Shown: positions 1-46,014 of the stretch, in pieces
Position numbering within the stretch: position 1 is the first letter of the stretch
How the letters are laid out: the number at the start of each line of letters is the position of its first letter
Source: Deltaproteobacteria bacterium
Lineage (GTDB): Bacteria; Desulfobacterota; GWC2-55-46; DRQE01
Assembly: GCA_016219105.1 (NCBI GenBank)
Contig: JACRCI010000047.1
Span: forward strand, 1 to 46,014
Direction of reading: 5' to 3'
Length of the DNA stretch: 46,014 bases
Notes under the pieces: generated by a model
Database searches by the model: none
The model's input: only the letters and a program-made list of their open reading frames with translations
What the model was told of the DNA's origin: nothing
Position numbers and translations under genes: made by a program

Positions 1-135
1 CCAAAGAAGGAGACCCCGGCCAAGAGATCAAGGCCGAGGAAGCCCTGTGTTCCTTCCAAGGACCACCCCTGGAGACGGTGGCAAAACAGACAGCCTCTCC
101 CGCCAAGGGAGGCATTACCTATACTAACCGAATAG
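1..135 (+). CDS. C-terminal tail of a probable DDE-type transposase (5' truncated by window edge)
   Basis: A reading frame is open from the first base to TAG at 133-135, giving 44 residues rich in K, R and P with a DHPWRRW motif. Basic, proline-rich tails with a HPWR-like motif are familiar from integrase-core transposases (IS481- or IS21-like). The stop lies inside the first of two direct repeats that look like transposase-binding sites at an insertion-sequence end. The catalytic domain lies outside the window, so the family is inference. It could be chance open frame, but the adjacent repeats support the call. Confidence 0.4.
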   Translation, partial: PKKETPAKRSRPRKPCVPSKDHPWRRWQNRQPLPPREALPILTE

Positions 136-167
136 GACATTAATACTTTGCCAAGAATAGGACATTA
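130..167 (+). repeat. Pair of 13-bp direct repeats, probable insertion-sequence terminus
   Basis: GAATAGGACATTA occurs at 130-142 and again at 155-167, a 25-bp period. Multiple direct repeats with ATAGGACAT-like cores are typical of transposase-binding ends. The left repeat overlaps the stop codon of the putative transposase, so the element edge probably lies a few tens of bases further right, before the MITE-like palindrome. Confidence 0.45.
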
Positions 168-200
168 CTAAATTGCCTTGACACATCCGGAAATGTCCCC

Positions 201-230
201 TTGACTTCGCATCGTCAAATAACCTAATAT
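201..230 (+). promoter_or_regulatory. Possible promoter at the IS/MITE junction
   Basis: TTGACT at 201-206 and TAATAT at 225-230 are separated by 18 nt. Transcription would run through the MITE-like palindrome and the two-hairpin repeat towards nhaD. The -10 box overlaps the left arm of the palindrome. Visual match only. Confidence 0.25.
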
Positions 231-373
231 TGAGACCTCTGAAAAAGTCTTTTTTTGATGTCATTGCGAGCGTAGGCGACGAAGCAATCTCATAACTCAT
301 TGATTTATCGAATAGACGAGATTGCTTCGCTCCGTAATGACGTCCCAAGGGGTTTTTCAGAGGTCTCAATATT
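226..373. mobile_element. MITE-like palindromic element, 148 bp
   Basis: Perfect 21-bp inverted repeats lie at 226-246 and 353-373 (outer sequence AATATTGAGACCTCTG). Inside them is a second inverted pair, GTCATTGCGAG (260-270) and GAAGCAATCTC (281-291), against GAGATTGCTTCGC (318-330) and GTAATGAC (334-341). The GTCATTGCGAG...GAAGCAATCTC core is a motif I know from dispersed repeats of many unrelated bacteria. The outermost AATATT equals its own reverse complement, so it may be a 6-bp target duplication and not part of the terminal repeat. No coding capacity. Confidence 0.7.
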
Positions 374-376
374 GTC

Positions 377-515
377 ATTGAAGAACTCCACCCCCGTATC
401 AAGTACGGGGCAGGCATAAATGGCGGAGTTCTTCGACGGTTAAGGAAATTGTCGTTTGTATAGCCCGCCTTGACCCTCCCCTTGGGGGGAGGGATTGCGG
501 CGGGCATTCCGTTCA
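377..515 (+). repeat. Two-hairpin dispersed repeat, copy A (139 bp), upstream of nhaD
   Basis: This copy matches the reverse complement of 23152-23291 with only about half a dozen differences. It folds as two hairpins. The first pairs GAAGAACTCC near 380 with GGCGGAGTTCTTC near 430 and encloses CCCGTATCAAGTACGGG. The second pairs GCCCGCC and CCCTCCCC with GGGGAGGG and GGCGGGC. It ends 20 bp before the nhaD start, in the gene's orientation. The antiporter frame is open back to 470 inside the repeat, and I treat that extension as non-coding. Confidence 0.8.
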
Positions 516-535
516 AAATAAGAAGAGGGGGCAAC

Positions 536-2359
536 GTGTCAACAGCCGCCGAACCGTCAAGCAATACCGTTGATATACCGGCAAAATCGTATTTCCTGGT
601 TTGTTTTGTTACTGCCGCCCTGATAGGGACAATCACATGGGCAATGCCCGTTGCACCGATTCTGCTGGGGATAGAGGTGTTCGCCACCATCCTGGCCCTC
701 TTTATCTTCGGCTCCATCAAGTACAGGATAGATAAGAACGCCGTCACATACGGCGCGTTACTTATCATACTGGCCACCTTCCTGCCCATGTGGTGGCCCG
801 GCTCCCAACTGCGCCAGGAGTTCATCCAGAACGGAGTGCCGGCCATATTGAATGCGGCGAAGGAAAACCTCCTCTCTTTGCACGGCCTTGAAAAACTCGC
901 CCATGCCGATACGATGCTCTTCATCCTCGGGCTGACCTTCTTTGTGGCCGTAATCTCGCAGACCCGCCTGCTCGAATCCATAAGCATGAACATCCTGAGG
1001 ATATTCGAGGGCCGCGTCTTCTTCACCGTCCTGGTTATCGGGGGGCTGGTCTCCTTTGCCTCCGGCATACTTGACGGGGTATCCATGATAGGCCTTACCA
1101 TCCGGGTGCTGGTCATCATCCTGGTCATGGCCAGGGTTGACTCCCACGGCATCAAATTCATCACCATGGTTTCGGTGATAATGACCACGGTCTGCGGGAT
1201 GTGGCTGGCCTATGGGGAGCCTCCCAACCTCATCATGAAGTCGAACCTGTCACTCCCTGATTCTTTTTTCCTCAAATACGCCATGCCGATGGCGGCGGCC
1301 ACTTTCGTCATCGTCGCATATTTCATATACGCGCGGCTGCGGGGCGTCGCCATACCGCTCGATGAGTTGGACGTCCTGGAGCAAAACATAGCGGACGTCC
1401 GGTTCATGCAGGCGGCGCATAAGGGAAAGACCAGGGAGATGGAGGAAATGCTGAAGGACTTTGCCGGCCGGCTCGGGGACAAGGCCGCGGCCGTGGACGC
1501 CTCCTACCATGAAGGGCACCATCCCATATCGGCCATGTGCCGGGCCGGGGTGGACAGGAAGATTACACACGAATTCATCGGGGAATATCTGGGAGAGGAA
1601 TTCAAGACGCCGGTCTTTTCCTACTACTGCCACAGGGTTAAACGGAAGCGGTCAAAGGAGGTGGAACATGAGATGGTGCATGCGGACGTCATCGAGCGTC
1701 TGATGGAGACGACCCGCCTGCAGAGACATGCCGCGCAGACGTGGGGGAAGATAGCCTTTGTCCCGTTCATCGCCCTTTTGTTCTGGCATGCGAAGAACCA
1801 TGAAGTCCCGCTCTTCGTGTCGTCGCTGGCCGGCTTCGGATTCGCCTTCATGGGGATACTGCCCCACCCGAAGATGCGCAGGCTCGCCCTGCTTGAGGCG
1901 GCCCATGAATACAGGGAATACCTCTTTCTCTTCCCCCTGTTCCTCTCCATCAGCCTGCTGACGGCGGTCGGGTTCTTCGACCAGGCCAAGGGCGTCATAG
2001 AATACGGTATCTCCACCATCGGAAACGCCAACGTGGCCGTTATACAGTTTATCGGCTCCGGCCTCCTCTCGGCGATACTCGACAACAACGTGGTGGCCGA
2101 CATCACGTCCAGGGCCATCCATGGAATGCCCAACATGTTCCTTTTTGCCGCCACCCAGATAGCGGGCTACGCAACCGGCGGGTCCTTGACCCACATAGGT
2201 TCCGCCCAATCGGTGGTCGCCTTTGCCTTCATCCTCAGATATCTTGACCCCAATTTTACGCCCCTGGACTGGATCCGGGCCATGTGGAAGCTGGTGCTGG
2301 CCATAACCATCGTCCTGACCGCGGTGATATACATAATGGCCTTTGTCGTGGCGGTCTGA
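536..2359 (+). CDS. NhaD/ArsB-type sodium:proton antiporter with a large hydrophilic insert
   Basis: This is a 607-residue polytopic inner-membrane protein of the ion transporter superfamily, probably exchanging Na+ for H+. Two family signatures are visible in helix-flanking positions: GEPPNL near residue 227 and LDNNVVAD near 515. Between the two membrane halves (about 280-403) lies a charged cytoplasmic segment of roughly 120 residues containing a His-rich stretch and KRKRSKE, longer than in the NhaD proteins I know. I chose GTG 536 because AGAAGAGGGGG sits just upstream and because the longer frame (from 470) would start inside a dispersed repeat. The substrate ion is inferred from the family. 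No operon partner is seen; hemW follows after 200 bp with its own promoter. Confidence 0.75.
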   Translation: MSTAAEPSSNTVDIPAKSYFLVCFVTAALIGTITWAMPVAPILLGIEVFATILALFIFGSIKYRIDKNAVTYGALLIILATFLPMWWPGSQLRQEFIQNGVPAILNAAKENLLSLHGLEKLAHADTMLFILGLTFFVAVISQTRLLESISMNILRIFEGRVFFTVLVIGGLVSFASGILDGVSMIGLTIRVLVIILVMARVDSHGIKFITMVSVIMTTVCGMWLAYGEPPNLIMKSNLSLPDSFFLKYAMPMAAATFVIVAYFIYARLRGVAIPLDELDVLEQNIADVRFMQAAHKGKTREMEEMLKDFAGRLGDKAAAVDASYHEGHHPISAMCRAGVDRKITHEFIGEYLGEEFKTPVFSYYCHRVKRKRSKEVEHEMVHADVIERLMETTRLQRHAAQTWGKIAFVPFIALLFWHAKNHEVPLFVSSLAGFGFAFMGILPHPKMRRLALLEAAHEYREYLFLFPLFLSISLLTAVGFFDQAKGVIEYGISTIGNANVAVIQFIGSGLLSAILDNNVVADITSRAIHGMPNMFLFAATQIAGYATGGSLTHIGSAQSVVAFAFILRYLDPNFTPLDWIRAMWKLVLAITIVLTAVIYIMAFVVAV

Positions 2360-2417
2360 CGCATCAGCCCTCGCCCCGACCCCCTTTCGCATCCCCGCAA
2401 AGCCGCGGATGTTTACG

Positions 2418-2438
2418 CCAACCAGCCGTCCTCGACGG
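2418..2438 (-). repeat. 21-nt hairpin repeat unit (intergenic)
   Basis: On the minus strand the unit reads arm CCGTC, loop GAG, arm GACGG, tail CTGGTTGG. It lies between nhaD and the hemW promoter. Confidence 0.75.
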
Positions 2439-2446
2439 CCCATCAT

Positions 2447-2475
2447 TTACAACCCGCCGGATTATTTGGTATAAT
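2447..2475 (+). promoter_or_regulatory. Promoter for hemW
   Basis: TTACAA at 2447-2452 and a perfect TATAAT at 2470-2475 are 17 nt apart. Transcription would begin near 2482, about 77 nt before the hemW start. Confidence 0.55.
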
Positions 2476-2558
2476 CTTTCAAAGACCGTAAATGGGCGCA
2501 GACCTCGTAAGGAGCGTAGCGCCGCGCAGGCAAAGAAAACGGAAGAACTGAAAAGGCC

Positions 2559-3749
2559 TTGCTGAAAACATCCGGAAGACAAAAAAAGGACACCCTCGGC
2601 ATCTACGTCCACATACCCTTCTGCAAAAGGAAGTGCCCGTACTGCGATTTCAACTCGGTCGCGGCCGTCGGGGACGGCTGGATAGCCGTCGGAACGCCTG
2701 AAAAAGAGTACGCGGAAAGCGTGCTCATGGAGTTTTCCTCCATCGCTGAAAGGGAGGGGCTCGGGGAGCGGATACGCGCGGTCGAAACCCTGTATTTCGG
2801 CGGCGGCACCCCCTCCATTTTTTCACCTGATACGATAGCCCGCATCATCGGCGGGATACGCCGCGTAATCCCTCTCTCGGACAACGCCGAGATTACCCTT
2901 GAGGTGAATCCGGAAACCGTTGATGGAAAAAAACTCCGCGGCTTCAGGGACGCCGGTATAAACCGCCTGAGCATAGGCATCCAGTCTTTAAACCCAACGG
3001 AACTCAAAACCCTCGGCAGGCTCCACTCGGCTGAAAAGGCCGTGGAGGCCGTCGCGCTTTCAAGGGACGCCGGGTTTAAGAACATCGGGGTGGACATCAT
3101 GTTCGCCGTGCCGGGCCAGACGTTTCGGGGATGGGAAAAGACGCTCATTGAAATAACGGGGCTCGCTCCCGAGCATGTGTCAATATACGGGCTTACCGTT
3201 GAGAAAGGCACCCCCTACCACGGGTTATTGAAAAAAGGAGAGCTCGTGCTGCCGTCCGAAGGTCTCTACGCCGACATGTACCGCTGCGGCGCCAGGGTCA
3301 TGAAGGAAAACGGCTACGCGCGCTACGAGATATCGAACTTCGCTCTCGACGGCTTTGAATGCAGGCACAACATGAGATACTGGCTGGGAAAAGACTATAT
3401 AGGGCTTGGGGCAGGCGCCCATTCCTATCTGGGCCTAAGCGGCCAGGGACTGAGGTGGTGGAACGAGCCCTCCCCGGGCCGTTATATGGAGATGGCCGGG
3501 AAAGGGTTAAGCCCTTCGGCCGGCTCGGAGACGCTTAAGGTCGAGGAGGAGGCGACGGAAAGGATTATGCTGGGCCTGAGGCTTAAAGAGGGCATAAGGG
3601 AAAACGAATTCATCGAACGCTTCGGCTCGCCTCCGGCGGAGTTCATCCTGCGCTGGAAAGAGCTGAACGAGCTCGGGCTCATACGCGCCGAGGACGGCTT
3701 TATCGCCCTGACCCAGAAGGGCATACTTTTTTCAAACGAGGTCTTTTAG
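2559..3749 (+). CDS. hemW: HemW-type radical SAM protein (heme chaperone family, formerly coproporphyrinogen III oxidase-like)
   Basis: The protein has 396 residues. The radical SAM cluster motif CKRKCPYCDF has cysteines at 22, 26 and 29, followed by YFGGGTPS and the HemW-like stretches VNPETV and GIQSL, with a C-terminal HemN-type domain. HemW proteins bind heme and are thought to deliver it to respiratory enzymes; authentic HemN oxidases carry an extra N-terminal region that is absent here. The start is TTG 2559, with AAGG four bases upstream and no in-frame ATG before residue 54. After the cluster motif there is a short extra segment (GDGWIAVG) that coincides with a degenerate copy of the 21-nt hairpin repeat. 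Confidence 0.88.
   Translation: MLKTSGRQKKDTLGIYVHIPFCKRKCPYCDFNSVAAVGDGWIAVGTPEKEYAESVLMEFSSIAEREGLGERIRAVETLYFGGGTPSIFSPDTIARIIGGIRRVIPLSDNAEITLEVNPETVDGKKLRGFRDAGINRLSIGIQSLNPTELKTLGRLHSAEKAVEAVALSRDAGFKNIGVDIMFAVPGQTFRGWEKTLIEITGLAPEHVSIYGLTVEKGTPYHGLLKKGELVLPSEGLYADMYRCGARVMKENGYARYEISNFALDGFECRHNMRYWLGKDYIGLGAGAHSYLGLSGQGLRWWNEPSPGRYMEMAGKGLSPSAGSETLKVEEEATERIMLGLRLKEGIRENEFIERFGSPPAEFILRWKELNELGLIRAEDGFIALTQKGILFSNEVF
2665..2685 (+). repeat. Degenerate 21-nt hairpin repeat inside hemW
   Basis: Arm CCGTC, loop GGG, arm GACGG, then CTGG and a diverged end. The stem is perfect. It reads in a different frame from the copies in rarA and bioH, giving VGDGW. The match may be partly chance. 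Confidence 0.4.
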
Positions 3750-3803
3750 CGGACGGAGAAGGCCTCCGGCCTGGCGCGGCAAAAGGACAAAAACCTGATT
3801 TCC

Positions 3804-3832
3804 TTGACAACGGTTTTTCACGCTGGTATCTT
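3804..3832 (+). promoter_or_regulatory. Promoter for the hrcA-grpE-dnaJ operon
   Basis: TTGACA (3804-3809), a 17-nt spacer and TATCTT (3827-3832) form a housekeeping-type promoter, about 32 nt before hrcA. No CIRCE inverted repeat (TTAGCACTC and its partner GAGTGCTAA) is visible around it. Confidence 0.65.
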
Positions 3833-3864
3833 TCTTTAAAGAGCCGCATAAACGAGGAGGCGAC

Positions 3865-4902
3865 GTGACGACCCTCACGGAACGCGCGGAAAAGATACTC
3901 ATAGAGATAGTCAAGGTGTATATCTCGACGGCCGGGGCGGTAAGCTCCGGGAGCATCGCGAAGACCCGCCGCGTGGGCCTCAGCCCCGCCTCCGTACGAA
4001 ACGTGATGGCCGAGCTTGAACGTCAGGGCTACATCACCCGGCCGCACGCCTCCTCCGGAAGGGTGCCGACGGACAAAGGCTTCCGCCTGTATGTGGACAG
4101 CCTGCTTGAGGTCGAAGAGCCGCGCGAAGACGACAAACACCGCATAAGGGCCTGCTGCGAAAACACCCTTGTCTGCGATGGAATGGTGCGCGGCGCCACA
4201 AGGATGCTCTCCAGCATCACAAGCTGCGCCGGGTTTGTCCTCGTGCCGCGCAGGGCCGGGTTTTTGATAAGGCACGTACGGTTCCTCCCGGTGGACGACT
4301 CCTTCATACTCGTCGTCATCGTCTCAACCAACGGGATCGTCAACACAAGGCCGGTAAGAAGGGAAAAAGGGTTCGCCGGTATAGACCTTGAAAAGGCATC
4401 GAACTACCTGAACTCCTTTTCCGCCGGCCTTACGATGGAGGAACTGAGGGACAGGGTCATGGAGGAGATGGGGAAGGAAAGGAACCTCTACGACGGGCTC
4501 TTCAAGGCGGCGCTCCGGCTCGGCCTGATGATAGGGGAGACGGCCGCGAGTAACGGCGACGCCGAGGGCGACATATACGTCGAAGGCAGGGCGAACATAT
4601 TCGACCAGCCCGAATTCGCAATTGACATCGAGCGGATGAAGCGCGTATTCGCCGCCTTCGAGGAAAAAAGCCTGCTCGTCAGGATACTCGACGAGAGCAT
4701 CAAGGAGAGGGGCGTGCGCATCTCCATCGGCTCGGAGTGCGACACGAAGGGGTTCGAGGGGCTCAGCCTTGTCGCCGCCTCTTACGGAAAGGACGAATCT
4801 GCGCTTGGCACCGTCGGGGTCATCGGGCCTGTCAGGATGAACTATCCAAGGATTATCCCGCTTGTAAACTACGCCGCAGGACTCCTCACCGAAGCCCTTT
4901 AG
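3865..4902 (+). CDS. hrcA: Heat-inducible transcription repressor HrcA
   Basis: This 345-residue protein represses chaperone genes by binding CIRCE operators. An N-terminal winged helix (about 1-75) contains the family sequence SPASVRNVMAELE followed by HASSGRVPTDKGFRLYVD. A GAF-like and inserted dimerisation region follows, ending in VGVIGPVRMNY near the C-terminus. Start GTG 3865 has GAGGAGG seven bases upstream. It heads the set hrcA-grpE-dnaJ and is read from the TTGACA/TATCTT promoter. No CIRCE is visible in front of it, so autoregulation by the classical operator is not supported by this window. Confidence 0.95.
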   Translation: MTTLTERAEKILIEIVKVYISTAGAVSSGSIAKTRRVGLSPASVRNVMAELERQGYITRPHASSGRVPTDKGFRLYVDSLLEVEEPREDDKHRIRACCENTLVCDGMVRGATRMLSSITSCAGFVLVPRRAGFLIRHVRFLPVDDSFILVVIVSTNGIVNTRPVRREKGFAGIDLEKASNYLNSFSAGLTMEELRDRVMEEMGKERNLYDGLFKAALRLGLMIGETAASNGDAEGDIYVEGRANIFDQPEFAIDIERMKRVFAAFEEKSLLVRILDESIKERGVRISIGSECDTKGFEGLSLVAASYGKDESALGTVGVIGPVRMNYPRIIPLVNYAAGLLTEAL

Positions 4903-4950
4903 AACGCCGTCTTCTTAAAATTCTGGAGGAAAAAAGTCCAATCTCAAGAC

Positions 4951-5520
4951 ATGACGGGGTGCACGGATATGGCCGACGAAAAAAAGACAGAGGGGACGGA
5001 GGAAGGGAAAGAATCTCCTGAACAGGGCGCCGGGGCCGGAGAATCGGCCGTGGCCCGGCTGACGGAAGAGCTTGAGGCCAGGGCGAAAGAGGCCGCGGGA
5101 AACCATGACAAGTTCCTCAGGAAATGCGCCGACCTCGAAAACTACAAAAGGCGGATGGAAAAGGAACTCTCCTCGGTTGTTCAGTTCGCTAACGAAGACC
5201 TGATAAAGGAGATACTCCCGATAGTGGACAGCCTCGAAAGGGCGCTTGAGCACCGCGGGGAGGAGCCGGGGGAGGCGGCGGCCTCGTCCCTTATCGGGGG
5301 GGTCGATCTGACCCTCAGGAAGATGTCGGATATCCTCAAAAAGTTCGGGGTGGAGGAGATACGGGCCGAGGGCGGAAGGTTCGACCCCGCAAGGCACGAG
5401 GCGCTCTCCCACGAGGAAAAGGAAGGGTTTGAGAGCGGGGCGGTCATAAAGGAACTGCAAAAGGGTTATATCCTCAGGGACAGGCTCCTCAGGCCCTCGC
5501 TCGTTATAGTCGCAAAATAA
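4951..5520 (+). CDS. grpE: Nucleotide exchange factor GrpE
   Basis: GrpE releases ADP from DnaK. The protein has 189 residues: an acidic, disordered N-terminus, a long coiled coil (about 35-90, with LENYKRR) and a C-terminal beta domain with the signature-like segment FDPARHEAL and a terminal GYILRDRLLRPSLVIVAK-type ending. Two starts are possible, ATG 4951 and ATG 4969 (MADEKK). Neither has a well-placed ribosome site; GGAGG at 4924-4928 is 22 nt from the first. It lies between hrcA and dnaJ. A dnaK gene is not present in the window. Confidence 0.93.
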   Translation: MTGCTDMADEKKTEGTEEGKESPEQGAGAGESAVARLTEELEARAKEAAGNHDKFLRKCADLENYKRRMEKELSSVVQFANEDLIKEILPIVDSLERALEHRGEEPGEAAASSLIGGVDLTLRKMSDILKKFGVEEIRAEGGRFDPARHEALSHEEKEGFESGAVIKELQKGYILRDRLLRPSLVIVAK

Positions 5521-5598
5521 AACCAGGGGGAGGCGCCGGCTGGCACGCCTCGCGGCGCCGGCGGGTTGGCCGGGGGAGACCGAAGGGCCCGTAACGTT

Positions 5599-6702
5599 AT
5601 GTCAAAGGACTACTACAGCATACTCGGCGTAAGCCGCAACTCGACCGATGACGAGATAAAGCGGGCTTACAGAAGGCTCGCCCACATGTACCACCCGGAC
5701 AAGCACGCATCCGAGGGCGACAAGGAAGAAGCCGGGGAGAAGTTCAAGGAGATAAACGCGGCCTACGAGGTGCTTAAAAACCCTTCGAGGAGGGCGCAGT
5801 ACGACCGGTTCGGACAGGCCGGCGCCGGAGCGGACTTCGGCGGCGCGGCTGATTTCGGAGGGGACTTCGGGGATTTCTTCGGAGACATGTTCTCGGAGTT
5901 TTTCGGGGGCCGCAGGCGCCCCGGGCCTGAGGCGGGCGCGGACTTAAGATACGACCTCACGGTATCCTTCACCGAGGCGGCGTTCGGGACCACGAAAAAG
6001 ATCATCATCCCCAAGGTCGCTCATTGCAAGACCTGCCAGGGCCTCGGCGCCAGGCCCGGCACATCCCCCAAACGCTGCGGCCGATGCGGCGGCTCAGGCC
6101 AGGAAAGGTTCCAGCAGGGGATATTCAGGATTGCAAAGACATGCCCGGAGTGCCGCGGCGCCGGCGCGGTCATCGAGAACCCCTGCGCGGAGTGCCGCGG
6201 CGCCGGCGCGGTAAAGATCGAACACTCGCTTACGCTCAATATACCCGGCGGGGTGGATACGGGCAGCAAGCTCAGGGTGGCCGGCGAAGGCGCCTCAGGG
6301 ACGCGCGGAGGCCCGGAGGGGGACCTCTACGTGTTCATAAGCGTCGAACCCCATCCCATATTCAGGAGGGAGGAAGACGACGTTATATGCGAGGTGCCGA
6401 TAAGCTTCCCGCAGGCGGCCCTCGGGACCGAGATAGAAGTCCCCACGCTCGAAGGGCCCGTGAAGCTGAAGATACCGCCCGGGACGCAGCCGGGAAAGAT
6501 TTTCAGGCTCAAGGCAAAGGGCGTTGCGTCCCCTGGCGCGCCGCGGCGCGGAGACCATCTCGTTTACATAAGGATAGAAACGCCGGCGAAACTCAACATG
6601 AGGCAGAAGGAACTGATCGAGGAGTTCGCGCGGATAAGCAACGACGACGTGTTCCCCCATAAAAAAAGCTTCCTCGACAAGGTGAAGGAGATGTTCGGAT
6701 GA
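5599..6702 (+). CDS. dnaJ: Chaperone protein DnaJ
   Basis: This 367-residue type I Hsp40 stimulates DnaK ATPase and binds unfolded substrates. In order it has a J domain with the HPD tripeptide (YHPDKH), a G/F-rich linker, four CxxCxGxG zinc motifs (CKTCQGLG, CGRCGGSG, CPECRGAG, CAECRGAG) and the C-terminal substrate-binding domains. I chose ATG 5599 (MSKDYY), the usual DnaJ beginning; an upstream TTG at 5566 would add 11 residues. The last codons overlap the next gene by ATGA. Zinc motifs 3 and 4 share an identical 24-bp DNA stretch. Confidence 0.95.
   Translation: MSKDYYSILGVSRNSTDDEIKRAYRRLAHMYHPDKHASEGDKEEAGEKFKEINAAYEVLKNPSRRAQYDRFGQAGAGADFGGAADFGGDFGDFFGDMFSEFFGGRRRPGPEAGADLRYDLTVSFTEAAFGTTKKIIIPKVAHCKTCQGLGARPGTSPKRCGRCGGSGQERFQQGIFRIAKTCPECRGAGAVIENPCAECRGAGAVKIEHSLTLNIPGGVDTGSKLRVAGEGASGTRGGPEGDLYVFISVEPHPIFRREEDDVICEVPISFPQAALGTEIEVPTLEGPVKLKIPPGTQPGKIFRLKAKGVASPGAPRRGDHLVYIRIETPAKLNMRQKELIEEFARISNDDVFPHKKSFLDKVKEMFG
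6147..6212 (+). repeat. 24-bp direct duplication within dnaJ zinc motifs 3 and 4
   Basis: Positions 6147-6170 and 6189-6212 are identical and encode ECRGAGAV twice. Protein-level repetition is expected here. Perfect DNA identity suggests recent gene-internal conversion. Confidence 0.7.
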
Positions 6703-8348
6703 GACGCCGGATTCCTCCCTTCATCATCCCTTTCCTCATCGCCGCCGTCATGACGCAGGCGGCCCCGTGCCTCTCGGAGGATGCGGCTGGAAAGGCCCTT
6801 TTTACGGTATTGGACGAGGCGGAGAAAAACGCCCCGACGGACCGGACTATCGAAAAGATCGAGGGCTTCATCCGGAGCTACCCCCTCTCAAGCGTGACCG
6901 ACGAGGCCATCGAGAGGGTCGCGTCCATGCTCGTCCAGAAATCCGATTTCCGCGAGGCCGCCGTGTACTACCAGAGGCTTCTAATGGACTTTCCGGCGAG
7001 CCGCTACAAGATAGACGCCCTCTACGGACTCGGATACTGCCGGTACAGGCTGGGGGATGCGCGGGAGGCGAAGTCCTCCCTCGATGCGGTCGCGTCGAAC
7101 CCGGACGCCTCGGTGACGCAGAAGGTAAAGGCACGGAGAATCCTCGACACGATAAGATACGCCGAGGCCCCCGGCCGCGCCCGAAAAACCGCCATAGCCG
7201 CCGTGCTTCCGCTTAAAGGGGAATATTCGGCCTACGGCGAAAACACCCTGAGGGGGATACTGCTCGCCGCCGGTGTTTTCGGGAAGGGCACGGACATGGG
7301 CGTTGAGATACGGGTGGAAGACAGCGGGGAATCGGAAAGGGAGACCGAAAAGACCATTGAGAGGCTCGGCGCGGAAGAAAACGTGGTGGCCGCGGTCGGC
7401 CCGCTTTTGAGCTCGACCGCCACGGCGGCGGCGCGGGAGGCGCAGAAAAGGAAACTCCCGGTCATAGTCCTGTCGCAGAAGGAGGGCATACCCCAGACCG
7501 GGGACTACGTGTTCAGGAACTTCCTTACCCCGAAAGAACAGGCCATGACCGTGGCGGAATACGCCGCGAAGACCCTCGGCATAAGGAAATTCGCCGTGCT
7601 CTATCCCGAAAACTCCTACGGGATCGAGCTGGCCGGACATTTCATGGCGGCCGTTAAAGACCACGGCGGGCTTATAGTCTCGGAAATTAAGTATCAGCCG
7701 GGCACGAAGGACTTCAACTCCGAGATAAAGACGCTCTTCGGCATAAAGGTTAAAGAGGAACTCGTCGGCCGCAGGCGCGTTACCGAATACACGCCCACCG
7801 TGGACGTCGAGGCCCTCTATATACCCGACTATTATTCAACGGTCATCCAGATCGCCCCGTACCTCGCCTACCACAACATCAAAGACGTCCAGCTCCTCGG
7901 GTCAAACGGCTGGAACTCCCCGGAGCTTCTGAAACTCGCCGGAGATTACGTCGAGGGGGCCGTCTTCGTGGACGGGTTCTTCACGGCGAGCAGAAGGAAA
8001 GGCGCAAGCCTGTTCCGGGACATGTTCGTGAAGGCATACGGCAGCCCGCCGGGCATACTCGAGGCCGAGGCCTACGACTCCACGATGCTCATACTCTCGG
8101 CGCTTAAAGGCGGGGCCGTTGACCGCGGTGCCGTGAGGGCCTACCTGTCGGACACGGGCCAGTTCGAGGGGGCCACCGGCCGCATGAGATTCGACCCTGA
8201 CGGCGAGGCGGTAAAGGAGCTTTTCTTGCTGAAGGTCGTCAAAGGCGCCATAACGGAGGTGGAAAACCCCGGCGGCCAAAACACCCTCCCGGGCGCCACC
8301 CGGAGTACTCCAAAGACTACTCCAAGCATCGCTCCGGCGAGGCAGTAA
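6699..8348 (+). CDS. Secreted TPR-plus-periplasmic-binding (LpoA-like) protein
   Basis: This 549-residue protein starts with a signal peptide (about 1-26, IPPFIIPFLIAAVMTQA). TPR/outer-membrane-lipoprotein-like repeats occupy about 40-150 (AAVYYQRLLMDFPASRYKIDALYGLGYCRYRLGD). A type I periplasmic-binding fold covers about 165-520, including a VLPLKGEYSAYGENTLRG opening and SQKEGIPQTGDYVFRN. The order of domains resembles LpoA, the activator of penicillin-binding protein 1A, and Leu/Ile/Val-binding proteins. The role here is inference. It overlaps dnaJ by ATGA and so is probably co-transcribed with the chaperones. The C-terminus is a low-complexity PTT-rich tail. Confidence 0.75.
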   Translation: MRRRIPPFIIPFLIAAVMTQAAPCLSEDAAGKALFTVLDEAEKNAPTDRTIEKIEGFIRSYPLSSVTDEAIERVASMLVQKSDFREAAVYYQRLLMDFPASRYKIDALYGLGYCRYRLGDAREAKSSLDAVASNPDASVTQKVKARRILDTIRYAEAPGRARKTAIAAVLPLKGEYSAYGENTLRGILLAAGVFGKGTDMGVEIRVEDSGESERETEKTIERLGAEENVVAAVGPLLSSTATAAAREAQKRKLPVIVLSQKEGIPQTGDYVFRNFLTPKEQAMTVAEYAAKTLGIRKFAVLYPENSYGIELAGHFMAAVKDHGGLIVSEIKYQPGTKDFNSEIKTLFGIKVKEELVGRRRVTEYTPTVDVEALYIPDYYSTVIQIAPYLAYHNIKDVQLLGSNGWNSPELLKLAGDYVEGAVFVDGFFTASRRKGASLFRDMFVKAYGSPPGILEAEAYDSTMLILSALKGGAVDRGAVRAYLSDTGQFEGATGRMRFDPDGEAVKELFLLKVVKGAITEVENPGGQNTLPGATRSTPKTTPSIAPARQ

Positions 8349-8364
8349 AAGACACACTTACCAT

Positions 8365-8393
8365 TTGCAGATTTTTTCCTTTTAGGTTATACT
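8365..8393 (+). promoter_or_regulatory. Promoter for dksA-like gene, probably leaderless
   Basis: TTGCAG (8365-8370), a 17-nt spacer and TATACT (8388-8393). The start codon begins six bases after the -10 box, so transcription is expected to begin at or next to the ATG. There is no Shine-Dalgarno sequence. Confidence 0.6.
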
Positions 8394-8399
8394 GGATGG

Positions 8400-8765
8400 A
8401 TGAATAACGACAGACTTGAGCACTTCAGGGATATCCTTAATTCCACCCTCGAAGGGTTGCTCCAGGACGCAGAGCGCACCGTAAGCGGGATGAACAGAAC
8501 CACCGATGAGCACTTCCCGGACCCGACCGACCGGGCCTCTCACGAGACCGACAGGAATTTCGTTTTAAGGGTCAAGGACAGGGAAAGGAAACTCGTCGCC
8601 AAGGTTAAAGACGCCCTCAAGAGGATAGAGGACGGCACCTACGGCATCTGCGAGGAGTGCGGCGAGCCTATCTCCGAGAAAAGGCTCGCTGTCAGGCCGG
8701 TTACGACCTGCTGCGTTGAATGCAAGAAGGAAGAAGAGGAACTTGAGAGGCAAAGGGGCGCGTAA
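8400..8765 (+). CDS. DksA/TraR-family C4 zinc-finger protein
   Basis: This 121-residue protein belongs to the family that enters the RNA polymerase secondary channel and mediates the stringent response with ppGpp. A coiled-coil N-terminus carries the acidic tip motif DPTDRA (D41, D44, A46), matching DxxDxA of DksA. A zinc finger follows, with C84 and C87 (CEEC) paired with C105 and C108 (CVEC), ahead of a short helical end. Shorter than E. coli DksA (151) but usual for the group. It has its own promoter with no 5' leader. A perfect GCGCGTAA/TTACGCGC inverted repeat straddles its stop codon (8758-8780). Confidence 0.88.
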   Translation: MNNDRLEHFRDILNSTLEGLLQDAERTVSGMNRTTDEHFPDPTDRASHETDRNFVLRVKDRERKLVAKVKDALKRIEDGTYGICEECGEPISEKRLAVRPVTTCCVECKKEEEELERQRGA

Positions 8766-8780
8766 CCTGACTTTACGCGC
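8758..8780. other. Palindrome across the dksA-like stop codon
   Basis: GCGCGTAA and TTACGCGC form an 8-bp stem with a 7-nt loop. No T-run follows on either strand, so it is at most a stability hairpin. Confidence 0.4.
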
Positions 8781-8854
8781 TTGCGGCGGCATTTATGCCC
8801 CATGGCCCCGCTAAACCCGCCGAGGCCCAGTGACCTGTCGTGTCCTCATCCATG

Positions 8855-8875
8855 CCCGCACTCCGTCCCCGACGG
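8855..8875 (-). repeat. Degenerate 21-nt hairpin repeat (intergenic)
   Basis: On the minus strand: arm CCGTC, loop GGG, arm GACGG, tail AGTGCGGG. The stem is intact and the tail has diverged. The rest of the dksA-galT gap (8781-8918) holds nothing else I can name. Confidence 0.35.
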
Positions 8876-8918
8876 CCCGGCGGCCGGCTCAAAAAACAGG
8901 AAAGGCGTTTAAAACACC

Positions 8919-9923
8919 ATGCCTGAACTCAGAAAAGACCCGATAATCGGAAGGTGGGTTATAATCTCCACCGAACGCGGGAAGCGGCCCGCGGATTTCG
9001 TCGTTACCCCGCCGCCCCTGAAGGGCGGCATGTGTCCGTTCTGCCCCGGCAACGAGGGCATAACCCCCAAGGAGATAATAGCCTACCGCGTGGACGGGGG
9101 GAGCAAGCCAAACACGCCCGGCTGGCACATAAGGGTCGTGCCGAACAAATACCCGGCGCTCAGGATCGAAGGCGACCTCAACAGGGCCGGCGAGGGCGTT
9201 TACGACAGGATGAGCGGCATAGGCGCTCATGAGGTGATAATAGAATCCCCCAACCACAAGGACGTGCTCTCGACCCTGTCCCCCAAACAGTTCGAGGAGG
9301 TGCTCTGGGCCTACCGCGACAGGATAATAGACCTTAAAAAGGACTCAAGACTGCGTTACATACTCATATTCAAAAACCACGGCGAGGCGGCCGGGGCGTC
9401 CCTCGAACACACCCACTCGCAGCTCATCGCCCTGCCGATCATACCCAAACGCGTCAGCGAGGAGCTCGACGGCTCGCTCGAGTACTACAATTACAAGGAG
9501 CGGTGCGTTTTCTGCGACATAATCAGACAGGAGACAATGCAGGGGGTTCGGGTCATAACGGAAAACCAGGACTTCCTCGCCGTCACTCCATACGCCCCGA
9601 AGTCCCCGTTCGAGGTATGGATACTGCCAAAGTTCCACGAATCTCATTTTGAGAACTCGCAGAAGCACCACTACGAAAACCTGGCCGTGCTTTTCTCCGA
9701 CGTCTTGAGGAGGATGGACAAGGTGCTGAGTTCCCCTCCATACAACTTCATACTTCATACCGCGCCCGTCAAAAACGGCGACTCCATACCGCACTACCAC
9801 TGGCACTTCGAAATAATGCCCAAGCTCACAAAGACCGCCGGATTCGAGTGGGGATCAGGTTTTTACATAAACCCCACCCCTCCGGAAGAGGCCGCGACCT
9901 TCCTGAGGGAGGCAAAGGTTTAA
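8919..9923 (+). CDS. galT: Galactose-1-phosphate uridylyltransferase
   Basis: The enzyme transfers UMP between UDP-glucose and galactose-1-phosphate (Leloir pathway). The 334-residue protein has an N-terminal CPFC zinc pair, the catalytic HTHSQ motif (H164, H166, Q168) within EHTHSQLIALP, a second CVFC pair and the closing HYHWHFEIMP motif of the second HIT-like half. AGGAAAGG lies about 15 nt before ATG 8919. No galE or galK is nearby; in many bacteria such stand-alone GalT proteins serve nucleotide-sugar supply, which is inference here. Confidence 0.92.
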   Translation: MPELRKDPIIGRWVIISTERGKRPADFVVTPPPLKGGMCPFCPGNEGITPKEIIAYRVDGGSKPNTPGWHIRVVPNKYPALRIEGDLNRAGEGVYDRMSGIGAHEVIIESPNHKDVLSTLSPKQFEEVLWAYRDRIIDLKKDSRLRYILIFKNHGEAAGASLEHTHSQLIALPIIPKRVSEELDGSLEYYNYKERCVFCDIIRQETMQGVRVITENQDFLAVTPYAPKSPFEVWILPKFHESHFENSQKHHYENLAVLFSDVLRRMDKVLSSPPYNFILHTAPVKNGDSIPHYHWHFEIMPKLTKTAGFEWGSGFYINPTPPEEAATFLREAKV

Positions 9924-9960
9924 TCCCGCGGTGCGGGCTTAATTCCCCGACGTCATAACC

Positions 9961-11223
9961 ATGGGATACGACATACTGAGCAGGGTAATAGAGCTGACCG
10001 ATTCCGACTTCGCCCTCGATGTGAAGCTGAGGAAGGTGGCCGGGCTTCTCGCCAGACAGCTCCCGGTAGACGGCTGCGAGGTATACCTCTGGGACAGGAA
10101 AGACAGGCGTTTCAGGGCCACGGCCCATGGGCGCGGCGGCGCGGTCGAAGCCTACGGGGAAAAACAAGGCCTGCCGGGGCGCGTGAAAAAAACCGGGAGG
10201 GCAATCGAGGTCTCGAAAAAAGACCCTGAAAGCTGCCGGGGCGGAGGCGTCGAAGACATGGGTCTCAGGGGTTTCAGGGGCGCCATGGTCTACCCCCTCA
10301 GGGACGGAAAAGAATGGTACGGGGTCCTTTACCTCAAGACCGAGCGTAAATCCCTTCTGCCCGGAAGAAGAAAAAAGATGATAGGGGTCATCTCAAAGCA
10401 GATTGCCTCGTCCATCAAGAGTGAACGGAACTACGTAAGGCTCAGGAACGCCTACAATAAACTCAAAGACCTGCAGGTAAGGCTGGTGAACGCCGAGAAA
10501 CTCATGGCCCTCGGCGAGCTTTCGGCCTCGCTCGCCCACGAGATAAGAAACCCGCTCGTATCCATAGGCGGTTTCGCGGCGAGGCTCAGGAAAAAAATCG
10601 AACCCGGCTCCCCCCACCTCCCCTATGTGGAGCACATCTCGAAACAGGTCACGAGGCTTGAGGAGATAATAAACGACATCCTCAACTTCGCCGAGCACAG
10701 GGAAATGAAGCTCAACGTCGCGGAGGTGAACGCGGTCGTCGAGGACGCGCTGTGGCTCTTCGAGGAGGCGTGCCATAACCAGAAGATAAAGGTGGTGAAG
10801 GCCTTATCGAAGGAGCCCATGCCGGTCGTCGCGGACGCGCACCAGCTCAAGATTGCCTTTGACAACCTCATAGCAAATGCGATACAGTCCATGGAGCACG
10901 GCGGGAAGCTCACCGTGAGGACCCGCAGGGAAAACGACCTGGGGGTAGTTGACATAACCGACAGCGGCGGCGGGATAGAGCCTGGCATAATAGGCAACAT
11001 ATTCAACCCCTTCTTCACCACCAAGAAAACCGGCACGGGACTGGGGCTTACTATAACGCATAAGATAATAACGCGGCACAGGGGCGTTATAGACGTGGCC
11101 AACGACTACGGCAGGGGCATAACCTTCACGGTAAAACTGCCGTGCACCGACGCGCGCGGAACCCTCCCGCCCGGTGGAGAGCGGGGCATGAAATCATCTA
11201 TCGCGGGAGTTTTGGCGCCATGA
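9961..11223 (+). CDS. GAF-domain sensor histidine kinase
   Basis: A soluble 420-residue kinase. An N-terminal GAF domain (about 20-150, VDGCEVYLWDRKDRRFRA to GVLYLKTE) is followed by a HisKA dimerisation helix with the phospho-accepting H193 in LAHEIRNPL. The HATPase domain shows NAIQSM, DSGGG, FFTTKKTGTGLGL. No membrane segments are present, so the signal is cytoplasmic. The stop codon overlaps the ATG of the single-domain receiver next to it (ATGA at 11220-11223), making this a cognate pair with an epimerase as third member. Confidence 0.9.
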   Translation: MGYDILSRVIELTDSDFALDVKLRKVAGLLARQLPVDGCEVYLWDRKDRRFRATAHGRGGAVEAYGEKQGLPGRVKKTGRAIEVSKKDPESCRGGGVEDMGLRGFRGAMVYPLRDGKEWYGVLYLKTERKSLLPGRRKKMIGVISKQIASSIKSERNYVRLRNAYNKLKDLQVRLVNAEKLMALGELSASLAHEIRNPLVSIGGFAARLRKKIEPGSPHLPYVEHISKQVTRLEEIINDILNFAEHREMKLNVAEVNAVVEDALWLFEEACHNQKIKVVKALSKEPMPVVADAHQLKIAFDNLIANAIQSMEHGGKLTVRTRRENDLGVVDITDSGGGIEPGIIGNIFNPFFTTKKTGTGLGLTITHKIITRHRGVIDVANDYGRGITFTVKLPCTDARGTLPPGGERGMKSSIAGVLAP

Positions 11224-11582
11224 AAAAGAGGGTGCTTGTAGTTGACGACGAAGAGGGCATAAGGCTCCTCTACAAGGAAGAACTCGAGGAAGAGGGATGC
11301 AGCGTGGAGCTTGCCGCATCCGGCGAGGAGGCGTTGAAAAGGCTTGAGGCAAGCAGCATAGACTTGGTGCTCCTCGACATAAAGATGCCGGGCATGGACG
11401 GGGTCGAGGTCTTGAGGAAGATCAAGGAAAAATGGAAGGACCTTCCGGTAATACTCTGCACGGCCTATCCGCATTACAAGCAGGACTTCGGCACGTGGGC
11501 GTCGGACGCCTATGTGGTTAAGTCCTCGGACCTGAGGGAACTCAAGGAAAAGATCAAGGACATCCTTCAGAGAAAGGCATGA
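11220..11582 (+). CDS. Single-domain response regulator
   Basis: This 120-residue CheY-like receiver has no output domain. The acidic pair is D9/D10, the phosphorylation site D53 (LLDIKMPG), the switch threonine T81 and the conserved lysine K101 (VVKSS). ATG 11220 is chosen because it overlaps the kinase stop as ATGA; a longer frame back to 11142 would lie inside the kinase. Its partner is almost surely the upstream kinase. With no DNA-binding part it must act by protein contact or as a phosphorelay step. Confidence 0.9.
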   Translation: MKKRVLVVDDEEGIRLLYKEELEEEGCSVELAASGEEALKRLEASSIDLVLLDIKMPGMDGVEVLRKIKEKWKDLPVILCTAYPHYKQDFGTWASDAYVVKSSDLRELKEKIKDILQRKA

Positions 11583-12466
11583 TACTCGTCACAGGCGCAA
11601 CGGGCTTCGTGGGAGGCAGCCTCGTGAGGGAGCTTCTCAAGAAAGGCTACGGAGTCAGATGCCTCGTGAGGGACGCCCAGAGGGGCTTGAGGCTCAAGGA
11701 ACTCGGGTGCGAGTTAAGACGGGGCGATGTAAGGGAATTGGATTCGGTCGTTGAAGCCCTTGATAAAAACACGGACACCGTAATACACCTGGTCGGGATA
11801 CTCGCCGAGGCGCGCGGATCGACGTACAGGGACATTCACGTGGCGGGGACATCGAACGTCCTTACGGCCTGCAAGATGCGCGGCGTCCGCAGGGTCATTC
11901 ACACAAGCGCGCTCGGCGCTCGGCGCGACGCACGAAGCCGATACCACAGGACGAAATGGGAGGCCGAAGAGCTTGTAAGAAATTCCGGGCTTGAATATAC
12001 CATATTCAGGCCGTCAGTCATATTCGGCGGCGCCGACAGATTCACCAACACGTTCGCCCGATTCATAAGGATGTTCCCGGTCGTGTTCGTGCCTGGCAAC
12101 GGAGGTAATCTCATGCAGCCGGTGTTCGTCGAAGACCTCTCGAGGATGATGCGTGAAAGCATCGTGAAAAAAGACGCCGCCGGGAAAACATACGAGGTCG
12201 CCGGGCCCGAACGATTTTCGTTCGACGAAATAATAGACAGGATCGCGCAAACGCTTGGACGGCGGGTTTTAAAGGTCCACATACCGCTTGTCCTTATGAA
12301 GCCGGGGGCGCTCATGGCGGAGATGCTATTTTCAAAGCCTCCGCTGTCGAGGGACTCCCTCCTCATGCTCGAAGAGGACAACGTAACGGACGATGATTCT
12401 ATCGAGCGGGTATTCGGCATAAAACGCACGGGCCTTACGGAGGGGATGAGGAGTTACCTGCATTAG
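11579..12466 (+). CDS. NAD(P)-binding epimerase/dehydratase (atypical SDR, NDUFA9-like)
   Basis: The 295-residue protein opens with the Rossmann signature VTGATGFVGG (residues 4-13) and continues as an extended/atypical short-chain dehydrogenase (VIHLVGILAEARGSTYRDIHVAGT, HTSALGA, YHRTKWEAEELVR with the YxxxK-like pair). Members related to complex I subunit NDUFA9 and to quinone or sugar-nucleotide metabolism share this layout. The substrate cannot be told. ATG 11579 overlaps the receiver stop (ATGA), so it is the third gene of the kinase operon. Confidence 0.8.
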   Translation: MILVTGATGFVGGSLVRELLKKGYGVRCLVRDAQRGLRLKELGCELRRGDVRELDSVVEALDKNTDTVIHLVGILAEARGSTYRDIHVAGTSNVLTACKMRGVRRVIHTSALGARRDARSRYHRTKWEAEELVRNSGLEYTIFRPSVIFGGADRFTNTFARFIRMFPVVFVPGNGGNLMQPVFVEDLSRMMRESIVKKDAAGKTYEVAGPERFSFDEIIDRIAQTLGRRVLKVHIPLVLMKPGALMAEMLFSKPPLSRDSLLMLEEDNVTDDDSIERVFGIKRTGLTEGMRSYLH

Positions 12467-12478
12467 TTCTTTACATAA

Positions 12479-12554
12479 GGGGGGTTAGCTCAGTTGGGAG
12501 AGCGTCACGTTCGCAACGTGAAGGTCGCCGGTTCGACCCCGGTACCCTCCACCA
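12479..12554 (+). tRNA. tRNA-Ala, anticodon CGC
   Basis: The 76-nt cloverleaf has acceptor GGGGGGT against ACCCTCC, D arm GCTC/GAGC, anticodon stem TCACG/CGTGA with loop TTCGCAA (anticodon CGC, reading GCG), and T arm GCCGG/CCGGT with loop TTCGACC. Discriminator A and CCA are encoded. It starts 12 bp after the epimerase stop. Confidence 0.93.
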
Positions 12555-12583
12555 GAAGACCTGTCCCTGTGAAAACAGGGCGC

Positions 12584-12614
12584 AAGGGCTGCGGGGATTC
12601 CCTCAGCCCTTTTT
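12584..12614 (+). terminator. Rho-independent terminator after tRNA-Ala
   Basis: AAGGGCTG pairs with CAGCCCTT around a loop containing GGGGATTCCCT, and a run of T follows at 12610-12614. Confidence 0.75.
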
Positions 12615-12623
12615 AACATAGAA

Positions 12624-13199
12624 ATGACCGAAGACAAGAAAATCATCCTCGCCTCGGCCTCGCCACGGAGAAAAGAACTCCTGAAGGATATTTCAAGCTC
12701 ATTCGAGGTCCGCCCTGCGGATGTGGACGAAGGCGTCAGGGAGGACGAGTCTCCGGTCGGGCACACCCGCAGACTTGCCCGCGAAAAAACCGGCAAGGTC
12801 GGTGAAGGATTAAGCGGAGGCATTATAATAGGCGCTGACACCGTGGTGGTTATAGACGGGGAAATCCTCGGCAAACCCAAAGACACGGATGACGCAAGAA
12901 GGATGCTCGGAAGGCTCTCCGGAAAGGCCCACACGGTTGTAACCTCGTTCTGCATACTTAACGCCCGCACCAAAGAGACCATCGCAAAGACGGTTGAAAG
13001 CAAGGTGACGATGAGGAGGATACACGACGCCGAACTGGAGGAATATCTCGAAACAGGCGAGCCGCTCGACAAGGCAGGCGCTTACGCCGTGCAGGGCATC
13101 GGAGGAAAATTCATTGAAACGGTCAAGGGGTCATACACGAACGTCGTCGGTCTTCCGGTGGATGAAGTTAAAGAAGCGCTAAAAAAGATGGGACAATGA
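12624..13199 (+). CDS. maf: Maf-like nucleoside triphosphate pyrophosphatase
   Basis: Maf proteins hydrolyse non-canonical or modified NTPs (dTTP/UTP or m7GTP subgroups) to monophosphates. The 191-residue sequence carries the family pattern SASPRRKELL (11-20), the DTVV segment within IIIGADTVVVIDGEILGKP, and YAVQGIGGKFIETVKGSYTNVVGLP near the end. The YAVQGIGG form points to the YhdE/dTTP-type subgroup. The gene begins ten bases after the tRNA terminator and lacks a clear ribosome site. It converges with zupT. Confidence 0.92.
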   Translation: MTEDKKIILASASPRRKELLKDISSSFEVRPADVDEGVREDESPVGHTRRLAREKTGKVGEGLSGGIIIGADTVVVIDGEILGKPKDTDDARRMLGRLSGKAHTVVTSFCILNARTKETIAKTVESKVTMRRIHDAELEEYLETGEPLDKAGAYAVQGIGGKFIETVKGSYTNVVGLPVDEVKEALKKMGQ

Positions 13200-13225
13200 C
13201 GGCGATTCCGATTTTCTCCGTGTGC

Positions 13226-13987
13226 CTATCCCGCCAGCATTGCGAGGCTTGCGGCCATCACGATCATGCCCGCGATAACGCCGATTATAGCCACGTGCTC
13301 CTGCCTGTAGGAATGCGCAACGGGCAGGAGCTCGTCGAACGATATGAAGACCATGAACCCGGCCACCATGCACAGTATCCAGCCGAGCAGCCGTTCGGTT
13401 AAAAAAGGCATGAACACCATAGCGGCCAGGAACGCGCCCACCGGCTCGCTCACCCCCGAAAGGGCGGACCATTTGAACGCCTTCGCGGCGCTTTTCGTCG
13501 CGGCGTAGACCGGGACCGCCACGGCTATACCCTCGGGGATGTTGTGTATGGCCACGGCCACCGCGAGCGCAATCCCCATATCCGTGCTCTTCAGCGTCCC
13601 GGCGAACGTGACCATGCCCTCGGGGAAGTTATGTATGGCGATGCCGAGGGCGACAAGTACTGAGGCCCTTTTAAGGCGCCCGCCGTCGTCCCCGTATGAT
13701 TCGAGTATGTAGATATGGGGCAGACACATATCTATCGCCAACATCAGGAATATCCCGAGGAAAAAGGCCGCGTGCGCGGTCGTAAAACCGAGGATGGAGA
13801 TGCCCTGCTGAAGGAGCTCCACGAACGACACGAGCACCATCACCCCGGCCGAGAAACCGAGCGTGAAGGCCATGTACCTGGGCCCGGGGTTTCTGTAGAA
13901 GACGGCTATCGCGCTCCCGATCGTGGTTGAGAGGCCGGCAAATGTCGTAAGCGCTATCGCGGTGTAAAAAGAGCCGTCGAACGTCAT
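13226..13987 (-). CDS. zupT: ZIP-family zinc/metal transporter (ZupT-like)
   Basis: This 253-residue inner-membrane protein has about eight hydrophobic segments. The two metal-binding signatures HNFPEGM and HNIPEGIA lie in the central helices, the hallmark of ZupT-type importers of Zn(II) and other divalent cations. I chose ATG 13987 (MTFDGSF), which has GGGGGAGG four bases upstream; the longer frame to 14095 would run into the ligA promoter. It is transcribed towards maf and away from ligA. Confidence 0.9.
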   Translation of the reverse strand: MTFDGSFYTAIALTTFAGLSTTIGSAIAVFYRNPGPRYMAFTLGFSAGVMVLVSFVELLQQGISILGFTTAHAAFFLGIFLMLAIDMCLPHIYILESYGDDGGRLKRASVLVALGIAIHNFPEGMVTFAGTLKSTDMGIALAVAVAIHNIPEGIAVAVPVYAATKSAAKAFKWSALSGVSEPVGAFLAAMVFMPFLTERLLGWILCMVAGFMVFISFDELLPVAHSYRQEHVAIIGVIAGMIVMAASLAMLAG

Positions 13988-14047
13988 TGCGCCTCCCCCC
14001 TCGTTAAGGAAAGTATATCCCCTCAAGCCTGCCGCAGTCAATCGCCG

Positions 14048-16119
<2,072 letters not shown>

Positions 16120-16151
16120 GCCGCGGGGCGTAACGCTCGGCGCACCCGCCG

Positions 16152-17729
16152 TCAACTGCATATCCTGTTCCTTCCCTCCCGCTTTGCCCTGTAAAGGCGC
16201 GCGTCGGCCTTCCTCAAAAGCGAAAGGTGGTTTTTGCCGTCCGTCGGAAAGGTGGCGACCCCGCCGCTTAAGGTAACGGTCCTGTTCGGCATCGGGTACT
16301 TTTCTATCTCGCCTATGAGCCTGCGGCCGAAGGCATGTGCCCCTTCTTTTTTAATCTGCGGCATTATTATGCAGAACTCCTCGCCGCCGAAACGGCCCAC
16401 GGTGTCGGTCATCCTCGTGTTTTTCTTCAAAAGCCTCGCTATTGATTTCAAAATCTTGTTGCCCTCGAGGTGGCCGAACGTGTCGTTATATTCCTTGAAG
16501 CTGTCTATGTCGAGCATAATCAGCGAAAGTATGTAGTTGTGCCGCGCGGCCCCCTGTATCTCCTTCTGCAGCTGCTCCATGAGGAAGCGCTGGTTGTAGA
16601 GGCCGGTAAGCCCGTCGGTTATGCTCAGAAGGCGCGTCTCCTCGAGCGCCTTTACCCTCTCCATGGTAAGGCCCGCGTATATGGTAAGGAGCGAAAAAAG
16701 AGAGATGTCCTCGGCCCTGAACCTGCGCTTCTTGAAATCGTTGACGTATAGCACCCCGACGATCCTCCCCTCCATCGTGAGCGGGGCCGCAAGCAGCGTC
16801 CTCACGCCCTCTTTGAGAAGCACCGGGTTGGGTTTTGAAAACTCCCTCATATCCGGTATGAAGAGCGGGCCTTCGTGGTTCACGACGGTGTGCGTCAGCC
16901 CGCCGTCCCTTATGTTCCACCTCGCGACCTTCTTGAAATCGGCGCTGAAGCCCTTGGACGCGACAAGCATCATGTCCTCTCTTTTCTCGTCGAAAAGCGC
17001 GATCGAGCCGGCCGGCGTGTCCGTAAGCTTCGTGGCGTAATCTATTATCGCGTATCCCGCGGCGTTAACGCTGTCTATGCTCTCGACGACAAGCCCGAGG
17101 TGATAGAGGGCTTCGTGTTCCTTGAGGAGCTTTTCCCTTTCCTCCGCCCGTTTTCTGCGCTCCTCGAACATCTGCCACATTATCTTGGCGGAGACCCCTC
17201 CCATAAGCTCGGTAGAGGCCGGGATTGACCTCCTCAGGTCTTCCGCTATCTTCGTGGAGCCGGTCAGGTTTATTACCACGTCCACCTTCCTGTCGAGGAA
17301 GAACCTGTAATCCTCGGCCGTCGGTATGCCTGCCTCCCTTGCGATTATAATGCCCGGAGCCGAGGGGTTCCTGTCCGCGGTCCACTCCACCTTGACCGAG
17401 GGGTTTTCCCTGAAAAGGTTAAGGACCGCCGTCCCGCCCCTGCCGCATCCCACTATGCCGACGCTCATCATGGGCCCGAACTCTTCGGCCACGGCCGGCT
17501 TTGGCGACGGGAGCATCCCCATCCCGATGGCCTGGCTCACGGCCTGGGCGCGGCTCGTGACGTTCAGCTTCTTCATGATGCTTTTGAGATGGTACTTGGA
17601 GGTCCACACGGATTTGCCTATTATGACGCCTATCTCATCGTTGGTCTTGCCCTCCTGCACCCAGCGCAGTATTTCTATCTCTTTGGGAGTCAGCGCCGTC
17701 GGTCCCTTTTTTGTCTTGCCCCTTGCCAT
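16152..17729 (-). CDS. LuxR-type HTH / Rossmann / GAF / GGDEF multidomain regulator
   Basis: This 525-residue protein joins four domains. A LuxR-type helix-turn-helix (about 13-70, LTPKEIEILRWVQEGKTNDEIG) comes first. A Rossmann NAD(P)-binding module (about 88-205) follows, with the GxGxxG loop VGIVGCGRGG and an oxidoreductase-like VDVVINLTGS. After a short coiled coil come a GAF domain (about 220-355) and a GGDEF domain ending in GRFGGEEFCIIM. The GGEEF site and a preceding RMTD (an RxxD inhibitory site, five residues before GGEEF) suggest an active, product-inhibited diguanylate cyclase. I chose ATG 17729, eight bases after GGGGG; ATG 17765 is the alternative. It converges with ligA. The combination is unusual. 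Confidence 0.85.
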   Translation of the reverse strand: MARGKTKKGPTALTPKEIEILRWVQEGKTNDEIGVIIGKSVWTSKYHLKSIMKKLNVTSRAQAVSQAIGMGMLPSPKPAVAEEFGPMMSVGIVGCGRGGTAVLNLFRENPSVKVEWTADRNPSAPGIIIAREAGIPTAEDYRFFLDRKVDVVINLTGSTKIAEDLRRSIPASTELMGGVSAKIMWQMFEERRKRAEEREKLLKEHEALYHLGLVVESIDSVNAAGYAIIDYATKLTDTPAGSIALFDEKREDMMLVASKGFSADFKKVARWNIRDGGLTHTVVNHEGPLFIPDMREFSKPNPVLLKEGVRTLLAAPLTMEGRIVGVLYVNDFKKRRFRAEDISLFSLLTIYAGLTMERVKALEETRLLSITDGLTGLYNQRFLMEQLQKEIQGAARHNYILSLIMLDIDSFKEYNDTFGHLEGNKILKSIARLLKKNTRMTDTVGRFGGEEFCIIMPQIKKEGAHAFGRRLIGEIEKYPMPNRTVTLSGGVATFPTDGKNHLSLLRKADARLYRAKREGRNRICS

Positions 17730-17893
17730 TCGGTCTACCCCCAAGCATCTTAAAGATGGTGGCATAAATAAGCGTCACTGAAAGACCTATTCGTATAACC
17801 CGCAGGCCCAGGCACGGTCAACTACCCGAACGGGCAGCATTCAGCTACAGGTAAAATAAAAACAGCGGGTGCCGCGGCAATGGGGCAGGAACG

Positions 17894-18418
17894 CTACCTT
17901 GAGTGCCTGTCGGCCACCTTTGTCGCGCCGTAGGAGTCGGGCTTGGTCACGGCCGCATAGCCGCTGCCTGTAACCATCCCAACCACCTCTTTGATAATAT
18001 CCCGTGTCTCGCCCTTCGTGCCGACGTCGAGGTGTATCTCCACCGGCAGAAGTTTGCAGCCGTTCTCGGACATTTTCGTTTTCATAAAAGAGGCGAGTTC
18101 AATGCTCATGGTCGTTTCGTAGAATATCCGCTGGCGGATATTGTCCATCTTCTTGTGGCGGGTCTTCCGGTAGAAATACCGGCCTCCGTGCCCCACCCTG
18201 TGGACGACCACGGCGGTCACGAAGTGCGTCTCCGCGGAGAGGAACGAATCGGTGCCTATAATCAGGTTATATCTGTAGTCAGCCCCTTCAGAGACGTATT
18301 CGACCACCCTTAAGAACATCTCCTCATCGGTAAGCCTGCCGAAGGTGGGGCTCAAAAAATCCTTCTGAATTTTTCCCGCGCATTGAACGGGGTCAGCGTC
18401 TTGTTTTGAGGAGGTCAT
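17894..18418 (-). CDS. YkuK/DUF458-family ribonuclease H-like protein
   Basis: The 174-residue protein matches the YkuK (DUF458) family, thought to have an RNase H-like fold: LIIGTDSF, FVTAVVVHRVGHGGRYFYRK, and EIHLDVGTKGETRDIIKEVVGMV with a Gly-rich GSGYAAVTKPDSYGA end. Conserved acidic residues sit in GTDS and LDVG. The biochemical role is not established; sporulation or RNA metabolism has been guessed for relatives. ATG 18418 is used; a TTG at 18421 lies exactly six bases after a -10 box. The 164 bp between it and the LuxR-GGDEF gene hold nothing I recognise. Confidence 0.8.
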   Translation of the reverse strand: MTSSKQDADPVQCAGKIQKDFLSPTFGRLTDEEMFLRVVEYVSEGADYRYNLIIGTDSFLSAETHFVTAVVVHRVGHGGRYFYRKTRHKKMDNIRQRIFYETTMSIELASFMKTKMSENGCKLLPVEIHLDVGTKGETRDIIKEVVGMVTGSGYAAVTKPDSYGATKVADRHSR

Positions 18419-18427
18419 CAATTTTGA

Positions 18428-18456
18428 ATCTTACAATAAAATGTTAAAGAAAACAA
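18428..18456 (-). promoter_or_regulatory. Promoter for the ykuK-like gene, possibly leaderless
   Basis: On the minus strand TTGTTT (18451-18456), 17 nt, TAAGAT (18428-18433). A TTG codon starts six bases after the -10 box and ATG nine bases after. No ribosome site. Confidence 0.45.
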
Positions 18457-18524
18457 GGGATTTAAGCTCCACAATCCGCCGCGGACCGGAAGGCCCGCGG
18501 CCCGTAAACCCCATGACTGAATAA

Positions 18525-21122
<2,598 letters not shown>

Positions 21123-21151
21123 AAACACCGAACGGAACAGGGGCATCTCCA

Positions 21152-21976
21152 ATGACAAGGGACAAATCGCAGAAGGTCGGCATATACGTTGACGTGGCCA
21201 ATATAACCCGCAACGGCGGCTACGGCATGAGGTTCGACATCTTAAGGGATTTCGCCTGCCGCGAGAACGGCGAGCCCATAAGGATGAACGCCTACGTCGC
21301 CTATGACGAGGAACGCGCGAAGAAAGACCGCGAATACAAGGACCGCACGTTTAATTTCCATTCCGCCCTCAGGGACTTCGGCTACAAGGTGATGGAAAAG
21401 ATAGTCACATGGTACGTTGACGAGGGAGGGTCCCGTTACGGCAAGGCCAACGCGGACCTCGACATGGCCGTTGACGCGCTCTTGCAGTCGGAAAACCTCG
21501 ACAGGGTGCTTATCGCGACCGGGGACGGGGATTTCATACAGGTCGTAAGGGCGCTTCAGAACAGGGGCTGCAGGGTGGAGGTTATAGCCTTCCAGAACAT
21601 ATCCTCCCAGCTCAAAAGGGAGGCGGACCTCTTCATGTCCGGCTACCTGATACCAAACCTTCTCCCGATAGAAGGCGCGGAGATGAAAAAGTGGGGAGAT
21701 GTAGGCTCTAAGGCCCGCGGGATATGCTACAGCTATAATCGTGAAAAAGGCTTCGGGTTCATGCGTTTCCTCGACCATATAGGCCCGGGGCTGTGGATAA
21801 CTGACACGCGCAGGGAAGACACTCCCTACAAAACGGCCTTTGCCCACGAATCCAACTTCGACAAGGCGATAGACATGGGACAACTCCCAAACCGGGAACA
21901 TATCTTCGAGTTCGACGTGGTAAAAGGGGAAAAGGGACTTCAGGCCACTAACATAAGAAGGATCTATCCGTCTTAA
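21152..21976 (+). CDS. NYN-domain (LabA/DUF88) protein with C-terminal cold-shock-like domain
   Basis: In this 274-residue protein an N-terminal NYN/PIN-like nuclease domain (about 8-165) shows YVDVANI, the acidic NADLDMAVDAL and ATGDGDFIQVVRAL, all consistent with a metal-dependent RNase fold. A C-terminal cold-shock-like beta barrel (about 188-272) reads RGICYSYNREKGFGFMRF...VFAHESNF-like and FEFDVVKGEKGLQATNI. Related LabA-type proteins act in RNA control. It is 29 bp after gyrB with AGGGG upstream, probably in the same transcript, and ends at a terminator shared with the tatC end. Confidence 0.85.
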   Translation: MTRDKSQKVGIYVDVANITRNGGYGMRFDILRDFACRENGEPIRMNAYVAYDEERAKKDREYKDRTFNFHSALRDFGYKVMEKIVTWYVDEGGSRYGKANADLDMAVDALLQSENLDRVLIATGDGDFIQVVRALQNRGCRVEVIAFQNISSQLKREADLFMSGYLIPNLLPIEGAEMKKWGDVGSKARGICYSYNREKGFGFMRFLDHIGPGLWITDTRREDTPYKTAFAHESNFDKAIDMGQLPNREHIFEFDVVKGEKGLQATNIRRIYPS

Positions 21977-21985
21977 GACGACCAC

Positions 21986-22012
21986 GGCTCAAGCGCCTTC
22001 AGCCTTTTTTTT
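21986..22012 (+). terminator. Terminator after the NYN gene, overlapping the tatC 3' end
   Basis: GGCTcAAG pairs with CTTcAGCC around CGC, followed by eight T (22005-22012). It ends plus-strand transcription from gyrB-NYN and lies over the last codons of tatC. Confidence 0.7.
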
Positions 22013-22732
22013 CTTCCCGAATATAAGCGCGAGGATAACCCCCATGGCGTAAAGGATAAGGAGCGGCACGCTCAGAAGCAACTGGCTGAACACGTCCGGA
22101 GGGGTGAATATCGCCCCTACCACAAAAATACCGATCACCGCATACCTCCAGTAATAAAGCAGCATCCTCGCATCCACCACCCCGAGCCTCGCCAGAACGA
22201 GCATCAAAAGCGGCAGCTCGAACGCCGCCCCGAAGGCGATGATAGTTTTTGCCGCAAGCGACAGATAAAGGTCCATTGAGATGAACGGGACGAGCTCGGG
22301 GGTCGAGAAACTCAAAAGGTATTTGAAGCCGAAGGGGAATATCACCTTGTAGGCGAAGACCGAGCCTGCGGAAAAAAGCGCGAGCGAGAAGGCGACCAGC
22401 GCCCCGAACCAGAGTTTTTCGTCCCTGTAAAGCCCGGGCGCGACAAACGCCCACATCTGGTATAGGACGACCGGGCTTGATATCATAACGGCCGCTCCGA
22501 ACGCTATCTTGAGATATACGAAAAAAGGCTCGCCGACCCCGGTAAAGGTTATGAACCTGTGCTCATTAGGCAGGTTGGAAAGGAGCGGTTTTGCGAGGAA
22601 GGAATAAAGCTCTGCAGACCATGTGTAGGTCAATAAAAAGGCCACTCCCACGGCGAGGAGCGCTATCATGAACCTCCGCCTGAGTTCCCTAAGGTGCCCT
22701 ACAAGGGGCATATTTTGGTAGTCTTCGGCCAT
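21989..22732 (-). CDS. tatC: Sec-independent protein translocase TatC
   Basis: TatC binds twin-arginine signal peptides. The 247-residue protein has six hydrophobic segments, the N-terminal MPLVGHLRELRRR motif, the conserved F..P.F loop with FVAPGLYRDEK, FELPLLMLVLARLGVV, and FTPPDVFSQLLLSVPLLILY in the last helices. It begins nine bases after the tatB stop and is co-transcribed with it. Its 3' end converges with the NYN gene. Confidence 0.96.
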   Translation of the reverse strand: MAEDYQNMPLVGHLRELRRRFMIALLAVGVAFLLTYTWSAELYSFLAKPLLSNLPNEHRFITFTGVGEPFFVYLKIAFGAAVMISSPVVLYQMWAFVAPGLYRDEKLWFGALVAFSLALFSAGSVFAYKVIFPFGFKYLLSFSTPELVPFISMDLYLSLAAKTIIAFGAAFELPLLMLVLARLGVVDARMLLYYWRYAVIGIFVVGAIFTPPDVFSQLLLSVPLLILYAMGVILALIFGKKKKAEGA

Positions 22733-22741
22733 TCACCAATA

Positions 22742-22993
22742 TTATCTCCCCCCGGCTTCGTCCCCTTCTTTTTCAACCTTTCGAGCCGCCTCGCCTTTTC
22801 CCGGCCCATCAACCCCAACGGACGCCTCTTTCTCCAATTCAAGGAGGCTCACCCTCACCTCCCGGCCCGCCTTCTTGAACTCGTTGAACACCTTTGCGGC
22901 CGACTTTACCATTTCCGGCATCTTCTCGGGACCCATGACGATGAGGGCGATGACCGCTATGAGCAATAACTCTCCAATCCCTATGCCGAACAT
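22742..22993 (-). CDS. tatB: Sec-independent translocase protein TatB (TatA/B family)
   Basis: The 83-residue protein has one N-terminal transmembrane helix (MFGIGIGELLLIAVIALIV), the glycine/proline hinge MGPEKMPEM, an amphipathic helix (VKSAAKVFNEFKKAGREV) and a charged tail. A FGIG start and GPEKMP hinge favour TatB over TatA. GGAGGGG lies eight bases before ATG 22993; the longer frame reaching 23197 would cross the dispersed repeat and is rejected. No separate tatA is in the window. Confidence 0.9.
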   Translation of the reverse strand: MFGIGIGELLLIAVIALIVMGPEKMPEMVKSAAKVFNEFKKAGREVRVSLLELEKEASVGVDGPGKGEAARKVEKEGDEAGGR

Positions 22994-23071
22994 CTTTAGA
23001 CCCCTCCGCGGTGTTTCCTCTCGCCGCCGCAATGGGCGGGCGCGCGCCAAAAAAAAGTAATGATAAATCTT

Positions 23072-23077
23072 ATTATA
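23072..23077 (-). promoter_or_regulatory. Possible -10 box for tatB-tatC
   Basis: TATAAT on the minus strand, about 75 nt before tatB; no convincing -35 box. The gap 22994-23325 also holds the two-hairpin repeat and the promoter of the divergent deacetylase gene. Confidence 0.35.
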
Positions 23078-23151
23078 ACGCGGCCATTCTTTCAATACAT
23101 TTCTCCGCATAAACGGTTCCTCCGCGCAAGGCCGTGAAAAAACCTGAAAAG

Positions 23152-23291
23152 TGAACGGAATGCCCGCCGCAATCCCTCCCCTTAAGGGGAGGGTCAAGGC
23201 GGGCTATACAAACGACAACTTCCTTAACCGTCGAAGAATCTCCGCCATCTATGCCTGCCCCGTACTTGATACGGGGGCGGAGTTCTTCAAT
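23152..23291 (-). repeat. Two-hairpin dispersed repeat, copy B (140 bp), upstream of tatB
   Basis: Inverted near-identical copy of 377-515, with the same two hairpins (CCCGTATCAAGTACGGG-bearing and CCCTCCCC/GGGGAGGG-bearing). On the minus strand it points towards tatB, the same orientation relative to the gene as copy A has to nhaD. Its outer edge abuts the TTGACG box of the divergent deacetylase promoter. Confidence 0.8.
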
Positions 23292-23319
23292 TGACGCGCC
23301 GGAGGAAAAATGGTAAAGT
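23291..23319 (+). promoter_or_regulatory. Promoter for the first polysaccharide deacetylase, probably leaderless
   Basis: TTGACG (23291-23296), a 17-nt spacer and TAAAGT (23314-23319), then six bases to ATG 23326. A GGAGG inside the spacer faces an ATG at 23310 in another frame and would be outside the transcript. Confidence 0.6.
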
Positions 23320-23325
23320 CCGTTC

Positions 23326-24423
23326 ATGCTCGATTCTTTCCGCATGGAAAGATTGAAGGAGATGATAAAAAAACCGTTCCCGGCCCTGGCGAGGCCCGTG
23401 GGCACAATAAGACCGTTACCCTTGAAAACAGTCCTTGCCTCTATCGCCCTCTCCGTTTTTTTCCTTCATACTCACCTCGCATGGCCGGCTGACAGGACGG
23501 TCCATACCGCCGTCATTGCCCCGGAAATGCCGGAAAACGAAATGCCCATGCCCGCGGCCATCACCCTCTCCATTGCTACTTTCGGAAAAGCAGGATATTC
23601 CACGGCCCTCAGTGGCAGGCCGGCATGGCCATCTAACGGGAACGTCCCTCCCGACATCACGCGCGGCCCAGCCAAAGGCATGGAAATAGCCCTCACGTTC
23701 GACGGAGGGTCGGAGGCGGACGACGCCGAAATGATCCTCTCCACCCTCAGGGAGAAAGGGATAAGGACAACGCTATTCCTGACCGGGAGTTTCATGGAAA
23801 AATACCCGTGGCTCGTGAAAAGGATGGTGGAGGACGGACACGAGATAGGCAACCACACGATGAACCACCCACACCTTACGGACTACGAAAGAAGCTACCG
23901 CCAGACGACGAGCCACGGGGTTACGAAGGAGTTCCTCCAGACGGAACTGAGGGAGACCTCGCGGATTTTCACCTCTATAACCGGAGGCAGGATGGCGGGT
24001 ATGTGGCGGGCGCCTTACGGAGAAATAAACGATGAGATACGGCAGTGGGCGTTTGAAGAAGGCTACATGCACGTCGGCTGGACGTCCGACTATAAAAGGA
24101 GGGAAAGCCTCGACACCCTCGACTGGGTTTGCGACAGCTCCTCAAAACATTACCTCACCTCCGGAGAGATAAAAGACAGGATACTCAACTTCGGCATGGA
24201 CAAAGGGGGCCTCGGGGGCGGCATAATCCTCATGCACCTCGGGACCGAACGCGCGGGAGACAGGGTATCGGGAAAACTCGGCGAGATAATAGACGCGCTC
24301 AGGGAGAGGGGCTACGGTTTCGTTAAGGTATCAGCGCTCATAAAAGGGGATGAAAGGCTTAAACCCTTTATGGCCGGGGTAATAGCGCTGAGCGGAAAAG
24401 TTCCTGGAAAGGCCGCGCAATGA
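23326..24423 (+). CDS. Polysaccharide deacetylase (NodB homology domain), secreted
   Basis: The 365-residue protein has a hydrophobic export segment (about 34-55, TVLASIALSVFFLHTHLAW). The NodB fold follows from about 118: ALTFDGGSEADDAE (metal/catalytic D-D motif as DGG), HEIGNHTMNHP with the two metal-binding His, WRAPYGE, and LMHLGTERAG near the end. It probably removes N-acetyl groups from peptidoglycan or exopolysaccharide in the periplasm. ATG 23326 stands six bases after a -10 box, settling the start. Residues near 54 and 98 (PAWPSNG) coincide with decayed copies of the 21-nt hairpin repeat. Confidence 0.87.
   Translation: MLDSFRMERLKEMIKKPFPALARPVGTIRPLPLKTVLASIALSVFFLHTHLAWPADRTVHTAVIAPEMPENEMPMPAAITLSIATFGKAGYSTALSGRPAWPSNGNVPPDITRGPAKGMEIALTFDGGSEADDAEMILSTLREKGIRTTLFLTGSFMEKYPWLVKRMVEDGHEIGNHTMNHPHLTDYERSYRQTTSHGVTKEFLQTELRETSRIFTSITGGRMAGMWRAPYGEINDEIRQWAFEEGYMHVGWTSDYKRRESLDTLDWVCDSSSKHYLTSGEIKDRILNFGMDKGGLGGGIILMHLGTERAGDRVSGKLGEIIDALRERGYGFVKVSALIKGDERLKPFMAGVIALSGKVPGKAAQ
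23476..23496 (+). repeat. Decayed 21-nt hairpin repeat in the deacetylase signal region
   Basis: CATGGCCGGCTG matches the loop, right arm and start of the tail; the left arm has diverged. It encodes AWPAD in the same frame as the PAWPAGG copies. Confidence 0.3.
23620..23640 (+). repeat. Decayed 21-nt hairpin repeat in the deacetylase gene
   Basis: Arm CCGGC and loop ATG are followed by a mutated right arm and tail ending in GGG. It encodes PAWPSNG, aligned in frame with PAWPAGG in rarA. Confidence 0.4.
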
Positions 24424-24432
24424 ACGGTCAGA

Positions 24433-24453
24433 CCATCCAGCCGGCCATGCCGG
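24433..24453 (-). repeat. 21-nt hairpin repeat unit between the deacetylase gene and resB
   Basis: Minus strand: arm CCGGC, loop ATG, arm GCCGG, tail CTGGATGG. It occupies most of the 33-bp gap between two convergent genes. Confidence 0.7.
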
Positions 24454-24456
24454 AGA

Positions 24457-25503
24457 CTAACCCCTCGTTCTGAAAAGCTCCCCCTTCTCCCCCCTTGAGA
24501 AAAGCAGCAGCACCATCCCCGCCGTCAGCACGAAAGAGCCCGCTATTATGAACCATATGCCCGGGTCTTTGTTTATCGTAAAAACCGCGTAAGGTGAAAC
24601 GATATGGTTAACGAGGGTTATGGTCTTGCCGCCTATACTTACGCCGCCTCCGGGCCGCGAAACATCGAGAAACCCGCTTTCGTTGTCATCAATCGAGGTT
24701 ATCTCCTGATACGGGTTACGGTACTGGCCGGAGCGCGAATAGGGTCTGCCTTCCACGTCAAAGGCCATGTCGGGGTACAGCGCGCCGAGCGAATACCGTT
24801 TCCCGTCAGCGGTTACGAAGCCTTTGCCGAAGCCGGCCTCTTTCCTTTCGCCGGATGCATCGAGGAGAAATCCCGTAACAGAGCGGCCGTGGTCAACGTA
24901 ATAAAAGGCCATACCGCGGTATATAAGGGGGCTGTTCGGGCGTATCCCGCCTTTTTTTACCTCGGTGCCGCCCTTTAAAAGGGTAACGGCCGAGGAAAGG
25001 CTCTCCACCTCTCCCGCGTCGTCGAACCTTACGTCAACGCCGTCGAGGCGCATGGACAGGCCTTCCGCGTGGGGCACGGCGAGGGCCTCCCCCTTTACGA
25101 CGAGGTTGCCGTAGGACCTGAAGCCGTAGAGGCTGCCGGCGAGGTGTCCGAGAAGCGCTATCAGAAACCCCACGTGCACGGCCTGCGGCAGGAAGGACCT
25201 GAAAGGGCTTTTCTTCCTTATTATGAGGTAAAGCCTGTCCGCCGTGCATACCGCGGTATTCACGGCAAAAAGTGCGATGAGGAAGACGAAGATGAATATC
25301 CAGAGGGTCTTGCCGGGATGCTCCGTCCCGGAGGTAAAGAGCCACGGCAGGAGGATTTCTCTGTCGAGGGCGTCAAAAAAAGCGCGGTTACGCAGAACAA
25401 CCATTGAACCAACGGCCGCGTCAATGCACACGAGCGCGGCAAGCACTATCGTAAGCGTGGTGGAGGCGAAGAAATTCCATACGCGCTTGAAGAAACCCGT
25501 CAT
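24457..25503 (-). CDS. resB: ResB-like cytochrome c biogenesis protein
   Basis: The 348-residue membrane protein has an N-terminal pair of helices (FASTTLTIVLAALVCIDAAVGS), a third (WIFIFVFLIALFAVNTAVC), a fourth (VHVGFLIALLGHLAGSLYG), a large periplasmic domain (about 140-310) and a final helix (IWFIIAGSFVLTAGMVLLLF). This is the System II ResB layout: the protein works with the CcsA/ResC partner to present heme and apocytochrome. Length is on the short side. No ccsA is within the window. ATG 25503 stands six bases after a -10 box, and no ribosome site is visible. Confidence 0.85.
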   Translation of the reverse strand: MTGFFKRVWNFFASTTLTIVLAALVCIDAAVGSMVVLRNRAFFDALDREILLPWLFTSGTEHPGKTLWIFIFVFLIALFAVNTAVCTADRLYLIIRKKSPFRSFLPQAVHVGFLIALLGHLAGSLYGFRSYGNLVVKGEALAVPHAEGLSMRLDGVDVRFDDAGEVESLSSAVTLLKGGTEVKKGGIRPNSPLIYRGMAFYYVDHGRSVTGFLLDASGERKEAGFGKGFVTADGKRYSLGALYPDMAFDVEGRPYSRSGQYRNPYQEITSIDDNESGFLDVSRPGGGVSIGGKTITLVNHIVSPYAVFTINKDPGIWFIIAGSFVLTAGMVLLLFSRGEKGELFRTRG

Positions 25504-25509
25504 AAATGT

Positions 25510-25538
25510 TTTTTACCACAACCTCCCAGGGCTGTCAA
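25510..25538 (-). promoter_or_regulatory. Promoter for resB, probably leaderless
   Basis: Minus strand: TTGACA (25533-25538), a 17-nt spacer, TAAAAA (25510-25515), then six bases to the ATG. A hairpin repeat unit abuts the -35 box. Confidence 0.65.
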
Positions 25539-25559
25539 CGGAAGTGGCCGGCTGGTGGG
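25539..25559 (+). repeat. 21-nt hairpin repeat unit upstream of psiE
   Basis: Right arm GCCGG and tail CTGGTGGG are perfect, the left arm is mutated (CGGAA). It directly adjoins the resB -35 box. The rest of the resB-psiE gap (25560-25700) holds only a weak similar stretch near 25600 and no gene. Confidence 0.6.
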
Positions 25560-25700
25560 CCTCTATCGCGGCACATGCGCGCCGCACGAATGAACCTCCC
25601 CGGCGCCCGGCTGCGGGTATCATGGAATATCGTTCCAAACAATCCGAAGTAAGCTTCGAGGAATCAAACCCGCATCGCGTGACAAAACACAGGGCTTACC

Positions 25701-25728
25701 TTGACTTTTCTCATGGTTTTGTTAAACT
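25701..25728 (+). promoter_or_regulatory. Promoter for psiE
   Basis: TTGACT (25701-25706), a 16-nt spacer and TAAACT (25723-25728). The expected transcript start near 25735 lies after the TTG at 25729, so the ATG at 25768 is the likely start. Confidence 0.5.
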
Positions 25729-25767
25729 TTGAACGACCAAATACGCGAACAACCGGGAATAATCGCT

Positions 25768-26238
25768 ATGGAGACACCTGTAGAAACCAACGAACAGAAA
25801 AAGACCACAATCGAGAACCGCGTCATCGGCTGGTTCGGCCGGCTCTTCAGCTACCTCGACGATATCATCCTCATCATCGTAAGCCTCGGCATAATAGCCG
25901 TCGCGATAATCGTGATGTCGGAGGCCTTCTTCGACATATTCACGATCAGGGCGTATTCGGTCACCCACATAATCAGCGACCTGATGTTCGTGCTCATAAT
26001 CATGGAGCTCTTCAGGCAGGTCATGCGCCAGTTCCTGCGCCATCAGTTCTCGCTGAACCCCTTCCTCTTCATAGGCGTCATAGCGAGCATAAGGGGCATG
26101 CTGATAATGCAGATGGGCCTGGCCATGGGCGAGGTTGAATGGACGCGCGGGGTCATACAGGCCGGGGTATACGCCGTCATCGTATTGATCCTCGTTGTCT
26201 GCTACTACTTCACATCCAAGACCGAAAGGGCGCGATAG
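25768..26238 (+). CDS. psiE: PsiE-family (phosphate-starvation-inducible) membrane protein
   Basis: The 156-residue protein has four hydrophobic helices (LDDIILIIVSLGIIAVAIIVM, IISDLMFVLIIMELF, FLFIGVIASIRGMLIM, VIQAGVYAVIVLILVVCYYF), the PsiE layout, with RQVMRQFLRHQFSL in the middle loop. The function of PsiE is unknown beyond phosphate-starvation induction in E. coli. I prefer ATG 25768 over TTG 25729 because the promoter's predicted start lies between them. No Pho-box-like repeat is obvious. Confidence 0.8.
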   Translation: METPVETNEQKKTTIENRVIGWFGRLFSYLDDIILIIVSLGIIAVAIIVMSEAFFDIFTIRAYSVTHIISDLMFVLIIMELFRQVMRQFLRHQFSLNPFLFIGVIASIRGMLIMQMGLAMGEVEWTRGVIQAGVYAVIVLILVVCYYFTSKTERAR

Positions 26239-26288
26239 CATCGGCCCTTAAAACACCGGCCATGACCCTCCGTAAATCCCCCTCAGCC

Positions 26289-26316
26289 TTGACAAACCAG
26301 GCCCGGCGCCTATATT
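26289..26316 (+). promoter_or_regulatory. Promoter for the second deacetylase
   Basis: TTGACA (26289-26294), a 16-nt spacer and TATATT (26311-26316). The leader is about 70 nt and contains a hairpin at 26328-26350. Confidence 0.6.
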
Positions 26317-26327
26317 CGCATCATAAT

Positions 26328-26350
26328 CAAAGACCCGATAAAGGTCTTTG
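26328..26350 (+). other. Leader hairpin before the second deacetylase
   Basis: CAAAGACC pairs perfectly with GGTCTTTG around a 7-nt loop, just inside the predicted transcript. No T-run follows, so it is a 5'-UTR structure and not a terminator. Confidence 0.45.
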
Positions 26351-26393
26351 GCCGCCTGAAAGCCGGGCAATCTCAGTGAAAGGCGCTGTCTTT

Positions 26394-27398
26394 ATGAGTT
26401 GCGGACCAAAGAAAATATCATCCCTCTTTCTCTCGGCCGCGCTTGTTTTTTTGCTCGCCGCGCCTGCCGGGTCGTATGCGGCCGCGGCAATATCCGCTTA
26501 CAGAGGTATCTTCAAACCCTTCAACTTAAGCGACGGCAAATTCAGGATAGCCATACGGCAATTCAACCGCAAGGGGAAACAGGAACTGCTTACGGTGGAC
26601 CCCTCCACGTTCGAGACCTTTGTTGAGGACGCCTCGGGCGTTGATTTTTCAAAGGCCGGTCAACCGGCGAGGCCGGCTGGTGGGCCGTCGAGGACGGCTG
26701 GCGGATATGAAAAAACCCTCAACGCCTCCCCTTTCATAAAGGCCCTCACGAGATACTCCGCCCCGCCCGTAAGGCTTCAGAACCACGGAATAACAAAGGC
26801 GGAAAACACGCGGGGAGGCGTTTTCCTCACCGTTGACCTGTGCCCGTCCAAAAGGCCGTTCGATAGGGACATGTTCCTGGCCGCAATTGAATTTTCAGGC
26901 GATAAAATCCCAGCTCCAATGGCCATTGCAATAACCGGGGCGTGGATAAAGACGCATAAAGGGGAACTTACCTGGATTTTGGAGCAGGTCAAGGCAAGGA
27001 AACTTGACGTTACGTGGATTAACCACAGCTATTCCCATCCCTATTCTGGCAAGGGAAAACCCCTGACTGAGGATTTCCTCCTGACCAGGGGGGTTGACTT
27101 TGAAAAAGAGGTTCTGGACAACGAATCCCTGATGCTTGATTCCGGCATAACCCCCTCGCCTTTTTTCCGCTTCCCGGGCCTTGCCTCGGACGGACGGACG
27201 ATGAAAAAACTCAAGGAACTGTCGCTTATCCCGGTTGGCGCGGACGCGTGGCTTGCGAAGGGGGAAACGCCCTCGGACGGGAGCATCATACTCGTGCACG
27301 GCAACGGCAACGAGCCGCGTGGCATAGAGAAACTTCTGGAGTTTTACAAAAGGGAGAAGGGGAGGCTTGAATTACTGCCGGTCAAAGACGCGTTTTGA
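26394..27398 (+). CDS. Secreted polysaccharide deacetylase-like protein
   Basis: The 334-residue protein has a signal peptide (about 1-29, ISSLFLSAALVFLLAAPAGSYA). A NodB-like domain follows from about 145: LTVDLCPSKRPFDRDMF, WINHSYSHPYSG with the metal-binding His pair, FFRFPGLASDGRTMKKLKEL, and SIILVHGNGNEPRG. The D-D motif is reduced to TVDLCP, so the catalytic metal site may be altered. Residues 91-104 are PARPAGG plus PSRTAGG, the product of two tandem 21-nt hairpin repeats in frame. ATG 26394 precedes the signal peptide directly; GTG 26376 is an alternative. It converges with tldD. Confidence 0.8.
   Translation: MSCGPKKISSLFLSAALVFLLAAPAGSYAAAAISAYRGIFKPFNLSDGKFRIAIRQFNRKGKQELLTVDPSTFETFVEDASGVDFSKAGQPARPAGGPSRTAGGYEKTLNASPFIKALTRYSAPPVRLQNHGITKAENTRGGVFLTVDLCPSKRPFDRDMFLAAIEFSGDKIPAPMAIAITGAWIKTHKGELTWILEQVKARKLDVTWINHSYSHPYSGKGKPLTEDFLLTRGVDFEKEVLDNESLMLDSGITPSPFFRFPGLASDGRTMKKLKELSLIPVGADAWLAKGETPSDGSIILVHGNGNEPRGIEKLLEFYKREKGRLELLPVKDAF
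26664..26705 (+). repeat. Two tandem 21-nt hairpin repeats in frame inside the second deacetylase gene
   Basis: Unit 1 (26664-26684): arm CCGGC, loop GAG, arm GCCGG, tail CTGGTGGG, read as PARPAGG. Unit 2 (26685-26705): arm CCGTC, loop GAG, arm GACGG, tail CTGGCGGA, read as PSRTAGG. The two stems differ by compensating changes. Confidence 0.85.
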
Positions 27399-27412
27399 AC
27401 CTTGTGTTTTAG

Positions 27413-28807
27413 TTATCCCCCGACCTCCCCTCCGACCGTTATCTCCGGTATCCTCAACGTCGGCTGCGCGTCGGCAACTGGCACGCCCTGCCCGTCCTTT
27501 CCGCATGTGCCTACGGCGAAGCCGAGGTCGGAGCCGACCATGTCTATGGTCATAAGCACCTGCGGCCCGTTGCCCGTGAGGGTCGCGCCCCTTACCGGCT
27601 CGCCGACCCTGCCCTTTTCTATCAGATAACCCTCGCTCACCTCGAAGACAAAATCGCCGTTTACCGTATTGACCTGCCCCCCGCCCATCCTCCTTACGAA
27701 AAGCCCTTTTTCGAGAGAGGCCATAATGTCTCCCGGGGAGTGCCGGCCGGGCGCTATCATTGTATTGGTCATGCGCGGTATGGGACGGTGGTGATAGGAC
27801 TCCCTCCTTCCGTTGCCCGTGGATTTCACGCCGTCCTTCATGGCGGTTATCCTGTCGTACATGTAACTTTTCAGAACGCCGTCCTCCACGAGCACTGTCT
27901 TCTGCGTCGGGGTGCCCTCGCCGTCATAGAAACCCGACCCGCGCTTAAACGGGATTCGGCCGTCGGCTATGACGGTTATAACCGCGGACGCGACAACCGC
28001 GCCTAATTTTCCGGAATAGACCGAAAGCCTTTCCTGCGCCAGGTCGGCTTCCAGCCCGTGGCCGACGGCCTCGTGTATCATGGTCCCGCCGGCCTCGCTC
28101 GACAGCACAACGCCCATCCGCCCGCCCGGCGCCTTGCGGGCCCCGAGCATCATGACGGCCCTCGCCGCCGCCTTCTCGGCCACGGCCTCAACGGGCGTCA
28201 AGTCGAATATCTCAAGCCCCATCGCCCCGCCCATTGGTTCGTAACCCGTCTGGATGACGCCGTTTTCCTCGGCTACGACCTGACAGAGGTAAAGGATGGA
28301 CGTCCTATTTTCCTCCACCCACTCGCCGAGGGAATTAACCACGGCCGTTTTTTTAAGCCCGTCTCCGTATACGACCCTTACCTGCCGTATCCTCCTGTCA
28401 AGCGCCCTGGCCGAGGCGTTGCCCCTTGTAACGAGCTCTATCTTTTTTGACAGGTCCACCCCGCCAGGGGGAACCTTTATATCAAACCCCGGAGAGAAGG
28501 CCCTGTTCTTGAGGGCTATGTCCTTTTGGGACTCGCCCTCCCTGACGGCCGCTGCCACAACGTCCGCGACTTCACTGAGGCCGCCTTCGGTCAAGTCGTT
28601 CGTGTAGGCGTAGAAGGTCTTGAACCCGGCAATCACCCGTATCCCGGCCCCCCTGTCCCTGCCTGATACGACCTTCTCGACCCTGTCCTCCTCGGAGCTT
28701 ATCGAGGTAGAGAGGGTATCTTCAACGTAGACGTCGGAAAAATCGCCGCCGTTTTTGAGCGCCCTTTTTATTATTTTAAACGGGTCAAACCCTTCTAAAA
28801 GTCCCAT
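27413..28807 (-). CDS. tldD: Metalloprotease TldD
   Basis: TldD is the zinc-bearing subunit of the TldD/TldE (PmbA) heterodimer, which cleaves unfolded peptides and matures ribosomally made peptides. The 464-residue protein carries the HExxxH zinc motif as HEAVGH (H245, E246, H250) followed by GLEADL, GSGFYDGEGTPTQKTVLVEDG, and the C-terminal GEPVRGATLTGNGPQVL. Start ATG 28807 has ACGGAGG upstream and its own promoter. The partner subunit, pmbA, is encoded 11 kb away at 39529-40887. Confidence 0.95.
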   Translation of the reverse strand: MGLLEGFDPFKIIKRALKNGGDFSDVYVEDTLSTSISSEEDRVEKVVSGRDRGAGIRVIAGFKTFYAYTNDLTEGGLSEVADVVAAAVREGESQKDIALKNRAFSPGFDIKVPPGGVDLSKKIELVTRGNASARALDRRIRQVRVVYGDGLKKTAVVNSLGEWVEENRTSILYLCQVVAEENGVIQTGYEPMGGAMGLEIFDLTPVEAVAEKAAARAVMMLGARKAPGGRMGVVLSSEAGGTMIHEAVGHGLEADLAQERLSVYSGKLGAVVASAVITVIADGRIPFKRGSGFYDGEGTPTQKTVLVEDGVLKSYMYDRITAMKDGVKSTGNGRRESYHHRPIPRMTNTMIAPGRHSPGDIMASLEKGLFVRRMGGGQVNTVNGDFVFEVSEGYLIEKGRVGEPVRGATLTGNGPQVLMTIDMVGSDLGFAVGTCGKDGQGVPVADAQPTLRIPEITVGGEVGG

Positions 28808-28830
28808 TGCGCGCCTCCGTAAACTAAAAG

Positions 28831-28859
28831 AGTATAACAGCGGCGGAAGGCCGCGTCAA
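28831..28859 (-). promoter_or_regulatory. Promoter for tldD
   Basis: Minus strand: TTGACG (28854-28859), a 17-nt spacer, TATACT (28831-28836). Unlike the leaderless set it has a leader of about 20 nt with ACGGAGG. Confidence 0.65.
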
Positions 28860-28869
28860 GAGAGAGGGG

Positions 28870-28890
28870 CCGGCGTGGCCGGGTGGTAGC
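28870..28890 (+). repeat. 21-nt hairpin repeat unit between tldD and rarA
   Basis: Arm CCGGC, loop GTG, arm GCCGG, tail GTGGTAGC. The stem is perfect. It lies in the divergent promoter region. Confidence 0.65.
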
Positions 28891-28911
28891 CCGGCGCTTT
28901 CCATATCCATA

Positions 28912-28941
28912 TTGCCATTACACTCCTATCTGTTGTAATAT
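28912..28941 (+). promoter_or_regulatory. Promoter for rarA, probably leaderless
   Basis: TTGCCA (28912-28917), an 18-nt spacer and TAATAT (28936-28941). Six bases separate the -10 box from ATG 28948; there is no ribosome site. Confidence 0.6.
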
Positions 28942-28947
28942 CTATCC

Positions 28948-30261
28948 ATGGAGCTTTTTAAAAAGATACCGGCGTGGCCGGCTGGTGGGCATGGAAGGAA
29001 CCCGCATAGGGCCAAGGCATCCCCCCTGTCCCCTTTAGCCGACAGGATGAGGCCCGCGGACCTCGGGGAATTTTTCGGGCAGGGGCACCTCGTTTCAGAG
29101 GGAAAATTCCTGAGGAGGGCCATAGAAAAAGGAGAGGTCCCCTCCATCATCCTGTGGGGCCCTCCGGGATGCGGCAAAACCACCCTTGCCCGCATCATCG
29201 CCGAGAGCTCTGGCTCGGACTTCACGGCGTTCTCGGCGGTCATGTCCGGGGTAAAGGAGATACGGGAGGTAATAAAACTCGCGTGGCGGAACCTGGGCCT
29301 CGGCAAAAAGACGGTCCTCTTCGTGGACGAAATCCACCGCTTCAACAGGGCTCAGCAGGACGCCTTCCTCCACCACGTCGAGGACGGCACCTTGACGCTC
29401 ATCGGCGCGACGACCGAAAACCCCTCTTTCGAGGTAAACGCCCCGCTCCTTTCAAGGTGCAAGGTCTTTGTCCTGAACGCGCTCGCATCCGAGGACATAA
29501 AGACGCTCGTGGAGAGGGCATTGAAGGACACGGAGCGCGGCCTGGGCAGGCTCAACGCAAAGGCGGACCAGGATGCCCTTGAGTTTATCGCCGGGTTTTC
29601 CCACGGGGACGCAAGAGAGGCCCTCAATACGCTCGAAAATTCCTGCATGATGGCCCCGGCGGACGCGGGCGGCGCGAGGGTCATAACCGTTGACATCGTA
29701 AAAGAGGCGATGCAGAAAAAGGCCCTCCTCTACGATAAGGGCGGGGAGGAACACTATAACGTCATATCGGCGTTCATAAAAAGCATGAGGGGTTCGGACC
29801 CCGACGCGGCCCTCTACTGGCTCGCGCGCATGGTCGAGGCAGGCGAGGACCCGCTCTTCATAGCGAGACGCATGGTGATATTCTCATCCGAGGACATAGG
29901 GAACGCGGACCCCGCGGCCCTCTCGGTCGCCGTCGCGGTAAAGGAGGCCGTTCATTTCGTGGGCATGCCCGAGGGCTTTATCCCCCTGGCGCAGGGTGCT
30001 GCGTATCTGGCGACGGCCCCCAAATCCAACGCGTCATACGCGGCGTATCTCAGGGCAAAGGAGGACGTCGTCGGGAAAGGGGCGCTCCCCGTTCCGCTCC
30101 ACCTGAGGAACGCGCCGACCAGGCTGATGAAGGACCTCGGCTACGGAAAAGACTACAAATACCCGCACAACTACGAGGGCTCGAAGGTGGACGAGGCCTA
30201 CCTGCCCGCTGAGCTCAAGGGAAAAAAATACTACACGCCGCCGGAGGGAAAAAAACAATGA
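28948..30261 (+). CDS. rarA: Replication-associated recombination protein RarA (MgsA) AAA+ ATPase
   Basis: RarA acts at stalled replication forks. The 437-residue protein has PLADRMRPADLGEFFGQ at 29-45, Walker A GPPGCGKTTL (71-80), Walker B LFVDEIHRFN (D127, E128), sensor 1 GATTENPSF, and the C-terminal tetramerisation region with VIFSSEDIGNADP and PLHLRNAPTRLMKDLGYGKDYKYPH. An N-terminal extension of about 20 residues includes PAWPAGG (8-14), the product of an in-frame 21-nt hairpin repeat. The stop overlaps the ACT gene as ATGA. Confidence 0.96.
   Translation: MELFKKIPAWPAGGHGRNPHRAKASPLSPLADRMRPADLGEFFGQGHLVSEGKFLRRAIEKGEVPSIILWGPPGCGKTTLARIIAESSGSDFTAFSAVMSGVKEIREVIKLAWRNLGLGKKTVLFVDEIHRFNRAQQDAFLHHVEDGTLTLIGATTENPSFEVNAPLLSRCKVFVLNALASEDIKTLVERALKDTERGLGRLNAKADQDALEFIAGFSHGDAREALNTLENSCMMAPADAGGARVITVDIVKEAMQKKALLYDKGGEEHYNVISAFIKSMRGSDPDAALYWLARMVEAGEDPLFIARRMVIFSSEDIGNADPAALSVAVAVKEAVHFVGMPEGFIPLAQGAAYLATAPKSNASYAAYLRAKEDVVGKGALPVPLHLRNAPTRLMKDLGYGKDYKYPHNYEGSKVDEAYLPAELKGKKYYTPPEGKKQ
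28969..28989 (+). repeat. 21-nt hairpin repeat in frame at the rarA N-terminus
   Basis: Arm CCGGC, loop GTG, arm GCCGG, tail CTGGTGGG: a perfect unit read as PAWPAGG (residues 8-14). It is 22 nt after the start codon, so on a leaderless message it would form a hairpin close to the 5' end. Confidence 0.85.
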
Positions 30262-30797
30262 AAAGGTTCGCCCTTACCGCGATAGGCGCCGACACGCCCG
30301 GCATAGTGGCCGGCATCACCAGTGTCCTCTTTGAATACGGCTGCAACATCGAGGACTCGAGCATGACGAGGCTCGAGGAGGAGTTCTCGGTCATCCTGAT
30401 AATGACAACGGCCGATGACATTAAAACGGCGGAGCTTGAGAAGGAAATCAAGGAGATGGAGAGGGGCATGGGCCTTGAAATCCACTTCAAGGAAATTGGA
30501 GAAAAACCGCTCCGGAAAGAACGCGCTTCAACGCACATGGTCACCGTATCGGGCTATGACAGGCCGGGGATAGTCTATAAGACGGCCGACCTTTTGGCCG
30601 GATGCGGCATAAACATAACCGACCTCACGACAAGGATGCTTCACGGCCACGGGAGGAGCATCTACATAATGCTCATGGAGGTTTCCCTGCCAAAAACGCT
30701 CGACGGCGCGGCAGTGGCGGCGTCGCTTAAAACCCTCGGCGACGGCATGGGCGTAAAAATAGAGATGAAACCGATAGAGACGCACGAGGCGCTCTGA
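30258..30797 (+). CDS. Tandem ACT-domain protein (GcvR-like)
   Basis: The 179-residue protein consists of two ACT domains: the first begins FALTAIGADTPGIVAGITSVLFEYGCNIEDSSM and the second HMVTVSGYDRPGIVYKTADLLAGCGINITDL. ACT pairs bind amino acids; GcvR, the best-known relative, represses the glycine cleavage system by binding GcvA. No gcv genes are near, so the ligand and partner are unknown. ATG 30258 overlaps the rarA stop (ATGA), so the two are co-translated. Confidence 0.85.
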   Translation: MKRFALTAIGADTPGIVAGITSVLFEYGCNIEDSSMTRLEEEFSVILIMTTADDIKTAELEKEIKEMERGMGLEIHFKEIGEKPLRKERASTHMVTVSGYDRPGIVYKTADLLAGCGINITDLTTRMLHGHGRSIYIMLMEVSLPKTLDGAAVAASLKTLGDGMGVKIEMKPIETHEAL

Positions 30798-30833
30798 GGC
30801 CGCGGACCACGTCCCTCAATCCGTCAAATCAAT

Positions 30834-31322
30834 ATGCCGGCATTAAAAATCCTCCAGTACCCGGACCCCGTTCTCAAGGAAAAATCTTTAGAGGTAACGG
30901 CCGTATCCGAGGGGCTTAAAGACCTTATCCGCGACCTCGTGGACACGCTCCGCTCAGGCCCTGGCGTGGGTCTTGCGGCGCCCCAGGTCGGGATACTGAA
31001 ACGGATAATCGTCGTTGACGTAACGTCCAGGGCCGCGGGGGGTGGGCTCATCATACTTATAAACCCGGTGATTACGGCGTCAAAAGGCTCAAAGACCGTA
31101 AGGGAGGGGTGCCTCTCCATTCCAGAATACACGGCTGACGTAAAAAGGGCGGAAGATGTTATCGTGGAGGGGCTGGACGAAGAGGGCGGGGCAGTTAAAA
31201 TCGCCTCGACCGGACTCGAGGCGATAGCGCTCCAGCACGAGATAGACCACCTCGACGGCGTCCTGTTCATAGACAGGATAGAGGGCGTAAAGGGGCTTTT
31301 TAAAAGAAAGATAAGATTGTAG
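30834..31322 (+). CDS. def: Peptide deformylase
   Basis: The enzyme removes the N-formyl group from nascent proteins. The 162-residue protein shows all three motifs: GVGLAAPQ (44-51), EGCLS (91-95, metal ligand C93) and QHEIDH (134-139, ligands H135 and H139, catalytic E136). It follows the ACT gene by 36 bp and has no ribosome site. The usual partner fmt is not in the window. Confidence 0.95.
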   Translation: MPALKILQYPDPVLKEKSLEVTAVSEGLKDLIRDLVDTLRSGPGVGLAAPQVGILKRIIVVDVTSRAAGGGLIILINPVITASKGSKTVREGCLSIPEYTADVKRAEDVIVEGLDEEGGAVKIASTGLEAIALQHEIDHLDGVLFIDRIEGVKGLFKRKIRL

Positions 31323-31419
31323 CAGTTTGCGGAAAAACTCGTTCAGCAGCCTGCTAAATCGTAACACTGGATAACCTATCAGAAGCAATAATAGTGGTCA
31401 ATTTAAAAATCCGCCTTTA

Positions 31420-31450
31420 TTGTCAACCTTTGAAAATAACAGGTTGACAA
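31420..31450 (+). promoter_or_regulatory. Biotin operator (BirA box) in front of the bio operon
   Basis: TTGTCAACC (31420-31428) and GGTTGACAA (31442-31450) form a perfect 9-bp inverted repeat with a 13-nt spacer. The half-sites match the known BirA consensus family (TTGTAAACC/GGTTTACAA) in the variant with C and G at the fourth and sixth positions. The spacer is slightly shorter than the usual 14-16. The right half-site contains the -35 box of the bioB promoter, so bound BirA would block it. Confidence 0.8.
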
Positions 31451-31472
31451 TGTCCGCCTTCCATGTTATTGA
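31444..31472 (+). promoter_or_regulatory. bioB promoter, -35 inside the BirA operator
   Basis: TTGACA (31444-31449), a 17-nt spacer and TATTGA (31467-31472). ATG 31481 starts eight bases later, so the message has little or no leader. The in-frame ATG at 31463 lies upstream of the expected start and is excluded. Confidence 0.6.
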
Positions 31473-31480
31473 GAAATACC

Positions 31481-32470
31481 ATGAACGACATCTCAAAAGC
31501 GCTTAAAAAAGCTGAGGAAAAGGCCCTAAGCGGCATCGGCCTATGTCATGAGGACGCGCTCCGGTTCAGCGATATCCCCGAAGACCGGATATTCGAGATA
31601 TTACCCTATTCGGACAGGATACGGCGCCGCTTCAAGGGGGTGGAGGTAAACCTGTGCTCGATAGTCAACGCAAAGAGCGGCCTGTGCAGGGAGGACTGCT
31701 CGTTCTGCGGCCAGTCAATAAAATACTCAACCGGCATAAACGCCTACCCCATGATAGAGGCAGAGGAAATAGTGTCCAGCGCGCTACGGGCGGAAAAATC
31801 CGGGGCAAGGGAATTTTCGATAGTGACGAGCGGGACAAAGATAGAAAAGAAGAGCGACGTCTCAACGCTTAAAAAGGCCATTTCAGGGATAAAGGAGACC
31901 GGCCGCCTTGAGACCTGCGCATCCCTCGGCATAATGAAAAGGGAAACGCTTGAAGAGCTTAAAGACGCGGGGCTTGAGAGCTACCACCATAACCTCGAAA
32001 CGTCCCGGAGTTTTTTTCCGAACGTCTGCACCACGCACGGCTACGACGAGGACGTTGCCACGGTCAGGGCCGCCGGGGAACTCGGCCTTCACGTCTGCTC
32101 CGGCGGCATATTCGGCCTCGGCGAGGGATGGAAAGACCGGGTCGAGCTTGCCGGAACGCTGAGGGACCTCGACGTGGATTCCGTCCCCATAAACTTCTTA
32201 AACCCGCGGCCAGGCACGCCGCTTGAAAACGCGAGGAACTTGACGCCCCTGGAGTGCCTCAAGATAATAGCGCTTTTCAGGTTCATGCTGCCGTCCAAGG
32301 ACATAATAGTCTGCGGCGGAAGGGATGTGAATCTGCGCGATATGCAGTCGCTCATATTCGCCGCAGGAGCAAACGGCATGATGGTGGGGGATTACCTTAC
32401 GACAAAGGGGAGGCCCCCGGCGGACGACTTGAGGATGCTCGAAGACCTCGGACTTAAACCTAAGGCATGA
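31481..32470 (+). CDS. bioB: Biotin synthase
   Basis: This radical SAM enzyme inserts sulfur into dethiobiotin. In the 329-residue protein the [4Fe-4S] motif CREDCSFC has C69, C73 and C76, followed by YHHNLETS, the [2Fe-2S]-type ligand region and GGRDVNLRDMQ with the conserved arginine. Start ATG 31481 is chosen from the promoter position. It is first in bioBFHCAD and controlled by the BirA box. A 59-bp inverted repeat separates it from bioF. Confidence 0.96.
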   Translation: MNDISKALKKAEEKALSGIGLCHEDALRFSDIPEDRIFEILPYSDRIRRRFKGVEVNLCSIVNAKSGLCREDCSFCGQSIKYSTGINAYPMIEAEEIVSSALRAEKSGAREFSIVTSGTKIEKKSDVSTLKKAISGIKETGRLETCASLGIMKRETLEELKDAGLESYHHNLETSRSFFPNVCTTHGYDEDVATVRAAGELGLHVCSGGIFGLGEGWKDRVELAGTLRDLDVDSVPINFLNPRPGTPLENARNLTPLECLKIIALFRFMLPSKDIIVCGGRDVNLRDMQSLIFAAGANGMMVGDYLTTKGRPPADDLRMLEDLGLKPKA

Positions 32471-32479
32471 CCTTACTCT

Positions 32480-32538
32480 GTCACCCTGAACCTTGTTTCA
32501 GGGTCTCTATTTGGATCCTGAAATGAATTCAGGATGAC
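32480..32538. repeat. Inverted-repeat element inside the bio operon (bioB-bioF gap)
   Basis: GTCACCCTGAA at the left faces TTCAGGATGAC at the right, with CCTTGTTTCAGGGTCT and GATCCTGAAATGAATTC between. This CCTGAA...TTCAGG hairpin type is a known dispersed palindrome in many bacteria. It would form a strong hairpin in the operon message between the first and second cistron. Confidence 0.7.
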
Positions 32539-32550
32539 AAAAAGTCTGAC

Positions 32551-33705
32551 ATGAATTCAGCGATAGAAAAGACCCTTAAAAAGATCAAGGACGAAGGACT
32601 TTTCCGCTCCCTCACCCTCATAGAGGGGCCGCAGTCTCCGCGCGTAAGGATCAGCGGAAAAGAGGTTCTGTGTCTCTGCTCCAACGATTACCTGGGGCTT
32701 GCGAACCACCCGGAGGTCAAAGAGGCGGCGATAAAAGCGACGGAAAGATACGGCGCCGGGGCAGGCGCGTCGAGGCTCACCTCCGGCGCGATGGAGCCGC
32801 ACAGGGAGCTTGAGGACAGGATAAAAAGATTCAAAAAGGCCGAGGCCGCCCTGGTCTTCAATTCCGGCTGGCACGCCAATACCGGCATTATCCCGGCCAT
32901 GGCCGGCAGGGGCGCGGACGTCTTCTCCGACAGGCTCAATCACGCGTCCATCATAGACGGCTCGATCCTCGGCAGGGCGAACCTCAGGCGATACCCGCAC
33001 GGCGACGTAAACGCGCTTGAAGGCCTTCTCGGAAGATCAACGGCCGAACGGAAACTCATCGTGACGGACGGCGTTTTCAGCATGGACGGCGACGTCGCGC
33101 CGCTCAAGGAGATTATAGCCCTTGCCGAAAGGCATGGCGCCATGGTCTTTCTCGACGACGCGCACGCCGTCGGATGTATCGGTAAAAACGGAAGGGGCAC
33201 CCTCGAACACCTCGGCATCGAACGCCGCCAGTCTGTAATCGAGGCCGGAACGCTCGGAAAGGCCTTCGGGTCATACGGCGCGTTCGTAACCGGCGGCAGG
33301 GAACTCATGGAACTTCTCATGAACAGGGCGCGCAGTTTCATCTACTCGACCGCCCTGCCGCCGGGCGTATGCGCTGCAAGCTCAAAGGCGATAGAGATAG
33401 CCGGAAGGGAGCCTCAGAGGAGAAAAAGACTTTCGGAAAACGCCGCCTTCATGAGGGACGGGCTGAGAAAAAACGGCTTCGACACGCTCAAAAGCTCGAC
33501 CCACATAATCCCGCTTGTAACGGGCAAAGCTCAAAGGACAATGGAGATAACGGGAAGGCTCCTCGACAGCGGCGTTTTCGTGCAGGGCATCCGTCCGCCG
33601 ACAGTGCCGCAGGGGACATCCAGACTCAGGATAACGGTCAGCTCGGAGCATAAACCCGCGGACCTCGAACGCGCGATCGAGGTCATCGCAAGGGCCTGCG
33701 AATGA
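32551..33705 (+). CDS. bioF: 8-amino-7-oxononanoate synthase
   Basis: This PLP enzyme condenses pimeloyl thioester with L-alanine. The 384-residue protein has the alpha-oxoamine synthase features CSNDYLGLANHP, DRLNHASIIDG, FLDDAHAVG (D202, H205) and the PLP lysine K237 in GTLGKAFGSYGAF. The start ATG 32551 has only a weak AGGATG 18 bases upstream, inside the preceding palindrome. The stop overlaps bioH as ATGA. Confidence 0.95.
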   Translation: MNSAIEKTLKKIKDEGLFRSLTLIEGPQSPRVRISGKEVLCLCSNDYLGLANHPEVKEAAIKATERYGAGAGASRLTSGAMEPHRELEDRIKRFKKAEAALVFNSGWHANTGIIPAMAGRGADVFSDRLNHASIIDGSILGRANLRRYPHGDVNALEGLLGRSTAERKLIVTDGVFSMDGDVAPLKEIIALAERHGAMVFLDDAHAVGCIGKNGRGTLEHLGIERRQSVIEAGTLGKAFGSYGAFVTGGRELMELLMNRARSFIYSTALPPGVCAASSKAIEIAGREPQRRKRLSENAAFMRDGLRKNGFDTLKSSTHIIPLVTGKAQRTMEITGRLLDSGVFVQGIRPPTVPQGTSRLRITVSSEHKPADLERAIEVIARACE

Positions 33706-34565
33706 AGCCGCCGGCCAATCAGCCGTCCACGACGGCCCACCAGCCGCTCTCAGCGGCCAAGAAAATCTTTGTCCACGGATGGGCGACCGACAGCCGCGTC
33801 TGGCGGGAATTCATAAAAGACCCGTCGAGGACGGCTGGCGGGCCGGCGAGGCCGGCTGGTGGGGGCGAAGACGCCGTCGCCGTAAATCTTCCCGGTCATG
33901 GCGACTGGCCCTCCGGTCATGACAATCAGCCAGCCGGCGGGAAAAAATGGGACTCGCCGACATTCGCGCCTGCGATTGAAGCGCTCCTCGGCTCTGCGCC
34001 GGACTCTATCGGCATAGGCTGGTCGCTCGGGGGGGAGATACTGATGCACCTCGCCTCAACCAACGCCGTAAGGTTCCGGGGGCTTATCCTTGTCTCCACC
34101 ACGCCGTCTTTCATCGAGCGCGACGGCTTTCCGTGGGCACAGAAAAAGGCCCGCGTCAAAAAAATGCTCGCGGACATGGGGAAAAACCCGGCCGAGACGC
34201 TCAAGAGGTTTTATGCCCTGAACTTCACGGAAGAGGAGTTCCTCACCGCCAGGGCAAAGGGTTTCTTAAAACTCTACTCAGGGCATCCTCAGAGCGCCCT
34301 TAATTATGACTATGACGGACTGACGTTGGCCCTTAAGGCGCTCATGGACGCGGACCTGAGGGATGGGCTGAGAAAAATCACCGTGCCCACGCTTATCATG
34401 CACGGCTCACTGGACAATGTCTGCCCGATAGGGGCGGCCCATTATCTGAAGGAGAATATCACCGGGGCTACGCTCAGGATATTTGAAGGCGCGGGACACG
34501 CGCCATTTATCACCCGCCCGGAGGAGTTCAGTAAAGCCGTGTCCGGTTTTACGGAGGGGATATGA
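33702..34565 (+). CDS. bioH: Pimeloyl-ACP methyl ester esterase BioH with hairpin-repeat insertions
   Basis: BioH removes the methyl ester that BioC adds, ending pimeloyl synthesis. The 287-residue alpha/beta hydrolase has nucleophile S108 in GIGWSLGGE, D238 in HGSLDNVCP and H266 in GAGHAP. The start of the core is FVHGWATDSRVWREF. Two insertions derive from 21-nt repeats: residues 6-19 (NQPSTTAHQPLSAA, reverse orientation) and 41-54 (PSRTAGG plus PARPAGG). A fifth, partial copy gives QPAGG near 76-80. They sit before the first strand and in the loop before VNLPGHG, surface positions that could tolerate them. Both ends overlap neighbours by ATGA. Confidence 0.88.
   Translation: MKPPANQPSTTAHQPLSAAKKIFVHGWATDSRVWREFIKDPSRTAGGPARPAGGGEDAVAVNLPGHGDWPSGHDNQPAGGKKWDSPTFAPAIEALLGSAPDSIGIGWSLGGEILMHLASTNAVRFRGLILVSTTPSFIERDGFPWAQKKARVKKMLADMGKNPAETLKRFYALNFTEEEFLTARAKGFLKLYSGHPQSALNYDYDGLTLALKALMDADLRDGLRKITVPTLIMHGSLDNVCPIGAAHYLKENITGATLRIFEGAGHAPFITRPEEFSKAVSGFTEGI
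33715..33756 (-). repeat. Two tandem 21-nt hairpin repeats, reverse orientation, at the bioH N-terminus
   Basis: Minus strand, 33736-33756: arm CCGCT, loop GAG, arm AGCGG, tail CTGGTGGG. 33715-33735: arm CCGTC, loop GTG, arm GACGG, tail CTGATTGG. The CCGCT/AGCGG stem is a third compensated variant. Confidence 0.8.
33822..33863 (+). repeat. Two tandem 21-nt hairpin repeats in frame inside bioH
   Basis: Unit 1 (33822-33842): arms CCGTC/GACGG, loop GAG, tail CTGGCGGG, read PSRTAGG. Unit 2 (33843-33863): arms CCGGC/GCCGG, loop GAG, tail CTGGTGGG, read PARPAGG. This is the same pair as in the second deacetylase gene but in the opposite order. Confidence 0.85.
33924..33941 (-). repeat. Partial hairpin repeat in bioH
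   Basis: AATCAGCC matches the tail end of the copy at 33715, followed by AGCCGGCGGG; the left half is missing. Confidence 0.35.
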
Positions 34566-35368
34566 CCGGGGCGTTCGATAAGGGGATTATAAAAAGGGCC
34601 TTTTCAAAGGCCGCGGCCACGTATGACTCGCACAGCGGCCTTCAGGGCGAAACGGCCCGGGAGGTCTCGGCCCTCCTGCCGCTTGAGCCCGGGGTTATCC
34701 TCGACGCCGGGTGCGGCACTGGCGGCGTGATGGAATACGTAAAGGCGCTTAGCCCTTCGGCCCAGGTCTACGGCTTTGACATCGCGCGGGCCATGCTCGG
34801 TATAGCGGGCGGAAAACCGGCACTCAAGGGGGCAAGGCTCGCCTGCGCGGACTGCGAGAGCCTGCCGTTTAAAGATTCCTCCTTTGACGCCGTGGTGTCA
34901 AACATGGCCTACCAATGGGTCGAGTACCCGGAGGGGGCGTTTGGCGAGGCATGGAGGGTTTTAAGGCCAGGCGGGGTCTTTATCTTCTCGACCCTCGGCC
35001 CGGGGACGTTCATTGAACTCCGGCGCTCCATTGAGGAAGCGGAAAGACTTACCGGCAGGAACGGTCTGCCGCGACTCATGGATTTCGCGGACGCGGAGGA
35101 ACTCCTGAAGGCCCTTGAAGCCGCCGGCTTTGGAGGTATAAAGATGGAAGAGAGAAAGAGAGAGAGGCGCTACAACGACCTCCGCGAACTCCTGAGGACG
35201 CTTAAGTTCATCGGCGCCGTAAACCCTTCATCCGGCGGCAAAAACACGCTGTCAAGGGGCTCTACCCTCAAGGAGACATCAAAGATATACTTGACCGCCT
35301 TCCCTTACCCTGAAGGCGGGATACGCGCGACATACGACGTAATCCTCGCGACGGCATATAAAACTTAG
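34562..35368 (+). CDS. bioC: Malonyl-ACP O-methyltransferase BioC
   Basis: BioC methylates the free carboxyl of malonyl-ACP so that fatty-acid synthesis can extend it to pimeloyl-ACP methyl ester. The 268-residue class I methyltransferase has the SAM loop ILDAGCGTGG (near 50), VYGFDIA, and DAVVSNMAYQWVEYPEGAFGEAWRVLRPGG. It overlaps bioH by ATGA and precedes bioA by three bases. Confidence 0.93.
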   Translation: MTGAFDKGIIKRAFSKAAATYDSHSGLQGETAREVSALLPLEPGVILDAGCGTGGVMEYVKALSPSAQVYGFDIARAMLGIAGGKPALKGARLACADCESLPFKDSSFDAVVSNMAYQWVEYPEGAFGEAWRVLRPGGVFIFSTLGPGTFIELRRSIEEAERLTGRNGLPRLMDFADAEELLKALEAAGFGGIKMEERKRERRYNDLRELLRTLKFIGAVNPSSGGKNTLSRGSTLKETSKIYLTAFPYPEGGIRATYDVILATAYKT

Positions 35369-35371
35369 CCC

Positions 35372-36754
35372 TTGAAGCTTAAAAAAGCAAATAGCGGACG
35401 GCTCAAAAGGCTCGACAGGCTCCACGTCTGGCATCCATTCACGAGGATGCGGGAGTGGGTGGAGTCCGACCCGGTCATAATAGAAAGGGGCGAGGGCTGC
35501 CACCTTATAGACACCGAGGGGCGGCGTTATCTCGACGGCGCCTCGTCTCTGTGGGTCATTGTGCACGGCCACAGGAAAAAAACAATTGACGAAGCGATAA
35601 AAAAACAGCTCGATAAAATCGCGCACTCAACGCTCCTCGGCCTCTCTAACGTCCCTTCCATAGAGCTTGCGGAAAAACTCGTAACCCTCGCCCCGAAAGG
35701 GCTTACAAGGGTCTTTTATTCGGACGACGGCTCGACCGCCGTGGAATCCGCGCTCAAGATGGCCTTCCACTACTCAAAGGCAAGGGATAAAAACACGCGG
35801 AAGGAAAAGTTCCTCGCCTTTACAGGCGCGTACCACGGCGACACCTTAGGCGGGATGAGCGTAGGCGAGATAGACGTCTTTGTCGAAAGGTACAGGCCTC
35901 TTCTTTTCAAGGCGCTGCGCGCGCCATACCCATACTGTTACAGGTGTCCGGTCAAAAAGAAATACCCCGACTGCAAGATTGCCTGCCTCGATAAGCTGAA
36001 GGATATCCTTGAAAGGCGCGGCCCTGAGATAGCCGCGTGCATAATAGAGCCGCTCATGGAGGGGGCCGCCGGCATGATCTCCGCGCCTCCAGGGTTCTTG
36101 AAAGGGGTAAGACGGCTTACGGAAAAATACGGCGTCCTCCTGATAGCCGATTGCGTGGCGACCGGATTCGGAAGGACCGGCGCGATGTTCGCATGTGAAC
36201 ACGAGGGGGTAAGCCCGGACCTTATGTGCCTCGCCAAGGGCATGACCGGCGGGTACCTGCCGCTTGCCGCGACCCTTTCGACCGAGAGGATATACAGGGC
36301 GTTCCTCGGGACCGTAAAAGACCCTGACGCCTTCTATCACGGGCACACCTATACCGGCAACCCGCTCGGCTGCGCCGCGGCCCTGGCGAACATAAGGATA
36401 TTCGAAAAGGAGCGGGTGTTGGAAAAAATGCACCCTAAGGTACGCCTTCTCGAAAGACTCCTCAATGAATTCCGCTCCCTCGGACACGTCGGCGACGTAA
36501 GGCAGCGGGGCCTGATGGCCGGGGTCGAGCTTGTAAAGGATAAAAAGATGAAAGAACCCTATCCGTTCCAACTGCGCATCGGGCATAGGGTCTGCCTCAG
36601 CGCGAGGGATAAAGGGGTCATCGTAAGGCCACTCGGAGACACCATCGTCATAATGCCCCCGCTGAGCATAACCGCGGGCGAGCTTAAAATGCTCGCGGGC
36701 GTAATACGCGATTCGATCGAAGAGGTTACGGGGCAGGAGGTATGCGAAGAATGA
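35372..36754 (+). CDS. bioA: Adenosylmethionine-8-amino-7-oxononanoate aminotransferase
   Basis: BioA transfers the amino group of SAM to KAPA, giving DAPA. The 460-residue class III aminotransferase has HVWHPFTRMREW near the N-terminus, SDDGSTAVESALKMA, GAYHGDTLGGMSVGEID, and the PLP lysine in CLAKGMTGGYLPLAATL. TTG 35372 is used; it is three bases after the bioC stop and no ATG fits. The protein resembles the longer BioA type found with BioD in Bacillus-like and delta-group operons. Its end overlaps bioD. Confidence 0.95.
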   Translation: MKLKKANSGRLKRLDRLHVWHPFTRMREWVESDPVIIERGEGCHLIDTEGRRYLDGASSLWVIVHGHRKKTIDEAIKKQLDKIAHSTLLGLSNVPSIELAEKLVTLAPKGLTRVFYSDDGSTAVESALKMAFHYSKARDKNTRKEKFLAFTGAYHGDTLGGMSVGEIDVFVERYRPLLFKALRAPYPYCYRCPVKKKYPDCKIACLDKLKDILERRGPEIAACIIEPLMEGAAGMISAPPGFLKGVRRLTEKYGVLLIADCVATGFGRTGAMFACEHEGVSPDLMCLAKGMTGGYLPLAATLSTERIYRAFLGTVKDPDAFYHGHTYTGNPLGCAAALANIRIFEKERVLEKMHPKVRLLERLLNEFRSLGHVGDVRQRGLMAGVELVKDKKMKEPYPFQLRIGHRVCLSARDKGVIVRPLGDTIVIMPPLSITAGELKMLAGVIRDSIEEVTGQEVCEE

Positions 36755-37455
36755 AAAAAGCCTTTTTCATAACCGCGACCGACACCAACGCCGGGAAGAC
36801 GTTCGTTGCTTCCGCCCTCGCCAAAGCCGCAAGGCAAAGGGGAATGGATGTCGGGGTGATGAAGCCGGTTGAGACCGGCTGCCCCCTGAAGAATGGGAAA
36901 CCCCTCCCCCTCGACGCCGTGAGGCTTAAGGAGGCGGCGCGTTCGTCCGACCCCCTCGACCTCATAAACCCTTACAGGTTCCCCCTCTTGCTCGCGCCTT
37001 CCATTGCCGCGAGGATAAGCGGCAAGCGGATAGATTTCCGGAGGATAAAAAAGGCGTTTGAAACGCTTTCCGCGGGACACGACGTAATGTTCGTCGAGGG
37101 CGCCGGCGGGCTGGCCACCCCCCTTGCCGGCGACAAGACGACCCTCGACCTTATACTCTTTCTCGGCATACCCGCGATAATAGTCTCCCCCTCGAGGCTC
37201 GGCTGCATAAACTCCACCCTCCTCACCCTCGTATATGCCATGAACTCAGGCGTCGAGGTAAAGGGCGTGATACTCAACCATCCGACGGCCAAGACGGACT
37301 TAAGCGACGGGTTCAATTGCAAGGAGCTTGAAAGGTTCGGCGTGCCTGTAATAGGCGCGCTCCCCTTTTCTGAAAAAGGGGAGCGCGGTTTGCGGATAAA
37401 AAAGGCTGCGGGAGAGATGCTGTTTAAGCCGCGGCGTGGGCTTTTGTGTAGTTGA
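36751..37455 (+). CDS. bioD: Dethiobiotin synthetase
   Basis: BioD closes the ureido ring of dethiobiotin with CO2 and ATP. The 234-residue protein has the P-loop ATDTNAGKTF near the N-terminus, VMKPVETGC, FVEGAGGLATPL and GVILNHP. ATG 36751 overlaps the bioA stop (ATGA) with AGGAGG nine bases upstream, and is preferred over ATG 36742. A perfect 14-bp inverted repeat (37356-37387) lies within its last 35 codons, and the final 32 bases overlap the end of the convergent aconitase gene. Confidence 0.94.
   Translation: MKKAFFITATDTNAGKTFVASALAKAARQRGMDVGVMKPVETGCPLKNGKPLPLDAVRLKEAARSSDPLDLINPYRFPLLLAPSIAARISGKRIDFRRIKKAFETLSAGHDVMFVEGAGGLATPLAGDKTTLDLILFLGIPAIIVSPSRLGCINSTLLTLVYAMNSGVEVKGVILNHPTAKTDLSDGFNCKELERFGVPVIGALPFSEKGERGLRIKKAAGEMLFKPRRGLLCS
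37356..37387. other. 14-bp perfect hairpin inside the bioD 3' end
   Basis: CGCGCTCCCCTTTT and AAAAGGGGAGCGCG flank a 4-nt loop. In protein it reads GALPFSEKGERG. It may limit read-through between the convergent bioD and aconitase genes; there is no following T-run on either strand beyond the stem's own. Confidence 0.55.
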
Positions 37456-39370
37456 GCGTGCCCCCGGCCTTTATAAGCTCAATCTGCCTCGGCGTAAATC
37501 CGTGTTTGAGCTTAACCTCGAAATTCTTCGTTACGTTTTTAAGGGTAAGGGTGTCTCCTGATGAAAGCCCGTTGGTAAGCCCATTGAGTTCAAGCGTATC
37601 GCCCGCCTCTATGCGGTCCGAATCAGCGGGGTTCGCGAACGTAAGGGGCAGTATCCCGAAATTAACGAGGTTGTCCTTGTGTATGCGGGCGAAACTCTTC
37701 GCGATGACCGCCTTTATCCCGAGATACATGGGACACAGGGCCGCGTGCTCGCGGGATGAGCCCTGTCCGTAGTTCTCCCCGCCAACGACGAACCCGCCCC
37801 TGGCCTCCTTCGCCTTCTCGTGGAACTTGGCGTCTATCGCCGAAAACACGCTCTCCGAGTACTTCGGGACGTTGCTTCTGTATTTAAGCCACGTGCCCGC
37901 CGGCGTTATATGGTCGGTGGTGATGTTGTCTCCGAGCTTTATCAGGACCGTACCCCGCAGGGAATCGGGAAGAGGACCCTGCACCGGAAGGGGCTGGATG
38001 TTCGGGCCCCTTTTCACCTCGACCCGCGAGGGGTCTTTCGCCGGAGGCACTATCATCGAGTCGTCCACGATATAGGTCTTCGGAAGCTTTATCCTGGGGT
38101 ATTTGCCGAGCTTTCGCGGGTCGGTCACGACCCCGTATATGGCGGCCGCCACGGCGACCTCGGGGCTGCACAGATAGACCCTGGCGTCCTTTGTGCCGCT
38201 GCGGCCCTCGAAGTTCCTGTTGAACGTCCTCAAGGACACCCCGGCCGAGGGAGGGGACTGTCCGTTGCCGATGCACGGGCCGCAGGTGTTCTCCAGTATC
38301 CTCGCGCCCGCCTCGATGAGGCTCGTAAGCCCCTTTGTGTGGGCTATCATGTCAACGACCTGCCTCGACCCGGGCGATACGGTCATGTTCACTTCTGGAT
38401 GGACCTTGTATCCGCCTTTTCTCAGGACCTCTGAAACGAGCATCAGATCCCTGTAAGACGAGTTGGTGCAGCTTCCGACGCAGACCTGGTCCACCTTCAT
38501 GCCCTCTATGTCGGACACCTTGCAGACGTTGTCCGGGCTGTGGGGCTGGGCGATGAGGGGCTCGAGCCTCGTCAGGTTTATCTCGATAGTCTCGTCGTAT
38601 TTGGCGTCTTCGTCGGCCTTGATCTCAACAAAGTCCTTGGCCCTGCCCTCGGCCTCTAAAAAAGCGGCCGTTACTTCGTCGCTCGGGAACAGGGACGTGG
38701 TTGCGCCGAGCTCGGCGCCCATGTTCGTTATGACGGCCCTGTCCGGCACGCTAAGGCTCTTTACGCCCTCCCCGTTGTACTCGAACACCTTGCCGACCCC
38801 GCCCTTGACCGTGAGCCTCCTCAGGAGTTCGAGGATTATGTCCTTTGCCGACACCCACGGCTTCAATTTCCCCTTGAGCTTTACGAGCACGACCTTTGGG
38901 AACGTGAGGTTGAAGGCCCCTCCCCCCATGGCCACGGCCACGTCCAGCCCGCCCGCGCCTATGGCCATCATGCCGAGCCCTCCGGATGTCGGGGTGTGGC
39001 TGTCGCTTCCGAGGAGGGTCTGTCCCGGGACCCCGAACCTTTCGAGATGGACCTGATGGCAGATGCCGTTGCCCGGCCTCGAGAAATAGATGCCGTATTT
39101 GGCGGCTATGGTCTGGAGGAACCGGTGGTCGTCGGCGTTTTCAAACCCGCCGTACTGGAGGGTGTTGTGGTCAACGTAACTAACCGAAAGCTAGGTCCTT
39201 ACCCTGTCAACGCCCATGGCCTCGAACTGTAGATAGGCCATGGTGCCGGTTGCGTCCTGCGTGAGGGTCTGGTCTATCTTTATGGCGACTTCCTTGCCGG
39301 AAACCGGCTCCCCCCCCTCGGATGACGTGAGGTGGCCTTCTATTATCTTCTGGGTTATGTTTTTGCCCAC
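37424..39370 (-). pseudogene. Aconitate hydratase, interrupted by an in-frame amber codon
   Basis: Read from GTG 39370 (GAGGAG just upstream) the frame gives a 648-residue aconitase of the bacterial monomeric type related to LeuC/AcnA: GTMAYLQFEAMGVDRVRT, SDSHTPTSGGLGMMAIGAGGLDVA, cluster ligands VCVGSCTNSS and ENTCGPCIGNGQSP, NFEGRSGT, and GENYGQGSSREHA in the swivel domain. Codon 60 is TAG (39191-39193) where relatives have glutamate (RVRT-E-LSVSYVDHN), a single G-to-T change from GAG. Restart at ATG 38971 would lose 133 residues including SDSH. TAG ends several other genes here, so it is a normal stop. It is either a recent nonsense mutation or a sequence error. Confidence 0.85.
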
Positions 39371-39428
39371 GGCGTATCCTCCTCTGATTTTTCGGCTGTT
39401 ATTTCTATCTTATGGAAAGAAGGAGTCA

Positions 39429-39457
39429 AATTTACATAAATTCCGCGGGGATGTCAA
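39429..39457 (-). promoter_or_regulatory. Promoter for the aconitase gene
   Basis: Minus strand: TTGACA (39452-39457), a 17-nt spacer, TAAATT (39429-39434). About 50 nt of leader with GAGGAG before GTG 39370. The remaining gap to pmbA (39458-39528) shows nothing else. Confidence 0.65.
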
Positions 39458-39528
39458 TATATCTTTAAAATATCCTTAAAGGAAAGACCGGGGCGCTTTC
39501 CGCGCTCTTGCGGGATATGCGTAAAACC

Positions 39529-40887
39529 TCACGCCCCGCTTGCGTTTATCTCCTTGAAGAGAAGGCCCGGAGAACCTGTCGAGCCCAAAAAGCGCGTATC
39601 CGTGCCAACGACCTCTACCTTTGAAAAAAGCTCAAGGAGCGTCCCTGCTATGGCTATGCCCCTTACCGGATGAACCGGACGGCCCCCCTCAACCCAAAAA
39701 CCCGAGGCCCCGAGGGAGAATTCCCCGCTTACCGGGTCTATCGTGTGCGCTCCCATGACGTCCGTTATGAAAAGCCCGCTGCCCATCCGCGTTAAAAGCT
39801 CATCCGAGGTATGAGGTTTTTTTCCTTTCTCTATGTAAAGGTTGGATATTCCAACGGAAGGCGTGCCCTTGAAGCCGCCCCTTTGCGCGTTGCCCGTGCT
39901 CGCAATGCCGGCCCTGCGGGCCCAGTAGGTGTCGTAGAGAAAACCCGCGCACACACCCTCTTTTACCAGAAAAGTCTTTTGCCGAGGAACGCCCTCGCAG
40001 TCATAGAGGGACGTTGACCATCCTCCGGGCATAAGCCCGTCGTCAACGATGCTGACTACGGGCGAGACCGCCATCTTTCCCTTTTTGTCAGCGAGCATGG
40101 ATTTGCCCTTCAGCACGTTGTCCGCGAGGAACGAACTTGAAAGGGCTTCCAGGAACTCTATCGCAACTGTATTTTCAAAAACCGCCGGACATTTCACAGT
40201 GCCTATGGGCCTGGCCCCCAACATGCCCACGGCCCTTTGCGCCGCGGCTTTCGCGATGGAGAGGCAGTCAACGTCCGCCCTTCTGTGCCCCATGCCGCAG
40301 TCCCATCCCATCTGCTGTTCACCGGCCTCCTCGGCGATAGCCACGACCGACCCGGAAAAAAACGTCCCGGAATAGGCCGCGTCAACCCCGGCCGAGTTTA
40401 CGGTCCGCGTCGAGACCGTGCTTTCGCTGTACGAGGCCTTCCTCACCCTCTTAACCCGTTGGTCCAACCCGAGCGCCTCCTTTTCCAGAGAGAGGGCGCG
40501 GCCGATATTTTCATCCTCGGTCGCAACGTCAAACGCCGGGTCTACTGTATCAAGAGGCCCTTTTGCAGAGGATACCGGAGAAGAGGGCAAAGGGAAAAAG
40601 ACGAAACCGTCCGCCGTTGCGCCGGTACTTCCGGACACGGTAAGGGACACCATCTCCCCAAGAGCGTCCTCCGTAAGGACGCTCGAAAAACCGAACCCGG
40701 GCCTTTTGTCCATGACGGTCCGAAGCCCGGCCCCCGACGCCGAGTGCACCCTCAGGGCGTCCACCTTCCCCTCCCTCACCTCGACCGTAAGCCCCCTTGA
40801 AGTCGAAAGGAATATCTCGTATGAGTCGGCCCTCCCTTTAAGAAGGCCGCGTATGACGTCAATGGTCCCGTTAAAACCCTTTTTCAT
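39529..40887 (-). CDS. pmbA: Metalloprotease PmbA (TldE subunit)
   Basis: PmbA/TldE pairs with TldD and lacks the zinc motif itself. The 452-residue protein aligns with family landmarks: DSYEIFLSTSRGLTVEVREGKVDAL near the N-terminus, GMGHRRADVD, STSLYDCEGVPRQKTFLVKEGV, TGNAQRGGFKGTPSVGISNLYIEKG, and MGAHTIDPVSGEFSLGASGFWVEGG at the end. No HExxxH is present, as expected. GGAAGGCGG precedes ATG 40887. It is the last gene of the minus-strand run from lsrF; its partner tldD is at 27413-28807. Confidence 0.94.
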   Translation of the reverse strand: MKKGFNGTIDVIRGLLKGRADSYEIFLSTSRGLTVEVREGKVDALRVHSASGAGLRTVMDKRPGFGFSSVLTEDALGEMVSLTVSGSTGATADGFVFFPLPSSPVSSAKGPLDTVDPAFDVATEDENIGRALSLEKEALGLDQRVKRVRKASYSESTVSTRTVNSAGVDAAYSGTFFSGSVVAIAEEAGEQQMGWDCGMGHRRADVDCLSIAKAAAQRAVGMLGARPIGTVKCPAVFENTVAIEFLEALSSSFLADNVLKGKSMLADKKGKMAVSPVVSIVDDGLMPGGWSTSLYDCEGVPRQKTFLVKEGVCAGFLYDTYWARRAGIASTGNAQRGGFKGTPSVGISNLYIEKGKKPHTSDELLTRMGSGLFITDVMGAHTIDPVSGEFSLGASGFWVEGGRPVHPVRGIAIAGTLLELFSKVEVVGTDTRFLGSTGSPGLLFKEINASGA

Positions 40888-40914
40888 AACCGCCTTCCCG
40901 CGCGTATGTTGCGC

Positions 40915-41370
40915 TCAGGGCCTGATATCGATTATTACGGCGTTCTCGTCGCAGCTTGGGAACTTGGCGCACTTTATGCAGTCCCCCCATATCTTGTGCG
41001 GGAGTATCTCCTTTTCGACCGGCCTGAAGCCCATCTTCTCGAAGAACGCGGGCCTGTATGTAAGCGCGAAGACCTTTTTTACGCCCAGCGTCTTCGCCTC
41101 GCTGAGGCAGGCCTTGACAAGGGCGCGGCCCACGCCCCTGCCGGAGGCCTCCTCTTTTACGCAGAGCGACCGTATCTCGCCTATCTCCTCCCAGCATATA
41201 TGGAGCGCGCAGGTGCCGAGTATCTCGCCCCCTTCCTCATGGACGAAGAAATCCCGCAGGTTGGCGTAGACCTCCGCGAGAGGGCGGTGGAGCATGTCGC
41301 CCTTGCGGGCGAAACTCTCGACGATGGCGTATATCGCGTCTACGTCGTTTAAAACAGCCTTGCGTACCAA
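40915..41370 (-). CDS. GNAT-family N-acetyltransferase, possibly N-acetylglutamate synthase
   Basis: The 151-residue GNAT protein has the acetyl-CoA loop SLCVKEEASGRGVGRALV and TYRPAFFEKMGFRPVEK. Its C-terminus holds the cysteine cluster WGDCIKCAKFPSCDENA, a feature I associate with short ArgA-like acetyltransferases of arginine synthesis. No arg gene is close, so the substrate is inference. TTG 41370 with GGAGGGG just upstream is preferred; an ATG at 41409 would overlap recN by 23 bases. Confidence 0.8.
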   Translation of the reverse strand: MVRKAVLNDVDAIYAIVESFARKGDMLHRPLAEVYANLRDFFVHEEGGEILGTCALHICWEEIGEIRSLCVKEEASGRGVGRALVKACLSEAKTLGVKKVFALTYRPAFFEKMGFRPVEKEILPHKIWGDCIKCAKFPSCDENAVIIDIRP

Positions 41371-41386
41371 ATCCCCTCCATCGCGG

Positions 41387-43102
41387 CTACTTCGTTGCGC
41401 CGGCCGCATTGGGCCGGGCCTTGCTTCCGGCGAGCGTAAGCAGTTCCATCGCGTGCTTCCTCGCGGTCTCGGTTATCTTCGCCCCGGCAAGAAGGCGGGC
41501 CACGTGTTCGACCCTTTCCCCGGCCGCGAGCCTTTTAACCCTCGTAACCGTCCTTTTCTCCCCGTCCGCCACCTTCTCGACGAAATAATGGGCGTCGGCG
41601 AACGCGGCTATCTGCGCCAGATGCGTTATGCATATCACCTGATGCGCCGCGGACGCCACCTTGAGCTTGCCTCCGACGGCCTCGGCCATCCTTGCCCCTA
41701 TGCCGGTATCAACCTCGTCGAATATGAGCGTCGGGACCCTGCCGGCTGAGCTAAGGGATTTCATCGCGAGCATTATCCTCGAAAGCTCCCCTCCGGAGGC
41801 TATGCGCGAAAGCGGCTTCGTCTCCTCCCCGGGGTTGGGCGATATGAGGAAGATGACCCTGTCCGCGCCCTTTTCCCCGAAACGCGGGGTCGAATCCGGG
41901 TTCCTCTCGACTTGAACGACCGCCTCAAAGACCGTCCCGGCCATGCCGAGTTCCTTGAGCTCCCTCTCCATCCCCTTTTTAAGCTCTTTCGCCTTTTTAA
42001 GCCTCGCCTCAGTAAGCGCCGCGGCTGCGGACGCGGCTGAAGATGCGGCCTTTTCCATCTCTCCCCTTACGGCGACGAGCCTTTCGTCATGGCCGGATAT
42101 GGCCCTGAGCGTTTCCCCTATGGCCTTTTTCTTCTCGAGTATTTCTTTAATGGTAGCGCCGTATTTTTTCCTGAGTCTCGCTATGCAGTCGAGCCTCGAT
42201 TCGATTTCCTCGATCCGTGCCGGGTCGCCCTCGCACCCCGATGAGTAGTCCCTCAAAAAGCCGGCCGCGTCTTCGAGCTCATACCGCGCGGCCTCGATCC
42301 TGCGGCATTGGTCCTCAAGCCTTAAGTCAAACCTGGAGGCGTCCTTAAGCTCCCTTGCCATGCCCGCGAGCTTTTCGATTACCGAGGCCTCGCCGGAGTA
42401 AAGGGCCTCTTCCGCCCCGTGGGTCGCGGCGCGGAGCCTTTCAATATTTTTAAGCCTCTCCCCCTCGGCCCTGAGGGCCTCTTCCTCCCCCTCTTTAAGC
42501 CCAGCCTCCTCTATCTCGCCAAACTGAAATTCAAGGAGTTCCAAGTCCGAGGCGGCCTTTCTCGCGCCTTCCGTAAGCGCGTCAAGTTCGCGTTTAAGCG
42601 CCGACCACCGAGCGAACGCATCGCTCATGGCTCGCCTCAGGTCCCCGAGACAACCGAACGCGTCCAGCATCTCGACGTGGTCCTCGTCCCTTGCAAGCGA
42701 CTGGTGCTCGCTCTGGCCGCATACGTCCACGAGACGGCTTCCCACGTCGGCAAGGGCGGAAAGGGTGGAGATGCAGCCGTTTATGAAAACCCTGTTTTTG
42801 CCGCCCCTTGTGATGAGCCTCTTTATCACGAGCGTATCCGAATGAGGGATCCCCGAGGATTCGAGCGCGGGACGCAGCCCCGGGTTCTCCGACACGTCGA
42901 ACATCGCCTCGACCCGCGCCTCCTCCTTTGCGCTCCTTATCATCTCGTTGGACGCCCTGTCGCCGAGTATCAGGTCTATGGCGCCGATGATTATGGATTT
43001 GCCCGCGCCGGTCTCCCCGGTGAACACGTTGAGGCCCGGAGCGAACTCTATCGAAAGGTCGGCGATTATAGCGAGGTCTTTTATATTGAGTTCAAGCAGC
43101 AT
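41387..43102 (-). CDS. recN: DNA repair protein RecN
   Basis: RecN is an SMC-like ATPase that gathers broken DNA ends. The 571-residue protein has Walker A GETGAGKS (29-36), long coiled-coil arms (about 150-230 and 290-370), and the C-terminal signature SGGELSRIMLAMKSL, LIFDEVDTGIGARMAEAVG and CITHLAQIAAFADAHYFVEK. It starts 33 bases after the nadK stop. In that gap lies the 16-bp end of the two-hairpin repeat. No LexA-type box is visible. Confidence 0.96.
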   Translation of the reverse strand: MLLELNIKDLAIIADLSIEFAPGLNVFTGETGAGKSIIIGAIDLILGDRASNEMIRSAKEEARVEAMFDVSENPGLRPALESSGIPHSDTLVIKRLITRGGKNRVFINGCISTLSALADVGSRLVDVCGQSEHQSLARDEDHVEMLDAFGCLGDLRRAMSDAFARWSALKRELDALTEGARKAASDLELLEFQFGEIEEAGLKEGEEEALRAEGERLKNIERLRAATHGAEEALYSGEASVIEKLAGMARELKDASRFDLRLEDQCRRIEAARYELEDAAGFLRDYSSGCEGDPARIEEIESRLDCIARLRKKYGATIKEILEKKKAIGETLRAISGHDERLVAVRGEMEKAASSAASAAAALTEARLKKAKELKKGMERELKELGMAGTVFEAVVQVERNPDSTPRFGEKGADRVIFLISPNPGEETKPLSRIASGGELSRIMLAMKSLSSAGRVPTLIFDEVDTGIGARMAEAVGGKLKVASAAHQVICITHLAQIAAFADAHYFVEKVADGEKRTVTRVKRLAAGERVEHVARLLAGAKITETARKHAMELLTLAGSKARPNAAGATK

Positions 43103-43120
43103 CTTTTAGGCCGTCGTCCC

Positions 43121-43136
43121 TGAACGGAATGCCCGC
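43121..43136 (-). repeat. 16-bp terminal remnant of the two-hairpin repeat, upstream of recN
   Basis: On the minus strand GCGGGCATTCCGTTCA is identical to the 3' end of copies A and B and points towards recN, ending 18 bp before its start. It touches the nadK stop codon. Confidence 0.6.
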
Positions 43137-43990
43137 TATCTTCTGGGCTCCCACATGAGCCGCTCCCTCATGACGTCGAAGTAGCTCTTTCCGTTGCCCC
43201 TTATGAGGTATACGTTTTCCTCGGCCCTTCTCGCCTCGATGACGTCCCCGGCCTTAAGCGGCATGTCAACCTGCCCGTCGAGCGTAAGCACGGTCTCAAG
43301 GTGTTCGCTGCCAAGTTCCACGGCGACGGTCATCCTGTCCGGTATGACCACCGGACGGTTGGTGAGGTTGAAAGGGCATATCGGCACGATGATGATGGAA
43401 TGGATCGTGGGGTAGAGGATGGGGCCGAAGGCCGAAAGGGAATAGCCCGTCGAGCCGGTGGGGGTGGCGACTATAAGCCCGTCGGCCCGGTAGGTCGTGA
43501 CATACTCTTCGTCTATGCGCACATCGAGCTTGAGGAGCCGCGCTATCGTACCCCTTATGACGGCGTCGTTAAGGACCCTGTAATCCGCTATCCTCTTGCC
43601 CCCCCTCATTATGCCGACCGAGAGCATCATCCTCTCTTCTATCTCGCACTTGCCCTTCAATGCCTTCTCGAGACAGGCATACGCGTCCGTTGCGGTGGCC
43701 GCGGTCAGGAATCCGAGCCCTCCCATGTTTATGCCGAGTATAGGTATCTTCCTGCCTCCGACGAGCCTCGCGGCATAGAGCATCGTTCCATCCCCTCCGA
43801 GCACGAGGACGGCCTCGACCGCGTCGGGCATCTCCTCGCGCGAGACCTTTTTGACGGCGCTTACGCGCTTTGATATCTCCCCGTCGCCGTAGACCTCGAC
43901 GCCCCTTGCGTTGAGCCACCCGGTCACCTCGGCGCAGAACTTCACGACCTCCGGGTTTATAAGTTTCGCGACAAGCCCTATCTTTTTCAT
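43136..43990 (-). CDS. nadK: NAD kinase
   Basis: NadK phosphorylates NAD to NADP. The 284-residue protein has the diagnostic GGDGT (65-69) in VLVLGGDGTM, the second motif NMGGLGFL, LNDAVI, and the glycine-rich TYRADGLIVATPTGSTGYSLSAFGP. GGCAGGGA lies before ATG 43990. It is the third gene of the lsrF-adh-nadK-recN run. Confidence 0.96.
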   Translation of the reverse strand: MKKIGLVAKLINPEVVKFCAEVTGWLNARGVEVYGDGEISKRVSAVKKVSREEMPDAVEAVLVLGGDGTMLYAARLVGGRKIPILGINMGGLGFLTAATATDAYACLEKALKGKCEIEERMMLSVGIMRGGKRIADYRVLNDAVIRGTIARLLKLDVRIDEEYVTTYRADGLIVATPTGSTGYSLSAFGPILYPTIHSIIIVPICPFNLTNRPVVIPDRMTVAVELGSEHLETVLTLDGQVDMPLKAGDVIEARRAEENVYLIRGNGKSYFDVMRERLMWEPRR

Positions 43991-44012
43991 TCCCTGCCGT
44001 TCCTCTCTTCCC

Positions 44013-45035
44013 TTATCTCTGCGGCTCTATTATTACCTTCATTGATTCGCCGGCCCCGCTAACGAGCCTGAAGCCGGTCTGCGTCTCATCGAGGCCGAGC
44101 CTGTGGGTTATCATGTCTTTTACCGTAACGGCGCCGGATGAGATGAGGTCGAGCGCCGTAAGGGTGTCGGCCGGGGCCGAGGCGTATGTGTTTTTAATGG
44201 TAACGCCCGCCTGCCATATCCTGAAAAGCGGCATAGGGTAAGTCGCCTCCGGCTCCTTGGGCGCGAAGAAAATCACGCACCCCCCCCTCTCCACGCTCTC
44301 TATGGCCTGCGCTATCGCCGGGTCGTGGGCCACGCACAGAAAGACTATGTCCGAGAGTCTGCCGGAGGCCTCCATTATCGCGGCCGCCGAGTCGTCCTCG
44401 GCCTTGAGCGTCAGGTCGGCGCCGAATCTTTTCGCCTGGGCGAGCCTGAAGTCGTTTATGTCCGTTGCCGCGATAAACCCGGCGCCGAGCGCCCTTGCGA
44501 GCTTTACGTGCAAAAGCCCGGATACGCCCGAGCCTATGACGAGGACGCTTTTGCCGGGGCCCATCCCGGCCATACGCATGCCCCTTAAAACGCATCCGAG
44601 CGGCTCTGAAAAGGTCCCTTCCTCGAAGCTTACCGATTCGGACAGATGAAAAACCCCGCGGTCAACGTTTATCGCCGGGACCCTCACGTATTCGCAAAAC
44701 CCGCCGGGGTCGAAATTGGTCTTCCTCAGGGTGTCGCACACGGTATGGTTGCCGGCGAGGCAATGTCTGCACGTGTTGCACGGGACGTGGTGGGCGACCG
44801 TCACCCGGTCGCCTTTTTTAAACGAGGAGACGGCGCCTCCGGCTTCCTCCACGGTCCCGGCGACCTCGTGGCCGAGGACGAGCGGGGCCTTTTTCAGCCG
44901 GTACCACTCCATTACGTCCGAGCCGCAGATGCCCGCGGCCTCTATCCTGACGAGTATCTCTCCGTCTTTTATGGAAGGCCTCGGCAGGACCTCAACCCGC
45001 ACGTCCCTGTTGTTGTAATAAACGGCGGCCCTCAT
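44013..45035 (-). CDS. Zinc-dependent alcohol dehydrogenase-like oxidoreductase
   Basis: The 340-residue medium-chain dehydrogenase has catalytic zinc ligands C37 (AGICGSD) and H56 with E57 (LGHEVAG), structural zinc cysteines C86, C89, C92 and C100, and the Rossmann loop VLVIGSGVSGLLHVKLARALG. It is close to threonine/sorbitol dehydrogenase-type enzymes; the substrate is unknown. ATG 45035 overlaps the preceding stop as TGATG, so it is translationally coupled to the lsrF-like aldolase and likely works in the same pathway. Confidence 0.88.
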   Translation of the reverse strand: MRAAVYYNNRDVRVEVLPRPSIKDGEILVRIEAAGICGSDVMEWYRLKKAPLVLGHEVAGTVEEAGGAVSSFKKGDRVTVAHHVPCNTCRHCLAGNHTVCDTLRKTNFDPGGFCEYVRVPAINVDRGVFHLSESVSFEEGTFSEPLGCVLRGMRMAGMGPGKSVLVIGSGVSGLLHVKLARALGAGFIAATDINDFRLAQAKRFGADLTLKAEDDSAAAIMEASGRLSDIVFLCVAHDPAIAQAIESVERGGCVIFFAPKEPEATYPMPLFRIWQAGVTIKNTYASAPADTLTALDLISSGAVTVKDMITHRLGLDETQTGFRLVSGAGESMKVIIEPQR

Positions 45036-45844
45036 CACGCGGTCTTCTTCTTTTGCTGTTTCCGGGCCGAGAGCGTTTTAAAGAGGTCGTATGCTTTCTC
45101 CGGCGTTGCGTTATTGTGGACGACCTCCCTGACGGCCTTTATCATGGCGACCGGGTTTTCGGACTGGAATATGTTACGCCCCATGTCAACCCCGACCGCG
45201 CCCCTTTTAACGGCGTTATAAGAGAGCTCGAGCGCGTCCTTTTCCGCGATCTTTTTTCCGCCCGCTATGACGACCGGCACGGGGCAGGCCCTTACGACCT
45301 TTTCAAAGTCCTCGCAGTAGTAGGTCTTGACTATATGCGCACCGAGTTCGGCCGCTATCCTGCAGGCAAGCCCCAGGTAGCGCGCGTCCCTGACCATGTC
45401 CTTGCCCACGGCCGTGACCGCGACGACCGGTATCCCGCACTCCTCGGCCTCGTCAATGAGGTCCGCCATGGCAAGGAGCGTCTGCCTCTCGTTCGCGGCT
45501 CCGACGAAGATGGAGAGCGCCACCCCGGCGACGTTAAGGCGTATCGCGTCGTTCATCGAGACGGTAAGACCCTCGTCCGAGAGGTCGTCTTTAAGGACGC
45601 TCGTGCCGCCGGAGACCCTGAGGACGACCGGGACGTCCATTGACGGGTCAACGCACCTCCTCAATACCCCTCTTGTGAGCATCAGCGTGTCGGCGTAGGG
45701 AAGAAGCGGCTCTATGGTCTTGCGCGGCTCCTCAAGCCCTGTCGTGGGACCCAGAAAATACCCGTGGTCAACGGCCAACATGACTGTCCTGCCGTCGGAC
45801 GGCCTGATTATGCGGGACAGACGGTTCTTCATTCCCCAGTCCAT
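45035..45844 (-). CDS. LsrF-like class I aldolase/thiolase (DeoC/FbaB family)
   Basis: The 269-residue TIM-barrel protein resembles LsrF closely: it opens [13 protein letters not shown], then [18 protein letters not shown], and has the Schiff-base lysine K173 in AHIVKTYY and [11 protein letters not shown] near the end. LsrF transfers an acetyl unit from the phosphorylated AI-2 product; relatives are DhnA-type fructose-bisphosphate aldolases and archaeal ADTH synthases. No lsr transport or kinase genes are nearby, so an aldolase role with the coupled dehydrogenase is as likely. GGAGG lies eight bases before ATG 45844; the longer frame to 45940 would cross the promoter. Confidence 0.85.
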
Positions 45845-45911
45845 AAAATTGCCTCCTTTTTCAGCTTTTGTCCGTGCAAATCCGTCAAGGGTATAGATTT
45901 TACTAAAATAA

Positions 45912-45940
45912 AAGATAATAGGCAAGGGGGTTGGAGTCAA
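45912..45940 (-). promoter_or_regulatory. Promoter of the lsrF-adh-nadK-recN-GNAT-pmbA run
   Basis: Minus strand: TTGACT (45935-45940), a 17-nt spacer, TATCTT (45912-45917), about 65 nt before ATG 45844. The -10 box is the same as that of hrcA. Confidence 0.6.
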
Positions 45941-45962
45941 TTTAATTTTTGGAAAAGGTTAT

Positions 45963-46014
45963 ATGGACATGCCCGTTAAGAGGGATGAGGGGGGCTTCTT
46001 TTTGTCATGCACGG
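45963..46014 (+). CDS. Possible start of an unidentified gene, cut by the window edge
   Basis: ATG 45963 is preceded by GGAAAAGG and opens a frame (MDMPVKRDEGGFF) that runs off the end. Seventeen codons are too few to name a family. Confidence 0.3.
   Translation, partial: MDMPVKRDEGGFFLSCT

Follow-up and report, generated by a model that had tools for sequence, protein, structure and literature searches.

A 21-nt palindromic repeat occurs in hundreds of copies in one bacterial draft genome, and many of these copies are, judged by sequence comparison with relatives, in-frame insertions in core genes, each predicted to add seven amino acids to the protein. With a probability of about 0.6, we regard the repeat as a mobile palindrome whose single-stranded hairpin form is copied and placed immediately 5′ of CCG, in whole frame-keeping units, which are predicted to be translated as heptapeptides. 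It came to light in the window, the whole stretch of 46,014 nt that was analyzed. The genome holding the window is a 1.87-Mb draft in 137 contigs, 95% complete, with a Thermodesulfobacteriota-like affiliation by protein matches; its named relatives are mostly "Deltaproteobacteria" and Thermodesulfobacteriota MAGs.

An initial annotation of the window listed eleven good copies. All eleven sites are present on one strand or the other, and ten of them have all five stem pairs; the exception, an intergenic unit at 25539–25559 (+), is decayed, having lost its 5′ arm while retaining the 3′ arm and tail (2/5 pairs). Allowing up to five mismatches, the consensus matches the window 13 times, as against once for each of two reversed-pattern controls. 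Three further intergenic units lie at 2418–2438 (−; CCGTC/GACGG type, an exact match to the GTC-type consensus), 24433–24453 (−; CCGGC/GCCGG type) and 28870–28890 (+; with an altered tail). The list lacked a unit at 2665–2685 (+) within a hemN-like gene (ORF 2559–3749, +), which reads AVGDGWI and faces a 7-residue gap in a relative of the same family, G005. A predicted gene at 26394–27398 (+), for which a Pfam family was not found, contains a two-unit array that reads PARPAGG at 26664–26684 (+) and, in a unit of the other stem type, PSRTAGG at 26685–26705 (+). In the N-terminus of an MgsA-like AAA+ ATPase gene (28948–30261, +), a unit at 28969–28989 (+) reads PAWPAGG. The gene of a BioH-like esterase (33702–34565, +) carries two arrays of two units: one in its N-terminus, at 33715–33735 (−) and 33736–33756 (−), antisense to the gene, with the second unit of the CCGCT/AGCGG type, and another at 33822–33842 (+; PSRTAGG) and 33843–33863 (+; PARPAGG). 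Each pair (33715–33756 and 33822–33863) is an exact 14-residue insertion relative to the homologous protein P0002.

The further genome copies anticipated by the initial annotation do exist. At up to two mismatches from the two-type consensus CCGKCGAGGMCGGCTGGTTGG, the genome contains 318 copies, against none in the reversed-pattern search that served as the control for this and the following copy counts; at up to three mismatches from two versions of the consensus it contains 249 and 321, with three control matches each. They are spread over dozens of the 137 contigs, so that the clustering between 23 and 34 kb noticed in the window is local. For closer study, 40 stretches around known copies were combined with the window into a 521-kb sample. 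This sample holds 306 non-overlapping units at a score of at least 11 (reversed control, 17) and a high-confidence set of 244 at a score of at least 13 (reversed control, 0), and 573 kb of G005 hold none at the latter score. Since 180 of the 321 genome matches fall within the sample, the genome total is estimated at about 546 units. A covariance model search of the genome gave at least 201 matches at E ≤ 1, with 150 of 3047 candidates scored.

The unit is practically confined to this genome. It was not found in eight relatives of the same family, and 58 relatives searched at three mismatches yielded one match in each of four genomes and none in the others. At two mismatches, only the source genome and G042, a genome of the same order with two matches, were positive among 63 genomes of the class; among 394 others sampled from the phylum, 27 had one or two matches and none had more, reversed controls giving 0–1 match per genome except for one genome with 10. 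The exact GGC-type consensus had five single matches, all in unrelated taxa and none in a rickettsial genome, in a collection that represents each of 84,980 species by one genome and from which the source genome itself is possibly omitted. Inspection of the G042 contigs raised the count there to three units. We nevertheless rejected G042 as a second carrier: the ends of both contigs are 99–100% identical to repeats at contig ends of the source genome and its contamination, 6%, is the highest among the genomes listed, so these contigs may be mis-binned. Several contig ends of the source genome bear other repeats, of about 140 bp. A viral origin was also considered and set aside, as a collection of viral contigs gave six single matches only.

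The unit consists of a CCGKC arm, a GAG loop, a GMCGG arm and the tail CTGGTTGG, the last being the genome-wide consensus in place of the CTGGTGGG originally proposed. On the opposite strand it starts with the tag CCAACCAG, continues with the hairpin and ends in CGG, and it is often preceded by CGG. Stem covariation was assessed in 184 copies from the sample, retrieved by a search that fixed only the two outer pairs and part of the tail and left the three inner pairs free. All three free pairs are Watson–Crick in 154 of them; for the middle pair alone the count is 159, where column composition predicts 81, which bears out the claim that stem changes are compensated more often than chance. The three arm types first named are present, and altogether ten fully paired types occur among the 184 copies. 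Two subfamilies, GGC/GCC and GTC/GAC, nevertheless account for 136 copies. Because they supply most of the signal, most of the covariation reflects their descent and thus few independent events, with the eight further paired types adding support. Of the early suggestion that a structured nucleic acid, RNA or DNA, was selected or copied, the copying is supported. A five-unit stack folds better than shuffled sequences (z = −3.0), and the margin is smaller for single units (z = −1.0 and −1.8). A regulatory RNA was rejected as a reading, since the units in the window have no Rfam match: a scan of the window matched a tRNA only, and 26500–26900 matched nothing at E 1.

The insertion of units into genes was missed by the initial annotation, whose repeat is real and whose interpretation is partly supported. 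In the 521-kb sample, a simple gene finder called 498 genes covering 87% of the DNA. Predicted genes contain 192 of the 306 units, 109 are intergenic and 5 lie at gene edges, proportions that belong to a sample selected for copies and are not genome-wide rates. The in-gene units affect 95 genes and occupy all six frames in both orientations. The BioH-like protein exemplifies the consequence. It has 287 aa, most relatives listed having about 245–270 aa, and none of 12 aligned relatives, two of them lacking the N-terminus, has anything corresponding to its two 14-residue stretches, each made of two units; with both stretches removed, its spacing is exactly that of P0002 by hand count. The AlphaFold model of the protein has a mean pLDDT of 88.5 and a confident hydrolase core, and its low-confidence regions are the inserts, the surroundings of a third, irregular insert and one other loop. 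Similarly, MnmG is 701 aa long, compared with 612–645 aa for most of the 119 others listed, and of its nine scoring units eight are at positions that are gapped or variable in relatives; the ninth, at residue 405, was discarded as an insertion because it is native sequence common to relatives.

Comparison with the sampled part of G005 extends this to further genes. Counterparts were matched for 39 of the 95 hit genes, and 36 of 45 aligned entries (44 distinct positions) oppose at least five gap residues. Where a cluster of units could be anchored on both sides, at least five extra residues were found in 24 of 27 clusters (random windows, 11%) and exactly seven per unit in nine; the other three are native look-alikes or non-insertions. 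Outside the window, a Pfam family is present in 29 of 30 hit proteins scanned. These proteins, for some of which the insertion was checked against a relative, include GlnE, a DnaB-like helicase, a poly(A)-polymerase/CCA-type enzyme, MnmE, QueH, FtsX, MnmG, a MutS2-like protein, an EngA-like GTPase, a NuoG-like protein, a Mur ligase, arginyl-tRNA synthetase, UvrC, TrmD, QueC, UvrD and HPPK.

Units are frequently stacked. The sample contains 59 arrays of two to five units, with 80 neighbouring pairs in the same direction at exact 21-nt steps. Such regularity is what tandem-repeat dynamics would produce, if a GC-rich hairpin slips or duplicates at replication and recombination spreads the copies without a dedicated transposition enzyme. 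Identical neighbours (6 pairs against about 1 expected) favour this explanation, as do the better-than-shuffled fold of the five-unit stack and the units with mixed arms (GTC/GCC 10, GGC/GAC 3 of 184), for on this view the arms would stay matched through template switching in the hairpin, one arm serving to correct the other. However, neighbours share the arm type in only 21 of the 80 pairs, about 23 being expected from the two main types, and since neighbours are mostly unlike, a stack is better explained by repeated insertion at one site than by slippage. Moreover, single units stand at unrelated sites in dozens of genes, where slippage could not have placed them. We therefore consider tandem-repeat dynamics an unlikely source of the family as a whole. 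Some local duplication does occur beside insertion, as neighbours are slightly more alike over the whole unit than random pairs (17.1 against 16.4 of 21 positions).

The stacks are polar: the less decayed unit is the 5′ one in 42 arrays and the 3′ one in 7, with 10 equal (p = 3.6e-7), the split being 29:4:5 in genes and 13:3:5 elsewhere. The flanks are also uneven. Among 3′ flanks unlike the unit itself, 41 of 98 begin with CCG (genome, 2.8%), whereas the preference on the other side is weaker, GG being last in 25 of 123 unit-unlike 5′ flanks (genome, 8.7%). Remnants of older units possibly contribute to the CCG enrichment. Beyond CCG there is no target-site duplication, the fourth flank base being independent of unit type (19/10/17/14). 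MITEs would be recognized by such a duplication together with the terminal repeats of a known IS.

These observations can be accommodated by insertion of a hairpin. The unit would be copied by a trans-acting enzyme that has the hairpin as its substrate, and a reaction like that of HUH enzymes or REP transposases would insert it 3′ of CGG on the opposite strand. As the unit ends in CGG, each new copy would recreate the target at its own end, which could explain stacking and perhaps polarity. Hairpin-recognizing insertion 3′ of CGG would further yield exact units with unlike neighbours and no longer duplication. Growth of a stack from one end fits this model and is not a strict prediction of it, each junction within a stack being the same target. 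The chemistry of IS200/IS605 elements and REP transposases is the natural model for the insertion of a hairpin. The enzyme search covered three domains. Y1 transposase (PF01797), the REP-associated type whose presence the initial annotation had proposed to check, was not found in the assembly, 5 of 14 control genomes being positive; nor were TnpB-like (PF07282) and reverse transcriptase (PF00078, RVT_1) domains. It is possible that a transposase was lost in assembly, because the draft is 95% complete and the repeats of about 140 bp that several contig ends carry may conceal elements.

Copying might instead pass through RNA, the unit being transcribed as a small structured RNA and then reverse-transcribed or recombined back into the chromosome. 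RNA-intermediate copying has been proposed for the small dispersed repeats of cyanobacteria, and it would agree with the stem covariation, the exact unit edges and the occurrence of copies in both orientations and all frames. Against it stand the negative search of the assembly for an RVT_1 domain and the lack of an Rfam match for the units in the window, and we assign it a low probability, comparable to that of tandem-repeat dynamics. Under the preferred reading, direct insertion of the hairpin, the repeat is likely to be among the smallest mobile elements known and to grow in stacks. More tentatively, and at somewhat less than even odds, it may be smaller than any other translated mobile element known: a hairpin of 21 nt, or seven codons, inserted by an enzyme 5′ of CCG, recreating its target, stacking from one end and entering core genes by virtue of its 3n length and stop-free frames.

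A 2.8-fold excess of units in intergenic DNA (109 of 306 in 13% of the DNA) could, together with the high copy number and the conserved hairpin, indicate a functional motif under selection, such as a terminator, an RNA-stability element or a protein-binding or uptake site. However, the majority of the units sampled are within genes in both orientations, and the intergenic ones show no terminator-like preference, being distributed over tandem, divergent and convergent gaps (76, 19 and 6) roughly in proportion to the share of intergenic DNA in each. Absence from the eight family relatives and visible decay along the stacks also speak against such a motif, which we regard as very improbable.

With each array counted once, the 142 in-gene arrays are distributed over the three sense frames as 26/39/10 and over the three antisense frames as 6/22/39. 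The two frames rich in arginine (RRGRLVG and PTSRPRR, three arginines each) thus contain 16 of 142 arrays against one third expected (p = 1.9e-9), and the 152 high-confidence in-gene units have a like bias (10 and 6 in these frames). Chance look-alikes are also uneven, 352 of 1156 being in the two arginine-rich frames, so that the one-third null is approximate. Sense frame 2 contains 231 of 1156 look-alikes but only 10 of 142 real arrays. In antisense frame 0, both look-alikes (121 of 1156) and real arrays (6 of 142) are few, so its contribution to the bias is less certain. The frame bias hence persists, with its size approximate. Under-use of the arginine-rich frames is as would be expected from translation together with selection against three extra arginines; acting through the protein, the bias would mean that inserts survive mainly in tolerant loops. 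The lack of stop codons in all six frames was dropped as a signal of selection, since shuffled units of like composition are stop-free every time. Programmed bypassing, for which mitochondrial byp elements provide a precedent and in which the ribosome would skip in-gene units, or the units would be removed, to give proteins without the peptide, might suit hairpins inserted within conserved enzymes, but we give it almost no credence, as a shortage of arginine-rich frames would be expected of a peptide that is made but not of one that is skipped.

If the preferred reading is true, loops in many core enzymes of a single lineage have been rewritten by an estimated 550 or so copies, amounting to a natural experiment on tolerance to insertion. 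With this number of copies and with polar stacks, the mode of copying can be put to the test, and a stack is possibly an ordered record of insertions. In-frame palindromic elements would also be extended beyond the groups for which descriptions were found, and the lower size limit of mobile elements would fall.

No description of this element was found in the open-access literature, as judged by the titles and the beginnings of abstracts among the matches listed. The initial annotation knew of no named family that fits and saw a likeness to REP elements in general style only. This is mostly upheld, the anatomy being REP-like with neither GTAG nor CGTC tags and no Y1 domain found, but Rickettsia palindromic elements (RPEs), intragenic tagged REPs and cyanobacterial small dispersed repeats had gone unnamed. 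RPEs, of about 150 bp, are found in frame in many unrelated genes (PMC10969869), and the 21-nt unit shares with them the feature of a palindrome in frame in unrelated genes. RPE-4 and RPE-6 are CGTC REPs, a group reported to lack a dedicated transposase (PMC3733652). RPEs are set apart by being either about 150 bp long or REP-like with stems of 8–9 bp, whereas the present unit has 21 nt and a 5-bp stem; polar tandem stacking and residence in another phylum are further differences.

Tagged REPs are small hairpins of which one end bears an unpaired tag, and some of them lie within ORFs of several species, among them uvr and tRNA-modification genes; genes of DNA repair are prominent (PMC3733652). 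To that extent GTAG and CGTC REPs resemble our unit, a small hairpin with an unpaired tag and copies in ORFs. However, the tag here is CCAACCAG, GTAG and CGTC being absent, and the stem has 5 bp. Our units are mostly intragenic (192/306 in the sample) and form head-to-tail stacks, whereas most REPs are intergenic, CGTC elements occur chiefly as head-to-head dimers, and groups of them are rare outside Neisseriae and Wolbachia (PMC3733652). Of the traits that characterize REPs and REPINs with RAYT, the tag is absent here, a Y1 transposase was not found in the draft, and the mostly extragenic location and frequent inverted pairs are not seen in the sample.

Elhai and colleagues are said to have described, in 2008, small dispersed repeats (SDRs) of Nostoc, 21–27 nt long, with compensatory stem changes, inserted in copies of themselves, confined to one group and reportedly regarded as mobile. 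Our unit shares with them the size, a hairpin with compensatory changes and the dispersal, but SDR sequences and contexts are cyanobacterial. To our knowledge, in-frame colonization of core genes with a frame bias has not been described for SDRs. Small dispersed repeats are also mentioned in another paper (PMC3116915). PARCEL coding repeats are palindromic DNA coding for a tandem peptide, an amphipathic domain of 25 residues, in ORFs to which no function is assigned (PMC2996958). They are alike in being palindromic and peptide-coding and differ from the seven residues dispersed here in conserved enzymes. What sets the present repeat apart is the combination: it is 21 nt long, it lies mostly within genes, where its use of frames is biased, and its unlike units form polar stacks that adjoin CCG.

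Three units in total, two of them in tandem, are found on two contigs of another genome of the same order (G042), C41 (stretch L132:1549-1590) and C60 (stretch L133:8681-8701). At their ends, both contigs match the termini of contigs from the window's genome with 99-100% identity. The unit-bearing G042 contigs are probably mis-binned, or else they would carry an insertion sequence common to both genomes.

The BioH-like protein encoded in the window contains a third insertion, which is irregular and about 11 residues long (window 33895-33950), and in which CCGGTCATG is repeated and accompanied by traces of a unit. In the 521-kb sample of the window's own genome, the 14-mer CGAGATTGCTTCGC was found as an additional dispersed motif (n = 20), together with its hairpin-like companion TTGCGGCGAAGCAA (n = 10).

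Self-comparison has also revealed longer repeats. A repeat of about 142 bp, which includes a palindrome, is present twice in the window (374-515, + strand; 23152-23295, - strand), with 95% identity between the copies. Other repeats of about 140 bp occur, for example, at L041:1209-1359, at L057:11391-11540 and at several contig ends. A contig-end repeat (L043:1236-1368, L061:1-141, L060:2-140, L059:2-140 and L048:9979-10118) contains the motif AAAAGAGGACATTTCTATTTTGGC twice over; from its look, our guess is an insertion sequence end that was collapsed during assembly.
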